Below, piece by piece: positions 1 to 47,580 of a DNA stretch of 47,580 nt. The notes beneath the pieces were generated by a model. The model ran no database searches. It had not been told where the DNA came from and saw only the letters and a program-made list of their open reading frames with translations. This stretch comes from a bacterium (GTDB taxonomy: Bacteria; Patescibacteriota; Gracilibacteria; Peribacterales; Peribacteraceae): contig JAQCIJ010000005.1 in the NCBI GenBank assembly GCA_027592135.1, positions 1 through 47,580 of the forward strand, written 5' to 3'. Position 1 is the stretch's first letter. The number at the start of each line of letters is the position of its first letter. The translations under genes were made by a program, and so were the position numbers.

Positions 1-79
1 TATCAGAGCTTTATCCAAGCGTGTAGCGTAGAGCGTATAGCTTTGAGTAAAGATGAGATTTATTGCTATGGTAAGACAA

Positions 80-106
80 AAAAATGGTTCCAAAACCTTT
101 TGGAAC
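80..106 (-). terminator. Putative Rho-independent terminator downstream of the 214..1062 gene
   Basis: Minus strand GTTCCAAAAGGTTTTGGAAC (9-bp arms) followed by CA then TTTTTTT. Confidence 0.5.
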
Positions 107-213
107 ACCATCAGCAACACACTCTCATCCTTCCGTAGCCCATAGACGAAGGTGGGTAACGCGTAGGTCACTCGTTTCAATTCCGATCAGCGACGCCATT
201 TCTACCTTATCGC

Positions 214-1062
214 TTATTTTTTACTCCATGAAGGATGCTTTATGGTTAAGCTTTCGATCTTATCAGCACCATACCTCTTATGAAGGTCTAACACTGTTCT
301 ACCTGTTTCTTTATCTAGTACCTTTATTACCATGCCAGCCCTACTACCATTTACCTTAATTGTAGTAGAACCAGAGAAACCTATGGCTTCAGAAAGTTCA
401 TATTTAACTTTTTTTACTGCTTCATCACTTACATAGAATGATCCGTCAGCATCTTTTTCATTCCATCCCATAAAATCACTATTATTATTATTTGCCCATG
501 ACTCAATAGCCGATTTGAGTTTCTCTTGTGAAAATGACTCTGGAGATTTAAATTTTGACCGCGTTTCTGCCTCTGAACGCATTATATCTTGAATTACCTT
601 AATGTCACCACCACCCGAAACTCTCTTATCAGTATCAACATATATGGAACCTATTCTTTGATCAGAATCATTATCTGTAATCGTCATTGTCACCTTGCCA
701 GAATCATCATGATTGATATCAAGATCGATTTGTGTTGGAAGTAAAGTAGGTTTAAAGCTATCTGCAAGACTATCTAATACTTTAGTATATATAGCCTTTT
801 TTTCATCTAAAATAACATAAGGATATCTTCTCAAGTCCTCTGCATACTTCTTTCCGACTGCAATAATTTTAAACATTGTTGGAGTAGATTCTTCATTATC
901 AAGCAAGAGCTCGGCATATCTCATATCACTTTTTCTCTCATCTCTTTCTTTACCGTCTAGTGCTTTCTTTTTTTTAGCTGAAGGAGGAACATACTTTTTA
1001 TTTGAGTTATTTGAGTTATTTGTATCAGCTGATACAGAAGAAAAATTTGGAAATTCATTCAT
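214..1062 (-). CDS. Hypothetical protein, 282 aa, N/S-rich N-terminus
   Basis: Long ORF with no overlapping plausible alternative; TATAAT upstream (minus strand); no recognised family. Confidence 0.6.
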   Translation of the reverse strand: MNEFPNFSSVSADTNNSNNSNKKYVPPSAKKKKALDGKERDERKSDMRYAELLLDNEESTPTMFKIIAVGKKYAEDLRRYPYVILDEKKAIYTKVLDSLADSFKPTLLPTQIDLDINHDDSGKVTMTITDNDSDQRIGSIYVDTDKRVSGGGDIKVIQDIMRSEAETRSKFKSPESFSQEKLKSAIESWANNNNSDFMGWNEKDADGSFYVSDEAVKKVKYELSEAIGFSGSTTIKVNGSRAGMVIKVLDKETGRTVLDLHKRYGADKIESLTIKHPSWSKK

Positions 1063-1253
1063 AGTAATTAATGTGTATATTGATAACTATATTATTATAC
1101 ACTAAAATCACTATTTACGCTATCGCCAATACCGCCCTTTTGGCCAAGATTCTATTACAAAGCCGAAAGATCCCTTTCTGGCCTGTAGAGCGCTACAAAA
1201 CAATTGTGTAATAAAGGAGCATAAACTCCGTGCAAGGCACCTTAAGGGCTATT

Positions 1254-1280
1254 AAAAAGAGCCCACGTAGACGTGAGCCC
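1254..1280 (-). terminator. Rho-independent terminator
   Basis: Minus strand GGGCTCACG-TCTA-CGTGGGCTC (two G-U pairs) followed by TTTTTAA, just downstream of CDS 1303..1767. Confidence 0.7.
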
Positions 1281-1302
1281 TGTATCAATACAATAACACT
1301 TA

Positions 1303-1767
1303 CTACCGTCCTCCAGCTTCAACTTCGATATCATTGCGGTAGCTCTCCTGTTTCACAAGATCTGGCTGCCCCAGAAGGCCTTGACCTACATGAGCTGCTG
1401 TTCCCTGCTGAAAAAAGGAATCCCAGTACTGATGGCGCACATGTCGACGTCGAATATTCCAGTGATACGGAGTGAAATCCTGATTGAGAAGATCTTGTCC
1501 TGGATCTGGCTCGTAGATAAATTCATCGCGGATCGTATCTCTTATTGCTTCAATCTTTTTAAGCTTCTTTTGAAAATCCTCTCGATGATACGCCATCTTA
1601 CTTCGATATACATTTGTAAGACGTTCTACACTGCGGTGTGAAGGACGAGAAATTGCACGTGTACGGTGTGCACGGTATCGAAACTGTGGTGAATCTGACA
1701 ATTCCTCAGCAGCAACTGTTGCTGGCATAAAGATTGTAAGAGCCAATAGCACGGAAAAGATTCGCAT
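1303..1767 (-). CDS. Hypothetical secreted protein with signal peptide
   Basis: Start probably MRIFSVLLALTIFMPATVAAEEL within the 1303..1848 ORF; terminator follows the stop. Confidence 0.6.
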   Translation of the reverse strand: MRIFSVLLALTIFMPATVAAEELSDSPQFRYRAHRTRAISRPSHRSVERLTNVYRSKMAYHREDFQKKLKKIEAIRDTIRDEFIYEPDPGQDLLNQDFTPYHWNIRRRHVRHQYWDSFFQQGTAAHVGQGLLGQPDLVKQESYRNDIEVEAGGR

Positions 1768-1916
1768 AAAATATGTGGGAAATCCAATGAGGAAGGCATC
1801 CTCCCATGCAATTGCGAAGCAACAAGGTATTTCCGTGGGAAATATCACCCTTTCTAAAAGTAGTAATTTTTGCTATACTGATATGAAAACTTTTAAAAAA
1901 CACACCCAAACACACA

Positions 1917-2294
1917 ATGTCCATAGACGCCTGCATTGCCCACGCCATTCATTCAGATCTCGATATCCTCGAGGTATTACCTGAACTAAAGGGCATGCCT
2001 GTAGAAAGCCTCGAGCCCTACATAGAGCACTATATTCTTACTGTGCAGCAAGAGCTCCGCGGTGTCATTGTGGATAACGGCGACCAATACCTTCGTGCAA
2101 AAGATGCTGCTGGCCTTTGTGCAACCTGCATGAACGCTGGTATCGGTATCCCTCCAAAAATGCTTTTAAAGATGTGTCAGACAATTATGCAACTCTCTAC
2201 GATTGATGCACGATTTATCTTAGATACCGATGAAGGGAATTCCCTCTTCTACGTAAAGATGGGAATCAACCTCAACGAAAAGCAGGCTGTGTAA
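1917..2294 (+). CDS. Conserved-looking hypothetical protein, 125 aa
   Basis: Intact ORF, upstream extended -10 TGCTATACT at 1871-1879; convergent with rpsI. Confidence 0.6.
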   Translation: MSIDACIAHAIHSDLDILEVLPELKGMPVESLEPYIEHYILTVQQELRGVIVDNGDQYLRAKDAAGLCATCMNAGIGIPPKMLLKMCQTIMQLSTIDARFILDTDEGNSLFYVKMGINLNEKQAV

Positions 2295-2303
2295 ATCAGT
2301 AAA

Positions 2304-2711
2304 CTATCGCTTAGAGAACTGCGGCGCTCTTCGTGCTCCTTTGAGTCCTGGCTTCTTACGCTCTTTGATACGCGCATCGCGACGAAGGAACCCTTCGCGC
2401 TTAAGCGTTGGACGGAGTTCTGGGTCGATCAGCAGTAAGCAACGGCTTACTCCGTGACGTAAAGCATCGCTTTGAGCTGCTTTTCCACCACCTTTCACTC
2501 TAACCTCAACATCATACTTCTTTGCAAGATCGGTAATACGTAATGGTGCAAGAGCATTCTCTGTGTGTAGGAAAGTAGGAAAATACTCACGAATAGGTTT
2601 TCCATTTACGGTGACATCTCCTTTTCCACCATCAAAGAGTTTTACACGTGCTATTGCAGTCTTGCGCTTTCCGGCGCTGTAGAAGTACTGAGATTTGGTA
2701 GCGGCTGTCAT
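2304..2711 (-). CDS. rpsI: 30S ribosomal protein S9
   Basis: YFYSAGKRKTAIARVKLFDGGKGDVTVNGKPIREYFP... and C-terminal GLKGARRAPQFSKR. Confidence 0.98.
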   Translation of the reverse strand: MTAATKSQYFYSAGKRKTAIARVKLFDGGKGDVTVNGKPIREYFPTFLHTENALAPLRITDLAKKYDVEVRVKGGGKAAQSDALRHGVSRCLLLIDPELRPTLKREGFLRRDARIKERKKPGLKGARRAPQFSKR

Positions 2712-2713
2712 AA

Positions 2714-3142
2714 TTATTTGGCGTTAGTAAGGGCTTTAGGCTGCTGAGCTGTATGCTGGTGCTCTGTACCTGTATACACATGAAGACGCTTGAGCATCTG
2801 ACGTGCAAGACGGTTTTTAGGTAACATTCCTTTTACAGCCTTCTCCACAATCTGTGTAGGCTTCTTATCCATCATATACTGAAGAGAGAATGTTCTTAAG
2901 TGTCCCAAGTATCCAGAGTGAGTAACGTAGATCTTTCGACGGTGCTTTGTAGGATTGAAGAATAATTTGTCTGCGTTTATGACAATAACATGATCTCCAC
3001 ACAACTGATGTGGGCTAAAAGTAGCCTTGTTCTTTCCACGAAGGATTGTTGCAATCTGCGTAGACATACGACCAAGGTTTTGACCCTCTGCATCGATAAG
3101 AATCCACTGTGGATCTGCCAGTTTTAGCGTAGTAGTTTTCAT
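2714..3142 (-). CDS. rplM: 50S ribosomal protein L13
   Basis: WILIDAEGQNLGRMSTQIATILRGKNKATFSPHQLCGDHVIVINADK. Confidence 0.98.
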   Translation of the reverse strand: MKTTTLKLADPQWILIDAEGQNLGRMSTQIATILRGKNKATFSPHQLCGDHVIVINADKLFFNPTKHRRKIYVTHSGYLGHLRTFSLQYMMDKKPTQIVEKAVKGMLPKNRLARQMLKRLHVYTGTEHQHTAQQPKALTNAK

Positions 3143-3618
3143 TTTTTTGAGGGTGTCTTGGGAGTAGTTGATTTCTTTTTAGAAGGTGTAGATGTTGCAG
3201 AGGTAACAGAGGTACTTTTCACCTCTGTACCTTCTTTACCCTCTTTTACCTCTATTCTGTCTCCCTCCACCAAACTCAAGTCCACCACCTGTGCTCCATC
3301 GCCAACACGATATCCTGCAGCGACAGTACGCGTAAGTCCGCTATTCTTTTTGGCATAACGCTTGGTAAATACCTCCATGATCTTCTTACTTGCATTCTTA
3401 TCTGTCACCGTCTTATTAATATGACGGATAGCAACATGTGGTGTGTGCGTCTTTGCGTAGTTAATGAGCTTATCAATCTGAGGAGCAATAACATGAGCAC
3501 GCTTCTTTGTCGTACGAATAGTCTCGTAAAGCAGAAGAGATGTCAGCAGATTGCGTTTTACCATTCTGGCGTGACCAGGTTTCTGCTTTAGCCGGTTATT
3601 GTGTTTTCGATGTCGCAT
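3139..3618 (-). CDS. rplQ: 50S ribosomal protein L17 with S/T/K-rich C-terminal tail
   Basis: MRHRKHNNRLKQKPGHARMVKRNLLTSLLLYETIRTT; tail STSVTSATSTPSKKKSTTPKTPSKK. Confidence 0.97.
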   Translation of the reverse strand: MRHRKHNNRLKQKPGHARMVKRNLLTSLLLYETIRTTKKRAHVIAPQIDKLINYAKTHTPHVAIRHINKTVTDKNASKKIMEVFTKRYAKKNSGLTRTVAAGYRVGDGAQVVDLSLVEGDRIEVKEGKEGTEVKSTSVTSATSTPSKKKSTTPKTPSKK

Positions 3619-3642
3619 AAAAATGATAGGTGTGAGACTCTA

Positions 3643-4638
3643 CTACTTTTCGTCGTCGGCGGAAAGGGCTAAACCACGTTCTGCAAGAGTATCATTTACT
3701 TCATCGAGTGCCTTTGCACCGAATCCACGGAAGTTACTTAATCCTGCAACGCTACACTTTGTCAACTGCTCGATAGAACCAACACCTGCGTTGATCAGAG
3801 CATTAAGTGTTCGTGGTGAGAAGTTCAAGATTTCGATAGGTGTGTAGCTCTCTTTCATAGGAGCAGACTCACCTTCATCTGAAATTTGTGCACCTGTACG
3901 AGAGAAATCAGCAATAAATTCGCTCTCAACAACCTTCTCAGAGCTTCCGAAGTATTCGAAGTAACTCTTAAGGAGCTGGGAGGCAAACTGTACAGCTTCC
4001 TCTGCAGTCAAAGAACCGTTGGTTTGTACGTCAAGGCTCAATTTTTCAAGGTCTGTTCGCTGTCCTACACGAGCAGCTTCTACTTCGAACTGTACACGGG
4101 TTACTGGACTAAATATCGCATCAATATGAATGAGGCCTGGCTCGTTACTCTTTTTGTTGCGATCAGATGCTGGGCTGTACCCAACACCCTTTTCTACGGT
4201 AATACTCATTTCTACTTCACCGCCCTTTTCGAGGGTAAGAATCTCGTGATCTGGATTAAGGACTTCAATATCAGAAGATACTTGAAGGTCTTTTGCAGTA
4301 AGTGTTCCAGGTCCTTTACCCTTAAGAGTGATAACTTCAGAATCCTTGTTAAACTTACGAAGCTGTAAACTTTTCAAGTTTAGTGCGATATCAATACCGG
4401 ATTCAAGAATACCTTTTACTGTGCTATACTCGTGCGTTACACCTGTCATACGCATGGATGTAATTGCAGCGCCAGGAAGGCTAGAAAGGAGTACGCGACG
4501 CATTGCGTTACCAAGCGTCATTCCAAACCCAGTAGGAAGTGGTCCAATAGTAAAGACCTTGTGTGAATCGTCGCCAGTACCTCCTCCTGTTTGGGAGGAG
4601 AAGATAGGGAGGCCGATTTCTTCCTGAATGATGTGCAT
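3643..4638 (-). CDS. rpoA: DNA-directed RNA polymerase subunit alpha
   Basis: GFGMTLGNAMRRVLLSSLPGAAITSMRMTGVTHEYSTVKGI plus alpha-CTD; start placed at MHIIQEEIGLP because the longer ORF overlaps rpsD. Confidence 0.97.
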   Translation of the reverse strand: MHIIQEEIGLPIFSSQTGGGTGDDSHKVFTIGPLPTGFGMTLGNAMRRVLLSSLPGAAITSMRMTGVTHEYSTVKGILESGIDIALNLKSLQLRKFNKDSEVITLKGKGPGTLTAKDLQVSSDIEVLNPDHEILTLEKGGEVEMSITVEKGVGYSPASDRNKKSNEPGLIHIDAIFSPVTRVQFEVEAARVGQRTDLEKLSLDVQTNGSLTAEEAVQFASQLLKSYFEYFGSSEKVVESEFIADFSRTGAQISDEGESAPMKESYTPIEILNFSPRTLNALINAGVGSIEQLTKCSVAGLSNFRGFGAKALDEVNDTLAERGLALSADDEK

Positions 4639-4666
4639 AAGAGAGAAGGGAAGGTTGGGGAAGGGG

Positions 4667-5284
4667 TTATCGACGTGAGTAATATTCAATGACTTGGCGG
4701 ATGTCGATAGCCTGCTCGAAGTCATCGGCTGCAGGAAGACCAGTCACCTCGAACTTGAGGTTACCAGAATCTACCTTGAGCCAAGAAGGCGGCATATATT
4801 TTTCATGCGCCTCCAAAATTGGAGAAAAAACTGACGATGTTTTGCTCTTTGGCCGTACTTCCACCACGTCACCTTCACTTAAGCTATAGGAAGGAGATGT
4901 GACACGTACACCGTTAACGGTAAAGAGTCCGTGACTAGAGAACTGACGAGATTGGAACCGAGTCAGTGAAAATCCAGCACGATAGAGTGCATTATCAAGA
5001 CGACGCTCCAAAAGCGTGAAAAGCTCATCACCTGTTTGCTCTTTAGAAGAAGCTGCAGTTTTGTAGAGGCGTTGGAATTGGCGCTCGGAAACACCGAACA
5101 TGTCACGCGCCTTCTGCTTTTCGAGCAACTGCTTTCCATACTCACTAGGACGCTTACCACGAGTACGCGGTCCCTTTCCTGGGCCGTATGGCTTGCGTTG
5201 TAGAATTTTGTCGTACTTATCAGAACCAAATATGTTGATTCCATGTCTACGACAGCGCTTTGCTTTTGGTCCAGTGAATGACAT
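4667..5284 (-). CDS. rpsD: 30S ribosomal protein S4
   Basis: KAKRCRRHGINIFG, LLERRLDNALYRAGF, S4 RNA-binding domain. Confidence 0.97.
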   Translation of the reverse strand: MSFTGPKAKRCRRHGINIFGSDKYDKILQRKPYGPGKGPRTRGKRPSEYGKQLLEKQKARDMFGVSERQFQRLYKTAASSKEQTGDELFTLLERRLDNALYRAGFSLTRFQSRQFSSHGLFTVNGVRVTSPSYSLSEGDVVEVRPKSKTSSVFSPILEAHEKYMPPSWLKVDSGNLKFEVTGLPAADDFEQAIDIRQVIEYYSRR

Positions 5285-5285
5285 T

Positions 5286-5306
5286 GTTAATAGTTAATGG
5301 TTAATA
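5286..5306. repeat. GTTAATA heptamer x3, rpsK-rpsD spacer
   Basis: GTTAATA GTTAATG GTTAATA. Confidence 0.9.
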
Positions 5307-5320
5307 GCGAATAATTATGA

Positions 5321-5725
5321 CTACACACGTCGGCGTCCGGGTTTACGGCAGCCTCCATGCGGTACGGAAGTTCTATCAATAATTGCATCCAGATCAAGTC
5401 CTCCACCCTGAATACCGCGGATTGCTTGTTCTCGTCCAGGCCCGAGGCCTTTTACTTCAACTTGTACAGATTCAATATTAAATCCGGCAACAGACACTAC
5501 TGCAGCTTCTGCTGCAATCTTCGCTGCGTATGGTGTAGATTTCCTCGTTCCCTTAAACCCACAAGCACCTGCGGAGCTACCTCCAAGCTTGTTTCCATCA
5601 AAGTCTGTAAAGCTAACGATTGTGTTGTTCTCACCTGCGTGAATGCACACACGAGCCTTAGGGATAGATCTCTTGATCTTCTTTTTCTTAGACTTTGCCT
5701 TTGGTTTTGCTTTTACATCAGCCAT
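5321..5725 (-). CDS. rpsK: 30S ribosomal protein S11
   Basis: NNTIVSFTDFDGNKLGGSSAGACGFKGTRKSTPYAAKIAAE; VKGLGPGREQAIR. Confidence 0.98.
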   Translation of the reverse strand: MADVKAKPKAKSKKKKIKRSIPKARVCIHAGENNTIVSFTDFDGNKLGGSSAGACGFKGTRKSTPYAAKIAAEAAVVSVAGFNIESVQVEVKGLGPGREQAIRGIQGGGLDLDAIIDRTSVPHGGCRKPGRRRV

Positions 5726-5727
5726 GT

Positions 5728-6108
5728 TTAGGTCTTAGTAAGGGAAGTACGTCCAGATCCTCCAGTCTTCTTCTTACCACGCTTGGTGCGTGCGTTACGA
5801 CGGGAAGTTTGTCCTCGAACAGGGAGTTGACGACGGTGACGAAAGCCACGCCATGTTCCGATGTCCTGAAGACGCTTGATATCCATAGAAACTTTTCGTG
5901 TCAGCTCACCTTCTACGAGTTCACTTTCGATACGTGTTCGGAGTTTCCCCTGCTCATCTTCTGTAAGGTCATCTGCCTTCTTGTGAATATCAATCTTTAA
6001 TTCCCGAAGGATAGAGAGCGACAACGAACGTCCAATACCCTTGATATACGTCAGAGCAATTTCTGATCGTTTGTTACCCGGTAGTTGGACTCCAGCAATT
6101 CTAGGCAT
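5728..6108 (-). CDS. rpsM: 30S ribosomal protein S13
   Basis: MPRIAGVQLPGNKRSEIALTYIKGIGRSLS; RGFRHRRQLPVRGQTSRRNARTKRG. Confidence 0.98.
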   Translation of the reverse strand: MPRIAGVQLPGNKRSEIALTYIKGIGRSLSLSILRELKIDIHKKADDLTEDEQGKLRTRIESELVEGELTRKVSMDIKRLQDIGTWRGFRHRRQLPVRGQTSRRNARTKRGKKKTGGSGRTSLTKT

Positions 6109-6110
6109 AA

Positions 6111-6266
6111 TTATCCTTGGCGTTGTTTATTACGAGGAATAGAAGACACAATGCGGCGTACCTTTTTTCCTCCAGAGATCTTTCCTTTCTTAATACGTAC
6201 ACCTGCACGGCGGATCACGAGGCGATCACCTTTTGCAATAGGTTTTACGGATGCACGAACTTTCAC
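6111..6266 (-). CDS. rpmJ: 50S ribosomal protein L36, zinc-ligand-free, extended
   Basis: GTG-start KVRASVKPIAKGDRLVIRRAGVRIKKGKISGGKKVRRIVSSIPRNKQRQG between infA and rpsM. Confidence 0.9.
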   Translation of the reverse strand: MKVRASVKPIAKGDRLVIRRAGVRIKKGKISGGKKVRRIVSSIPRNKQRQG

Positions 6267-6294
6267 GTAAGGAGGGGGTAATAAAGAGATACAC

Positions 6295-6579
6295 TTACGC
6301 TTGTTGAGGAGGCCTAGCGGCCTCACCGGTTTCAAGATCGATCTGTTGATCAGACCTGTAGCGGTAGCAGATTCGACCCTTCTCGAGATCATATGGGGTC
6401 ATTTCTACCTTCACCCGGTCACCTGGGAGGATGCGTACGCGGTGCACACGCATTCGTCCGGCGAGCGTACAGAGGATCGAGTGATCCTTTGCTTGTGGAC
6501 TTAGTATTTTGACTCTGAAGGTGGTGTTTGGAAACGATTCCTCTACAACGCCGACGAGTTCAATCACATCTTTGGCCAC
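6295..6579 (-). CDS. infA: Translation initiation factor IF-1
   Basis: GTG start at [60 protein letters not shown]. Confidence 0.95.
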
Positions 6580-6724
6580 AAAGTAGTACGGGGATACAAG
6601 CCGAAAGAGCCTACAGTGCAGAATGTGCTTGTACAAGCGGTAAGGGCAAAAAAACTTGAGTTTCTTTGAAAATTGCTTGTCAAAGTTAAGAAATATTGTC
6701 ATTACAACACAATTTTAGGCCCTA

Positions 6725-7264
6725 TTACCCTTTGGTAGCCGTTTTCATCTTCCAGACATGGAAAAAAGAAAAAGCAGCGAAGAAGAAGTTTAATCCAAAA
6801 AAGATCCAGTCAGATTCCCTATAACTAAACCCCGCAATGACCGTACTCCCCACTCCAAGGGCTATATTGCGCTTCGGTGTACCTGTATCAAGCGCAAAAC
6901 CCACTCCAAGTACCGAAAGACCTATCACGAAGATGATCGTTTCAATCCCATGAGAGAGATGTAGTGCATAGGCAATGAGAGTGACTCCAGAAAGTCCGAG
7001 AATTGGTGTATCTATCCGATCATCCGTATTCAACATCATTAACACTGTGCTAATGGCAATGAGGATTTGTAGTAAGACAAAGAAGAATGATCCGCCATCC
7101 AGATAATGCAGTATCGCATACCCAAACATGCATGCGCTTCCAATGAGGAACAGCCAGTTCTTCAGCGAGCGTGCTGGATGTAAAACGGTACGCGCAGGCA
7201 TTGCCGCTCCTACGATTAAGATAGCTGAGCCGATGAGGCCGATGAGGAACGGATCAATAGTCAT
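6725..7264 (-). CDS. Multi-pass membrane protein of unknown function
   Basis: 179 aa with about five or six hydrophobic segments; in operon with map/infA. Confidence 0.7.
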   Translation of the reverse strand: MTIDPFLIGLIGSAILIVGAAMPARTVLHPARSLKNWLFLIGSACMFGYAILHYLDGGSFFFVLLQILIAISTVLMMLNTDDRIDTPILGLSGVTLIAYALHLSHGIETIIFVIGLSVLGVGFALDTGTPKRNIALGVGSTVIAGFSYRESDWIFFGLNFFFAAFSFFHVWKMKTATKG

Positions 7265-7280
7265 TGACTATTAGTGTACC

Positions 7281-7308
7281 ACTGACCATTGAACACTGAC
7301 CATTGACT
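7281..7308. repeat. 14-bp direct repeat x2 downstream of map
   Basis: ACTGACCATTGAAC ACTGACCATTGACT. Confidence 0.9.
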
Positions 7309-7310
7309 CA

Positions 7311-8060
7311 CTACGCAATCACCTCCACCCCATCCTCGAGGATTAACAATGTGTGCTCGAAGTGTGCAGATAACGATCCATCTTTAGTATTGATCGTCCA
7401 CTGGTCATCAGACTCTTTGATACCATCTTTTCCTGTACAGACAATGGGCTCTACAGCAATCAAAGTATGTGCTGGAAGCTTTGGCCCTTCGCCCTTTTCT
7501 CCGTAATTCGGTACATCGGGGAACTGATGCAGTGTTTTACCAAGGCCATGACCTGTAAGGGCTGATACAATGGTTAAACCTGCTCCTTCTACGGTCCCCT
7601 GCACTGTTGAGGAGATGACTCCGACCTTCACCCCTGCCTTTATCACACTCACTGCGTTAGCAAGTGCTTGTGCCGAAACTGTCAGCAAATGCTGAGCCTC
7701 TTCACTAATGCGGCCTACAGCAAACGTACGGCAGGCATCGGTATACAGACTCTTGTACATCACACCACAGTCTGTAGCGATGATATCCCCTTCTTTTAGA
7801 ACATAGTCACCAGGGAGTCCATGCACACACTGTTCATTTACGGATGTGCACAGTGTCGCTGGGTATCCGTGGTATCCCATAAATGCAGGAGTTGCCCCTT
7901 CGTGACTTCTGATAAATTCCTCTGCAGCACGATCTAGTTCTTTTGTGGTAATACCCGGTGCCACCAATCTACCCATCAGTTCGAGGGTTTGGGCAAGAAT
8001 CTTCCCTGCATGGCGCAGAGACTCGATTTCTTTTGGGCTGAAGATTTGGAAATCGCTCAT
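7311..8060 (-). CDS. map: Methionine aminopeptidase type I
   Basis: VNEQCVHGLPGDYVLKEGDIIATDCGVMYKSLYTDACRTF; GHGLGKTLHQFPDVPNYG. Confidence 0.97.
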   Translation of the reverse strand: MSDFQIFSPKEIESLRHAGKILAQTLELMGRLVAPGITTKELDRAAEEFIRSHEGATPAFMGYHGYPATLCTSVNEQCVHGLPGDYVLKEGDIIATDCGVMYKSLYTDACRTFAVGRISEEAQHLLTVSAQALANAVSVIKAGVKVGVISSTVQGTVEGAGLTIVSALTGHGLGKTLHQFPDVPNYGEKGEGPKLPAHTLIAVEPIVCTGKDGIKESDDQWTINTKDGSLSAHFEHTLLILEDGVEVIA

Positions 8061-8083
8061 ATGAAATGAGCTTACGGTAAATA

Positions 8084-8152
8084 GGGAAATTGGGAAATTG
8101 GGAAACTGGGAAATTGGATATTTTTCCCAATTTCCCTAGTTCCCTATTTCCC
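8084..8152. repeat. GGGAAATT octamer array with inverted counterpart running into the adk 3' end
   Basis: GGGAAATT x2, GGGAAACT, GGGAAATT (8084-8115), then CCCAATTTCCCTAGTTCCCTATTTCCC (8126-8152). Confidence 0.92.
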
Positions 8153-8699
8153 TTTTGATCCGCCCATATATCTCCTCCACACTCCCCTTTCCATCTACCT
8201 CCAAAACCTTCCCTTCTGCCATGTACTTCTCAATCACTCGCATCGTCTTCTCGAAAAACAAGTCCATACGACGGAGGACCTTCTCTTGGTCTGCGTCATC
8301 TGCTCGTCCTTCGATCTCTGCGCGTCCTTTGATACGTTCAACCGCATCGTCTTTGTCGAGGAGAATGTGTACACAGCGAAACTCCCGACCACTGTCTGCA
8401 AGGATCTTATCGAATGCCATCATCTGATCTTCATCCCGAGGGATACCATCAAACAATATTTTCTGATCGTCAGGAACGTTTGCGACCGCTTCATTTACCA
8501 CTTCCATGATGATCTCAAACGGCACGAGCTCTCCGTTATCGATGTATTTTTTGACGAGCTCTCCGAGTTCTGTACCAGACTCACGAATTTTACGAAGCTC
8601 TCCACCTGCTTCAAAAATATAGTAACCCAATTCTTCCGCAAGCCGCTTTGCTTGTGTTCCTTTGCCGCTGCCTTGGATACCAAAGAAGACTAAGTCCAT
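8136..8699 (-). CDS. adk: Adenylate kinase
   Basis: MDLVFFGIQGSGKGTQAKRLAEELGY; FDGIPRDEDQM; start at internal Met of the 8136..8747 ORF. Confidence 0.93.
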   Translation of the reverse strand: MDLVFFGIQGSGKGTQAKRLAEELGYYIFEAGGELRKIRESGTELGELVKKYIDNGELVPFEIIMEVVNEAVANVPDDQKILFDGIPRDEDQMMAFDKILADSGREFRCVHILLDKDDAVERIKGRAEIEGRADDADQEKVLRRMDLFFEKTMRVIEKYMAEGKVLEVDGKGSVEEIYGRIKREIGN

Positions 8700-8727
8700 G
8701 GGGAGAATGTACCATAAAAACCGCAGC

Positions 8728-8862
8728 GCGGGGATACTTCCCCGCAATTATTAGATATGTTAATTCGTGATGCACATTCAATGCGGGCAGGGATGCCCGC
8801 TCTGTGGAATTCATACTATAATCACACCAACCAGCGCGGGTGTTCCCAGGCGCATTGCGCTG
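8728..8862. repeat. Cluster of three GC-rich stem-loops in the secY-adk spacer
   Basis: GCGGGGA-TACT-TCCCCGC (8728-8745), GCGGGCA-GGGA-TGCCCGC (8783-8800), CAGCGC-GGG-TGTT-CCC-...-GCGCTG (8832-8862). Confidence 0.65.
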
Positions 8863-8883
8863 AATTGTATACTAGGCTAATTC

Positions 8884-10167
8884 CTATACCAATTTCTCAT
8901 AATCGTGCGCCAAAAGCTGTGCATTAATCTGACGGATAAGCTCCATTACTACTCCTACAACGATAATCAGTCCTGATCCTGAAATGATCAAATCCTGAGA
9001 GCTGAGTGTTGAATACTTGGTAAAGATAAGAGGAACGATAGCAACCATACCAAGGAACGACCCACCCCAAAGGTTGAGGCGACTGGATACCTTTGCGAGT
9101 AACTCTGCGGTCTGCTTTCCTGGACGTACTCCAGGGACGAATCCTCCACGCTTCTGGATATTCTCTGCAACTTCATCAGGCTTAAATGTTACGGACACAA
9201 AGAAGTACGTAAACCCAAGTACTAGTAAGAAGTAGATGACTATATACAGTATGCTCGGATTATTCGGATTGATGTTGACGTTAATAAAGTTCGCAACCGT
9301 CTGAAGTATTGGACGAGTAGCCGTACTGAGGAACTGAGCAATAATTGCTGGCAATGTAATAAGAGAGATCGCGAAGATAATCGGGATCATTCCTGCTTGG
9401 TTCAGTCGAATCGGTATATTGCCCTGTACTCCTCGTCCTGCTCCTTGGTTTGCGTAGGTTATCGGTATCAAGCGATGTGCATCAGTAAACAAAACAACGG
9501 CAACAAGCATAGCAAGAGAGACGATAGCAAAGAGGAAGAATGCAGCCTGCTTACCCTGTCCTGCAAGGAACATCGTAGAAAGCGTTGTCGGCATTCCAGA
9601 AACGATTCCAATGAAGATGATCAGAGAAATTCCGTTTCCAATTCCTTTTTCTGTAATCAATTCACCAAGCCACATCAGAAAGAGTGCACCTGTTGTGACA
9701 TAGAGCATTGGCATGAAAACTCCTGGGAAGGTGAGATCGACAAGCTGAATACCACCTTGACCAAGCAAAATGAGGAAACCATAACTCTGGATAAATGCGA
9801 GAGGAACGGTAAGCCAACGTGTGTACTTGTTGATTGTCTGCTGTCCTTGCTGTCCTTCTTTACTCAGTGCTTCGAGCTTCGGGAAGATCACCGTACATAG
9901 CTGCATAATAATAGATGCGTTAATGTATGGAGAAAGACCAAGAAGCACGATAGAGAAGTTATCGATCGCACCACCAGTAAGCGCTGCAAACACTCCCACT
10001 ACTCCACCTCCACTTCGCTGGTTGAGAAATTCACTAAGAGCAAAAGGATCAGTCCCTGGAACAGCAATGTGAGCCACAACGCGGTACACAAGCAAAAGAC
10101 CAATGGTCATAATAATCCTCTTACGGAGTTCTTCTGAGTGCCAGAGTTGACGAAGGTAGGTGAACAC
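8884..10167 (-). CDS. secY: Preprotein translocase subunit SecY
   Basis: 427 aa polytopic; ALSEFLNQRSGGGVVGVFAALTGGAIDNFSIVLLGLSPYINASIIMQL; ENIQKRGGFVPGVRPGKQT. Confidence 0.98.
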   Translation of the reverse strand: MFTYLRQLWHSEELRKRIIMTIGLLLVYRVVAHIAVPGTDPFALSEFLNQRSGGGVVGVFAALTGGAIDNFSIVLLGLSPYINASIIMQLCTVIFPKLEALSKEGQQGQQTINKYTRWLTVPLAFIQSYGFLILLGQGGIQLVDLTFPGVFMPMLYVTTGALFLMWLGELITEKGIGNGISLIIFIGIVSGMPTTLSTMFLAGQGKQAAFFLFAIVSLAMLVAVVLFTDAHRLIPITYANQGAGRGVQGNIPIRLNQAGMIPIIFAISLITLPAIIAQFLSTATRPILQTVANFINVNINPNNPSILYIVIYFLLVLGFTYFFVSVTFKPDEVAENIQKRGGFVPGVRPGKQTAELLAKVSSRLNLWGGSFLGMVAIVPLIFTKYSTLSSQDLIISGSGLIIVVGVVMELIRQINAQLLAHDYEKLV

Positions 10168-10183
10168 TAAAAAAGAGGATAGT

Positions 10184-10204
10184 AATTCATAATTCTTAAT
10201 TCAT
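10184..10204. repeat. AATTCAT heptamer x3 overlapping the rplO stop
   Basis: AATTCAT AATTCTT AATTCAT; rplO stop at 10196-10198. Confidence 0.9.
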
Positions 10205-10636
10205 AGTAATAACTTTTCCACCTGCTTTTTCGATAGCTTCTTTTGCAATCTTGCTAGCAGCGTGAACCGTGATTTCAAATTTCTTCTTTACCTCACCACG
10301 AGCAAGCAACTTTATACGCTTACCTGTAGAAACAATATTGTTCTCTTTAAGAGCTGCGACATCGTACTTTCCCGCTGCAAGCTTCTCTTCCAATGTATCA
10401 AGATTTACAACCTCGTATTCCACGCGGTTTGGGTTATTAAATCCACCAAGCTTTGGTTGACGAACCATAAGTGGAGTCTGTCCTCCTTCAAAGATACGGT
10501 TACTCTTACTACCAGAACGTGAACCCTGTCCTTTTGTTCCACGACCTGCCGTGGTTCCACGACCTGCGCTGTTTCCCCGCCCTGCCCTTTTTGAGGACTT
10601 GCGAGAACCCGGTGCTGGCTTCAAAGTATTCAACAT
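10196..10636 (-). CDS. rplO: 50S ribosomal protein L15
   Basis: MLNTLKPAPGSRKSSKRAGRGNSAGRGTTAGRGTKGQGSRSG; internal start. Confidence 0.95.
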   Translation of the reverse strand: MLNTLKPAPGSRKSSKRAGRGNSAGRGTTAGRGTKGQGSRSGSKSNRIFEGGQTPLMVRQPKLGGFNNPNRVEYEVVNLDTLEEKLAAGKYDVAALKENNIVSTGKRIKLLARGEVKKKFEITVHAASKIAKEAIEKAGGKVITMN

Positions 10637-10790
10637 AGCCGGGATATGGTACGTAGGTTGTGGCTGCTTCTCAAGTGATTTATTGAAGAAAGCGAAGAAA
10701 GCGAGGATCCTCGCTCTCCTCGCCATATTCTCACTCTTCGTCCTACTGTAGTAGTAAAAATGCCTAAATTATGCTAGAATAGTATGATTC

Positions 10791-11990
10791 ATGCGTAAAT
10801 TCATATCATCAGCGTTTGTCGGCATTCTCACTCTTGCTCCAGTGCTGACACCCTTGGGGGCAGCCCAAGAACCCATCACCTATGTTCGACGTGCAGAAGC
10901 TGCAATGATTTTAATGAAGAATGCGGGCATCACCGTAGATGAAAGGGCGCAAACATATGGCGACTACCCCGACATGATAGATGGGCAGTGGTATGTCCCT
11001 TATATGCTGACAGGTATAGAAATTGGATTATTTGCTGCAAATACAGAAACAGGGTTTGCCTATCCACATAAATCTGTTTCGCGTGCGGAGTTTCTCGAAA
11101 TGCTGACAAAGACGTTCCTTCTCACCACCAATATCCCCTATCAATATACAGATATTCCCATAGGGGCTCCGTATAGTGCATATATTGGACTCTCATGGCG
11201 CTATAAACTATTCCACAGCACAAACAATCCCAGCGTGTTACAACCAAATCTCAAGGTCTCTCATAAAGAGGCAGCAGAAGCGATTTACACACTACTGACT
11301 GCAGAACCCTCTCTGCAACTAAAACCGGGAATGTTTCCTGTCAAAGAACACTTTTCTGCCCCGCAAGATCCGCGGTCTTCTCTATTTGAAAACATAACAA
11401 TCGCTGCTGTAAACAGTTACACGGATATCGCGACACCAAAAACGGTAAAATCTGCTGTCTTACGTCTGATTCGCTCTCGCGGAAATTTGGCAGAGCAAAC
11501 ACGCAATGATTTGATCCATGCTATAAACAAAGAGCGTGCAAAATATAAACTGACGCCAATGCGCAGTAACTACTACCTCGAACTCTCTGCACAACGCCAT
11601 GCAAAAGATATGGCAATTCGTGGATACTTTAGCCACTACACACCCGAAGGCTTAAGTTATGTCGATCGCATTCGTAGTGGTGGGTACCTCGATATTAATC
11701 CAGACTCCTGTAGTTGTGCACAACAGTTTGACCTTGGTGGAGAATCACAAGTAGAGCAACAGGGTCCAGACTTTGTCTTAACCGGACAACAGTCCTGTAG
11801 CTGCGAACCTATTTTCTCACTGGGAGAAAACCTCGCAAAAGGACAACTCTCCGTAAAACAAGTGATGAAAGACTGGATGAATTCCTCAAACCATCGACGT
11901 AATATTTTGCGGCCAGAGTTTGAAGAAATTGGTATCGGACTGTTCGAAGATGAATGGGTGCAGAATTTTGGAAGACTAAAGTTTGAGTAA
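10791..11990 (+). CDS. Secreted protein with N-terminal SLH-like region and C-terminal CAP (SCP/PR1) domain
   Basis: Signal peptide; YVRRAEAAMILMKNAGI... SVSRAEFLEMLTKTF; CAP motifs NKERAKYKLTPM, SAQRHAKDMAIRGYFSHYTPEG, GENLAKGQ, SSNHRRNILRPEFEEIGIG. Confidence 0.88.
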   Translation: MRKFISSAFVGILTLAPVLTPLGAAQEPITYVRRAEAAMILMKNAGITVDERAQTYGDYPDMIDGQWYVPYMLTGIEIGLFAANTETGFAYPHKSVSRAEFLEMLTKTFLLTTNIPYQYTDIPIGAPYSAYIGLSWRYKLFHSTNNPSVLQPNLKVSHKEAAEAIYTLLTAEPSLQLKPGMFPVKEHFSAPQDPRSSLFENITIAAVNSYTDIATPKTVKSAVLRLIRSRGNLAEQTRNDLIHAINKERAKYKLTPMRSNYYLELSAQRHAKDMAIRGYFSHYTPEGLSYVDRIRSGGYLDINPDSCSCAQQFDLGGESQVEQQGPDFVLTGQQSCSCEPIFSLGENLAKGQLSVKQVMKDWMNSSNHRRNILRPEFEEIGIGLFEDEWVQNFGRLKFE

Positions 11991-12020
11991 AGGGTCAAGC
12001 GAAAAACTACGTAGTGAAGT

Positions 12021-12533
12021 TTACACAATTGCCGCCAACATCTTCCCAAATTCTTCGGCGGCGGCAGGACCATTTCCCGTTACTATTTTTCCATCGATGG
12101 TTACCGCTTCTCCGGTGTACTCAGCCCCATAGGTTTCGAGTATTTCTTGCTGTCCCCCGTCTTCGTTCCAAACTGTTGCACGTTTACCAGAAAGAACCCG
12201 TGCTTTGGCGAGTATTGTCGGTGCAATGCAAATCGCACCGAGTGGCACTTCTGCTCTGTAGGCATCGTTTGCCACCTTAAGTGCATCAGGATCTGAGGCC
12301 AGCAGTACTGCCCCTGGGCCTCCAATAAAGGCAATGTGCCTGTAGTCTGTTACCTTCACGTCTTTAAGAGCGATAGTCGCTTCTTCTTTACCACCGAAAC
12401 TCCCTGTGCACTGCCCCACGTCTTTTGCCCCTATAACTATCTCGTTTCCGGCTTCTTCAAGCCCTTTGCGCGTACCTGCGTACTCTGCGTCTTGATAGCC
12501 GCTGTGGGCAAGGATTATGAGGGATTTGGGCAT
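12021..12533 (-). CDS. DJ-1/PfpI-family protein
   Basis: IAFIGGPGAVLLASDPDALKVANDAYRAEVPLGAICIAPTILAKARVLSGKRATVWN. Confidence 0.88.
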   Translation of the reverse strand: MPKSLIILAHSGYQDAEYAGTRKGLEEAGNEIVIGAKDVGQCTGSFGGKEEATIALKDVKVTDYRHIAFIGGPGAVLLASDPDALKVANDAYRAEVPLGAICIAPTILAKARVLSGKRATVWNEDGGQQEILETYGAEYTGEAVTIDGKIVTGNGPAAAEEFGKMLAAIV

Positions 12534-12548
12534 GTAAAGCAGAGAATA

Positions 12549-13202
12549 TTAGCTTTTCCTAAGCCCTCCATCACGACCAATGTCTGCCTTGCTTACTTGC
12601 GTGATTTCTACTTTCTCCAGCTCTGGAGTGTCTTGCAAGCCAAGATCTTTGTTCGACCTTCCTCCTACAGACTGAGCGACGTTTCGTGACTTATCTTCTG
12701 CAGTTGTTACTTCTGTTCCTGCAATTCTCATCAATGCTTTCATGATACATTGAGCGTTTACCAACTTGTTCGTAGTTCCGTAACGCTTACTTAAAACATT
12801 TCTAATACCTGCGTGTTCTAGCACAACACGTAGTGCACCTCCTGCGATGATACCTGTACCTTCGCGAGCAGGAATAAGACGGATACGCGCTGCTTTAAAT
12901 TTGTGGTCAATCTCGTGTGGGATACTCCCATCAGCGACAGGCACTTTTATCATGTTACGCTTTGCAACAGATGATGCTTTTTGTACGGCAGCCTGTACTT
13001 CGTTTGCCTTACCAGTCCCCAAGCCCACACGTCCTTTCTTGTCTCCAACAACGACAACAGCGCGGAATCGCATGCGACGTCCTCCAGCTACCACACGGGT
13101 AACTCTATCGATAGAGAGTGTTGTCTCTTCGAAATCAGAAGGCTCTTTTCGCTTTTTGCGATCACGCTGCTTGCGGTCTGGCTTGGAGGTTTTTGGATTC
13201 AT
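12549..13202 (-). CDS. rpsE: 30S ribosomal protein S5
   Basis: IDRVTRVVAGGRRMRFRAVVVVGDKKGRVGLGTGKANEVQAAVQKA; IPAREGTGIIAGGALRVVLEHAGI. Confidence 0.98.
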   Translation of the reverse strand: MNPKTSKPDRKQRDRKKRKEPSDFEETTLSIDRVTRVVAGGRRMRFRAVVVVGDKKGRVGLGTGKANEVQAAVQKASSVAKRNMIKVPVADGSIPHEIDHKFKAARIRLIPAREGTGIIAGGALRVVLEHAGIRNVLSKRYGTTNKLVNAQCIMKALMRIAGTEVTTAEDKSRNVAQSVGGRSNKDLGLQDTPELEKVEITQVSKADIGRDGGLRKS

Positions 13203-13206
13203 GGAG

Positions 13207-13234
13207 AAGTGGAAAACGGAAAGTGGAAAGTGGA
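13207..13234. repeat. AAGTGGA heptamer x4 filling the rplR-rpsE spacer
   Basis: AAGTGGA AAACGGA AAGTGGA AAGTGGA. Confidence 0.92.
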
Positions 13235-13240
13235 TAAAGA

Positions 13241-13588
13241 TTAAAACGTCAATCCTGCATCACGAGCTGCATCTGCTACTGCTTTTACACGTCCGTGGTA
13301 TCTGTAGGAATTTCGGTCAAATACGATAGTAGAGATCTTCTTGTCCTTTGCCTTGGCAGCGATAGCTTCACCAAGCTTTATAGCTCCGTCGATGTTGGCT
13401 GTTTTTTTAAGCTCTTTTGTAGAAGCTGCAACCAATGTCTTTCCGCTTTCGTCGTCAATAAGCTGTGCAGAAATCTGCATCAGAGAACGAAAGATAGACA
13501 GGCGTGGACGTGCAGCAGTACCAGAGACTTTTGCGCGTACTCTGCGCTTTCTTGCTAGCCGATTCTGATGCTTTATAGGAGCTTTCAT
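13241..13588 (-). CDS. rplR: 50S ribosomal protein L18
   Basis: [48 protein letters not shown]. Confidence 0.97.
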
Positions 13589-13599
13589 ACTGTAGATTG

Positions 13600-14151
13600 T
13601 TATTTGGCGGAACCAGCAGATTTACCAGATTTACGGATAATCACCTCATCGGTGTACTTTACACCTTTGCCTTTGTATGGCTCTGGTGGACGGAAACTGC
13701 GGATGTCGGCAGCTGCCTGACCCACGTCTTCTTTGCTAATCCCTTTAATAATAAGGATCTGCTTATTTTTTTCATCTTGTGAAATATCAATTCCTTCTGG
13801 CGCTGCGTACTCGATTGGATGACTGTGTCCAAGGTTGAGTGTTACGGTTTTTCCTTTTGCTTGCGCCTTGTAACCCACTCCGATGATCTCAAGCTTCTTC
13901 TCGTATCCCTCAGATACACCAATAACCATGTTGTTAATCATCTGACGTGTAAGACCATGACGAGCCATGCTATCTGCAGAATCATTTATGCGACCAACAA
14001 TCACCATAGAGCCCTCAACCTTTACCGTTACCTCAGGAAGATGAGCATAGGAAAGCTCCCCTTTTGGTCCTTTTACGACAATGATGTTAGCGGTAACCTC
14101 GACGGTTACGCCTCCTGGGATCGCCACTGGATTTTTTCCAATTCGAGACAT
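13600..14151 (-). CDS. rplF: 50S ribosomal protein L6
   Basis: [60 protein letters not shown]. Confidence 0.98.
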
Positions 14152-14153
14152 GA

Positions 14154-14552
14154 TTAGCTAATGGTACAAAGAACTTCTCCACCGACTTTTTTCTCACGAG
14201 CTTGGCCGTCTGTTAGTAAGCCCTGGCTGGTGGTAAGAACGGCGATACCGTATCCACGAAGCACAGGCTTAAGGTCTGCAACACCTGCATAGGTGCGACG
14301 ACCAGGCTTGGAGGCTCGTGTGAGAGTGAGAGTCATTTTTTCTGGATTGAACGTTACTTCGAGTGAAAGCTTTGGCGCTTCTCCGAGTACTTCTACTCCA
14401 GAGATCCATCCCTCTTTTTTGAGGAGCTCAAGAAGCTGTAGTTTCATTTTACTGTGTGGGGCAGTACAACTTGCTTTGCCCGCTTTCTGCGCATTGCGCA
14501 TGCGAGTAAGCAAATCGCCGATGGGGTCTGTTACGTATGTCATAATTACCAA
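14154..14552 (-). CDS. rpsH: 30S ribosomal protein S8
   Basis: [72 protein letters not shown]. Confidence 0.97.
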
Positions 14553-14770
14553 GAAGATTTAGTTATACCAGGGATATCACCATTCGTTGCCGCTTCGCGG
14601 AAGCAAATACGACAGACTCCAAAGAATCTCATGAATCCGTGACGGCGACCACAAAGGTTGCATCGGTTGTAAATACGCGTAGGAAACTTCGGCGTTCGTC
14701 CTGCCGCTTTGTCGCGAAGGAACTTGTTCATACTTGCCTTTTGCTTATTCTTTAGTGCGAGTCGAGCCAT
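14546..14770 (-). CDS. rpsN: 30S ribosomal protein S14 (zinc-binding form)
   Basis: [10 protein letters not shown]... [41 protein letters not shown]; internal start. Confidence 0.96.
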
Positions 14771-14771
14771 A

Positions 14772-15479
14772 TTAAGATTCTGGTTGGGAAGTTGCGGCAG
14801 TATCGGTTGTTTCGTCTGTAGATTCAACCATTTCTTTAGAGGTTTCAGATGTAACAGCAGTCTCAGAGGTGTCCTGCTTTTCTCCCTCTGCACCTTCTAC
14901 AGCCTTTGTAACCTCTTTTTTCTTCTCCTCCTTCTCCTTCCTAAACGGCATTCCCATTTCGGTAAACAGTGCACGTCCTTCTTTATCGTTACTTGCTGTT
15001 GTTGTAATCACAATCTGCAAAGGGAAGATTTGGCTTGGATCTGGAGCAGGTACTTCTGGGAAAATCGAGTGGTCACGAAGGCCAATACTGTAGTTTCCGT
15101 TTCCATCAAGCTTGCTTGGAAGACCACGGAAGTCGCGAATACGAGGGATCGAGTAGCTCATTAACCTATCGAGGAACTCCTCCATTTGCTTACCACGGAG
15201 TGTAACGCGGCAACCAACAATCATTCCTTGACGAGTTTTAAAGTTAGAGATAGCGACCCGAGCATGAGTGAATACAGGCTTTTGACCAGTGATCAATCTG
15301 ATGCTCTCTGCGATATATGCGTGCATTTCCTTGCTGTCCATTTTGGACTTGTTGATTCCAACGTTTACCGTCACTTTCTCTACTTGAGGAAGTGCGTGCT
15401 TATTTTTGATACCGAGCCTCTTGCTAACACCTGCAGCAATAGGTCCGCGGAGCCGATCATGGAGGGTTGCGTAAGCCAT
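14772..15479 (-). CDS. rplE: 50S ribosomal protein L5 with S/T/E-rich C-terminal extension
   Basis: [41 protein letters not shown]; ~50-residue tail. Confidence 0.97.
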
Positions 15480-15482
15480 AAC

Positions 15483-16055
15483 CTAAGTGCCTCGTTGGGA
15501 ACCTCGTGAAGATGAACGTTCTTGTTGATCTGGTACGGAGTGATCTTCTTTCATGTGAGATACAGAATCCATTTCTGCACCTGCAGCGCTCATTTCTTCT
15601 GATCCAAATCCCATCTTTTTCCAGAATGGAGATTTTTGGGAGGTGGCAGAAGTCTCAGATGGAGCAGATGTTTTTGCACCCTTCTCGCTCTTCTTCTCAG
15701 CAGCCTCCATGACCTTTGCATCAGATCCCTTCTTCTTCGCGATAGTGGTCTTTTTAATTTCGTCACCGCTCTGCTTAAAAATACGCGTCTTCTTTCCTTT
15801 TTCGAGCTTAAAGCCAATACGACTGCGCTTCTTTGTCTTTGGATCAACAAGCATTACGTTGCTTGCATCAAGAGATGCTTCATATTTTACAATTTCACCA
15901 GGACGATTTGGCCCTGCTTTCATGTGGCGTGTTCGAATATTTATATCCGTAACTACAAGACGATTTTTGGTGTGTAGCACACGGAGAACCTGACCGGTTT
16001 TCCCCTTATCCTTGCCTGTAATGACTACGACGCTATCGCCGGCACGGATCTTCAC
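15483..16055 (-). CDS. rplX: 50S ribosomal protein L24 with ~80-aa C-terminal extension
   Basis: [59 protein letters not shown]. Confidence 0.96.
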
Positions 16056-16420
16056 AGTACGTCTGGGGCAAGAGATACAATTTTTTGGAATCCTTTTCCA
16101 CGGAGTTCACGAGCAACCGGACCGAATACTCTCGTACCCTTCGGTTGTCCATCTTTAGAAACAATAACGCATGCGTTATCGTCGAAGCGGATACCGCTAC
16201 CATCTTTGCGGCGTGTCATCTTTTTGGTTCGGACAATAACAGCACGCTCTACCGCCTTCTTCTTTACCATTCCGCGTGGAGCTGCAGATTTAACAGCAAT
16301 AACTACGATATCACCTACTCCTGCGTAGCGACGCTTACTTCCGCCAAGTACTTTGATACACTGGACGATTTTTGCGCCAGTATTATCAGCCACGTTCATG
16401 AGAGTTTCTGTCTGGATCAT
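16052..16420 (-). CDS. rplN: 50S ribosomal protein L14
   Basis: [44 protein letters not shown] overlap with rpsQ stop. Confidence 0.98.
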
Positions 16421-16788
16421 TCTTGAGAAGTGGTAGAGGTTTCAGAGGAATCAGATGTGTCAGAAGTGCTCTTTTTTTCTGCATCTGCACCAGTTTTCTC
16501 ACGGTGAATCACCTTATCTATAGCTTCATCGTCTTTCATTTCTGATACACGTGGAGCTGCTTTAATAATTTCGATAACTTTGAAGTGCTTGTTTTTTGAG
16601 AGTGGCTTGCACTCTTCTATTACCACCTTATCTCCTTCGTAGAGATCCATACCGTTTGTATCACACAGGAACTTCTTACTCTTCCTATATCTCTTTTTGT
16701 AAATAGGGTGGAACACAAGCCTGTGCGTAACCACGCTTACCGTGCCCGTCATTTTTGCCGATGTGATGACTCCTTTTTTGGTTCTCAT
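16417..16788 (-). CDS. rpsQ: 30S ribosomal protein S17 with S/T-rich tail
   Basis: [43 protein letters not shown]; tail [17 protein letters not shown]. Confidence 0.95.
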
Positions 16789-17033
16789 GATGCTTTAGCG
16801 GGGGCAACTTCTACCTTTTTGGCTTCAGTTGGCAGGGAGGATACAGGGGAATATACAGTTTTCATACGAGCAAGTTGCTTTTTTTCTCGGATGTACTTTG
16901 CACTATCCTTCTCTTTGCCGAGCTTTACACCGAGTCGCAACTTTACGACTGTGTTCTGTTGCGCAATGATCTCCTTGCGGAGGTCTTCTGCGCTCATTTT
17001 TCGTAGCTCTTTGATGGTAGTGAGAGAAGACAT
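16785..17033 (-). CDS. rpmC: 50S ribosomal protein L29
   Basis: IKELRKMSAEDLRKEIIAQQNTVVKLRLGVKLGKEKDSAKYIREKKQLARMKTV. Confidence 0.94.
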   Translation of the reverse strand: MSSLTTIKELRKMSAEDLRKEIIAQQNTVVKLRLGVKLGKEKDSAKYIREKKQLARMKTVYSPVSSLPTEAKKVEVAPAKAS

Positions 17034-17452
17034 TAGTGGGCAATTTTGGTTACAACTTTCGTCTTCATTGGAAGCTTGTGGCTTGCAAGGCGAAGTGCCT
17101 CACGTGCATCAGCTTCTGGAAGACCATCCATTTCGAATATGATTGTTCCAGCTTTTAATACACATCCCCAGTACTCGATACTTCCTTTACCAGATCCCAT
17201 CGGTACTTCTGCAGCTTTCTTTGTTACTGGGTTATGTGGGAACACGCGAATCCACATCTTTCCTCCACGAGCTACACTACGGGTCATCGCTCTACGTGCA
17301 GCTTCGATCTGCCTCGCCGTAAGCTCACCTGTCACCGTGCACTTTAGTCCGATAGAACCAAATGCGAGCTGGGTACCCTTTGTCGCCTTACCCTTCCACT
17401 GTCCGCGGCGGCGCTGTACCTTCCTGTATTTGATTTTCTTCGGTTCTAACAT
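17033..17452 (-). CDS. rplP: 50S ribosomal protein L16
   Basis: RKVQRRRGQWKGKATKGTQLAFGSIGLKCTVTGELTARQIEAARRAMTR. Confidence 0.98.
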   Translation of the reverse strand: MLEPKKIKYRKVQRRRGQWKGKATKGTQLAFGSIGLKCTVTGELTARQIEAARRAMTRSVARGGKMWIRVFPHNPVTKKAAEVPMGSGKGSIEYWGCVLKAGTIIFEMDGLPEADAREALRLASHKLPMKTKVVTKIAH

Positions 17453-17453
17453 G

Positions 17454-18128
17454 TTACTGATTGTTCAGGGAAGTAAGACCTGCAGACTGTGCCTGCTTAA
17501 TTTTTTTAAATACCATTCCTTTGTAGATCCATACCTTTACACCAATCGTACCGTAGGTAGTTAAAGCAGCTTTACGTGCGAAAAATACATTTGCACGAAG
17601 GGTCTGCAAAGGAATGTTACCTTCTTTGAAAGTTTCTGATCGAGCAATCTCTGCACCGTTTAGTCTTCCAGAAATTTTGATCTTAATTCCGAGTGCTCCA
17701 GATTGCATTGCTTTCTCGATAGCCATCTTTGATGCTCTTCGATATGGCATGCGACGCTGAATTTGCCCTTGGATTGTTTCGGCGATTACGTGTGCATCTG
17801 CATCTGGGTTACGGATCTCTTGGATATTTACATCAAATGATCCGCCAAATTGCTTTTCGAGATCTTTGCGAAGTTGTTCGATAGAAGCACCCTGCTTACC
17901 TATAATCACACCAGGCTTGCTCGAATGAATGGCAACAGATGTGCGCTTACTTCGATCGATATCTATTTGGGAGATTCCTGCATCAGGAAGCTTATTGTTA
18001 ATATATCTTTTGATAAGCATATCCTGCAAAAATAACTCTTTAAACTTCTTTCCTTGTGCAAACCACGTACTAGACCACGTGTGCGTAATCTTGAGACGGA
18101 AGCCGTTGGGATTAACTTTTTGACCCAT
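17454..18128 (-). CDS. rpsC: 30S ribosomal protein S3
   Basis: MGQKVNPNGFRLKITHTWSSTWFAQGKKF; KH domain KPGVIIGKQGASIEQLRKDLEK. Confidence 0.98.
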   Translation of the reverse strand: MGQKVNPNGFRLKITHTWSSTWFAQGKKFKELFLQDMLIKRYINNKLPDAGISQIDIDRSKRTSVAIHSSKPGVIIGKQGASIEQLRKDLEKQFGGSFDVNIQEIRNPDADAHVIAETIQGQIQRRMPYRRASKMAIEKAMQSGALGIKIKISGRLNGAEIARSETFKEGNIPLQTLRANVFFARKAALTTYGTIGVKVWIYKGMVFKKIKQAQSAGLTSLNNQ

Positions 18129-18136
18129 ACTTTAGA

Positions 18137-18194
18137 AGTGGATAGTGGACCAGCCGACGCCAAGGCTATGGCCGGCAAGTAGTGGATAGTGGAT
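18137..18194. repeat. AGTGGAT heptamer pairs flanking a GC-rich core in the rplV-rpsC spacer
   Basis: AGTGGAT AGTGGAC (18137-18150) and AGTGGAT AGTGGAT (18181-18194). Confidence 0.9.
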
Positions 18195-18208
18195 AAAGAG
18201 TGGAAGCA

Positions 18209-18775
18209 TTACTTTTGAGGGGATTTCTTGGACACAGAAGATTTCGAGGTGGAAGTGGTAGTATCCGTAGTGGACTTACCCTTCGTACTCGTCGACGCCT
18301 TCTTTGACATCGTCGTGGTCTTTTTTACAGTCTTTTTAGCGGTTTGGGAAGCATTTTTTGAAGAAACTAAGGAATCCAAGGAGTCCGACGAATCCGAGGA
18401 TGTGCTCTTCGGACTCTTTGGTTTCTTCGGATTCTTTTCTAAGGCTTCCCCGGCAACTCCCAATGTCATGTTGATATGGCTCATAAATTTACGCATAGGA
18501 CGTACTCTTCCACGTGCCATTGGTACTCCACGGTGATACGCTTGTGCCTTATTTACCGTTAGAAGCTTGATTACCATCATTTGAGGATCTTGCTTCTCGT
18601 TGTGTGAAGCATTCGCCATCGCGCTACGCAGGAGATTTTCGAAGATGCGTGCCGCCTTCTTGTTGGTGTGTTCGAGAGTATACATAGCATCTGGAACAGA
18701 CTGCCCACGGATCATCTTGGCAACGAGTTGTGCCTTCTTAGGAGCGATGCGGATAGAGCGTAGAGAAGCTTGCAT
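18209..18775 (-). CDS. rplV: 50S ribosomal protein L22 with long S/T/K-rich C-terminal tail
   Basis: LRSIRIAPKKAQLVAKMIRGQSVPDAM; HRGVPMARGRVRPMRKFMSHINMTLG; ~70-aa tail. Confidence 0.96.
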   Translation of the reverse strand: MQASLRSIRIAPKKAQLVAKMIRGQSVPDAMYTLEHTNKKAARIFENLLRSAMANASHNEKQDPQMMVIKLLTVNKAQAYHRGVPMARGRVRPMRKFMSHINMTLGVAGEALEKNPKKPKSPKSTSSDSSDSLDSLVSSKNASQTAKKTVKKTTTMSKKASTSTKGKSTTDTTTSTSKSSVSKKSPQK

Positions 18776-18786
18776 AATAGAGTAGG

Positions 18787-19071
18787 TTATTTTTTATCGG
18801 ACTTATCGGCCATTTTTCCACCGTGGTTTTTAAATTTCGTAGTCCAAGAGAATTCTCCAAGTTTGTGACCAACCATTTGCTCGGTAATGTACACAGGAAC
18901 AAATTCTTTTCCGTTGTGAACTGCGAAGGTAAATCCTGTAAATTCTGGTGGTATGTCGCACGATCTTGCCCAAGTTTTGATAATTTTTTTATCACCAGCT
19001 TCCATCATTTTCATGACTTTCTTGAGAAGACTTGCGTCTATGTATGGGCCTTTTTTGAGTGATCTAGACAT
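18787..19071 (-). CDS. rpsS: 30S ribosomal protein S19
   Basis: [67 protein letters not shown]. Confidence 0.98.
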
Positions 19072-19088
19072 AATAAAAAGTGGGAATA

Positions 19089-19940
19089 CTAGCGCTTACG
19101 CTTTTTGTTAGAACGTTTACGCATGATTAATTTGTCAGATGTTTTTTTACGCTTTCGAGTCTTTACGCCCAAAGCTCTCTTCCCCCATGGAGTCCGAGGA
19201 CCCTTCTTGCTACCAATTGGACTGTGCCCTTCTCCACCTCCGTGTGGGTGGTCTACAGCGTTCATAGATTTTCCAAGTACTTGTGGCCTGCGCCCCATCC
19301 AACGCATACGTCCAGCCTTACCAATACGTACGAGGCTATGTTCACCATTACATACAGTACCGATAGTCGCGCTGCAGTTTTTGCGTACGCGGCGTACTTC
19401 GTTACTTGGCAACTGCACCATGGCGTACTCTTTATCGAATCCAACGAGTGTTGCAGATGTTCCTGCACTTCGTACGACTTCTCCACCACGTCCGAGGTTA
19501 ATCTCGAGGTTAAATATCTTGTATCCAGTAGGAATGTGCTCCAACTGCATACGGTTACCGGGCTTTACCTTGGTGCGATCTGCACAAACAATACTATCCC
19601 CTACTACAACACCTTCTGGTGCGAGGTGATACCGTTTGTCACCATCGGCGTAGAACACCAACATGATAAATGCAGTTCGGTTTGGATCATACTCGATAGA
19701 GTGCACAGTACCTGGCACATTTACCTTATCGGTGCGTTTGAAGTCGATCTCACGGTAGAGACGCTTGTGTCCTCCTCCACGATGACGAATGGTGATGCGT
19801 CCGTTATTCCCACGACCAGAGATGCGCTTCTTCCCCTTTGTCAGAGCCTTTTCAGGGCGCTTTTTGGTTAGGCTGGAGAAGTCTGCAAAACTCATTTTGC
19901 GACGTCCTGGGCTCGTTGGATTAACTTTGCGTATAGGCAT
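19089..19940 (-). CDS. rplB: 50S ribosomal protein L2
   Basis: [27 protein letters not shown]-like; [51 protein letters not shown]. Confidence 0.98.
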
Positions 19941-20239
19941 TATATTTTGAAGTTAGCTATATCGAGAGGTTTACTTTTTTCACTGATCGTTACCATCATT
20001 TTCTTGAATGGCTTTCGCTTTGTACTGATCTTTCCTCGTCCTATAGCTCGAGTCTTCGGTGCGACACGCATAACACGAAGGCTTACAGCCTCGATGTCGT
20101 AGTATTTGCGTAGAGCGTTGCGCACATCAATTTTTGTAGCCTTAGGAGCTACGCGAATCGTGTAGGTGCGGTCTGAAGCTTTCATGCGCTCAGACTTCTC
20201 TGTCTCTACGGGGCCGACGATAACTTGTGAGAGTTCCAT
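19940..20239 (-). CDS. rplW: 50S ribosomal protein L23
   Basis: VIVGPVETEKSERMKASDRTYTIRVAPKATKIDVRNALRKYYDIEAVSLRVMRV. Confidence 0.95.
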   Translation of the reverse strand: MELSQVIVGPVETEKSERMKASDRTYTIRVAPKATKIDVRNALRKYYDIEAVSLRVMRVAPKTRAIGRGKISTKRKPFKKMMVTISEKSKPLDIANFKI

Positions 20240-20241
20240 GA

Positions 20242-20907
20242 TTATTGAGCGGACTTAGTGGAAGTTGTAGGTTTTTCTTTAGCTCCAAAGATCTCTTCTG
20301 TCTTCGCAATCGCATCAACCATAAAGATGATATGACGGCTACCAAGAACATCAAGAGGGCTGAGGTATTGAGCCATAATTGTTTTTACACCAGGAACGTT
20401 ACCGACAGACTTGATAAGACTTGGGTGGTGTTCTGGAGTAACAATAAGGATCTTTCGTCCGATATCTACCGGCATCTTCTCGAGCATCTTTACAGCATCC
20501 TTAGTCTTTACCGTGTCTGGGTAGCTTTCTAGGCCAATGATTATCCCATTCTTCGCCTGAGCACTGAGAGCGCTAAAGAGGGATGCGCGACGCATCTTGC
20601 GTGGCATTTCTTTTACGAAGTTAGCAATCTTGCTTGGTCCAAAGGACTTGCTTCCTCCACGAAGCAGTGGGCTTCGTATGCTTCCACGACGTGCTCTACC
20701 TGTTCCCTTCTGTTGGAAGAGCTTACGCGTGGAACCACTGATATCTCCGCGACGCTTTACCCAAGCAATAGAATGACGTTTATTGCTCATCTCTCGTACA
20801 ACAGACTGGTGCATAAGCCCCTCGTTTATTGGAGCTTCAAAGAGGGCCTTCGGCAGGGTAGCCGTTCCTTTCTTTGTGCCGGTAGCTGTATATACGTCGA
20901 TATTCAT
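20242..20907 (-). CDS. rplD: 50S ribosomal protein L4
   Basis: VVREMSNKRHSIAWVKRRGDISGSTRKLFQQKGTGRARRGSIRSPLLRGGSKSFGP. Confidence 0.97.
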   Translation of the reverse strand: MNIDVYTATGTKKGTATLPKALFEAPINEGLMHQSVVREMSNKRHSIAWVKRRGDISGSTRKLFQQKGTGRARRGSIRSPLLRGGSKSFGPSKIANFVKEMPRKMRRASLFSALSAQAKNGIIIGLESYPDTVKTKDAVKMLEKMPVDIGRKILIVTPEHHPSLIKSVGNVPGVKTIMAQYLSPLDVLGSRHIIFMVDAIAKTEEIFGAKEKPTTSTKSAQ

Positions 20908-20909
20908 GA

Positions 20910-21515
20910 TTAAGAGTTAGATTCGAGAGTGATATAAACATTTCCGCCGTTTGTACCTGGAATTGGTCCTTTAATGGCGATGAGACCCTTAGTATGGTCA
21001 CAATCCATAATCTTGCGGCCACGAAGAGTAACAGTATCACTACCCATTCGTCCCGGCATTTTCTTTCCTTTCATAATACGTCCAGGGAACTCACACATAC
21101 CTACAGAACCTGTTCGGCGGTGGTGGTGAGAACCATGAGTAGTAGGACCACGGGAGAAGTTGTGACGCCTAATTACACCCTGGAATCCTTTACCTTTAGA
21201 GATTCCAGTTACACTAATTGTTCCTTCTTTAGTGAATTTTTCAAGATCGATCTGTGTTCCTGCATCAAGACCCTCTAAAGAGTCTACTTTCCACTCCTTA
21301 ATGTCTCCGTAGCGTGTGTGCTCGTTTCCTTTACGTGTTTTCCACTTTTTAGGCTTAACACCAAGGACAACAGCGTCGTAGCCGTCTTTCTCTTTAGATT
21401 TTGTTCTGATAACGGTGTTTGGCTGCACTTCTAAGTACGTAACAGGAACCGCATCCCCATTCTCTAGGAATACGCGACTCATGCCGATTTTCTTTGCAAT
21501 TAGACCGTTACACAT
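20910..21515 (-). CDS. rplC: 50S ribosomal protein L3
   Basis: MCNGLIAKKIGMSRVFLENGDAVPVTYLEVQPN; FQGVIRRHNFSRGPTTHGSHHHRRTGSVGMCEFPGRIMKGKKMPGRMG; start chosen at internal Met. Confidence 0.96.
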   Translation of the reverse strand: MCNGLIAKKIGMSRVFLENGDAVPVTYLEVQPNTVIRTKSKEKDGYDAVVLGVKPKKWKTRKGNEHTRYGDIKEWKVDSLEGLDAGTQIDLEKFTKEGTISVTGISKGKGFQGVIRRHNFSRGPTTHGSHHHRRTGSVGMCEFPGRIMKGKKMPGRMGSDTVTLRGRKIMDCDHTKGLIAIKGPIPGTNGGNVYITLESNS

Positions 21516-21638
21516 AATTCTTGGAGGTTCATCTGGCGCGGTTGGTGCAAGCACGTCGCGCTGAAACGCAAGTTTGCCCTGAGGGAAATGCATGGCATCT
21601 ACTGAAGAGCTGGGACAATTTAAGGGGGATCGGTGGTG

Positions 21639-21766
21639 ATGTCAAAGAAAAGAGTGGTTTCTTTTAGCGCCAAAGTAAACGCGACGAGCTCTCTATCAGC
21701 GACGTACAAAGAATGCTTCTTAAGGCCTACGCAAAAGGAGAGATCAGCATTACTGTTGGGCAATAG
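21639..21766 (+). pseudogene. Possible frameshifted small ORF, ~42 aa
   Basis: ATG gives MSKKRVVSFSAKV; one base short at GTAAAC, the next frame then gives KRDELSISDVQRMLLKAYAKGEISITVGQ-stop. Confidence 0.3.
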
Positions 21767-21785
21767 TTTCTGTGTTTGAGTATAC

Positions 21786-21826
21786 AGAAAAAGAGCACTC
21801 CTCCGCGGAGTACCCTCTTCTTTAAG
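21786..21826 (-). terminator. Hairpin terminator, possibly bidirectional
   Basis: Minus strand GAGGGTACTCC-GCGGA-GGAGTGCTC followed by TTTTT, just after a minus-strand mini-ORF stop at 21839. Confidence 0.55.
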
Positions 21827-21838
21827 GTGATCGGATGC

Positions 21839-21919
21839 TTAATTGCATCCACAACCACCTTTCTCATCGGAGCATGACTTTTCGGTCTTGCACTTGTCTG
21901 AGGAAATAGCGGACCTCAT
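21839..21919 (-). CDS. Putative Cys-rich mini-ORF (26 aa) or 3' remnant of an interrupted gene
   Basis: Reads MRSAISSDKCKTEKSCSDEKGGCGCN-stop; terminator immediately downstream; ATG lies inside the palindromic repeat 21911..22009. Confidence 0.35.
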   Translation of the reverse strand: MRSAISSDKCKTEKSCSDEKGGCGCN

Positions 21920-22009
21920 CCCCCGACCCCTTCTCCTTATTTGTAGAGATACAGCATTGTTTGATGTCGTTAACTTCTCTTTGAACGTACAGGAGAAGGG
22001 GGGCTCTGT
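21911..22009. repeat. Palindromic intergenic repeat, copy 1 (MITE-like)
   Basis: GGACCTCATCCCCCGACCCCTTCTCC...GGAGAAGGGGGGCTCTG; matches copy at 47514..47564. Confidence 0.7.
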
Positions 22010-22147
22010 TTTGAGAGTATTGCGTTAGAGATATGCTGAAGTAGTGTTTCTGTTGGCGTCATCGTTCGACTGAGCTTCTTTATCCATAGGATTTAGCACG
22101 TTACGCTATTTATCGCAAAGTAGGAGAGTGGTTGGGGTAAGGTCCGT

Positions 22148-22591
22148 CTAACATTCCCCCCACAACCCCCTCCCCTCTTTTTTTGCCTCATCTTCCGCTT
22201 CTTTATATTCCTCTATCCGAGGATGCGGAAACCACGGATAATTCTCGGCAAACCCCTCTTTTAGCATCTGCAAACCGATGTCTTCCCCAGAGAGTTCTAT
22301 ATATCGCAGGAGTCTTCCGTACTTGTCTCTGTTATCTGTTGGTTCAGGAATACGTTCTACAGACTTTTCGAAGATCAACTGACTGAGGCGCTCAGAAGCC
22401 TCGTCAAAGTAACACTCCTCTTTTTCTGGTGTATCTATTCCGATAATGCGCACGTGCTCTTCACCGATAACAACCGTATCTCCATCAACTATACGAGTGA
22501 CGATTGCAGAATGCAGTGTCGGTGGAACCAGTTGTAACTCCGGTGCTGGTGCACAGGCCGTGAGAAAGAGGAGAAAAACAACAAGTCGCAT
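22148..22591 (-). CDS. Thermonuclease (SNase)-like lipoprotein
   Basis: Lipobox LLFLTAC; ARIVDGDTVVIGEEHVRIIGIDTPEKEE-type core; DKYGRLLRYI; GLWGEC. Confidence 0.9.
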   Translation of the reverse strand: MRLVVFLLFLTACAPAPELQLVPPTLHSAIVTRIVDGDTVVIGEEHVRIIGIDTPEKEECYFDEASERLSQLIFEKSVERIPEPTDNRDKYGRLLRYIELSGEDIGLQMLKEGFAENYPWFPHPRIEEYKEAEDEAKKEGRGLWGEC

Positions 22592-22710
22592 AGCACAGAG
22601 TATATCAAAGAAGTTGTGTCAGAGGTTCTTGACTTTTTGCCTACCAAAAGCGGAGAATAACCTAACGGTCTTTTGTTTCGTAGTGTCTAACCAGAAGAGG
22701 AGGAACTCTT

Positions 22711-22863
22711 ATGTCTTACACCAGCAAAGAAAAGCCGGTCTGGCCATTGTTTGGCATGGTTTTGGGGATACTTTCTGTCCCCACAGTGCCGCTTATACCA
22801 CAGTTCGGTATACCATTTATGATCGTAGGCATCGTATGCCTGTTGATCTTCAACTTCTCGTAA
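22711..22863 (+). CDS. Small membrane protein, 50 aa
   Basis: MSYTSKEKPVWPLFGMVLGILSVPTVPLIPQFGIPFMIVGIVCLLIFNFS; AGGAGG Shine-Dalgarno upstream and a strong terminator downstream. Confidence 0.65.
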   Translation: MSYTSKEKPVWPLFGMVLGILSVPTVPLIPQFGIPFMIVGIVCLLIFNFS

Positions 22864-22898
22864 CGGCATGGATGCACCAACGATGAAAGACCAGCTTT

Positions 22899-22934
22899 AG
22901 CACGTTGATCCCCTTTGGTCAGCGTGCTTTTTTA
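22899..22934 (+). terminator. Rho-independent terminator
   Basis: AGCACGTTGA-TCCCCTTTGG-TCAGCGTGCT then TTTTT. Confidence 0.85.
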
Positions 22935-23249
22935 AACTAACTGCTTAGCAATCAGTAAAATCCACACTGCCTTACAGGCGATGTGCAGAGTTTGGTCGAG
23001 CTTAAAGCTGAGTCGACCGTCTATTTTTCCGTAGTCAATAATGGCATGACAAACCGTCTCTGCAAGAGCGAGAATAAACGACCCTGTAAAGAATCCAACA
23101 AGTCCACCGTGTATCACCGCGTGTGCTGCAAGAAAGATGTACCAAGCGTCTGGATTGTTTGTACGGTTCTTATTTTTGATGAGATGCTCACTCTGGAGAC
23201 CAAAATCACCGAGTGCGTGTCCGAAGACGAGAAGAAAGAAGATATCCAT
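22932..23249 (-). CDS. DUF3307-like membrane protein
   Basis: FGHALGDFGLQSEHLIKNKNR... AAHAVIHGGLVGFFTGS... CHAIIDYGK... DQTLHIACK. Confidence 0.75.
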   Translation of the reverse strand: MDIFFLLVFGHALGDFGLQSEHLIKNKNRTNNPDAWYIFLAAHAVIHGGLVGFFTGSFILALAETVCHAIIDYGKIDGRLSFKLDQTLHIACKAVWILLIAKQLV

Positions 23250-23285
23250 GCGTCGCAGTATATCATCAGATATACTAAAAGTTCA
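23250..23285. promoter_or_regulatory. Compact divergent promoter with back-to-back -10 boxes
   Basis: 36-bp intergenic: minus TATACT at 23257-23262 and plus TATACT at 23271-23276, within AGTATAT-CATCAG-ATATACT. Confidence 0.6.
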
Positions 23286-24143
23286 ATGAACTCTGAAAAA
23301 CGCAATGCACTCATCGGCTTAAATATCGCCATTGCGATTATGAGTATTGCAGGTCTTTTTGCCAAACTAATCCCCTGGCCTGCTGTGATGATTATCTTGG
23401 GACGTGCGTCTCTTACTGCACCGTTTCTTGCTGCATACCTCGTATTTACCAAGAAGTCTTTACGACTCAAATCCAGAAAACATATGTTCATTCTTATGGG
23501 CCTCGGCATCATGATGGTGACGCACTGGGTGACATACTTTCAGGCTATTCAGGTATCGACTGTCGCTATCGGCATACTTGCGGTGTTTACCTCTCCAATT
23601 ATCATCACGTTTTTAGAACCACTATTCGATGGGCACAACGTCCACGGTAAAGACGTGCTACTAGCACTCGTTGCGTTTGCAGGAATTGTGCTAATGATTG
23701 ATGACTTCTCGTTAGGAAGTGGCACCGTACAAGGAGTGTTATTCGGCATCACATCTGCGATGATTGTGTCGCTACGAAATATCTGGAGTAAGTGCCTCGT
23801 AAAAGAATACGAAGCTCCACTGGTAATGTTTTGGCAGATGGTATTCGGTGCACTGTTCCTCTCGCCTCTTCTCTTTTTCTACACCGTTGACGTGCAACCT
23901 GTGGATATCAAAAATCTTCTGATCCTCGCCTGCTTTGCTACAGCCATCGCCCATACCTTGATGCTGAAAAGCGTTGCACACATAGGGGCAAGAGCTACCG
24001 GAGTGATTATGATGGTACAGCCGCTGTATGCGATTGTACTTGCAGTATTGTTACTTGGAGAAATCCCTACGCTGCACGTGATTGCCGGAGGAGTACTGGT
24101 GATGTCTGCGATGATTTTTGAGACGGTGCAACAGACACGATAA
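23286..24143 (+). CDS. EamA/DMT-family transporter
   Basis: ~10 hydrophobic segments, two EamA-like halves; start moved to MNSEKRNALIGLN, 9 nt after TATACT. Confidence 0.88.
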   Translation: MNSEKRNALIGLNIAIAIMSIAGLFAKLIPWPAVMIILGRASLTAPFLAAYLVFTKKSLRLKSRKHMFILMGLGIMMVTHWVTYFQAIQVSTVAIGILAVFTSPIIITFLEPLFDGHNVHGKDVLLALVAFAGIVLMIDDFSLGSGTVQGVLFGITSAMIVSLRNIWSKCLVKEYEAPLVMFWQMVFGALFLSPLLFFYTVDVQPVDIKNLLILACFATAIAHTLMLKSVAHIGARATGVIMMVQPLYAIVLAVLLLGEIPTLHVIAGGVLVMSAMIFETVQQTR

Positions 24144-24173
24144 TCTTCTGTAAATTGGCTAACTACAAAGCTT

Positions 24174-24189
24174 CTAATCTGCTAATCTG
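24174..24189. repeat. CTAATCTG octamer x2 upstream of lysS
   Basis: CTAATCTG CTAATCTG, 5 nt before the ATG at 24195. Confidence 0.75.
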
Positions 24190-24194
24190 CCTAC

Positions 24195-25778
24195 ATGTTT
24201 TGGGCTGATGAATTCGCCGACCAGATTGCAGAGCGCTTCCACAAAGAAATTACGGAAGGGACTCCGCTGATTATACGTGATGAAAAAACTCTCTCTGGGC
24301 GTGTGCACATTGGGAGTGTACGTGGCATTGTGATGCACGGACTGATCTCTCAAATTCTTACAGAGAAGAAGATCAAGAATCAGTTCTTGTTTGAATTAAA
24401 TGATAATGACCCTATGGATGGATTGCCTGTATACGTAGACCAAGAGAAGTACGCAGTGCATATGGGAAAACCTCTGTTTGCTGTCCCTGGTATTAACGAA
24501 GGAGATGAAAATTTCTCTACAGGATTTGGGGAAGAGCTTCAAATGGCGATGGCACCCATGGGACTCCCTATTACGTGGTACCACTTACGACCTCTCTACG
24601 TTCAAGGAAAATTTAATGATGTCATCACACAAGCACTGGAGCGTGCCCCACGTATTCGTGATATTTATAAAGAAGTCAGTGGAGGAGGAAAACCTGATGA
24701 CTGGTTCCCACTGAATGTTATCTGTCCGACGTGTGGAAAAATAGGGACCACGAAAGTCACGGGATGGGACGGTAAAGAAGTGACGTTTGAATGCAAAGAA
24801 CAATACGTGGATTGGGCACAAGGATGTGGGCATAAAGGATCGATGAATCCATTTGACGGAAATGCCACACTGCCTTGGAAAGTAGAGTGGGCTGCAAAGT
24901 GGAAAGTGATGGGTGTGAATATCGAAGGAGGAGGAAAAGACCACTACGCTGCAGGAGGTTCTCGCGAAGTTGCTGCCTTGATCTCAAAAGACATATTCGA
25001 ATACCCTGCTCCATTTGATCTCCCCTACGAATTCTTTAATCTTGCAGGAAAAAAGATGAGCGCGAGCAAAGGGCTTGGAGCTTCTGCAAAAGATGTTGCG
25101 GATTTACTTCCTCCAAAGATCCTTAAGTTCTTGATGATTCGTAAAGAGGCACGAGTCCCTATCGACTTTGACCCAGAAGGAAAGACCATCCCGAATTTGT
25201 TTGATGAATATGATCGATGTGCAGACCACTTCTTTGGAAGGCACGATGAACCATTTGCAGGGTATTCCCGTTCGTTCGCCCTTGCACAAAAAGATGTAAC
25301 AGTAGAACCAGAAGATTTGTGGGAGATGCGCTTCCAGGCACTCAGTTTTGTTGTCCAAATGCCACATCTACATGTCGATGAAGAAGCAGCTAAACTTAAG
25401 GGTTCCGCCCTTACAGAAGCCGAGACTGCTGCACTGCATGAACGTGCAGACTACGTAAAAAGATGGATCGATACACTCGCTCCTGCTGAGTATACGTTTG
25501 TCATCCAAGACAGTACTCCTGCAGACCTCGAGCTACAGGAGAAACAGAAAGAAGCATTAACAGCTCTTGGTAAAAAACTTGGAGACCTTAAAGAGTGGAC
25601 GGGAGAAACCGTGCACGACAAGATTCACCGCACGAAAGAAGAGTTTGATTTGCCACCGAAAGAAATCTTCCAGCCGCTGTACCGTATCTTTATGGATCGC
25701 ACATCTGGCCCACAGGTTGGTTGGTTTTTAAGTACGATGAAGCAGGAGGATGTTGCGAGGAGGTTGATGGAGTTATAA
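24195..25778 (+). CDS. lysS: Lysyl-tRNA synthetase, class I
   Basis: MFWADEFADQI; HIGH-like GRVHIGSVRG; zinc-like CPTCGK; KMSKS-like KKMSASKG; class I archaeal-type architecture. Confidence 0.93.
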   Translation: MFWADEFADQIAERFHKEITEGTPLIIRDEKTLSGRVHIGSVRGIVMHGLISQILTEKKIKNQFLFELNDNDPMDGLPVYVDQEKYAVHMGKPLFAVPGINEGDENFSTGFGEELQMAMAPMGLPITWYHLRPLYVQGKFNDVITQALERAPRIRDIYKEVSGGGKPDDWFPLNVICPTCGKIGTTKVTGWDGKEVTFECKEQYVDWAQGCGHKGSMNPFDGNATLPWKVEWAAKWKVMGVNIEGGGKDHYAAGGSREVAALISKDIFEYPAPFDLPYEFFNLAGKKMSASKGLGASAKDVADLLPPKILKFLMIRKEARVPIDFDPEGKTIPNLFDEYDRCADHFFGRHDEPFAGYSRSFALAQKDVTVEPEDLWEMRFQALSFVVQMPHLHVDEEAAKLKGSALTEAETAALHERADYVKRWIDTLAPAEYTFVIQDSTPADLELQEKQKEALTALGKKLGDLKEWTGETVHDKIHRTKEEFDLPPKEIFQPLYRIFMDRTSGPQVGWFLSTMKQEDVARRLMEL

Positions 25779-25831
25779 AACATATAGTATATATTTTTAC
25801 CTTTGAGATTACAGGATGAACATGATTTTGC

Positions 25832-25837
25832 TATAAT
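25832..25837 (+). promoter_or_regulatory. Extended -10 box TGCTATAAT, 6 nt before ATG
   Basis: TTTTGCTATAATCAACACATG. Confidence 0.6.
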
Positions 25838-25843
25838 CAACAC

Positions 25844-26443
25844 ATGACTGATCTTCTTCTCCTCGAACACGCCGACTACGGACACTTACTCCCAGCAGCC
25901 CATGGCCTTCTGGAAGAACACACCGATGCCACCAAAGCGCATCTCGTGGCTACAGGAGCCGCAATGGAAGCGCTCGCTAAGAAATTCGGCGGTAACGAGC
26001 AAACATGGAAAGTTGCGGGCATGCTGCATGATTTGGATTGGGATGCACTCGATAAAGATTACGAAAAACACTGTGGCGATACACTGGAACATTTACTTAG
26101 TACTATCGAAGCTCCCGCAGAGTTACTTGGTGATATTCGTGCACACTACCAACACCAGTATGGTGCGGAGTACCCGCTCGATTCCACGCTACGAAAATGT
26201 TTGTACTGCGTTGATGAACTCACAGGTTTTATTATTGCAGTAACCCTTGTACGACCGAGCAAAGCTATCGCGGATGTCGAAGTGAAAAGTGTGAAAAAGA
26301 AGCTCAAAGACAAAGGGTTTGCAGCGCAAGTAGACCGCGAGCAGATTCGTGCGTGCGAAGAGTTACTGGATCTTCCTTTGGATGAGCTGATCGACATTAC
26401 ACTGACAGCAATGAAGAGCGTTGCGAGTGATCTTGATCTATAA
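25844..26443 (+). CDS. HD-domain phosphohydrolase-like protein
   Basis: HLVATGAAMEALAKKFGGNEQTWKVAGMLHDLDWD; YCVDELTGFI. Confidence 0.82.
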   Translation: MTDLLLLEHADYGHLLPAAHGLLEEHTDATKAHLVATGAAMEALAKKFGGNEQTWKVAGMLHDLDWDALDKDYEKHCGDTLEHLLSTIEAPAELLGDIRAHYQHQYGAEYPLDSTLRKCLYCVDELTGFIIAVTLVRPSKAIADVEVKSVKKKLKDKGFAAQVDREQIRACEELLDLPLDELIDITLTAMKSVASDLDL

Positions 26444-26452
26444 TGCTTCCCT

Positions 26453-27502
26453 ATGGAAGGCATAAATATCGCAGGGTTTCTGACTGCAGAAAGCGGTCTC
26501 GGTACTGCAGTGCGTAATACTGTTGCAGCTCTTAATGCTGCAGGTATTCCGTATGCACTCACAGATATTACGTGTACGTCATCGCGCAGAGAAGACATGA
26601 CGTTTGCAGATGCAATTACCAATACAGCGCCATATGCAACCAGCCTGTTTCATGTACAGCCTGATGTAGCAGCTAAAGCCGCAAAAGAAGTACCGGAGGA
26701 ATTTTGGAATGCTTCTATGTGCATTGCCTACTGGGTATGGGAATCTTCTGTTGTGCCCTCCAACTTTACACTGTGGGCTAAGCAATTTGATGCAGTGTGG
26801 ACACCAAGTACCTACTCGCAAAAGATCTTGAGTGATGCAGTCGGCATTCCTGTACACTGTGTGCCACATGCTATTCCATCGGTAGTACATTCTGTTCAGC
26901 GCAAAGCGAAAACGTTTCTCTGTATGTTTGATTACTTGAGTGTCTTCGAACGCAAAAATCCTCTGGGCGCTATTGCTGCTTTTCAACAGGCATTTTCAGA
27001 TAGCGATGCACAATTAATTATCAAATGTATCAATAGTGATCGCTTCGTCCGTGAACATCAGCAGTTACTTGAAGCAGTATGCGATGATGACCGTATTCAG
27101 ATTATTGATGCGTATATGTCTACAGAAGATATTCATCAATTAATTGGTACGTGTACTGCACTTATTTCACTACACCGCAGTGAAGGATTTGGTCTACACC
27201 TTGCTGAAGCAATGGCACTGCATACTCCTGTGATAGCCACAAACTTTGGAGGGAACACTGACTTTATGAATACGCACAACAGTGCACTTGTAGAGTGCAC
27301 ACTACAACCTCTTTCAGCTAATATTGGACCATATCCACGAGGGTCATTATGGGCAGAACCAAATATAGATCATGCAGCAAAGTTATTACAGAGTGTATAC
27401 AAGGATGACAATAGTATTCGCTCCGAGTTACCAGAAGAATTCTCAGTGTCATCTGTCGGCATGCAGATAGGAAAGCTTATAGAGAAGATTAGTGGGGCGT
27501 AG
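26453..27502 (+). CDS. Glycosyltransferase family 1/4-type
   Basis: GFLTAESGLGTAVRNTVAALNAAGI; LHRSEGFGLHLAEAMALHTPVIATNFGGNTDFM. Confidence 0.88.
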   Translation: MEGINIAGFLTAESGLGTAVRNTVAALNAAGIPYALTDITCTSSRREDMTFADAITNTAPYATSLFHVQPDVAAKAAKEVPEEFWNASMCIAYWVWESSVVPSNFTLWAKQFDAVWTPSTYSQKILSDAVGIPVHCVPHAIPSVVHSVQRKAKTFLCMFDYLSVFERKNPLGAIAAFQQAFSDSDAQLIIKCINSDRFVREHQQLLEAVCDDDRIQIIDAYMSTEDIHQLIGTCTALISLHRSEGFGLHLAEAMALHTPVIATNFGGNTDFMNTHNSALVECTLQPLSANIGPYPRGSLWAEPNIDHAAKLLQSVYKDDNSIRSELPEEFSVSSVGMQIGKLIEKISGA

Positions 27503-30092
27503 ACAGTGCCTCTTTTCTCTCAGCAGTATTTGCAGCAACAATATCTGCGACTGCCTCCAGTGAAGCGATAACGTCGTTCATATTGTATGCGATACCATTT
27601 GCCTGTGTCGTCATATCTTGTATGCGATCCATAAGCACATCCCACTTGGGACCAAAGTCATTGATGCGATCTGACACTTTCTGCAAATCGTTTAGGCGAT
27701 CGATGACGGTATCCAAACGAGGTTCTAGATGTTTAACGGATTCAATAATGTCTATTATAGTGGAGAGTTGATCGAGATGATCGAGTTTTTTGAGTGAGGA
27801 GAGTTGATCGAGATGATCGAGTTTTTTGAGTGAGGAGAGTTGATCTTTCGTCTGACCTCCATACTCTGCTATCTTAGCAATATTTGTAGGAATACGTAAC
27901 ACACAACCAATATACGTGATAATGCGATGTACCACTGAATGTCCTTCTTCTGTATTGTTTACTTTAGTTGACATACTATCTAGTATCACACTCTTTTTTG
28001 AGGAAGTCAACGATTCCCCACACTGCAAAGCTGCATATTGCTCAGAAAAAAGATTTCGTGCGTATTCGTAGAGCTTCATATCAAAATGCAACAACCCTTC
28101 AATCATGGAAATTTCATCATGTGAAAGCTCATCACGCGCATTGTCTCCTCCTGTCACACGTCCAAAGCGTTCACCTTTCCACGGTAGAATATTTTTTCCA
28201 TCAAATGTTTCCGGTACAAAACCGTACAAGGCATGGAGAATCTCGAGGGATTTTTCAAATTCTTCTGTCAGCAGTACTGCATCGAATGTGCGAAGATGTT
28301 GCTTTGCTCTTAGCAAATTATATTCAGATAGTTCAAGATCTCTTGTTCCTGCAATCATTTGTGTGCTGCTATGGCCAAGCATCACAGCATTGCGAAAGAA
28401 ATTGTCTTCAATGAATTCTTTAAGAGGCAAATGTTTTGCTTGAGCAGCATAGGTATTTGACCCAATCCATGAAGTATGTGGTTGTGCTTGTATGTTTCGA
28501 TAATAGGAGATAAATCGTGCTACAGGGTCACGGAGCATAGTGATGTACGCATACGGTCCCTCAAGGAGGTTATGGATTCCATAGCCAAAATGATTTGTGA
28601 GAACATCGTACTTGCTCCACTTCTTTTGTTCTTGCCTCTTACGACGAAGAGAGAGATCGTGATAAGCATCAAGAAGGAATGCTGGGTTAATATTTGGCTG
28701 CCCAGAAAAATCCAAACGCAAACCTATACTTCGTACATTGCGACGAATGATATGACTCAGTGTTGTTCCTCCTGTCTTTTGTAAATGTAAAAAGAGCAAG
28801 GTTTTGTCGAGGGTTTTTCCAGATCCGTTTTCGTATTGATGATTATAGGTAGCAAGCGGATCCACCATAAATCTACTATGGAGCTCTGTCAGATTTGAGC
28901 AATCAAGATCTGGAGTATCGCCACGTGCACAAAGATCATCCATGATCCTTATTGCTTCTTCCATCTCCTGCTCTTGAGAGTCCTTTGCCCCCCAATACAG
29001 AAAGTGGCTGCGAAACGATGGAAGGATTGCATCTTGATACGAAGGCCTTGCATGTTTCCATGCACGCACCGAGCACAGCTCCCGTAATCGCCTTGTATCT
29101 GTGTTGTACTGCTGAATCGCTTGAGCAAGAAGATCTGGACTGCAAGGAGGAACAGTCGTCACTGCATCACGGACATCCTGCACCATTACTGTCTTAGAAG
29201 CGACGATCGGCCTCCCAGCGGCTATGTACTGACAAATAGAGCCACTGGCCGAGATTCCACCAGGAGGATTGCAATACCACACATTGACATCATACTGAGA
29301 CAGTTGAGCGACAACGTCCTTAAGGTGCGCGTGTGCGGTATCAAACGTAATCCACTCCTCATCACGAACTGCTTGATGTACCTTTTCCAGATACGCATCA
29401 TGTTCGTCTGTCATTTGTGCACTGGCATGAATATGTAAATGGACATTATTAATGTGTTTACATGCTTCGATGATGTCGAGTAAACCCCTGTTTGGATTTG
29501 CATGACCAAAGCAACCTACGTGCAGCTTCCCATCACTCTGCGAAAGAAGAGTAGTGCGCGTCGGATACCACTCAATGCCATGAGGAACTACTTCTACACA
29601 CTTCGCACCCATATCTTGTAAAGCAACAGAGGCTTCTTGGCCATGCACAACGATCTTGTCTGCCCTCTTGCACATAAACTTTTGGCAACGGCGAAAATGG
29701 AGATATGCACGCAGTCCATACTCTGGATTCCACGTATGCCACACCCAAAGTTGATTGCTACGACGATTGTGTCCTCTACGAACGTAGAGATACCGAAAGA
29801 GAAGGTAGCGCAAAAGGTTTGGCTGTGGGATGACTGTGTGCATCGTTATGTAAAACTGTAGTCCTCGCTTTTTGCAGTATCGGTGAATATTCCTGAGTTG
29901 AGCAAGAGTCATAATTCCAAACTCGTGCTGCACATGAATATGTGTACAGGGCTTTCCGTCGAGTTCGGAAAGATCCGATATAACCTGCATGCCCTGTGCC
30001 TGAGCTAGGAACATTGTATACGTTGCAATGCCGCATCGTGTGTCTTTACTGCTGCAGTACTGTACTATAGATGGATCATCTATTTCTGCCAT
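27489..30092 (-). CDS. Glycosyltransferase-sulfotransferase fusion with C-terminal coiled coil
   Basis: N-terminal GT (QHEFGIMTLAQLR; PPGGISASGSICQYIAAGRPIVASK); sulfotransferase LLFLHLQKTGGTTLSHIIRR and ITMLRDPVARFISYYRN; C-terminal heptad-like LDQLSSLKKLDHLDQL. Confidence 0.85.
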   Translation of the reverse strand: MAEIDDPSIVQYCSSKDTRCGIATYTMFLAQAQGMQVISDLSELDGKPCTHIHVQHEFGIMTLAQLRNIHRYCKKRGLQFYITMHTVIPQPNLLRYLLFRYLYVRRGHNRRSNQLWVWHTWNPEYGLRAYLHFRRCQKFMCKRADKIVVHGQEASVALQDMGAKCVEVVPHGIEWYPTRTTLLSQSDGKLHVGCFGHANPNRGLLDIIEACKHINNVHLHIHASAQMTDEHDAYLEKVHQAVRDEEWITFDTAHAHLKDVVAQLSQYDVNVWYCNPPGGISASGSICQYIAAGRPIVASKTVMVQDVRDAVTTVPPCSPDLLAQAIQQYNTDTRRLRELCSVRAWKHARPSYQDAILPSFRSHFLYWGAKDSQEQEMEEAIRIMDDLCARGDTPDLDCSNLTELHSRFMVDPLATYNHQYENGSGKTLDKTLLFLHLQKTGGTTLSHIIRRNVRSIGLRLDFSGQPNINPAFLLDAYHDLSLRRKRQEQKKWSKYDVLTNHFGYGIHNLLEGPYAYITMLRDPVARFISYYRNIQAQPHTSWIGSNTYAAQAKHLPLKEFIEDNFFRNAVMLGHSSTQMIAGTRDLELSEYNLLRAKQHLRTFDAVLLTEEFEKSLEILHALYGFVPETFDGKNILPWKGERFGRVTGGDNARDELSHDEISMIEGLLHFDMKLYEYARNLFSEQYAALQCGESLTSSKKSVILDSMSTKVNNTEEGHSVVHRIITYIGCVLRIPTNIAKIAEYGGQTKDQLSSLKKLDHLDQLSSLKKLDHLDQLSTIIDIIESVKHLEPRLDTVIDRLNDLQKVSDRINDFGPKWDVLMDRIQDMTTQANGIAYNMNDVIASLEAVADIVAANTAERKEALSTPH
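27762..27845. repeat. 36-bp tandem repeat, 2.3 copies, in coiled-coil coding region
   Basis: GGAGAGTTGATCGAGATGATCGAGTTTTTTGAGTGA twice (27762-27797, 27798-27833) plus a 12-bp partial; identical copies. Confidence 0.95.
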
Positions 30093-30095
30093 ACG

Positions 30096-30866
30096 TTATC
30101 GACGTACTGCAGTAAAAGTATTCCACTCTTCTTTAGGGTCTGACCATAAAATATCAACATGGTGGGTAGGCTCTAGAAGCCGTGTAATTTCTGTACGCGC
30201 GATTTCAAAATGCCACTCTCCACGTATTTCGTTAATCTTCTCTAAAAAATGTAGCGCTGCAAATTCTCTGAATATATTCACCTCACATCCTTCAACATCT
30301 ATCTTGAGCAGATCAATATGGTCAATGGCATTTTCTTGCAGAAAATCAGAAACAGAAATTCCTTCTGCCCATCTATGTGAGCCATCGCGAATGCGATCTT
30401 CTAATGCTGGCCTCAGTTTGCCAAAATCTGTGTGCGTTACTACTTCGACCGATGGATCTCCCAAATGTCCTAGCATTCCTTTTCTCGTGACAGAAATATT
30501 AGGGTACTCTTCGACATTCTTATCAAGAGACTGGGCAATCGCCCTAGCAAATGGGCCACAGATATGTTCGTTTCTCATCACCTCCAGACAATAGATGTTT
30601 GCCTCTGGCCATGCATGTGCACACATTCTGGTAAATGTTCCAATGTGTGCGCCTATATCCACAATAATCTTGGGTGAAAATCCACTCCTCTTCAGTGCTT
30701 GAACACCATAACAATCCTGTTGAATCACTTCGTTTACCACTCCTCTGTAGTGCTGCTCTCTCCGTGACTCCTCTCCAATCCAGATTTCCCCTATAGAAGT
30801 TGAATACGTGCTAATCTCTGCAGATTCTTTGTATCTTTGGCCGCGCATAGTTTGAAGAAGTGGCAT
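30096..30866 (-). CDS. FkbM-family methyltransferase
   Basis: PKIIVDIGAHIGTFTRMCAHAWPEANIYCLEVM; IDLLKIDVEGCEVNIFREF. Confidence 0.88.
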   Translation of the reverse strand: MPLLQTMRGQRYKESAEISTYSTSIGEIWIGEESRREQHYRGVVNEVIQQDCYGVQALKRSGFSPKIIVDIGAHIGTFTRMCAHAWPEANIYCLEVMRNEHICGPFARAIAQSLDKNVEEYPNISVTRKGMLGHLGDPSVEVVTHTDFGKLRPALEDRIRDGSHRWAEGISVSDFLQENAIDHIDLLKIDVEGCEVNIFREFAALHFLEKINEIRGEWHFEIARTEITRLLEPTHHVDILWSDPKEEWNTFTAVRR

Positions 30867-30993
30867 AAGGGTTCATTACCTTACAGCAGGTTAGACTGTT
30901 ACGCTACGAATCGATTCTTGGTTTTGCATTTGAATTCCCTTTTTCAATGAGATAAGGATTGCGAATGACCTTGCGTATGGAGATTTTTGCATG

Positions 30994-31770
30994 TTATGTA
31001 CGTCGAGTAGCTTTGAACAAATTCCAGTTTTCACTAGGTTTGGTCCATGTTATATCTAGATGATGAGTGGGGGTGAGTAGTCTTTCTAGTTCTGCCCTTG
31101 CGATGGAAAAGTGCCATTCTCCACGGATTTCGTTGATGTTTTTCATCCATCCCATTGCCACAAGTTCACGGAAGATATTTATCTCAGATCCTTCTACATC
31201 TATCTTGAGAAAATCGATAGAGGTAATGTTTTGCGAATCAATAAAATCGGCAACAGAGGTCGCCTCAGCCCAGCGATGTGTATTAGAGCGTATACTATCT
31301 TCGAGTACGAGATGGGGCTTCTCAAAATCATGCCCATAAACGACATCAGCATGTAGGTTTCCATATTGTCCTAAGAGGGCTTTGTGTAACACTGTAACAT
31401 TTGGCAATCCACTAGTATTTGCATCGAGGCTACGTGCTATCGCACGTGCAAATGGACCACAGAGATGATCATCCTTCATAACTTCCAGTGTGTAGATCTT
31501 CGCTTCGGGCCACGTATGAGCTGCATAGCATGTAAAAGAACCTATATGACCACCAATATCTACAATTGTTTTTGGCTCTAGGCCTTTGTCTTTTAGTAAT
31601 TGAACATCGTAACAATCATTTGTTATCACTTCATGTACTACTCCACAATAGTGCTCCAAACGAATAGGTTCCGCACCGATACATATATCGCCAATGTGTG
31701 TGTGACAGGGTTGAATATCATTGGATTCAATATACCGTGGAGCCAGTGTTTTTGATGACTTGAAAAGCAT
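30994..31770 (-). CDS. FkbM-family methyltransferase, paralog of 30096..30866
   Basis: PKTIVDIGGHIGSFTCYAAHTWPEAKIYTLEVMKDDHLCGPFARAIARSLD; IDFLKIDVEGSEINIFREL. Confidence 0.88.
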   Translation of the reverse strand: MLFKSSKTLAPRYIESNDIQPCHTHIGDICIGAEPIRLEHYCGVVHEVITNDCYDVQLLKDKGLEPKTIVDIGGHIGSFTCYAAHTWPEAKIYTLEVMKDDHLCGPFARAIARSLDANTSGLPNVTVLHKALLGQYGNLHADVVYGHDFEKPHLVLEDSIRSNTHRWAEATSVADFIDSQNITSIDFLKIDVEGSEINIFRELVAMGWMKNINEIRGEWHFSIARAELERLLTPTHHLDITWTKPSENWNLFKATRRT

Positions 31771-31806
31771 AGAGAATGAGGATAAACACCGTATAACAGA
31801 TATGAA

Positions 31807-32556
31807 CTAAACGCTAGGCACACTAGCAGTATACGTATCGAATAGTGCACATGCATGATCATAGAGTACTCTATCAAGTGCGATACGTGGTTCAATGGCA
31901 CGCTGAACATCGAGGGGAATATCGTTGTACACAGATCGGGTTTTTCGATAAGCATTTACATTGCGAGATGCATAGCTGATATCTTCCCATCCAAACATAT
32001 CTTGAAGAATAGAGAGCGATGTATCAAAATGTTCAGCGAGACCTACAAATGCACACTTCTCCATATTGGCTATTGCTGTAACGAGATGATCGTTTGTTAG
32101 CTCACCATAGCGAACCTGGAAACCTTTTGTGCCATTGAACACCCGCACCATATGATTATCTTTTAAAGCGTGGCCAAAAACTTTGGTTGTCAGAAATTCC
32201 AATAGACTGTCACCAATCTCTGTCTGTAAATGTGAGTTTTTCCAATATTCATATAAGGACACCACACGGTCTAGGGGCTCTCGAAGCATCGTAATATACA
32301 CAGATGGCTTACTGAGCATCGTATGGACACCATAGGGTAAATGCCCCATCAGCACATCGTGTTCCTGTAGAAGGTTTTGTCGTATTTTTTGTTGGAATGG
32401 CTCCATGGCCTCGAACCTTTCGATCACCCTCCAACCCCCTCTATATATCGATTCATTCATGTGGAAGGGTCTTTCAAACTGACGTTCTACAACCTCGCGT
32501 AGTGTTGTGCCACCGCATTTCTGCATGTGCATGTAGATGAGAATCTGTGGATCCAT
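31807..32556 (-). CDS. Sulfotransferase-family protein
   Basis: ILIYMHMQKCGGTTLREVVERQ; VYITMLREPLDRVVSLYEYW; start at MDPQ after the ABC ATPase stop. Confidence 0.85.
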   Translation of the reverse strand: MDPQILIYMHMQKCGGTTLREVVERQFERPFHMNESIYRGGWRVIERFEAMEPFQQKIRQNLLQEHDVLMGHLPYGVHTMLSKPSVYITMLREPLDRVVSLYEYWKNSHLQTEIGDSLLEFLTTKVFGHALKDNHMVRVFNGTKGFQVRYGELTNDHLVTAIANMEKCAFVGLAEHFDTSLSILQDMFGWEDISYASRNVNAYRKTRSVYNDIPLDVQRAIEPRIALDRVLYDHACALFDTYTASVPSV

Positions 32557-32557
32557 A

Positions 32558-33352
32558 TTATGCATTCTGTAGAATTGTAGAAGGCTTTTGCGCATCTTGT
32601 AGGTACTTTCCAGCAACAGTTGCTGGATCACCAATGCAATTGATTTCTCCATTTTTTAGATAAATACATCTATCTGCTAATTGTCTTACATAATCAACAG
32701 CATGTGTGACCAAAACAATAGTTGTACCCTCGTTTACACATTCTAGCAGTTTCGTGAAACACTTCTGTTTAAAAGCGATGTCCCCTGCTGCTAACACTTC
32801 ATCAATGAGAAGGATCTCCGGACGATTGAGATAGATACTTACCGAAAACGATAATCGTGCGTGCATTCCATTTGAGTAGTACTTTACAGGGGTATCGGCA
32901 AATGACTCCAACTCTGAAAAAGCAAGAATTTCTTCGAGTCTATCTTCTATTTCCCTCTTCTGTAGCCCCATAATCCCACCAGACAATACTATGTTTTCTC
33001 TTCCATTAAGTTCTGGGTGCATACCAAGTCCAGTACCTATAAGAGTCCCGACAGTTCCTTGTATAGTCACCTGCCCAGCTGTCGGTCGCGTCACACCAGC
33101 AAGTATGCGGATAAGTGTAGATTTGCCTGCTCCGTTTCTACCGATAACACCGATAATCTCGCCTTTCTGTACATCGAATGATACATCGCGTAACGCCCAA
33201 AATTCCCTCGATGGCTGCGGAACATGTCGACCACAACACCGTGAAAGGATGTGTGTTACCTCCTCCTTTATACTACGGCACATAGGGCGGTGATGCTCAC
33301 CTGTACGATAGCGCTTCGCAATATTTTCTACAGAAATAATAGGAGTACTCAT
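32558..33352 (-). CDS. Polysaccharide ABC transporter ATP-binding protein (Wzt/TagH-like)
   Basis: MSTPIISVENIAKRYRTGEH; GVIGRNGAGKSTLIRILAG; LSFSVSIYLNRPEILLIDEVLAAGD; start is an internal Met. Confidence 0.93.
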   Translation of the reverse strand: MSTPIISVENIAKRYRTGEHHRPMCRSIKEEVTHILSRCCGRHVPQPSREFWALRDVSFDVQKGEIIGVIGRNGAGKSTLIRILAGVTRPTAGQVTIQGTVGTLIGTGLGMHPELNGRENIVLSGGIMGLQKREIEDRLEEILAFSELESFADTPVKYYSNGMHARLSFSVSIYLNRPEILLIDEVLAAGDIAFKQKCFTKLLECVNEGTTIVLVTHAVDYVRQLADRCIYLKNGEINCIGDPATVAGKYLQDAQKPSTILQNA

Positions 33353-33372
33353 AGGAATAAAATCATAACACA

Positions 33373-34191
33373 CTACATAACATCGATGAATCGTGATTCT
33401 AGCTTTTGGAAGAGGGCGACCCCTCCTATCAATGTGAAAAGTACCACCCAAGAACTTACGATAAGCATCGTAAAAGGTATAGGTGTACCAGCAATGGCAG
33501 CGCGAGATATTTCTATAGTTGCAGCAACAGGATTCATCATACTGAGCCATTGCCAACGCTCGGACACAAGCGTTATAGGGTACATAACAGGCGTCAAAAA
33601 CATGAGTATTCTCAGCGCATAGGGAACAATAAACCCAACATCATGATACAGAGCATGTAGTACAGAAAGCCACAGACTTATACCAAAGGCAAACACTGCA
33701 AGGTACATCATGAGGGGGATGATCCACACTATGGTAATACTAGGAGGAACATCGAACCACAGTAGAAGAGTACAGAGTACTGCGAAGGAGAATACTGCAT
33801 CTACTAACTTCGATACAATAGAAGAAAAAGGTATGTAGAGCCTTGGAAAACTCATGCGGTGCAAGAGCTGGCGTGCAGTTACTAAGCTTACGGCTCCACT
33901 GTGCACCGCAGCAGTGAAGTACGTCCAAACAAGTATTCCTATGTATACAAAAACTGGATACGGAAGATCTGTAGAAGTTATCCCAACAAAATGATGAAAA
34001 ACGAGAGTGAAGACTAACATCTCTACAAAAGGCTGAATGACTATCCACGCAATTCCCACGACAGTTTGCTTATATCGCACAACGATATCTTTCCAGATTA
34101 GAAATCGTAACATGGATCGATGTTTCCACAGAGACCTGAAGTCTATGCTCCACCAACGTGTGACTGATGTATTTACTGTCGTATGAGACAT
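33373..34191 (-). CDS. Polysaccharide ABC transporter permease (Wzm/TagG-like)
   Basis: LRFLIWKDIVVRYKQTVVGIAWIVIQPFVEMLVFTLVF; six hydrophobic segments; adjacent to ATPase. Confidence 0.92.
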   Translation of the reverse strand: MSHTTVNTSVTRWWSIDFRSLWKHRSMLRFLIWKDIVVRYKQTVVGIAWIVIQPFVEMLVFTLVFHHFVGITSTDLPYPVFVYIGILVWTYFTAAVHSGAVSLVTARQLLHRMSFPRLYIPFSSIVSKLVDAVFSFAVLCTLLLWFDVPPSITIVWIIPLMMYLAVFAFGISLWLSVLHALYHDVGFIVPYALRILMFLTPVMYPITLVSERWQWLSMMNPVAATIEISRAAIAGTPIPFTMLIVSSWVVLFTLIGGVALFQKLESRFIDVM

Positions 34192-34196
34192 GGAAA

Positions 34197-35789
34197 TTAG
34201 GGAGTAGGATCTTCAAGATACCATACTTCAAATGCATCAATATATTGATGATCTATAATCGAAGAACGCTGTATTTTTTCATATGGTTTTTCATTACGAC
34301 TACCATCCCGTTTATCTGCATCTATCACTGAAAGTGGGCCTACAGATCTAGTGTCCTTATCCACAAATCTGAGATCATTTGGCCCAAATATCACGACGAA
34401 TTTGTGTAACGACAAGGCTTGTTCTTCATATTCAGGGTAGTGCACACGGGAACGATACGGCGAAATGGCATTCTGCTCTCCCATGAGAAACATCATAGCG
34501 TATGATGTCCAATAATCGCTAAATCCTCCGTGAACATCGTGCTCTTGCATGAATGCATGAATGGCAGCAGCAGTGTGCGACGGTACAAATATATTTCTCG
34601 GAAGCACTGACTGACGTATGACTTTACTATTGGGTATGGATAACGACATGACCAAGGCAAGAATGACCGATATACCAAAATACGACCATCTGCGTACGAT
34701 ATTCAGAAGCCCTAGCGCAATGAGCACAGACAAGGATGGCAAAGCCATAAGAGCGTATCGAGCTTGTCCAGGATTCACAGCTGGACGGAAAAATAATGCA
34801 ATACAGAAGAGGAGTGCTGGTAGTAGAAATATATATACAGCGATCTCTTTTTCTCCTAAGGACATCGTCTGGAAGGGTGCTACACACTCTTTGCGGTTTT
34901 CATAAAAAAATACCAACAGCGCTAGGAGGAGAATGCCACATGAGACCCACCAAAGAAAAGCATACCCATAGATCGGCCTAACACCGAGAAGGGTTGGCAA
35001 AACAAGAGTAAAAGTACTCCAGAGAGAGTCAAAGCTCGGTAGTAATACTCCGTGCACTTGAGAGAAAGGTCGAGCAGAGGAAGACAAGATGCCAATAAGA
35101 AGTGGCAGCGATCCAACCACACACCCTAGTAGTAACACGCCCAATTGCTTGCAGATCAATTGCCATTTTGCCTTCGAGAACAAGAGGAGAGTAACAACCG
35201 TTACGAGAAATATAGAGCTTGTAATCATGACCCAAAGGTTCAACCCCAATAAAACTCCAACGATACACAACCGTAGCACATAGTCTTTTTTATTCTGCAT
35301 TAGTGTACCTGTCACAAGAAGAAGGGACACTGCAGCCAATGGCATAGATATACTGTAATGAACAAAAAAACCCAGATCCATAAAGAAGTAATTTGGCAAT
35401 GCAAGAATCAGTAAAGAAAGTACAGCCACAGATCTACCCCAGAGTCTTTGTACTAAGAGTGTATGGACAATCAATGTAAGGAAGATACTTAAGAGAAAGG
35501 GTGCATAGAGAGCCAAGACGTTACTCTGCCCGAACAGAAATAGGAAAGGTACTGCTGCAAAAGCGTATGCACTAGAAACGTATGAAACAGGAAAAGAAAA
35601 GAGTTGAAGTTTGCCGTGCATCATTCGCACTGCGTCTAGACCAAAGATCGCCTTATCGGAATTGAATCCTACAGCTTCTGGATACAAGAAATATACTTGA
35701 GCACCACATGCTGCAAGCACCAAGACTACTACAAGTAGTGCAAATAGTTTTCCTTGGAGCCATAAAGGTGTCGGATATCCTTTTCGCAT
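34197..35789 (-). CDS. Polytopic glycosyltransferase (GT39/PMT-like)
   Basis: 530 aa, many TM segments; NSDKAIFGLDAVRMMHGKLQLFSFPVSYVSSAYAF N-terminal loop. Confidence 0.7.
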   Translation of the reverse strand: MRKGYPTPLWLQGKLFALLVVVLVLAACGAQVYFLYPEAVGFNSDKAIFGLDAVRMMHGKLQLFSFPVSYVSSAYAFAAVPFLFLFGQSNVLALYAPFLLSIFLTLIVHTLLVQRLWGRSVAVLSLLILALPNYFFMDLGFFVHYSISMPLAAVSLLLVTGTLMQNKKDYVLRLCIVGVLLGLNLWVMITSSIFLVTVVTLLLFSKAKWQLICKQLGVLLLGCVVGSLPLLIGILSSSARPFSQVHGVLLPSFDSLWSTFTLVLPTLLGVRPIYGYAFLWWVSCGILLLALLVFFYENRKECVAPFQTMSLGEKEIAVYIFLLPALLFCIALFFRPAVNPGQARYALMALPSLSVLIALGLLNIVRRWSYFGISVILALVMSLSIPNSKVIRQSVLPRNIFVPSHTAAAIHAFMQEHDVHGGFSDYWTSYAMMFLMGEQNAISPYRSRVHYPEYEEQALSLHKFVVIFGPNDLRFVDKDTRSVGPLSVIDADKRDGSRNEKPYEKIQRSSIIDHQYIDAFEVWYLEDPTP

Positions 35790-35819
35790 ATGTAGGTAAT
35801 ACTGTATAACATTCTAAGT
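35790..35819. promoter_or_regulatory. 30-bp divergent promoter region
   Basis: Minus TATTAC (35796-35801) 6 nt from ATG; plus TATAAC (35805-35810) 9 nt from ATG. Confidence 0.45.
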
Positions 35820-36581
35820 ATGCACCATACTTGCAACTCTATGCGAATGAAGACTCAAAACAAATTGCACCCAGTACTAACGTTAGTACTCCCCTGCTAC
35901 AACGAAGGAGAGCACTTTGCAGGTAGTATGAAAAATATACTCAATACCCTCTCGTTGTTGAATATAGCATGTGAGATCATCCTCATAGATGACTGTAGTA
36001 CAGACACAACTCCAGATCTCCTCAAGGTATTTCAGAAAGAATCCCATACCATACCTATATACGTTATATATCACACAAAGAATCAAGGACGTGGTGCTAC
36101 TGTTGAGGAAGGCTTGCAGTTAGCGAAGGGGAGTATAGTAGGTTTTATGGATATAGACTGTGAAGTCAGCCCTACCTATATACCAGAAGCATTGAAGGTA
36201 TTGCAGGATGACTCTGTAGACTTTGTTCTTGCTCAACGTCTTTACAGCTTACAGTGGTACAACATTCATCGCGCTATAATGACTACTCTCTATCATTTAC
36301 TCGTACGACTGATCCTTCGTATTCCTTCTTTTGATACTGAGGCAGGATTCAAGTTCTTTCGACGTGATAGCATCCTTCCTATCCTTGCACACACACAAGA
36401 CCGACACTGGTTCTGGGACACGGAAATCGTCGTGCGTGTGTATGATGCAGGACTGAAGATCTACAATATGCCTGTAAGATTTAAGCGAAACCCTAACAAA
36501 ACGAGCACCGTTCGATTCATGCGAGATTCTTGGCGCTCTCTGAAGGCACTACTACACTTCCATCGCTACCGTGAAATATGA
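35820..36581 (+). CDS. Glycosyltransferase family 2 (dolichyl-phosphate-mannose synthase-like)
   Basis: LTLVLPCYNEGEHFAGSMKNIL; IILIDDCSTDTTPDLL; NQGRGATVEEGLQLAKGSIVGFMDID. Confidence 0.9.
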   Translation: MHHTCNSMRMKTQNKLHPVLTLVLPCYNEGEHFAGSMKNILNTLSLLNIACEIILIDDCSTDTTPDLLKVFQKESHTIPIYVIYHTKNQGRGATVEEGLQLAKGSIVGFMDIDCEVSPTYIPEALKVLQDDSVDFVLAQRLYSLQWYNIHRAIMTTLYHLLVRLILRIPSFDTEAGFKFFRRDSILPILAHTQDRHWFWDTEIVVRVYDAGLKIYNMPVRFKRNPNKTSTVRFMRDSWRSLKALLHFHRYREI

Positions 36582-36626
36582 TCGTACGTATTTGGTGTAC
36601 CTGCCATACATACAAGGCACACATCA

Positions 36627-37397
36627 TTACCGTATCGCCGTTGCAACAATGAGGCAACTAGAACCAAAAGATATACGGCTACCTGCGCAAATCTTGCGCC
36701 GCTCATTTTGCAGCATTTTTTTTAACATGATATTTTTTGAGAGATAGTCTTCTTGTTTTGCTTTAGGTTTCCATCCAAATACCGATGGAATTGTACGTAG
36801 ACTCATGATAGGCAATGGTAACATCGAAAAGAAGTAGGTTGCGTAGTCTATGGAAAACCCCGCTCGTTCCAGTACATCTTGTAATGATAACAATGTATAG
36901 CGTCGCTTGTGTCCTGCACGAAGATCTTCATACGACCAAAGCCAACGCATGGCTGGTACTGTAATATACAGTTTGCCATTTGGCTTGAGCCCTCTGTGTA
37001 GACACGTAAGGAATTCCTCATCATTGTCTATATGTTCAAGTACATCCAGTAAGCACACGGACCCCATGGAAGACTGTTGAATATCTGCGTCTTCAAAACG
37101 TGATTGTATGATGCTACGCACACCACGTTCTCTTGCATATTTACCCCCCTGTATATCTGGCTCTACGAGAACACTTTCTACACCTGCACGCTGTGCAGTA
37201 AAAGCAAAATACCCATTGCCACCACCAATATCATACATAGGCTCGGAAGGCGGATACTGTTGGAATAGATCTAAAAGTACATTTGCACGATGCTGAAACC
37301 AATAGGAGTCGTCTTCTACTGATCGAAAAAATACAGTGCCGTCCACAGGGTAGGAAACTGATGTATTATGCTTTTTCATAGTGAGCAATAGCAGCAT
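36627..37397 (-). CDS. Class I SAM-dependent methyltransferase
   Basis: MYDIGGGNGYFAFTAQRAGVESVLVEPD; VCLLDVLEHIDNDEEFL; start probably MKKHNTS at ~37379. Confidence 0.85.
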   Translation of the reverse strand: MLLLLTMKKHNTSVSYPVDGTVFFRSVEDDSYWFQHRANVLLDLFQQYPPSEPMYDIGGGNGYFAFTAQRAGVESVLVEPDIQGGKYARERGVRSIIQSRFEDADIQQSSMGSVCLLDVLEHIDNDEEFLTCLHRGLKPNGKLYITVPAMRWLWSYEDLRAGHKRRYTLLSLQDVLERAGFSIDYATYFFSMLPLPIMSLRTIPSVFGWKPKAKQEDYLSKNIMLKKMLQNERRKICAGSRISFGSSCLIVATAIR

Positions 37398-38589
37398 CTA
37401 CATTATGTGCTGTCTTAACAGTTTGGAAGAAGCTTTGTATAGCATCCACAACTCTTTCTAGATCTTCTTCCATTAATCCTGCATGGCAGGGAAGACGTAA
37501 AAGTTTCACATATGTACCTTCTGTAACGGGAAGATCCCCTTGCTTACTACCTAGCATCTTGCCCACTTCCGATTCATGCAATGGCATAAAATGAAATGCA
37601 GACGCAATGCCTTGCTCATCTAGGTATTTCGATAAAGCATCTCGCTCCTCATGCGATGAAAGTATGATGTAGAAGATGTATCCATTGTGGTCACAGCCAA
37701 GGGGGACAGATGGGAGACTAAAGCCGTGTTCTTGTGCTAGAGCTTCTAGATGATGCAAGTAATATGACCAGATCTGTCGGTGAGCATCTACCCTCTTTTG
37801 TATTCCCTGTAATTGTGCAAAAAGTACTGCGGCACTCATTGCTGATGGAGCAAAAGACGATCCAATATCTTTCCACTCATAATAGGAACATTCCCCACGG
37901 CGAAATGCTGCACGATTGGTTCCTTTTTCTAGAAGTATCTCCGCTCTTTCTATCAAATGTGGTTCATTGATGAAGATCGCACCTCCTTCTCCACAACTAA
38001 TGAGTTTCGTTGCGTGAAAACTTAGGCATCCTAACGTACCCATCGTTCCAAGTGCCTTTCCATGATACTGAGAATGACATGCATGTGCTGCATCTTCAAT
38101 GATTTGAAGATCATGCGCTTTGGCTATTTCTAAAATACGGTTCATCTCACAAGAAACACCAGCATAGTGCATTGGCACTATGGCTCGAGTTTGAGCCGTG
38201 CAAAGTGAAGCCACATGCTTTGTATCTAGGTTCATGGTATCGGCTCGTATATCTGCAAAAACAGGCTTTGCACCGCAACGCATAAATGCATTTGCGGTTG
38301 AAGGATGTGTGAATGACGGCATGATGACCTCGTCCCCTTCTTCTAGCCCACAAAGAAGGGCTGCTAGCTCCAATGCTCCGGTGCACGAGTGTGTTAGCAA
38401 AACCTTAGAAACACCGTAGCTTTCCTCAAACCATTTTTCGCATATGTGTACCATTGCTGAATCCCCACCCCAGTCTCCACTCTTGAGTACCTGTGATACC
38501 AATGCTTCTTCTGCACCGAAAGTACAAGGCTCGTGGAGTTGAATTGGTTTCATGCCTTCAGCATATCTCTTTCGTATAGTATATATCAA
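37366..38589 (-). CDS. DegT/DnrJ/EryC1 (WecE-like) sugar aminotransferase
   Basis: LTHSCTGALELAALL; EEGDEVIMPSFTHPSTANAF; IIEDAAHACHSQYHGKALGTMGTLGCLSFHATKLISCGEGGAI. Confidence 0.92.
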   Translation of the reverse strand: MIYTIRKRYAEGMKPIQLHEPCTFGAEEALVSQVLKSGDWGGDSAMVHICEKWFEESYGVSKVLLTHSCTGALELAALLCGLEEGDEVIMPSFTHPSTANAFMRCGAKPVFADIRADTMNLDTKHVASLCTAQTRAIVPMHYAGVSCEMNRILEIAKAHDLQIIEDAAHACHSQYHGKALGTMGTLGCLSFHATKLISCGEGGAIFINEPHLIERAEILLEKGTNRAAFRRGECSYYEWKDIGSSFAPSAMSAAVLFAQLQGIQKRVDAHRQIWSYYLHHLEALAQEHGFSLPSVPLGCDHNGYIFYIILSSHEERDALSKYLDEQGIASAFHFMPLHESEVGKMLGSKQGDLPVTEGTYVKLLRLPCHAGLMEEDLERVVDAIQSFFQTVKTAHNVDAAIAHYEKA

Positions 38590-38619
38590 TTTCTTTCTCT
38601 GAGATGATGGGTGCCAACT

Positions 38620-39363
38620 TTACACGCTCTTCTTTACTGCTTTTACGATCCACATTGTTGTCCACACAGACTGTATCTCTTCGCATTGAAAATTTTCTGA
38701 CTCCAGCAAACTCTCAAGAGAACTTCGTGTATAGATGTTGCGAATAGGTGGCAGATGAAATACATATTTTTTTATAGCATTTCCAAATCGTGTTCGTAAG
38801 CATGAAAATACGGATGGGTTTTTAGGAATGGTACATATGATGTGACCTTCATCTTTTAGAACCCTCCAGCACTCTGAAAGAACCTTCCTTGGTTCATCTA
38901 CATAGTCCAGAAGTCCCATACTTATAACCCAATCAAATTCTTGATCTTGAAATGGTACGCGCATTGCATCTCCAACATGCACGTCCCATTTACTCTCATC
39001 AATAGAGCGCAATTCGTCTTTTGCAAGGGCAATCATTTTTTCTGAATAGTCGATGCCCGTTACATGATTGCACTGAGGAATACATAATTTCATATGTACC
39101 CCAGAGCCACATCCAACATCAAGAAGCTTGTCGCATTTTTGAAGAGAGCACATATCCTGTAGTATCTTTGTGCGTTTGTGTAAAAATTGAAACACAATGA
39201 ATTTAGGTGAAAGATATGCATGTCTAGCATACAAGCCTGCAAAATCATCTGCCCTTCTTTTCCAGTAATCTTTCATATTTTTACTGTCTACTATCTTCAT
39301 AGAGTGCATTGTACACGATGGTTCATATCTCAAAAATATCTCATTCAGAGAACTAGATTTCAA
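38620..39363 (-). CDS. Class I SAM-dependent methyltransferase
   Basis: LLDVGCGSGVHMKLCIPQCNHVTGIDYSEKMIALAKDEL; true start may be an internal Met. Confidence 0.87.
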   Translation of the reverse strand: MKSSSLNEIFLRYEPSCTMHSMKIVDSKNMKDYWKRRADDFAGLYARHAYLSPKFIVFQFLHKRTKILQDMCSLQKCDKLLDVGCGSGVHMKLCIPQCNHVTGIDYSEKMIALAKDELRSIDESKWDVHVGDAMRVPFQDQEFDWVISMGLLDYVDEPRKVLSECWRVLKDEGHIICTIPKNPSVFSCLRTRFGNAIKKYVFHLPPIRNIYTRSSLESLLESENFQCEEIQSVWTTMWIVKAVKKSV

Positions 39364-40750
39364 TCACCTCATCTCTCTCTGGCATCAGAACTTCGATGTC
39401 TTTATTTGCAGCTATAACGCGTTCTTTGAGTGGAAGCATTTGCTCTTCTTCTCCGTGTACAAGAATCAGTTTTTTTACACCCTCTGTATCCTTGATAAAG
39501 CTATCGAGATCGACCATATCTGCATGACCTGAATATGCATTGATGTATACCGTCTCTGCTTTTTTCTGATACATCTTGTCGAAGATTTTTACCTCAGTCA
39601 CCTCAGGGTCGATAATACTGCGACCCAATGTATTCTTCGCCATGTATCCCACGGCAAGAATGGTGTTTCGCTCATCTTCTATTTCATTTTTTAAGTGATG
39701 TCGCACGCGTCCCGCTTCGCACATTCCGCTTCCAGCCATAATAATCATCGGGCCAGGAGTTCCATTTATCTCCTTACTTTCTTCGACGCTATCTGTGTAT
39801 TTTACGAGTGAGAAATGGAATGGGTTGTGTGCTTTTGCGAGGAAGTTTTCGTACATGGCTTTGTCGTAACATTCAGGGTGCTTCATAAACACTTCGGTGA
39901 CTTTTGTGGCCAGTGGTGAATCGATAACAATTGGAATAGCCGGAATATCTTTGGCATCCCATAACACATGGAGGTCGTACACAATTTCTTGTGTGCGCTC
40001 TAAAGAGAACGCAGGGATGATTACTTTTCCTCCGCGCTTCGCTGTGCGAATAATGACATCTTTGAGATCTTTTTTTGCACTCTCGATACCACCGTGTTCA
40101 CGGTTTCCGTACGTACTTTCACAGATCAGCACTTCTACCGGAGGCATTTTTGCCGGGTCACGGATAATCGGCAACATGCTTCGTCCGAGGTCTCCACTAA
40201 ATCCTATATTTCTCGTGACGCCATTTTCTACAATTTCCAATACCACCATTGCAGCACCAATAATGTGTCCTGCATCGAGAAACTTTGCCTTTACCCCTTC
40301 GCATACGTCGAACCATTCGTTGTAGTTTTCTCCTTCGAAGTTCTCGAGACAGTTTTCAACATCTTCGATGGTATAGAGTGGTCCATCACACTGCATCATA
40401 GATTTTGCAAGATACTTACAAAAATACTCCTCGTCTTTTGTGTTGATGAATGCACTATCTGCAAGCATCACAGCAGCGAGATCTTTTGTAGCGTATGTAC
40501 AGTGAATCGGAGCTTTAAATCCTTTTTTACTGAGGAGTGGGACACGTCCAACGTGATCTGCGTGTGCGTGGGATAAGATCATCGCATCGATCGTACTTGG
40601 ATCGAAAGGAAACTCTGCATTCTTTACCGCAGACTCCTGTCTGTGACCTTGGAATAGACCGCAGTCCAAAAGGATCTTTTTACCGTTTACCTGAATTTCG
40701 TGGCAGCTCCCTGTTACCTCTCGGGCTGCTCCATGGGGGATTATTTTCAT
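39353..40750 (-). CDS. MBL-fold beta-CASP RNase-like metallo-hydrolase
   Basis: DAMILSHAHADHVGRVPLL; IGFSGDLGR; GGKVIIPAFSLERTQEIVYDL; SGMCEAGRVRHHL; ILVHGEEEQM. Confidence 0.93.
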   Translation of the reverse strand: MKIIPHGAAREVTGSCHEIQVNGKKILLDCGLFQGHRQESAVKNAEFPFDPSTIDAMILSHAHADHVGRVPLLSKKGFKAPIHCTYATKDLAAVMLADSAFINTKDEEYFCKYLAKSMMQCDGPLYTIEDVENCLENFEGENYNEWFDVCEGVKAKFLDAGHIIGAAMVVLEIVENGVTRNIGFSGDLGRSMLPIIRDPAKMPPVEVLICESTYGNREHGGIESAKKDLKDVIIRTAKRGGKVIIPAFSLERTQEIVYDLHVLWDAKDIPAIPIVIDSPLATKVTEVFMKHPECYDKAMYENFLAKAHNPFHFSLVKYTDSVEESKEINGTPGPMIIMAGSGMCEAGRVRHHLKNEIEDERNTILAVGYMAKNTLGRSIIDPEVTEVKIFDKMYQKKAETVYINAYSGHADMVDLDSFIKDTEGVKKLILVHGEEEQMLPLKERVIAANKDIEVLMPERDEVIEI

Positions 40751-40769
40751 AAGGTCAGTATATAATAGA

Positions 40770-40796
40770 AGGTGCAGAGGGTACAGAAGGTGCAGA
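40770..40796. repeat. AGGTGCAGA nonamer x3
   Basis: AGGTGCAGA GGGTACAGA AGGTGCAGA, between the beta-CASP and CAP genes. Confidence 0.85.
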
Positions 40797-40870
40797 TGTT
40801 ATATCTTGATACCTAAAAACAGGAATATTATCACTGCATTAAGCCAATAATCGTCTATACTCTGACTGAG

Positions 40871-41632
40871 ATGATCAAAAAGACCATTGCCCCTTTTATG
40901 ACTTTAACTACAGCTATCCTTAGTACTGTAGTTGCTCTAAGTATACCCACTCCTCAAGTACATGCCAGTGCCCATAGCCTAGAAGAACATGTGGCTGCAC
41001 GTCGTGCTAGTAGAAGTGTGGCACCTGTCTCGAATCGTATTATCCTTCAGAAAAGTACTTCCCGAACAACAACACAAGACCGAAGAAGTCAGCGACTCAA
41101 CCAGAGGCGTTTGCGCACAGTTTCGGTACCGAAAGCTCCTGTACGCACAACATCCCTCTCGAGTTTGCAGCGCAGGGAATCGCGTCGATCGAAGCGACTC
41201 GCCGGAAAGCCAGTCCCAGTAAAACAGCACGTAACTGATGGTGTAAATATGGAAAGAGCAAAACAAGGAATTGCCCCTCTTCGGTACCACACAGATCTAG
41301 AAACTGCAGCTCAAGCACACGCACAGGATATGAGTATTAAAGAATATTTCTCTCATGAGAATCTAGAGGGAGAGCGCAGTGGAGATCGTATTAAGAAGAC
41401 AGGGTACGGCGTAATAAATGCTCAAGAGTGTCGCTGCAGTTACAAAGTATTCCTTGCGGAAAACATCGCCAAAGGGCAAAGTAGTGTAGTGCAAGTTATC
41501 AAGGAATGGATGGAGTCATCTAGTCACCGAGAGGCAATGCTTTCTAAAGACTACCAAGAAATTGGTGTCGGTATTGTTGATGATATTTGGGTCTTGAACT
41601 TTGGGAGTGTGGATATTACACCAGGGCGATAG
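40871..41632 (+). CDS. Secreted CAP (SCP/PR1)-domain protein
   Basis: Signal peptide; VNMERAKQGIAPLRYHTDLETAAQAHAQDMSIKEYFSHENLEG; ENIAKGQSSVVQVIKEWMESSSHREAML. Confidence 0.9.
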   Translation: MIKKTIAPFMTLTTAILSTVVALSIPTPQVHASAHSLEEHVAARRASRSVAPVSNRIILQKSTSRTTTQDRRSQRLNQRRLRTVSVPKAPVRTTSLSSLQRRESRRSKRLAGKPVPVKQHVTDGVNMERAKQGIAPLRYHTDLETAAQAHAQDMSIKEYFSHENLEGERSGDRIKKTGYGVINAQECRCSYKVFLAENIAKGQSSVVQVIKEWMESSSHREAMLSKDYQEIGVGIVDDIWVLNFGSVDITPGR

Positions 41633-41674
41633 CAATGAAGCAAATCTGAAATGTTGAATAGATACTTCGTACAT

Positions 41675-41766
41675 TGTCTGGAACCATGATTTTCATGATG
41701 AAAGGATGTCCAGGATTGTAAAGAATCATGAAAATCCAATAATCCTTCGAATCATGGTTCCAGACA
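41675..41766. repeat. Palindromic MITE-like element in a convergent intergenic region
   Basis: Perfect 17-bp inverted repeat TGTCTGGAACCATGATT / AATCATGGTTCCAGACA plus nested 12-bp GATTTTCATGAT / ATCATGAAAATC. Confidence 0.85.
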
Positions 41767-41783
41767 GGGGGTGAGGAAAAATT

Positions 41784-42503
41784 TCACCCCTCCAAATCAA
41801 CAGACTTCAGTAGATCACTTTTTTCAGCATCTGTCAGCAATCGAAACTCGTTATCTTTCAACAGAGGACTGAGTGTCATAATGCGTGTACGCTCTAGAAA
41901 TCGCAGAGGTGCTCCGATCTTCTGACACATGCGACGAATCTGCCTGTTTTTCCCTTGAGTTAGGGCTATAGTAAATTTCTTATCGGTAATTTTTTTGATG
42001 ACTGCAGGCTTTGTTTTCTCTCCGTCAATCATCACACCATTTTGTAATTTTTCGAGCTGACGGTCTGTTATAGGATCTGTAGTTTCTACTGCGTATTCTT
42101 TTTCGTGATCAAACGATGGGTGTGTTAATCGATAGGCAAGTACGCCATCATTGGTAAATAAGAGCAGTCCTGATGTTTCTTTATCGAGCCTGCCGACTGG
42201 ATAGATTTTTCCTTGGAGATTTTTTGGTAGAAGATCGCGAACCGTGCGATCTGGATGGTCTGGATTATCGACATTACTGGTGATAATTCCTACAGGTTTA
42301 TTCATGAGGTAATAGAGCATTTCTGCGCGGTCTTCGAGAACCTGTCCATCCACTTCTATATTGTCGACTTCTGGATCTGCTTTTTGGCCAATCGTTGCCA
42401 CTTCACCATTAACCTTCACAAGTCCTGCTTCGATGTACTCCTCAGCTTTACGCCGAGAACAGATACCTTGGGCCGAGAGTATTTTTTGCAATCGTTCTTC
42501 CAT
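41784..42503 (-). CDS. Pseudouridine synthase, RsuA/RluB family
   Basis: EERLQKILSAQGICSRRKAEEYIEAGLVKVNGEVA; GRLDKETSGLLLFTNDG; KNRQIRRMCQ; start MEERLQ 9 nt after TATACT. Confidence 0.92.
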   Translation of the reverse strand: MEERLQKILSAQGICSRRKAEEYIEAGLVKVNGEVATIGQKADPEVDNIEVDGQVLEDRAEMLYYLMNKPVGIITSNVDNPDHPDRTVRDLLPKNLQGKIYPVGRLDKETSGLLLFTNDGVLAYRLTHPSFDHEKEYAVETTDPITDRQLEKLQNGVMIDGEKTKPAVIKKITDKKFTIALTQGKNRQIRRMCQKIGAPLRFLERTRIMTLSPLLKDNEFRLLTDAEKSDLLKSVDLEG

Positions 42504-42652
42504 AGGTTCCAGAGTATAGAGATGGATCACTTCTGAGAAGCATTTTGTGCAGAGAGGCCGAGTGGTAAACCGTACGCGTGGCATAGCGCATCAGTACACA
42601 GGGGGTAGGGCTCTCTGGATATAGCGTAGTGTATCGAATACATTTTTTATAC

Positions 42653-42678
42653 AAAAAAAGCGGCTATTTCTAGCCGCC
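42653..42678 (-). terminator. Rho-independent terminator
   Basis: Minus GGCGGCTA-GAAA-TAGCCGC then TTTTTTT. Confidence 0.9.
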
Positions 42679-42697
42679 TTCGTAGTTCTATAGGTGA

Positions 42698-43459
42698 TTA
42701 AATCTCCCTCGCATCTACGACTTCAAGTTTGAGTTTTTCGTAAATAATCTTTGCAGTTTCTGCGCGGTTGATTGCATCGTCCGGTCGGAATGTTCCGGTC
42801 TCCACTCCTGTTGCTGATGTGTCTCCACTTACGATTCCATAGAGATTTGCGTAGGCAATATCCGCTTCGAATCGGTGCCCCTGTGTATCGACAAAACTTG
42901 AATAGAGAGGAAGTACTTCGTCACCAAATATATCATGGAGCATTGTCAAAACTTCTACACGCGTTGCAGAACGGTTAAGATCAGCAGGAAGTCTCGGATC
43001 CAATAGGCGTACACCAAGATTTTCTGCACAAGCAACGTAGGATCTAGACCAGTGATCTGTAGCCTGAGGATGCAGAGGAGTGTTTGTACAGTCTCCTTCA
43101 TTTACCTGAGCTGCCTCCATAGACATCTTGAGCACCTCAGCAATCGTTACCTGGGTTCCTGGACGATACTCACCTGTTGGACGACCCTGGTCGTCTTTAT
43201 AACCAGAAACAATTCCCCACTCAGAAAGTGATGCTACGTATGGGTTATACCAATCTGCATCGGCAACATCGCGAAAGACAGGACCAGTGATATCTTCGAG
43301 TTGCTCGATTACATCAGAAAAGTCTGCAGCATTTGTGGTCTCCCATACTTGAAGCTCTTCTTGAAGTGCTACAATTTCATCGAAGAATTGTGCACCGGCA
43401 GTAGTAACTACTAAGGTGCTAAGTCCGAGGATAGTTCCGAGTCGTCTTGAAAGTTTCAT
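42698..43459 (-). CDS. SLH-domain surface protein
   Basis: Signal peptide; FRDVADADWYNPYVASLSEWGIVSGY...GEYRPGTQVTIAEVLKM; second module ending FRPDDAINRAETAKIIYEKL. Confidence 0.88.
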   Translation of the reverse strand: MKLSRRLGTILGLSTLVVTTAGAQFFDEIVALQEELQVWETTNAADFSDVIEQLEDITGPVFRDVADADWYNPYVASLSEWGIVSGYKDDQGRPTGEYRPGTQVTIAEVLKMSMEAAQVNEGDCTNTPLHPQATDHWSRSYVACAENLGVRLLDPRLPADLNRSATRVEVLTMLHDIFGDEVLPLYSSFVDTQGHRFEADIAYANLYGIVSGDTSATGVETGTFRPDDAINRAETAKIIYEKLKLEVVDAREI

Positions 43460-43509
43460 AATTGTTTTTGTGAATGTTCTCCTTACTATAGCAAATATTA
43501 CGATTTTTC

Positions 43510-45066
43510 TCAATAAGCCTCTTCTGAAGAATTGTTGTCTACTAGATCTTTTTTTGACGTAAAGTCTTCAATGTCCTTTTCTGAAGCCAAAGGCAGTGTG
43601 TAGGTGAATGTCGTTCCCTTTCCAACTTTTGAGGAAACTGTGACATCTCCACCCTGCATCTGCATAAAGTTTTTGGCTATAAATAGACCTAAACCAGCAC
43701 TACTCTCTGCTCCTGTATTCCTCTTTTTCACTCCAGTTCTCGAGAAGAGTTTTTCGATCATCTCTGGAGGCATGCCGTCTCCGGTATCCGACACTTTGAT
43801 GACACCCATACCATCTTTTTTAGAGAGTTCTACTGTAATGCCACCCTTCTTGGTGTATTTAATGGCATTCGAAATAGCATTGGTAATGGATTCTGCTGTT
43901 TTCTCTACGTCTGTCATGATAAAAATTCCTTCTCCTCCTTCTACCTTCAGAGAGAGACCTGCACGCTTAGCAGCTTCTGTATAATCTCTAATGGCACGTT
44001 GTGCAACTTCTACAAGTGGAAGAGGATTCATTTTTACCTCAACAACTCCGCGGTCAAGACGAGAGACATTTAAAATCTCCATCACAAGATGATAGTTACT
44101 GATATTCACCCCATGCAGATCTTCGACAATTCCCCTAAGATCAGGGCTTATCTCCCCATAATCTCCATCGAGGATCATTTCAAGATTCCATCGCATAGCC
44201 GTAATTGGTGCCTTAAGTTGATGGCTAACAATAGAGGTAAAGTCCTTGAGCGCTTGATTTTTGTATCCTAACTCTTGGTTTAGACGGACTATGCGTCCAC
44301 CCATACGTGCAAGAGCAATAACCATCATTAAGGTAAAGAGTGTCATAACACCTCCTGCAATACCGAGGTTTTTCCTTACTTCATTGAGCAGAGCAAACGC
44401 TTCTACTTTTGGCTGCTGAGCAACGACCACCCACATATTTTCCCCTACAGATATAGGAAGAAATGTAGCAACCATCTCTTCTTTCATAGATGGATCGATA
44501 TATTCACTCGTATGCAATATACCGTCGTGTGCTTTATCGATAGCCTCTATGCCCATGTAGTCTTTTACCAGAATTTGCCCTACATCGATCGTTGGATGCG
44601 CAATAAGCGACCCGTGCTGATCGAGGAGAAGCATGTGACCACGAATACCGAGGCGTACATTTCTGAGCCATTTTGAGAGGTGTGCTACGCGGTACTCGAA
44701 TACGAGTACTCCAAGAAACTCTTCTTTGGTCTGAATGGGTACTGCAATCGCTACAACAGGGTCATTTGGAAACTGTGGACGAATATAGAGACCCGAAATA
44801 TAGGGCCGCTTTTCTTTTTTTGCCATGCGAAACCAACTCAAATCAGACAAATCTGCTCCGTATGCATCGAGTGCAGTGGGAAATTCACTCCAAAGTACTC
44901 CCTCTTCATTAACAACAAACGCTCTGTGCACCTGAGGATTGCTCACCATTAGTGCCTTAAGACGAGTTCGTAGAGCTACTTCATCATGCACCTGAACAGC
45001 AGCGATCGTCCCCGGGATAGAGGCGATAGCATGTGCCAGTCGCACGTTTTGCTTAATGTCTTGCAC
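43510..45066 (-). CDS. Sensor histidine kinase, Cache-like sensor domain (5' end cut off by in-frame TAG)
   Basis: Extracytoplasmic Cache-like region, TM, SIVSHQLKAPITAMRWNLEM H-box, N/G boxes, GKGTTFTYTLPL. Confidence 0.88.
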   Translation of the reverse strand: MQDIKQNVRLAHAIASIPGTIAAVQVHDEVALRTRLKALMVSNPQVHRAFVVNEEGVLWSEFPTALDAYGADLSDLSWFRMAKKEKRPYISGLYIRPQFPNDPVVAIAVPIQTKEEFLGVLVFEYRVAHLSKWLRNVRLGIRGHMLLLDQHGSLIAHPTIDVGQILVKDYMGIEAIDKAHDGILHTSEYIDPSMKEEMVATFLPISVGENMWVVVAQQPKVEAFALLNEVRKNLGIAGGVMTLFTLMMVIALARMGGRIVRLNQELGYKNQALKDFTSIVSHQLKAPITAMRWNLEMILDGDYGEISPDLRGIVEDLHGVNISNYHLVMEILNVSRLDRGVVEVKMNPLPLVEVAQRAIRDYTEAAKRAGLSLKVEGGEGIFIMTDVEKTAESITNAISNAIKYTKKGGITVELSKKDGMGVIKVSDTGDGMPPEMIEKLFSRTGVKKRNTGAESSAGLGLFIAKNFMQMQGGDVTVSSKVGKGTTFTYTLPLASEKDIEDFTSKKDLVDNNSSEEAY

Positions 45067-45072
45067 GATAAG

Positions 45073-45303
45073 CTAAGCAAGGTTTCCCGATGCAGAGATA
45101 TTCTCTTCCTCTATGCGCGTTTGAACCGAATTCGAAGATACCTGAAAAGAATAGACACTAAGAAGCGCAATAGGCATAAATGCAGCCAAAAATGGCACAC
45201 TCCATTTAAGCCTGTTTGCGCGCACTTCTTTTTGTAGCATGCCTTCGCGTACCTCGCCGTCTTGTGACTTCGGTAATTCGACCATAGATATGTGTTTTTC
45301 CAA
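45073..45303 (-). pseudogene. N-terminal TM segment of the same sensor kinase, separated by TAG
   Basis: Same frame as 43510..45066; NRLKWSVPFLAAFMPIALLSVYSF TM then ...GNLA-TAG-LIVQDIKQNVRLAHA. Likely ATG at 45285 with TGGTATAAT upstream. Confidence 0.7.
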
Positions 45304-45431
45304 TAATTATACCATATTCTACAAATTCCTGACAGTGTTCTGACTTTGACATTTAACGAGGTTTACGTTGCTGTGTATTGTTGGAAATCGAGTAAGACGC
45401 TATAATGATATGAACATTCCTAAAAATACAT

Positions 45432-47189
45432 ATGAACATTCCAAACACTTCACGCATGATGGCACTTGCCATTACATTTGCACTTACCTCTTCTGTACTT
45501 GCGACTCACGTCGTAACAGCACAGCTTTCTCCAGTAAAGCTACACCGATCTGAAGGAAAAACAATCACCATTGACGAGTCAGATGATGATGACGGTACAT
45601 CAAGCTACTGTGGTGACTACACTGTCGATGAAGGAGAAGAATGTGATGATGGTGATGATAAAAATGGAAAGCCTTGGAGTGAATGCGGTGAGGACTGTCG
45701 CTACAAAACACGAGAAGTCTGTGGTGATGGAACATCATCTGGCGAGGAAGAATGTGATGATGGAAACGGAGATAATAGCGATGGATGTACTAATAACTGC
45801 AAAAAAGCAAAGTGTGGAGATGGATATATTCAACCGAGTCACGATGAGAAATGTGATGCAGGATGGAGGAACGGAAAGGCTTCGAGTCATTGTACTAATA
45901 AATGTACTATTCGCCCTGTTTGTGGAAATGGAACTGTAGAAGAAAATGAGGAATGTCGTAAAAAGCCCGTCTGTGGGAACGGTATCGTAGAAGGAGCAGA
46001 AGAGTGTGATGATGGAGCAAGCTTTGCCAGTGGTTGTAACGATGAATGTCGCTATGCGACTGAAGAAGAGCTTTGTGGAAACGGTAGCCTCAATAATAAT
46101 GAAGAATGTGACAAAGGAGATAACAACGGTACTGCGGATGCAGAGTGTTCTAAAACCTGTAAAAATGTTGAGCGTCCAAACCCTACTCTTCCGCCTACTG
46201 ATGATGATGATGACAATGGCACTGTTACTCCTCCTACCGATGGAGGAAATACATCAGCACCTAGTACAGATGATGACGATGGAGTAGCTCCACAAGTACG
46301 TCCTGCTGCACCAGTAAACACTGACGAACTCGAAAAAAATCGTATAGATGAGCTACGAAGAAAACGTCAAGAAATCGAGGCTCGTGTAAAAGCACAAAAG
46401 CAACTTGATCGTGAAAAAGCAAAAGAAGCAAAAGAAGCCAATACTGAGCATGAAGAAGAAGTAACGACAGAAGCTCCAGAAAGTGAACTTCTCTGTTACG
46501 ATACTGCAGGAGTACTGACAGATGATCGACAATTGTGTGATGCAGACCAGGGCCAATTCCTTAATACAGAATCTGTCGATGATGAAACTGCACAAGTAGC
46601 ACTCCTCAAAAAGTTTAAAGGAGACAACGTAGCAGAAAGCCACAGAGCTGATCTGATTCAAACCATGCAAGGAGCACGTAAGCGCTTGAATGCACTTCTT
46701 GAGAGCGATAATCACAAAGACGATGTAACAAAGTATCTTGGTGAATCTATTGCATGGCTCGACCGTGGTATCACCTACTTCTCTGAAGGACCAAAGAGCA
46801 GCGAAGAAGTGCAGCAGATGGTTCTGCCTGTAAAGCAACTTCTCGTACAAGCAAAAGCGCTTATACAGCAAGAAAAAGCCCTACCGACAGAACGAGTAGA
46901 GATTGACCCTATTGTCATTAAGACTGAGCGGTTGCTTCTGAAGTTCAGGGAGTCGTTTGTCGCACTGGCTCGCGGTGGAGTAGAACTGGATCAAGATGCA
47001 CTTACTGCGTACGTTGATGCAGCTGGACAGTTTGTAGAGATCCGTAGCGCATGTGCAGCCAATGCCATGGAATGCGGTCGCCTTCATAGTGTTCTAGAAC
47101 TTTTAAAAACTGTACAGGGTCCAATTCAAGAAGCATTTGGTGAGAACCCAGAGATTTATGAGGCCGTACAAGCCAAGTTTGAAAACTAG
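45432..47189 (+). CDS. Large secreted protein with myxococcal-type Cys-rich repeats and helical C-terminus
   Basis: Repeats such as CGDGTSSGEEECDDGNGDNSDGCTNNCKKAKCGDG; D-rich linkers; signal peptide. Confidence 0.85.
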   Translation: MNIPNTSRMMALAITFALTSSVLATHVVTAQLSPVKLHRSEGKTITIDESDDDDGTSSYCGDYTVDEGEECDDGDDKNGKPWSECGEDCRYKTREVCGDGTSSGEEECDDGNGDNSDGCTNNCKKAKCGDGYIQPSHDEKCDAGWRNGKASSHCTNKCTIRPVCGNGTVEENEECRKKPVCGNGIVEGAEECDDGASFASGCNDECRYATEEELCGNGSLNNNEECDKGDNNGTADAECSKTCKNVERPNPTLPPTDDDDDNGTVTPPTDGGNTSAPSTDDDDGVAPQVRPAAPVNTDELEKNRIDELRRKRQEIEARVKAQKQLDREKAKEAKEANTEHEEEVTTEAPESELLCYDTAGVLTDDRQLCDADQGQFLNTESVDDETAQVALLKKFKGDNVAESHRADLIQTMQGARKRLNALLESDNHKDDVTKYLGESIAWLDRGITYFSEGPKSSEEVQQMVLPVKQLLVQAKALIQQEKALPTERVEIDPIVIKTERLLLKFRESFVALARGGVELDQDALTAYVDAAGQFVEIRSACAANAMECGRLHSVLELLKTVQGPIQEAFGENPEIYEAVQAKFEN

Positions 47190-47210
47190 TTTGTAGTTTG
47201 TAGTTTGTAG
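47190..47210. repeat. TTTGTAG heptamer x3
   Basis: Three perfect copies immediately after the stop of 45432..47189. Confidence 0.95.
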
Positions 47211-47237
47211 AAAAAGCGACCGAGTGGTCGCTTTTTT
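47211..47237 (+). terminator. Rho-independent terminator (bidirectional)
   Basis: AAAAA-GCGACC-GAGT-GGTCGC-TTTTTT. Confidence 0.9.
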
Positions 47238-47257
47238 AGATAGTAATATATTGATAC

Positions 47258-47476
47258 TTACGCCACTGCCTCTGGTTCACTATCTGAATCTGGGAACACT
47301 TCTTCTGCTCGATCAATTATTGCAGTTAATCTTGTTTGAAAATCAGGAGTCCGATCATCAAAAGCCCCCTCCATCAGAATTTCTGAAACTTCAAGTGCTG
47401 ATGCTTTTTGGGCATCAGTAAGAGCATCTCTATCCATAGCTTCTAATCTTTCTGTAAATACATTTAGACGTTGCAT
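47258..47476 (-). CDS. Small hypothetical protein, 72 aa
   Basis: ORF MQRLNVFTERLEAMDRDALTDAQKASALEVSEIL...; no recognised family. Confidence 0.5.
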   Translation of the reverse strand: MQRLNVFTERLEAMDRDALTDAQKASALEVSEILMEGAFDDRTPDFQTRLTAIIDRAEEVFPDSDSEPEAVA

Positions 47477-47513
47477 TTCAGGTAGCTGTGCTAGGTCTAT
47501 TAGTTTATCACAA

Positions 47514-47564
47514 CGACCTCATCCCCCAACCCTTCTCCACTGCGGTGGAGAAGGGAGCTCTGCT
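47514..47564. repeat. Palindromic intergenic repeat, copy 2
   Basis: CGACCTCATCCCCCAACCCTTCTCCACTGCGGTGGAGAAGGGAGCTCTGC; CCCTTCTCCAC/GTGGAGAAGGG arms. Confidence 0.75.
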
Positions 47565-47580
47565 TAAGAAGAAAACAAGA

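Follow-up and report, generated by a model that had tools for sequence, protein, structure and literature searches.

Why do so many genes in this stretch of Peribacteraceae DNA carry a promoter-like hexamer almost against the start codon, and how would their mRNAs be translated? The window (the whole 47,580-nucleotide stretch that was analyzed) belongs to a genome of 1.12 Mb (54 contigs, 98% complete) whose RpoA is 89-93% identical to that of Candidatus Peribacter MAGs, which places it among the Peribacteraceae of the Patescibacteria (CPR). Its left half is a ribosomal-protein/RpoA region and its right half holds genes for glycosyltransferases, methyltransferases, sulfotransferase-like and CAP-domain proteins. 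One CAP-domain gene, 10791-11990 (+), forms an opposite-strand insertion in the ribosomal-protein region, between 10196-10636 and 12021-12533, and its orthologues in relatives L003, L004 and L006 have the same start; in the right half, two adjoining FkbM-type methyltransferase genes of near-equal length, 30096-30866 and 30994-31770 (both -), look like a tandem duplication. Our answer is that in this genome sigma70-type promoters placed at the ATG very probably give rise to leaderless mRNAs, with Shine-Dalgarno (SD) sequences unused and the 16S anti-SD drifted.

An earlier sequence-only reading had proposed leaderless-type promoters from ten hexamers in the window. Taking the gap as the number of nucleotides between hexamer and start codon, we found all ten at the distances it gave; the list was correct but incomplete, as 7264, 12533 and 38553 are also boxed, and -10-like boxes at gap 6-9 precede 24195 (+), 31770 (-) and 33352 (-) as well. 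The principal sites are these, with three of the additions marked:

7273..7278 (-), -10 box TACACT with TG extension, gap 8 to ATG 7264; added here
8069..8074 (-), weak -10-like TAAGCT, gap 8 to ATG 8060; better boxes in orthologues
10775..10780 (+), -10 box TAGAAT with TG extension, gap 10 to ATG 10791, CAP-domain protein
12543..12548 (-), -10-like TATTCT, gap 9 to ATG 12533, DJ-1/PfpI; best conserved case; added here
22599..22604 (-), -10 box TATACT with TG extension, gap 7 to ATG 22591, nuclease-like SNase protein
23257..23262 (-), -10 box TATACT with TG extension, gap 7 to ATG 23249, DUF3307; -35 TTGAAC at 18 nt
23271..23276 (+), -10 box TATACT, gap 9 to ATG 23286, EamA transporter
25832..25837 (+), -10 box TATAAT with TG extension, gap 6 to ATG 25844
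26439..26444 (+), -10 box TATAAT, gap 8 to ATG 26453, glycosyltransferase
35805..35810 (+), TATAAC, gap 9 to ATG 35820, glycosyltransferase 2; start uncertain
38560..38565 (-), -10-like TATGCT, gap 6 to ATG 38553, DegT aminotransferase; -35 TTGATA at 18 nt; added here
40757..40762 (-), -10 box TATACT, gap 6 to ATG 40750, beta-CASP RNase-like
40856..40861 (+), -10 box TATACT, gap 9 to ATG 40871, CAP-domain protein
42513..42518 (-), -10 box TATACT, gap 9 to ATG 42503, pseudouridine synthase

The promoters of 23249 (-) and 23286 (+) lie in a common 36-bp divergent intergenic region, and the box of 26453 overlaps the 3' end of the preceding gene (25844-26443). Upstream of 10791, the same TGNTAGAAT occurs at gap 10 in L004, L003 and L006. 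The start at 42503 is supported by an S4 domain beginning at residue 3; that at 35820 is doubtful, since a caller guided by coding potential only places it 7 codons further on, at 35841. TATAMT at gap 6-10 precedes 8 of the 57 called window genes, against 0.35 in dinucleotide shuffles (P<=0.001). The boxed genes had been taken for the first genes of their transcripts, which is not clear for all of them: three have a same-strand gene before them, at a distance of 65 nt for 25844, 9 nt for 26453 and 340 nt for 22591.

The spacing recurs throughout the genome. We sampled 878 kb in stretches that include the window, with 684 genes whose starts were called by coding potential alone, leaving the upstream sequence unused. 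TATAMT counts at gaps 0 to 12 were 0, 1, 1, 1, 0, 0, 25, 13, 15, 6, 3, 3 and 1, with about 1.4 per position further up; the sequence-only reading had staked its case on a peak at -7 to -16, and a sharp one is present at gap 6-9. Counted per ATG at gap 5-11, the word has a frequency of 0.096 at gene starts and 0.0009-0.0014 at decoy ATGs inside genes. A TA-type -10-like signal about 10 bp before the start and above background, which defines the TA-led class of PMC3160421, is thus found here.

The word also has the surroundings of a promoter. An EM motif search with a flat start for position, run from a -10 seed and from a -35 seed, converged on one motif, and alignment of upstream sequences on the -10 brings out T, T and G at the -35 positions. 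TTG is enriched at 16-18 nt spacing, as promoter architecture requires, in the divergent, far and mid gene classes; it was not seen at this spacing in the small close class. Scanned with the E. coli -10 matrix, 48% of divergent genes have a match at gap 6-9; for decoy ATGs the figure is 4-7%. In gap-6 promoters the base at -1 is a pyrimidine in 96%, as it should be if transcripts begin with the A of the ATG; gap-7 promoters show more purines at -1 and more pyrimidines at -2, which suggests a leader of 0-1 nt. Both the mode at gap 6 and the near-empty gaps 0-5 would fit a transcription start about 7 nt after the -10. The closest divergent genes are only 20 nt apart here, whereas none in the E. 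coli sample are under 100 nt apart. Taken together, the position of the box, its spacing to the -35, the initiator base and conservation in orthologues lend strong support to leaderless-type promoters, from which the transcription starts themselves are predicted.

Could the TAYAMT word instead be a translation-start signal, an AT-rich ribosome-binding motif of the kind proposed for Bacteroides, and no promoter at all? It lies about 13 nt before starts and also precedes genes 5-20 nt behind another gene, both of which would suit such a motif. The -35 element 16-18 nt further up and the Y(-1)A(+1) initiator of gap-6 boxes would not, and the orthologues speak against it too. TANAMT at gap 6-10 was found in 12 of 21 orthologues of 12533 (0 in control windows), 13 of 37 of 8060 (0.5 in control windows) and 4 of 6 of 10791 (0-0.5 in control windows), and in none of 259 orthologues of the ribosomal-region genes 2711, 3142, 4638, 5284, 6108 and 14151. 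Stand-alone genes keep the box distance across Peribacteraceae and ribosomal-operon-internal genes, which should be most in need of translation signals, are box-free in all of these about 260 orthologues. The contrast favors a promoter over a signal for translation in general, and we consider the latter very unlikely. Co-occurrence of the box in orthologue pairs was significant for one genome (G046, P=0.014) and not for another (G027).

It is likewise highly improbable that the annotated starts lie too far upstream, in which case the promoters would be real, transcription would begin inside the called gene, and the mRNAs would be leadered. The starts are indeed computational calls, and two ways of defining them disagree for 209 of the 684 genes; however, the same sharp, ATG-locked peak emerges whether starts come from the promoter-blind caller or from the 5'-most ATG (56 TATAMT at gap 6-9 with the latter). 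Miscalls would blur it, and orthologues keep box and ATG together while the sequence above diverges. Boxes at gap 15-53, tested for miscalled starts behind them, gave three in frame and two out in what is a very small sample. Chance, by which AT-rich upstream sequence would yield TATA words anywhere, is a negligible explanation: upstream regions are indeed AT-richer than genes, but about 680 genes yield 59 TATAMT at gap 6-9 where dinucleotide shuffles yield 4.1 (sd 1.9), shifted windows and non-start intergenic ATGs lack the signal, and a much AT-richer genome of the same class (G034, 22% GC) has no near -10 peak.

We then asked what share of genes the promoters at the ATG would serve, using lower bounds based on E. 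coli matrices with non-start intergenic ATGs as decoys. A leaderless-type promoter precedes at least 43% of divergent genes, at least 44% of genes 20-80 nt behind a same-strand gene, at least 31% of those further away and at least 18% of those under 20 nt behind. Boxes stand before 14-17% of genes that overlap the upstream gene or lie within 5 nt of it, and, where the preceding same-strand gene is 5-60 nt away, before about 50%, as often as before divergent genes; in the classes used here, the box is therefore not limited to operon-first genes. The share of the tight class is partly inflated because the box of 14151, which we rejected, lies in sequence that encodes the conserved C-terminus of the preceding gene's product. 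We also discarded as inflated, in favor of the decoy-based bounds, an EM-based figure of 65-71% leaderless genes in every class. At the lower-bound level more than half of genes, many divergent ones included, are without a box. Between 15 and 45 nt upstream, too, strong promoter matches exceed background, indicating that leadered first genes exist. The proposal that leaderless initiation is the default for first genes was thus right in that these promoters are widespread and overstated in degree, the figure being nearer half (the 43% lower bound for divergent genes).

A contrast in SD use between operon-internal and first genes had also been suggested. It does not appear: SD words at gap 3-11 precede 3% of genes versus 6-8% in shifted windows, and no gene class is enriched, tight operon genes included (the close class is at or below background). 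Nor are words that fit the genome's changed 16S tail (AGGAA, AAGGA, GGAAG) enriched. The same pipeline behaved as expected on two controls, finding SD in 39% of E. coli genes and no near -10 peak, and, in D. radiodurans MP1, SD (31% overall, 44% for tight operon genes) together with near -10 boxes (11% overall, 23% for divergent genes). The sequence-only reading had missed the loss of SD and anti-SD and was incomplete in this respect.

The 16S 3' end of this genome reads GGAACACTTCCTTACC (core ACUUCC, without CCUCC) as against the usual GGATCACCTCCTT. We scored the family with a pattern in which two positions of the core could be C or T, and which matched 39 genomes and left 17 unmatched and unscored; the core is altered in 37 of the 39 scorable Peribacteraceae genomes (ACTTCC at 19 sites, ATCTCC at 12, ATTTCC at 9) and CCTCC is kept in 2. 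Across the class, a tail with CCTCC was matched in 20 of 60 genomes, none of them among the seven Peribacteraceae sampled. One genome, G070, has two 16S tails, ACTTCC and ATTTCC (G070:C11:80988 and G070:C14:33319), reflecting either two rRNA copies or contamination. Among translation factors, an ORF of 498 aa with four S1 domains and IF3 are both present in the source genome, and bS21 was not detected in it; loss of bS21 was rejected as a correlate, being patchy across the class whatever the tail.

Promoter position and spacing, their conservation, the absence of SD and the change of the anti-SD can be read from the DNA itself, and the following model would connect them. A large share of genes would have ordinary sigma70-type promoters (TTG -35, 16-18 nt spacer, TAYAMT -10) that direct RNA polymerase to begin at the A of the ATG or no more than about 3 nt from it. 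The resulting leaderless mRNAs would present a 5'-terminal AUG to ribosomes already carrying initiator tRNA, a route known for other bacterial leaderless mRNAs. At leadered and operon-internal genes, initiation would take place on sequence poor in G and devoid of SD, probably assisted by coupling to the immediately preceding gene. The anti-SD of the 16S would presumably have been free to drift once SD had fallen out of use.

Other families of the class only partly follow this pattern. The near -10 word peak is present in Peribacteraceae (G046 and G027) and in family f6 (G019, tail ACCGCC), weak in f18, where CCUCC is intact, and absent in f3, f5, f10 and f14. Changed tails accompany the peak in f1 and f6, intact CCUCC accompanies its absence in f3 and f5, and f10 and f14 have changed tails and no peak. 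A rule equating a changed anti-SD with leaderlessness was rejected on the strength of f10 and f14 on one side and f18 on the other. Under the combined -35/-10 score, some difference from their own decoys is seen in most of the families sampled and separation is less clean, so the between-family contrast rests on the word peak. No SD enrichment was found in f3, f5 or f18 (L192-L211, L222-L231) despite their intact CCUCC, which makes SD disuse wider than leaderlessness; SD disuse seems to precede, or to be independent of, anti-SD loss.

The same survey touched on the genetic code. UGA is known as a sense codon in Gracilibacteria/Absconditabacteria, and coding coverage in G032 (f10, L182-L191) and G034 (f14, L212-L221) is 3% with table 11 versus 66-83% with UGA as sense. 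In G019 (f6, L232-L241), where the anti-SD has become ACCGCC and the near -10 peak falls at gap 8, only 2 of 136 genes end in UGA; this genome is possibly on the way to UGA reassignment.

A bolder version of our reading holds that Peribacteraceae have abandoned SD pairing altogether. Starts would then be selected by the placement of the promoter next to the ATG, and the anti-SD would be a remnant still drifting; the absence of leaders would in turn account for the tight packing of genes, in which divergent neighbors stand 20-40 nt apart and -10 boxes run into the 3' end of the preceding gene. On this version we find ourselves evenly divided. If leaderless initiation at these promoters is confirmed, this would be a bacterial lineage where widespread leaderless initiation and SD/anti-SD loss occur together, and one could test within a single bacterial class (f1, f3, f5, f6, f10, f14) whether selection on the anti-SD is relaxed by leaderless genes. 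In practical terms, SD-seeking gene callers can assign wrong start codons in such genomes, for which a -10 box at gap 6-9 can serve as a marker of the start.

How does this arrangement compare with known systems? Leaderless bacterial genes are established, as the sequence-only reading had remarked: those with a TA signal make up around 20% in Actinobacteria and around 40% in Deinococcus-Thermus (PMC3160421). These groups share with our genome a TAnnnT-type -10 box about 10 bp before the start and a high gene share, but they keep SD for their other genes, and the SD of operon-internal genes (44% in D. radiodurans MP1) has no counterpart here, where SD is enriched in no class and the anti-SD is changed. 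Within the same lineage, Candidatus Peribacter riflensis is already known to be SD-scarce (7%) and without CCUCC (PMC10783764), and in both respects, SD not enriched and tail lacking CCUCC, our genome resembles it. That survey describes SD scarcity and tail loss, and no leaderless promoters for bacteria such as Peribacter; the present data add these and extend the tail change to most sampled Peribacteraceae. In the open literature searched, we found no statement on leaderless initiation in Peribacteria. The same survey ties leaderless mRNAs to CCUCC loss in archaea, and its Nanoarchaeia and Sulfolobus cases likewise combine leaderless starts with a relaxed anti-SD, but in another domain, with a different ribosome and initiation factors and with TATA/BRE promoters in place of the bacterial -35/-10 seen here. 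Bacteroidota such as Flavobacterium johnsoniae (PMC6847099) also lack SD and have G-poor sequence before internal-gene starts; their ribosomes, however, retain the anti-SD, and initiation on leadered mRNAs is tuned by mRNA structure and Kozak-like bases, whereas in Peribacteraceae the anti-SD is changed and the near -10 boxes imply that many genes would be without any leader. What appears to be new, judging from these predicted promoters and rRNA tails, is a single bacterial family that joins widespread leaderless-type promoters to the loss of both SD and anti-SD.
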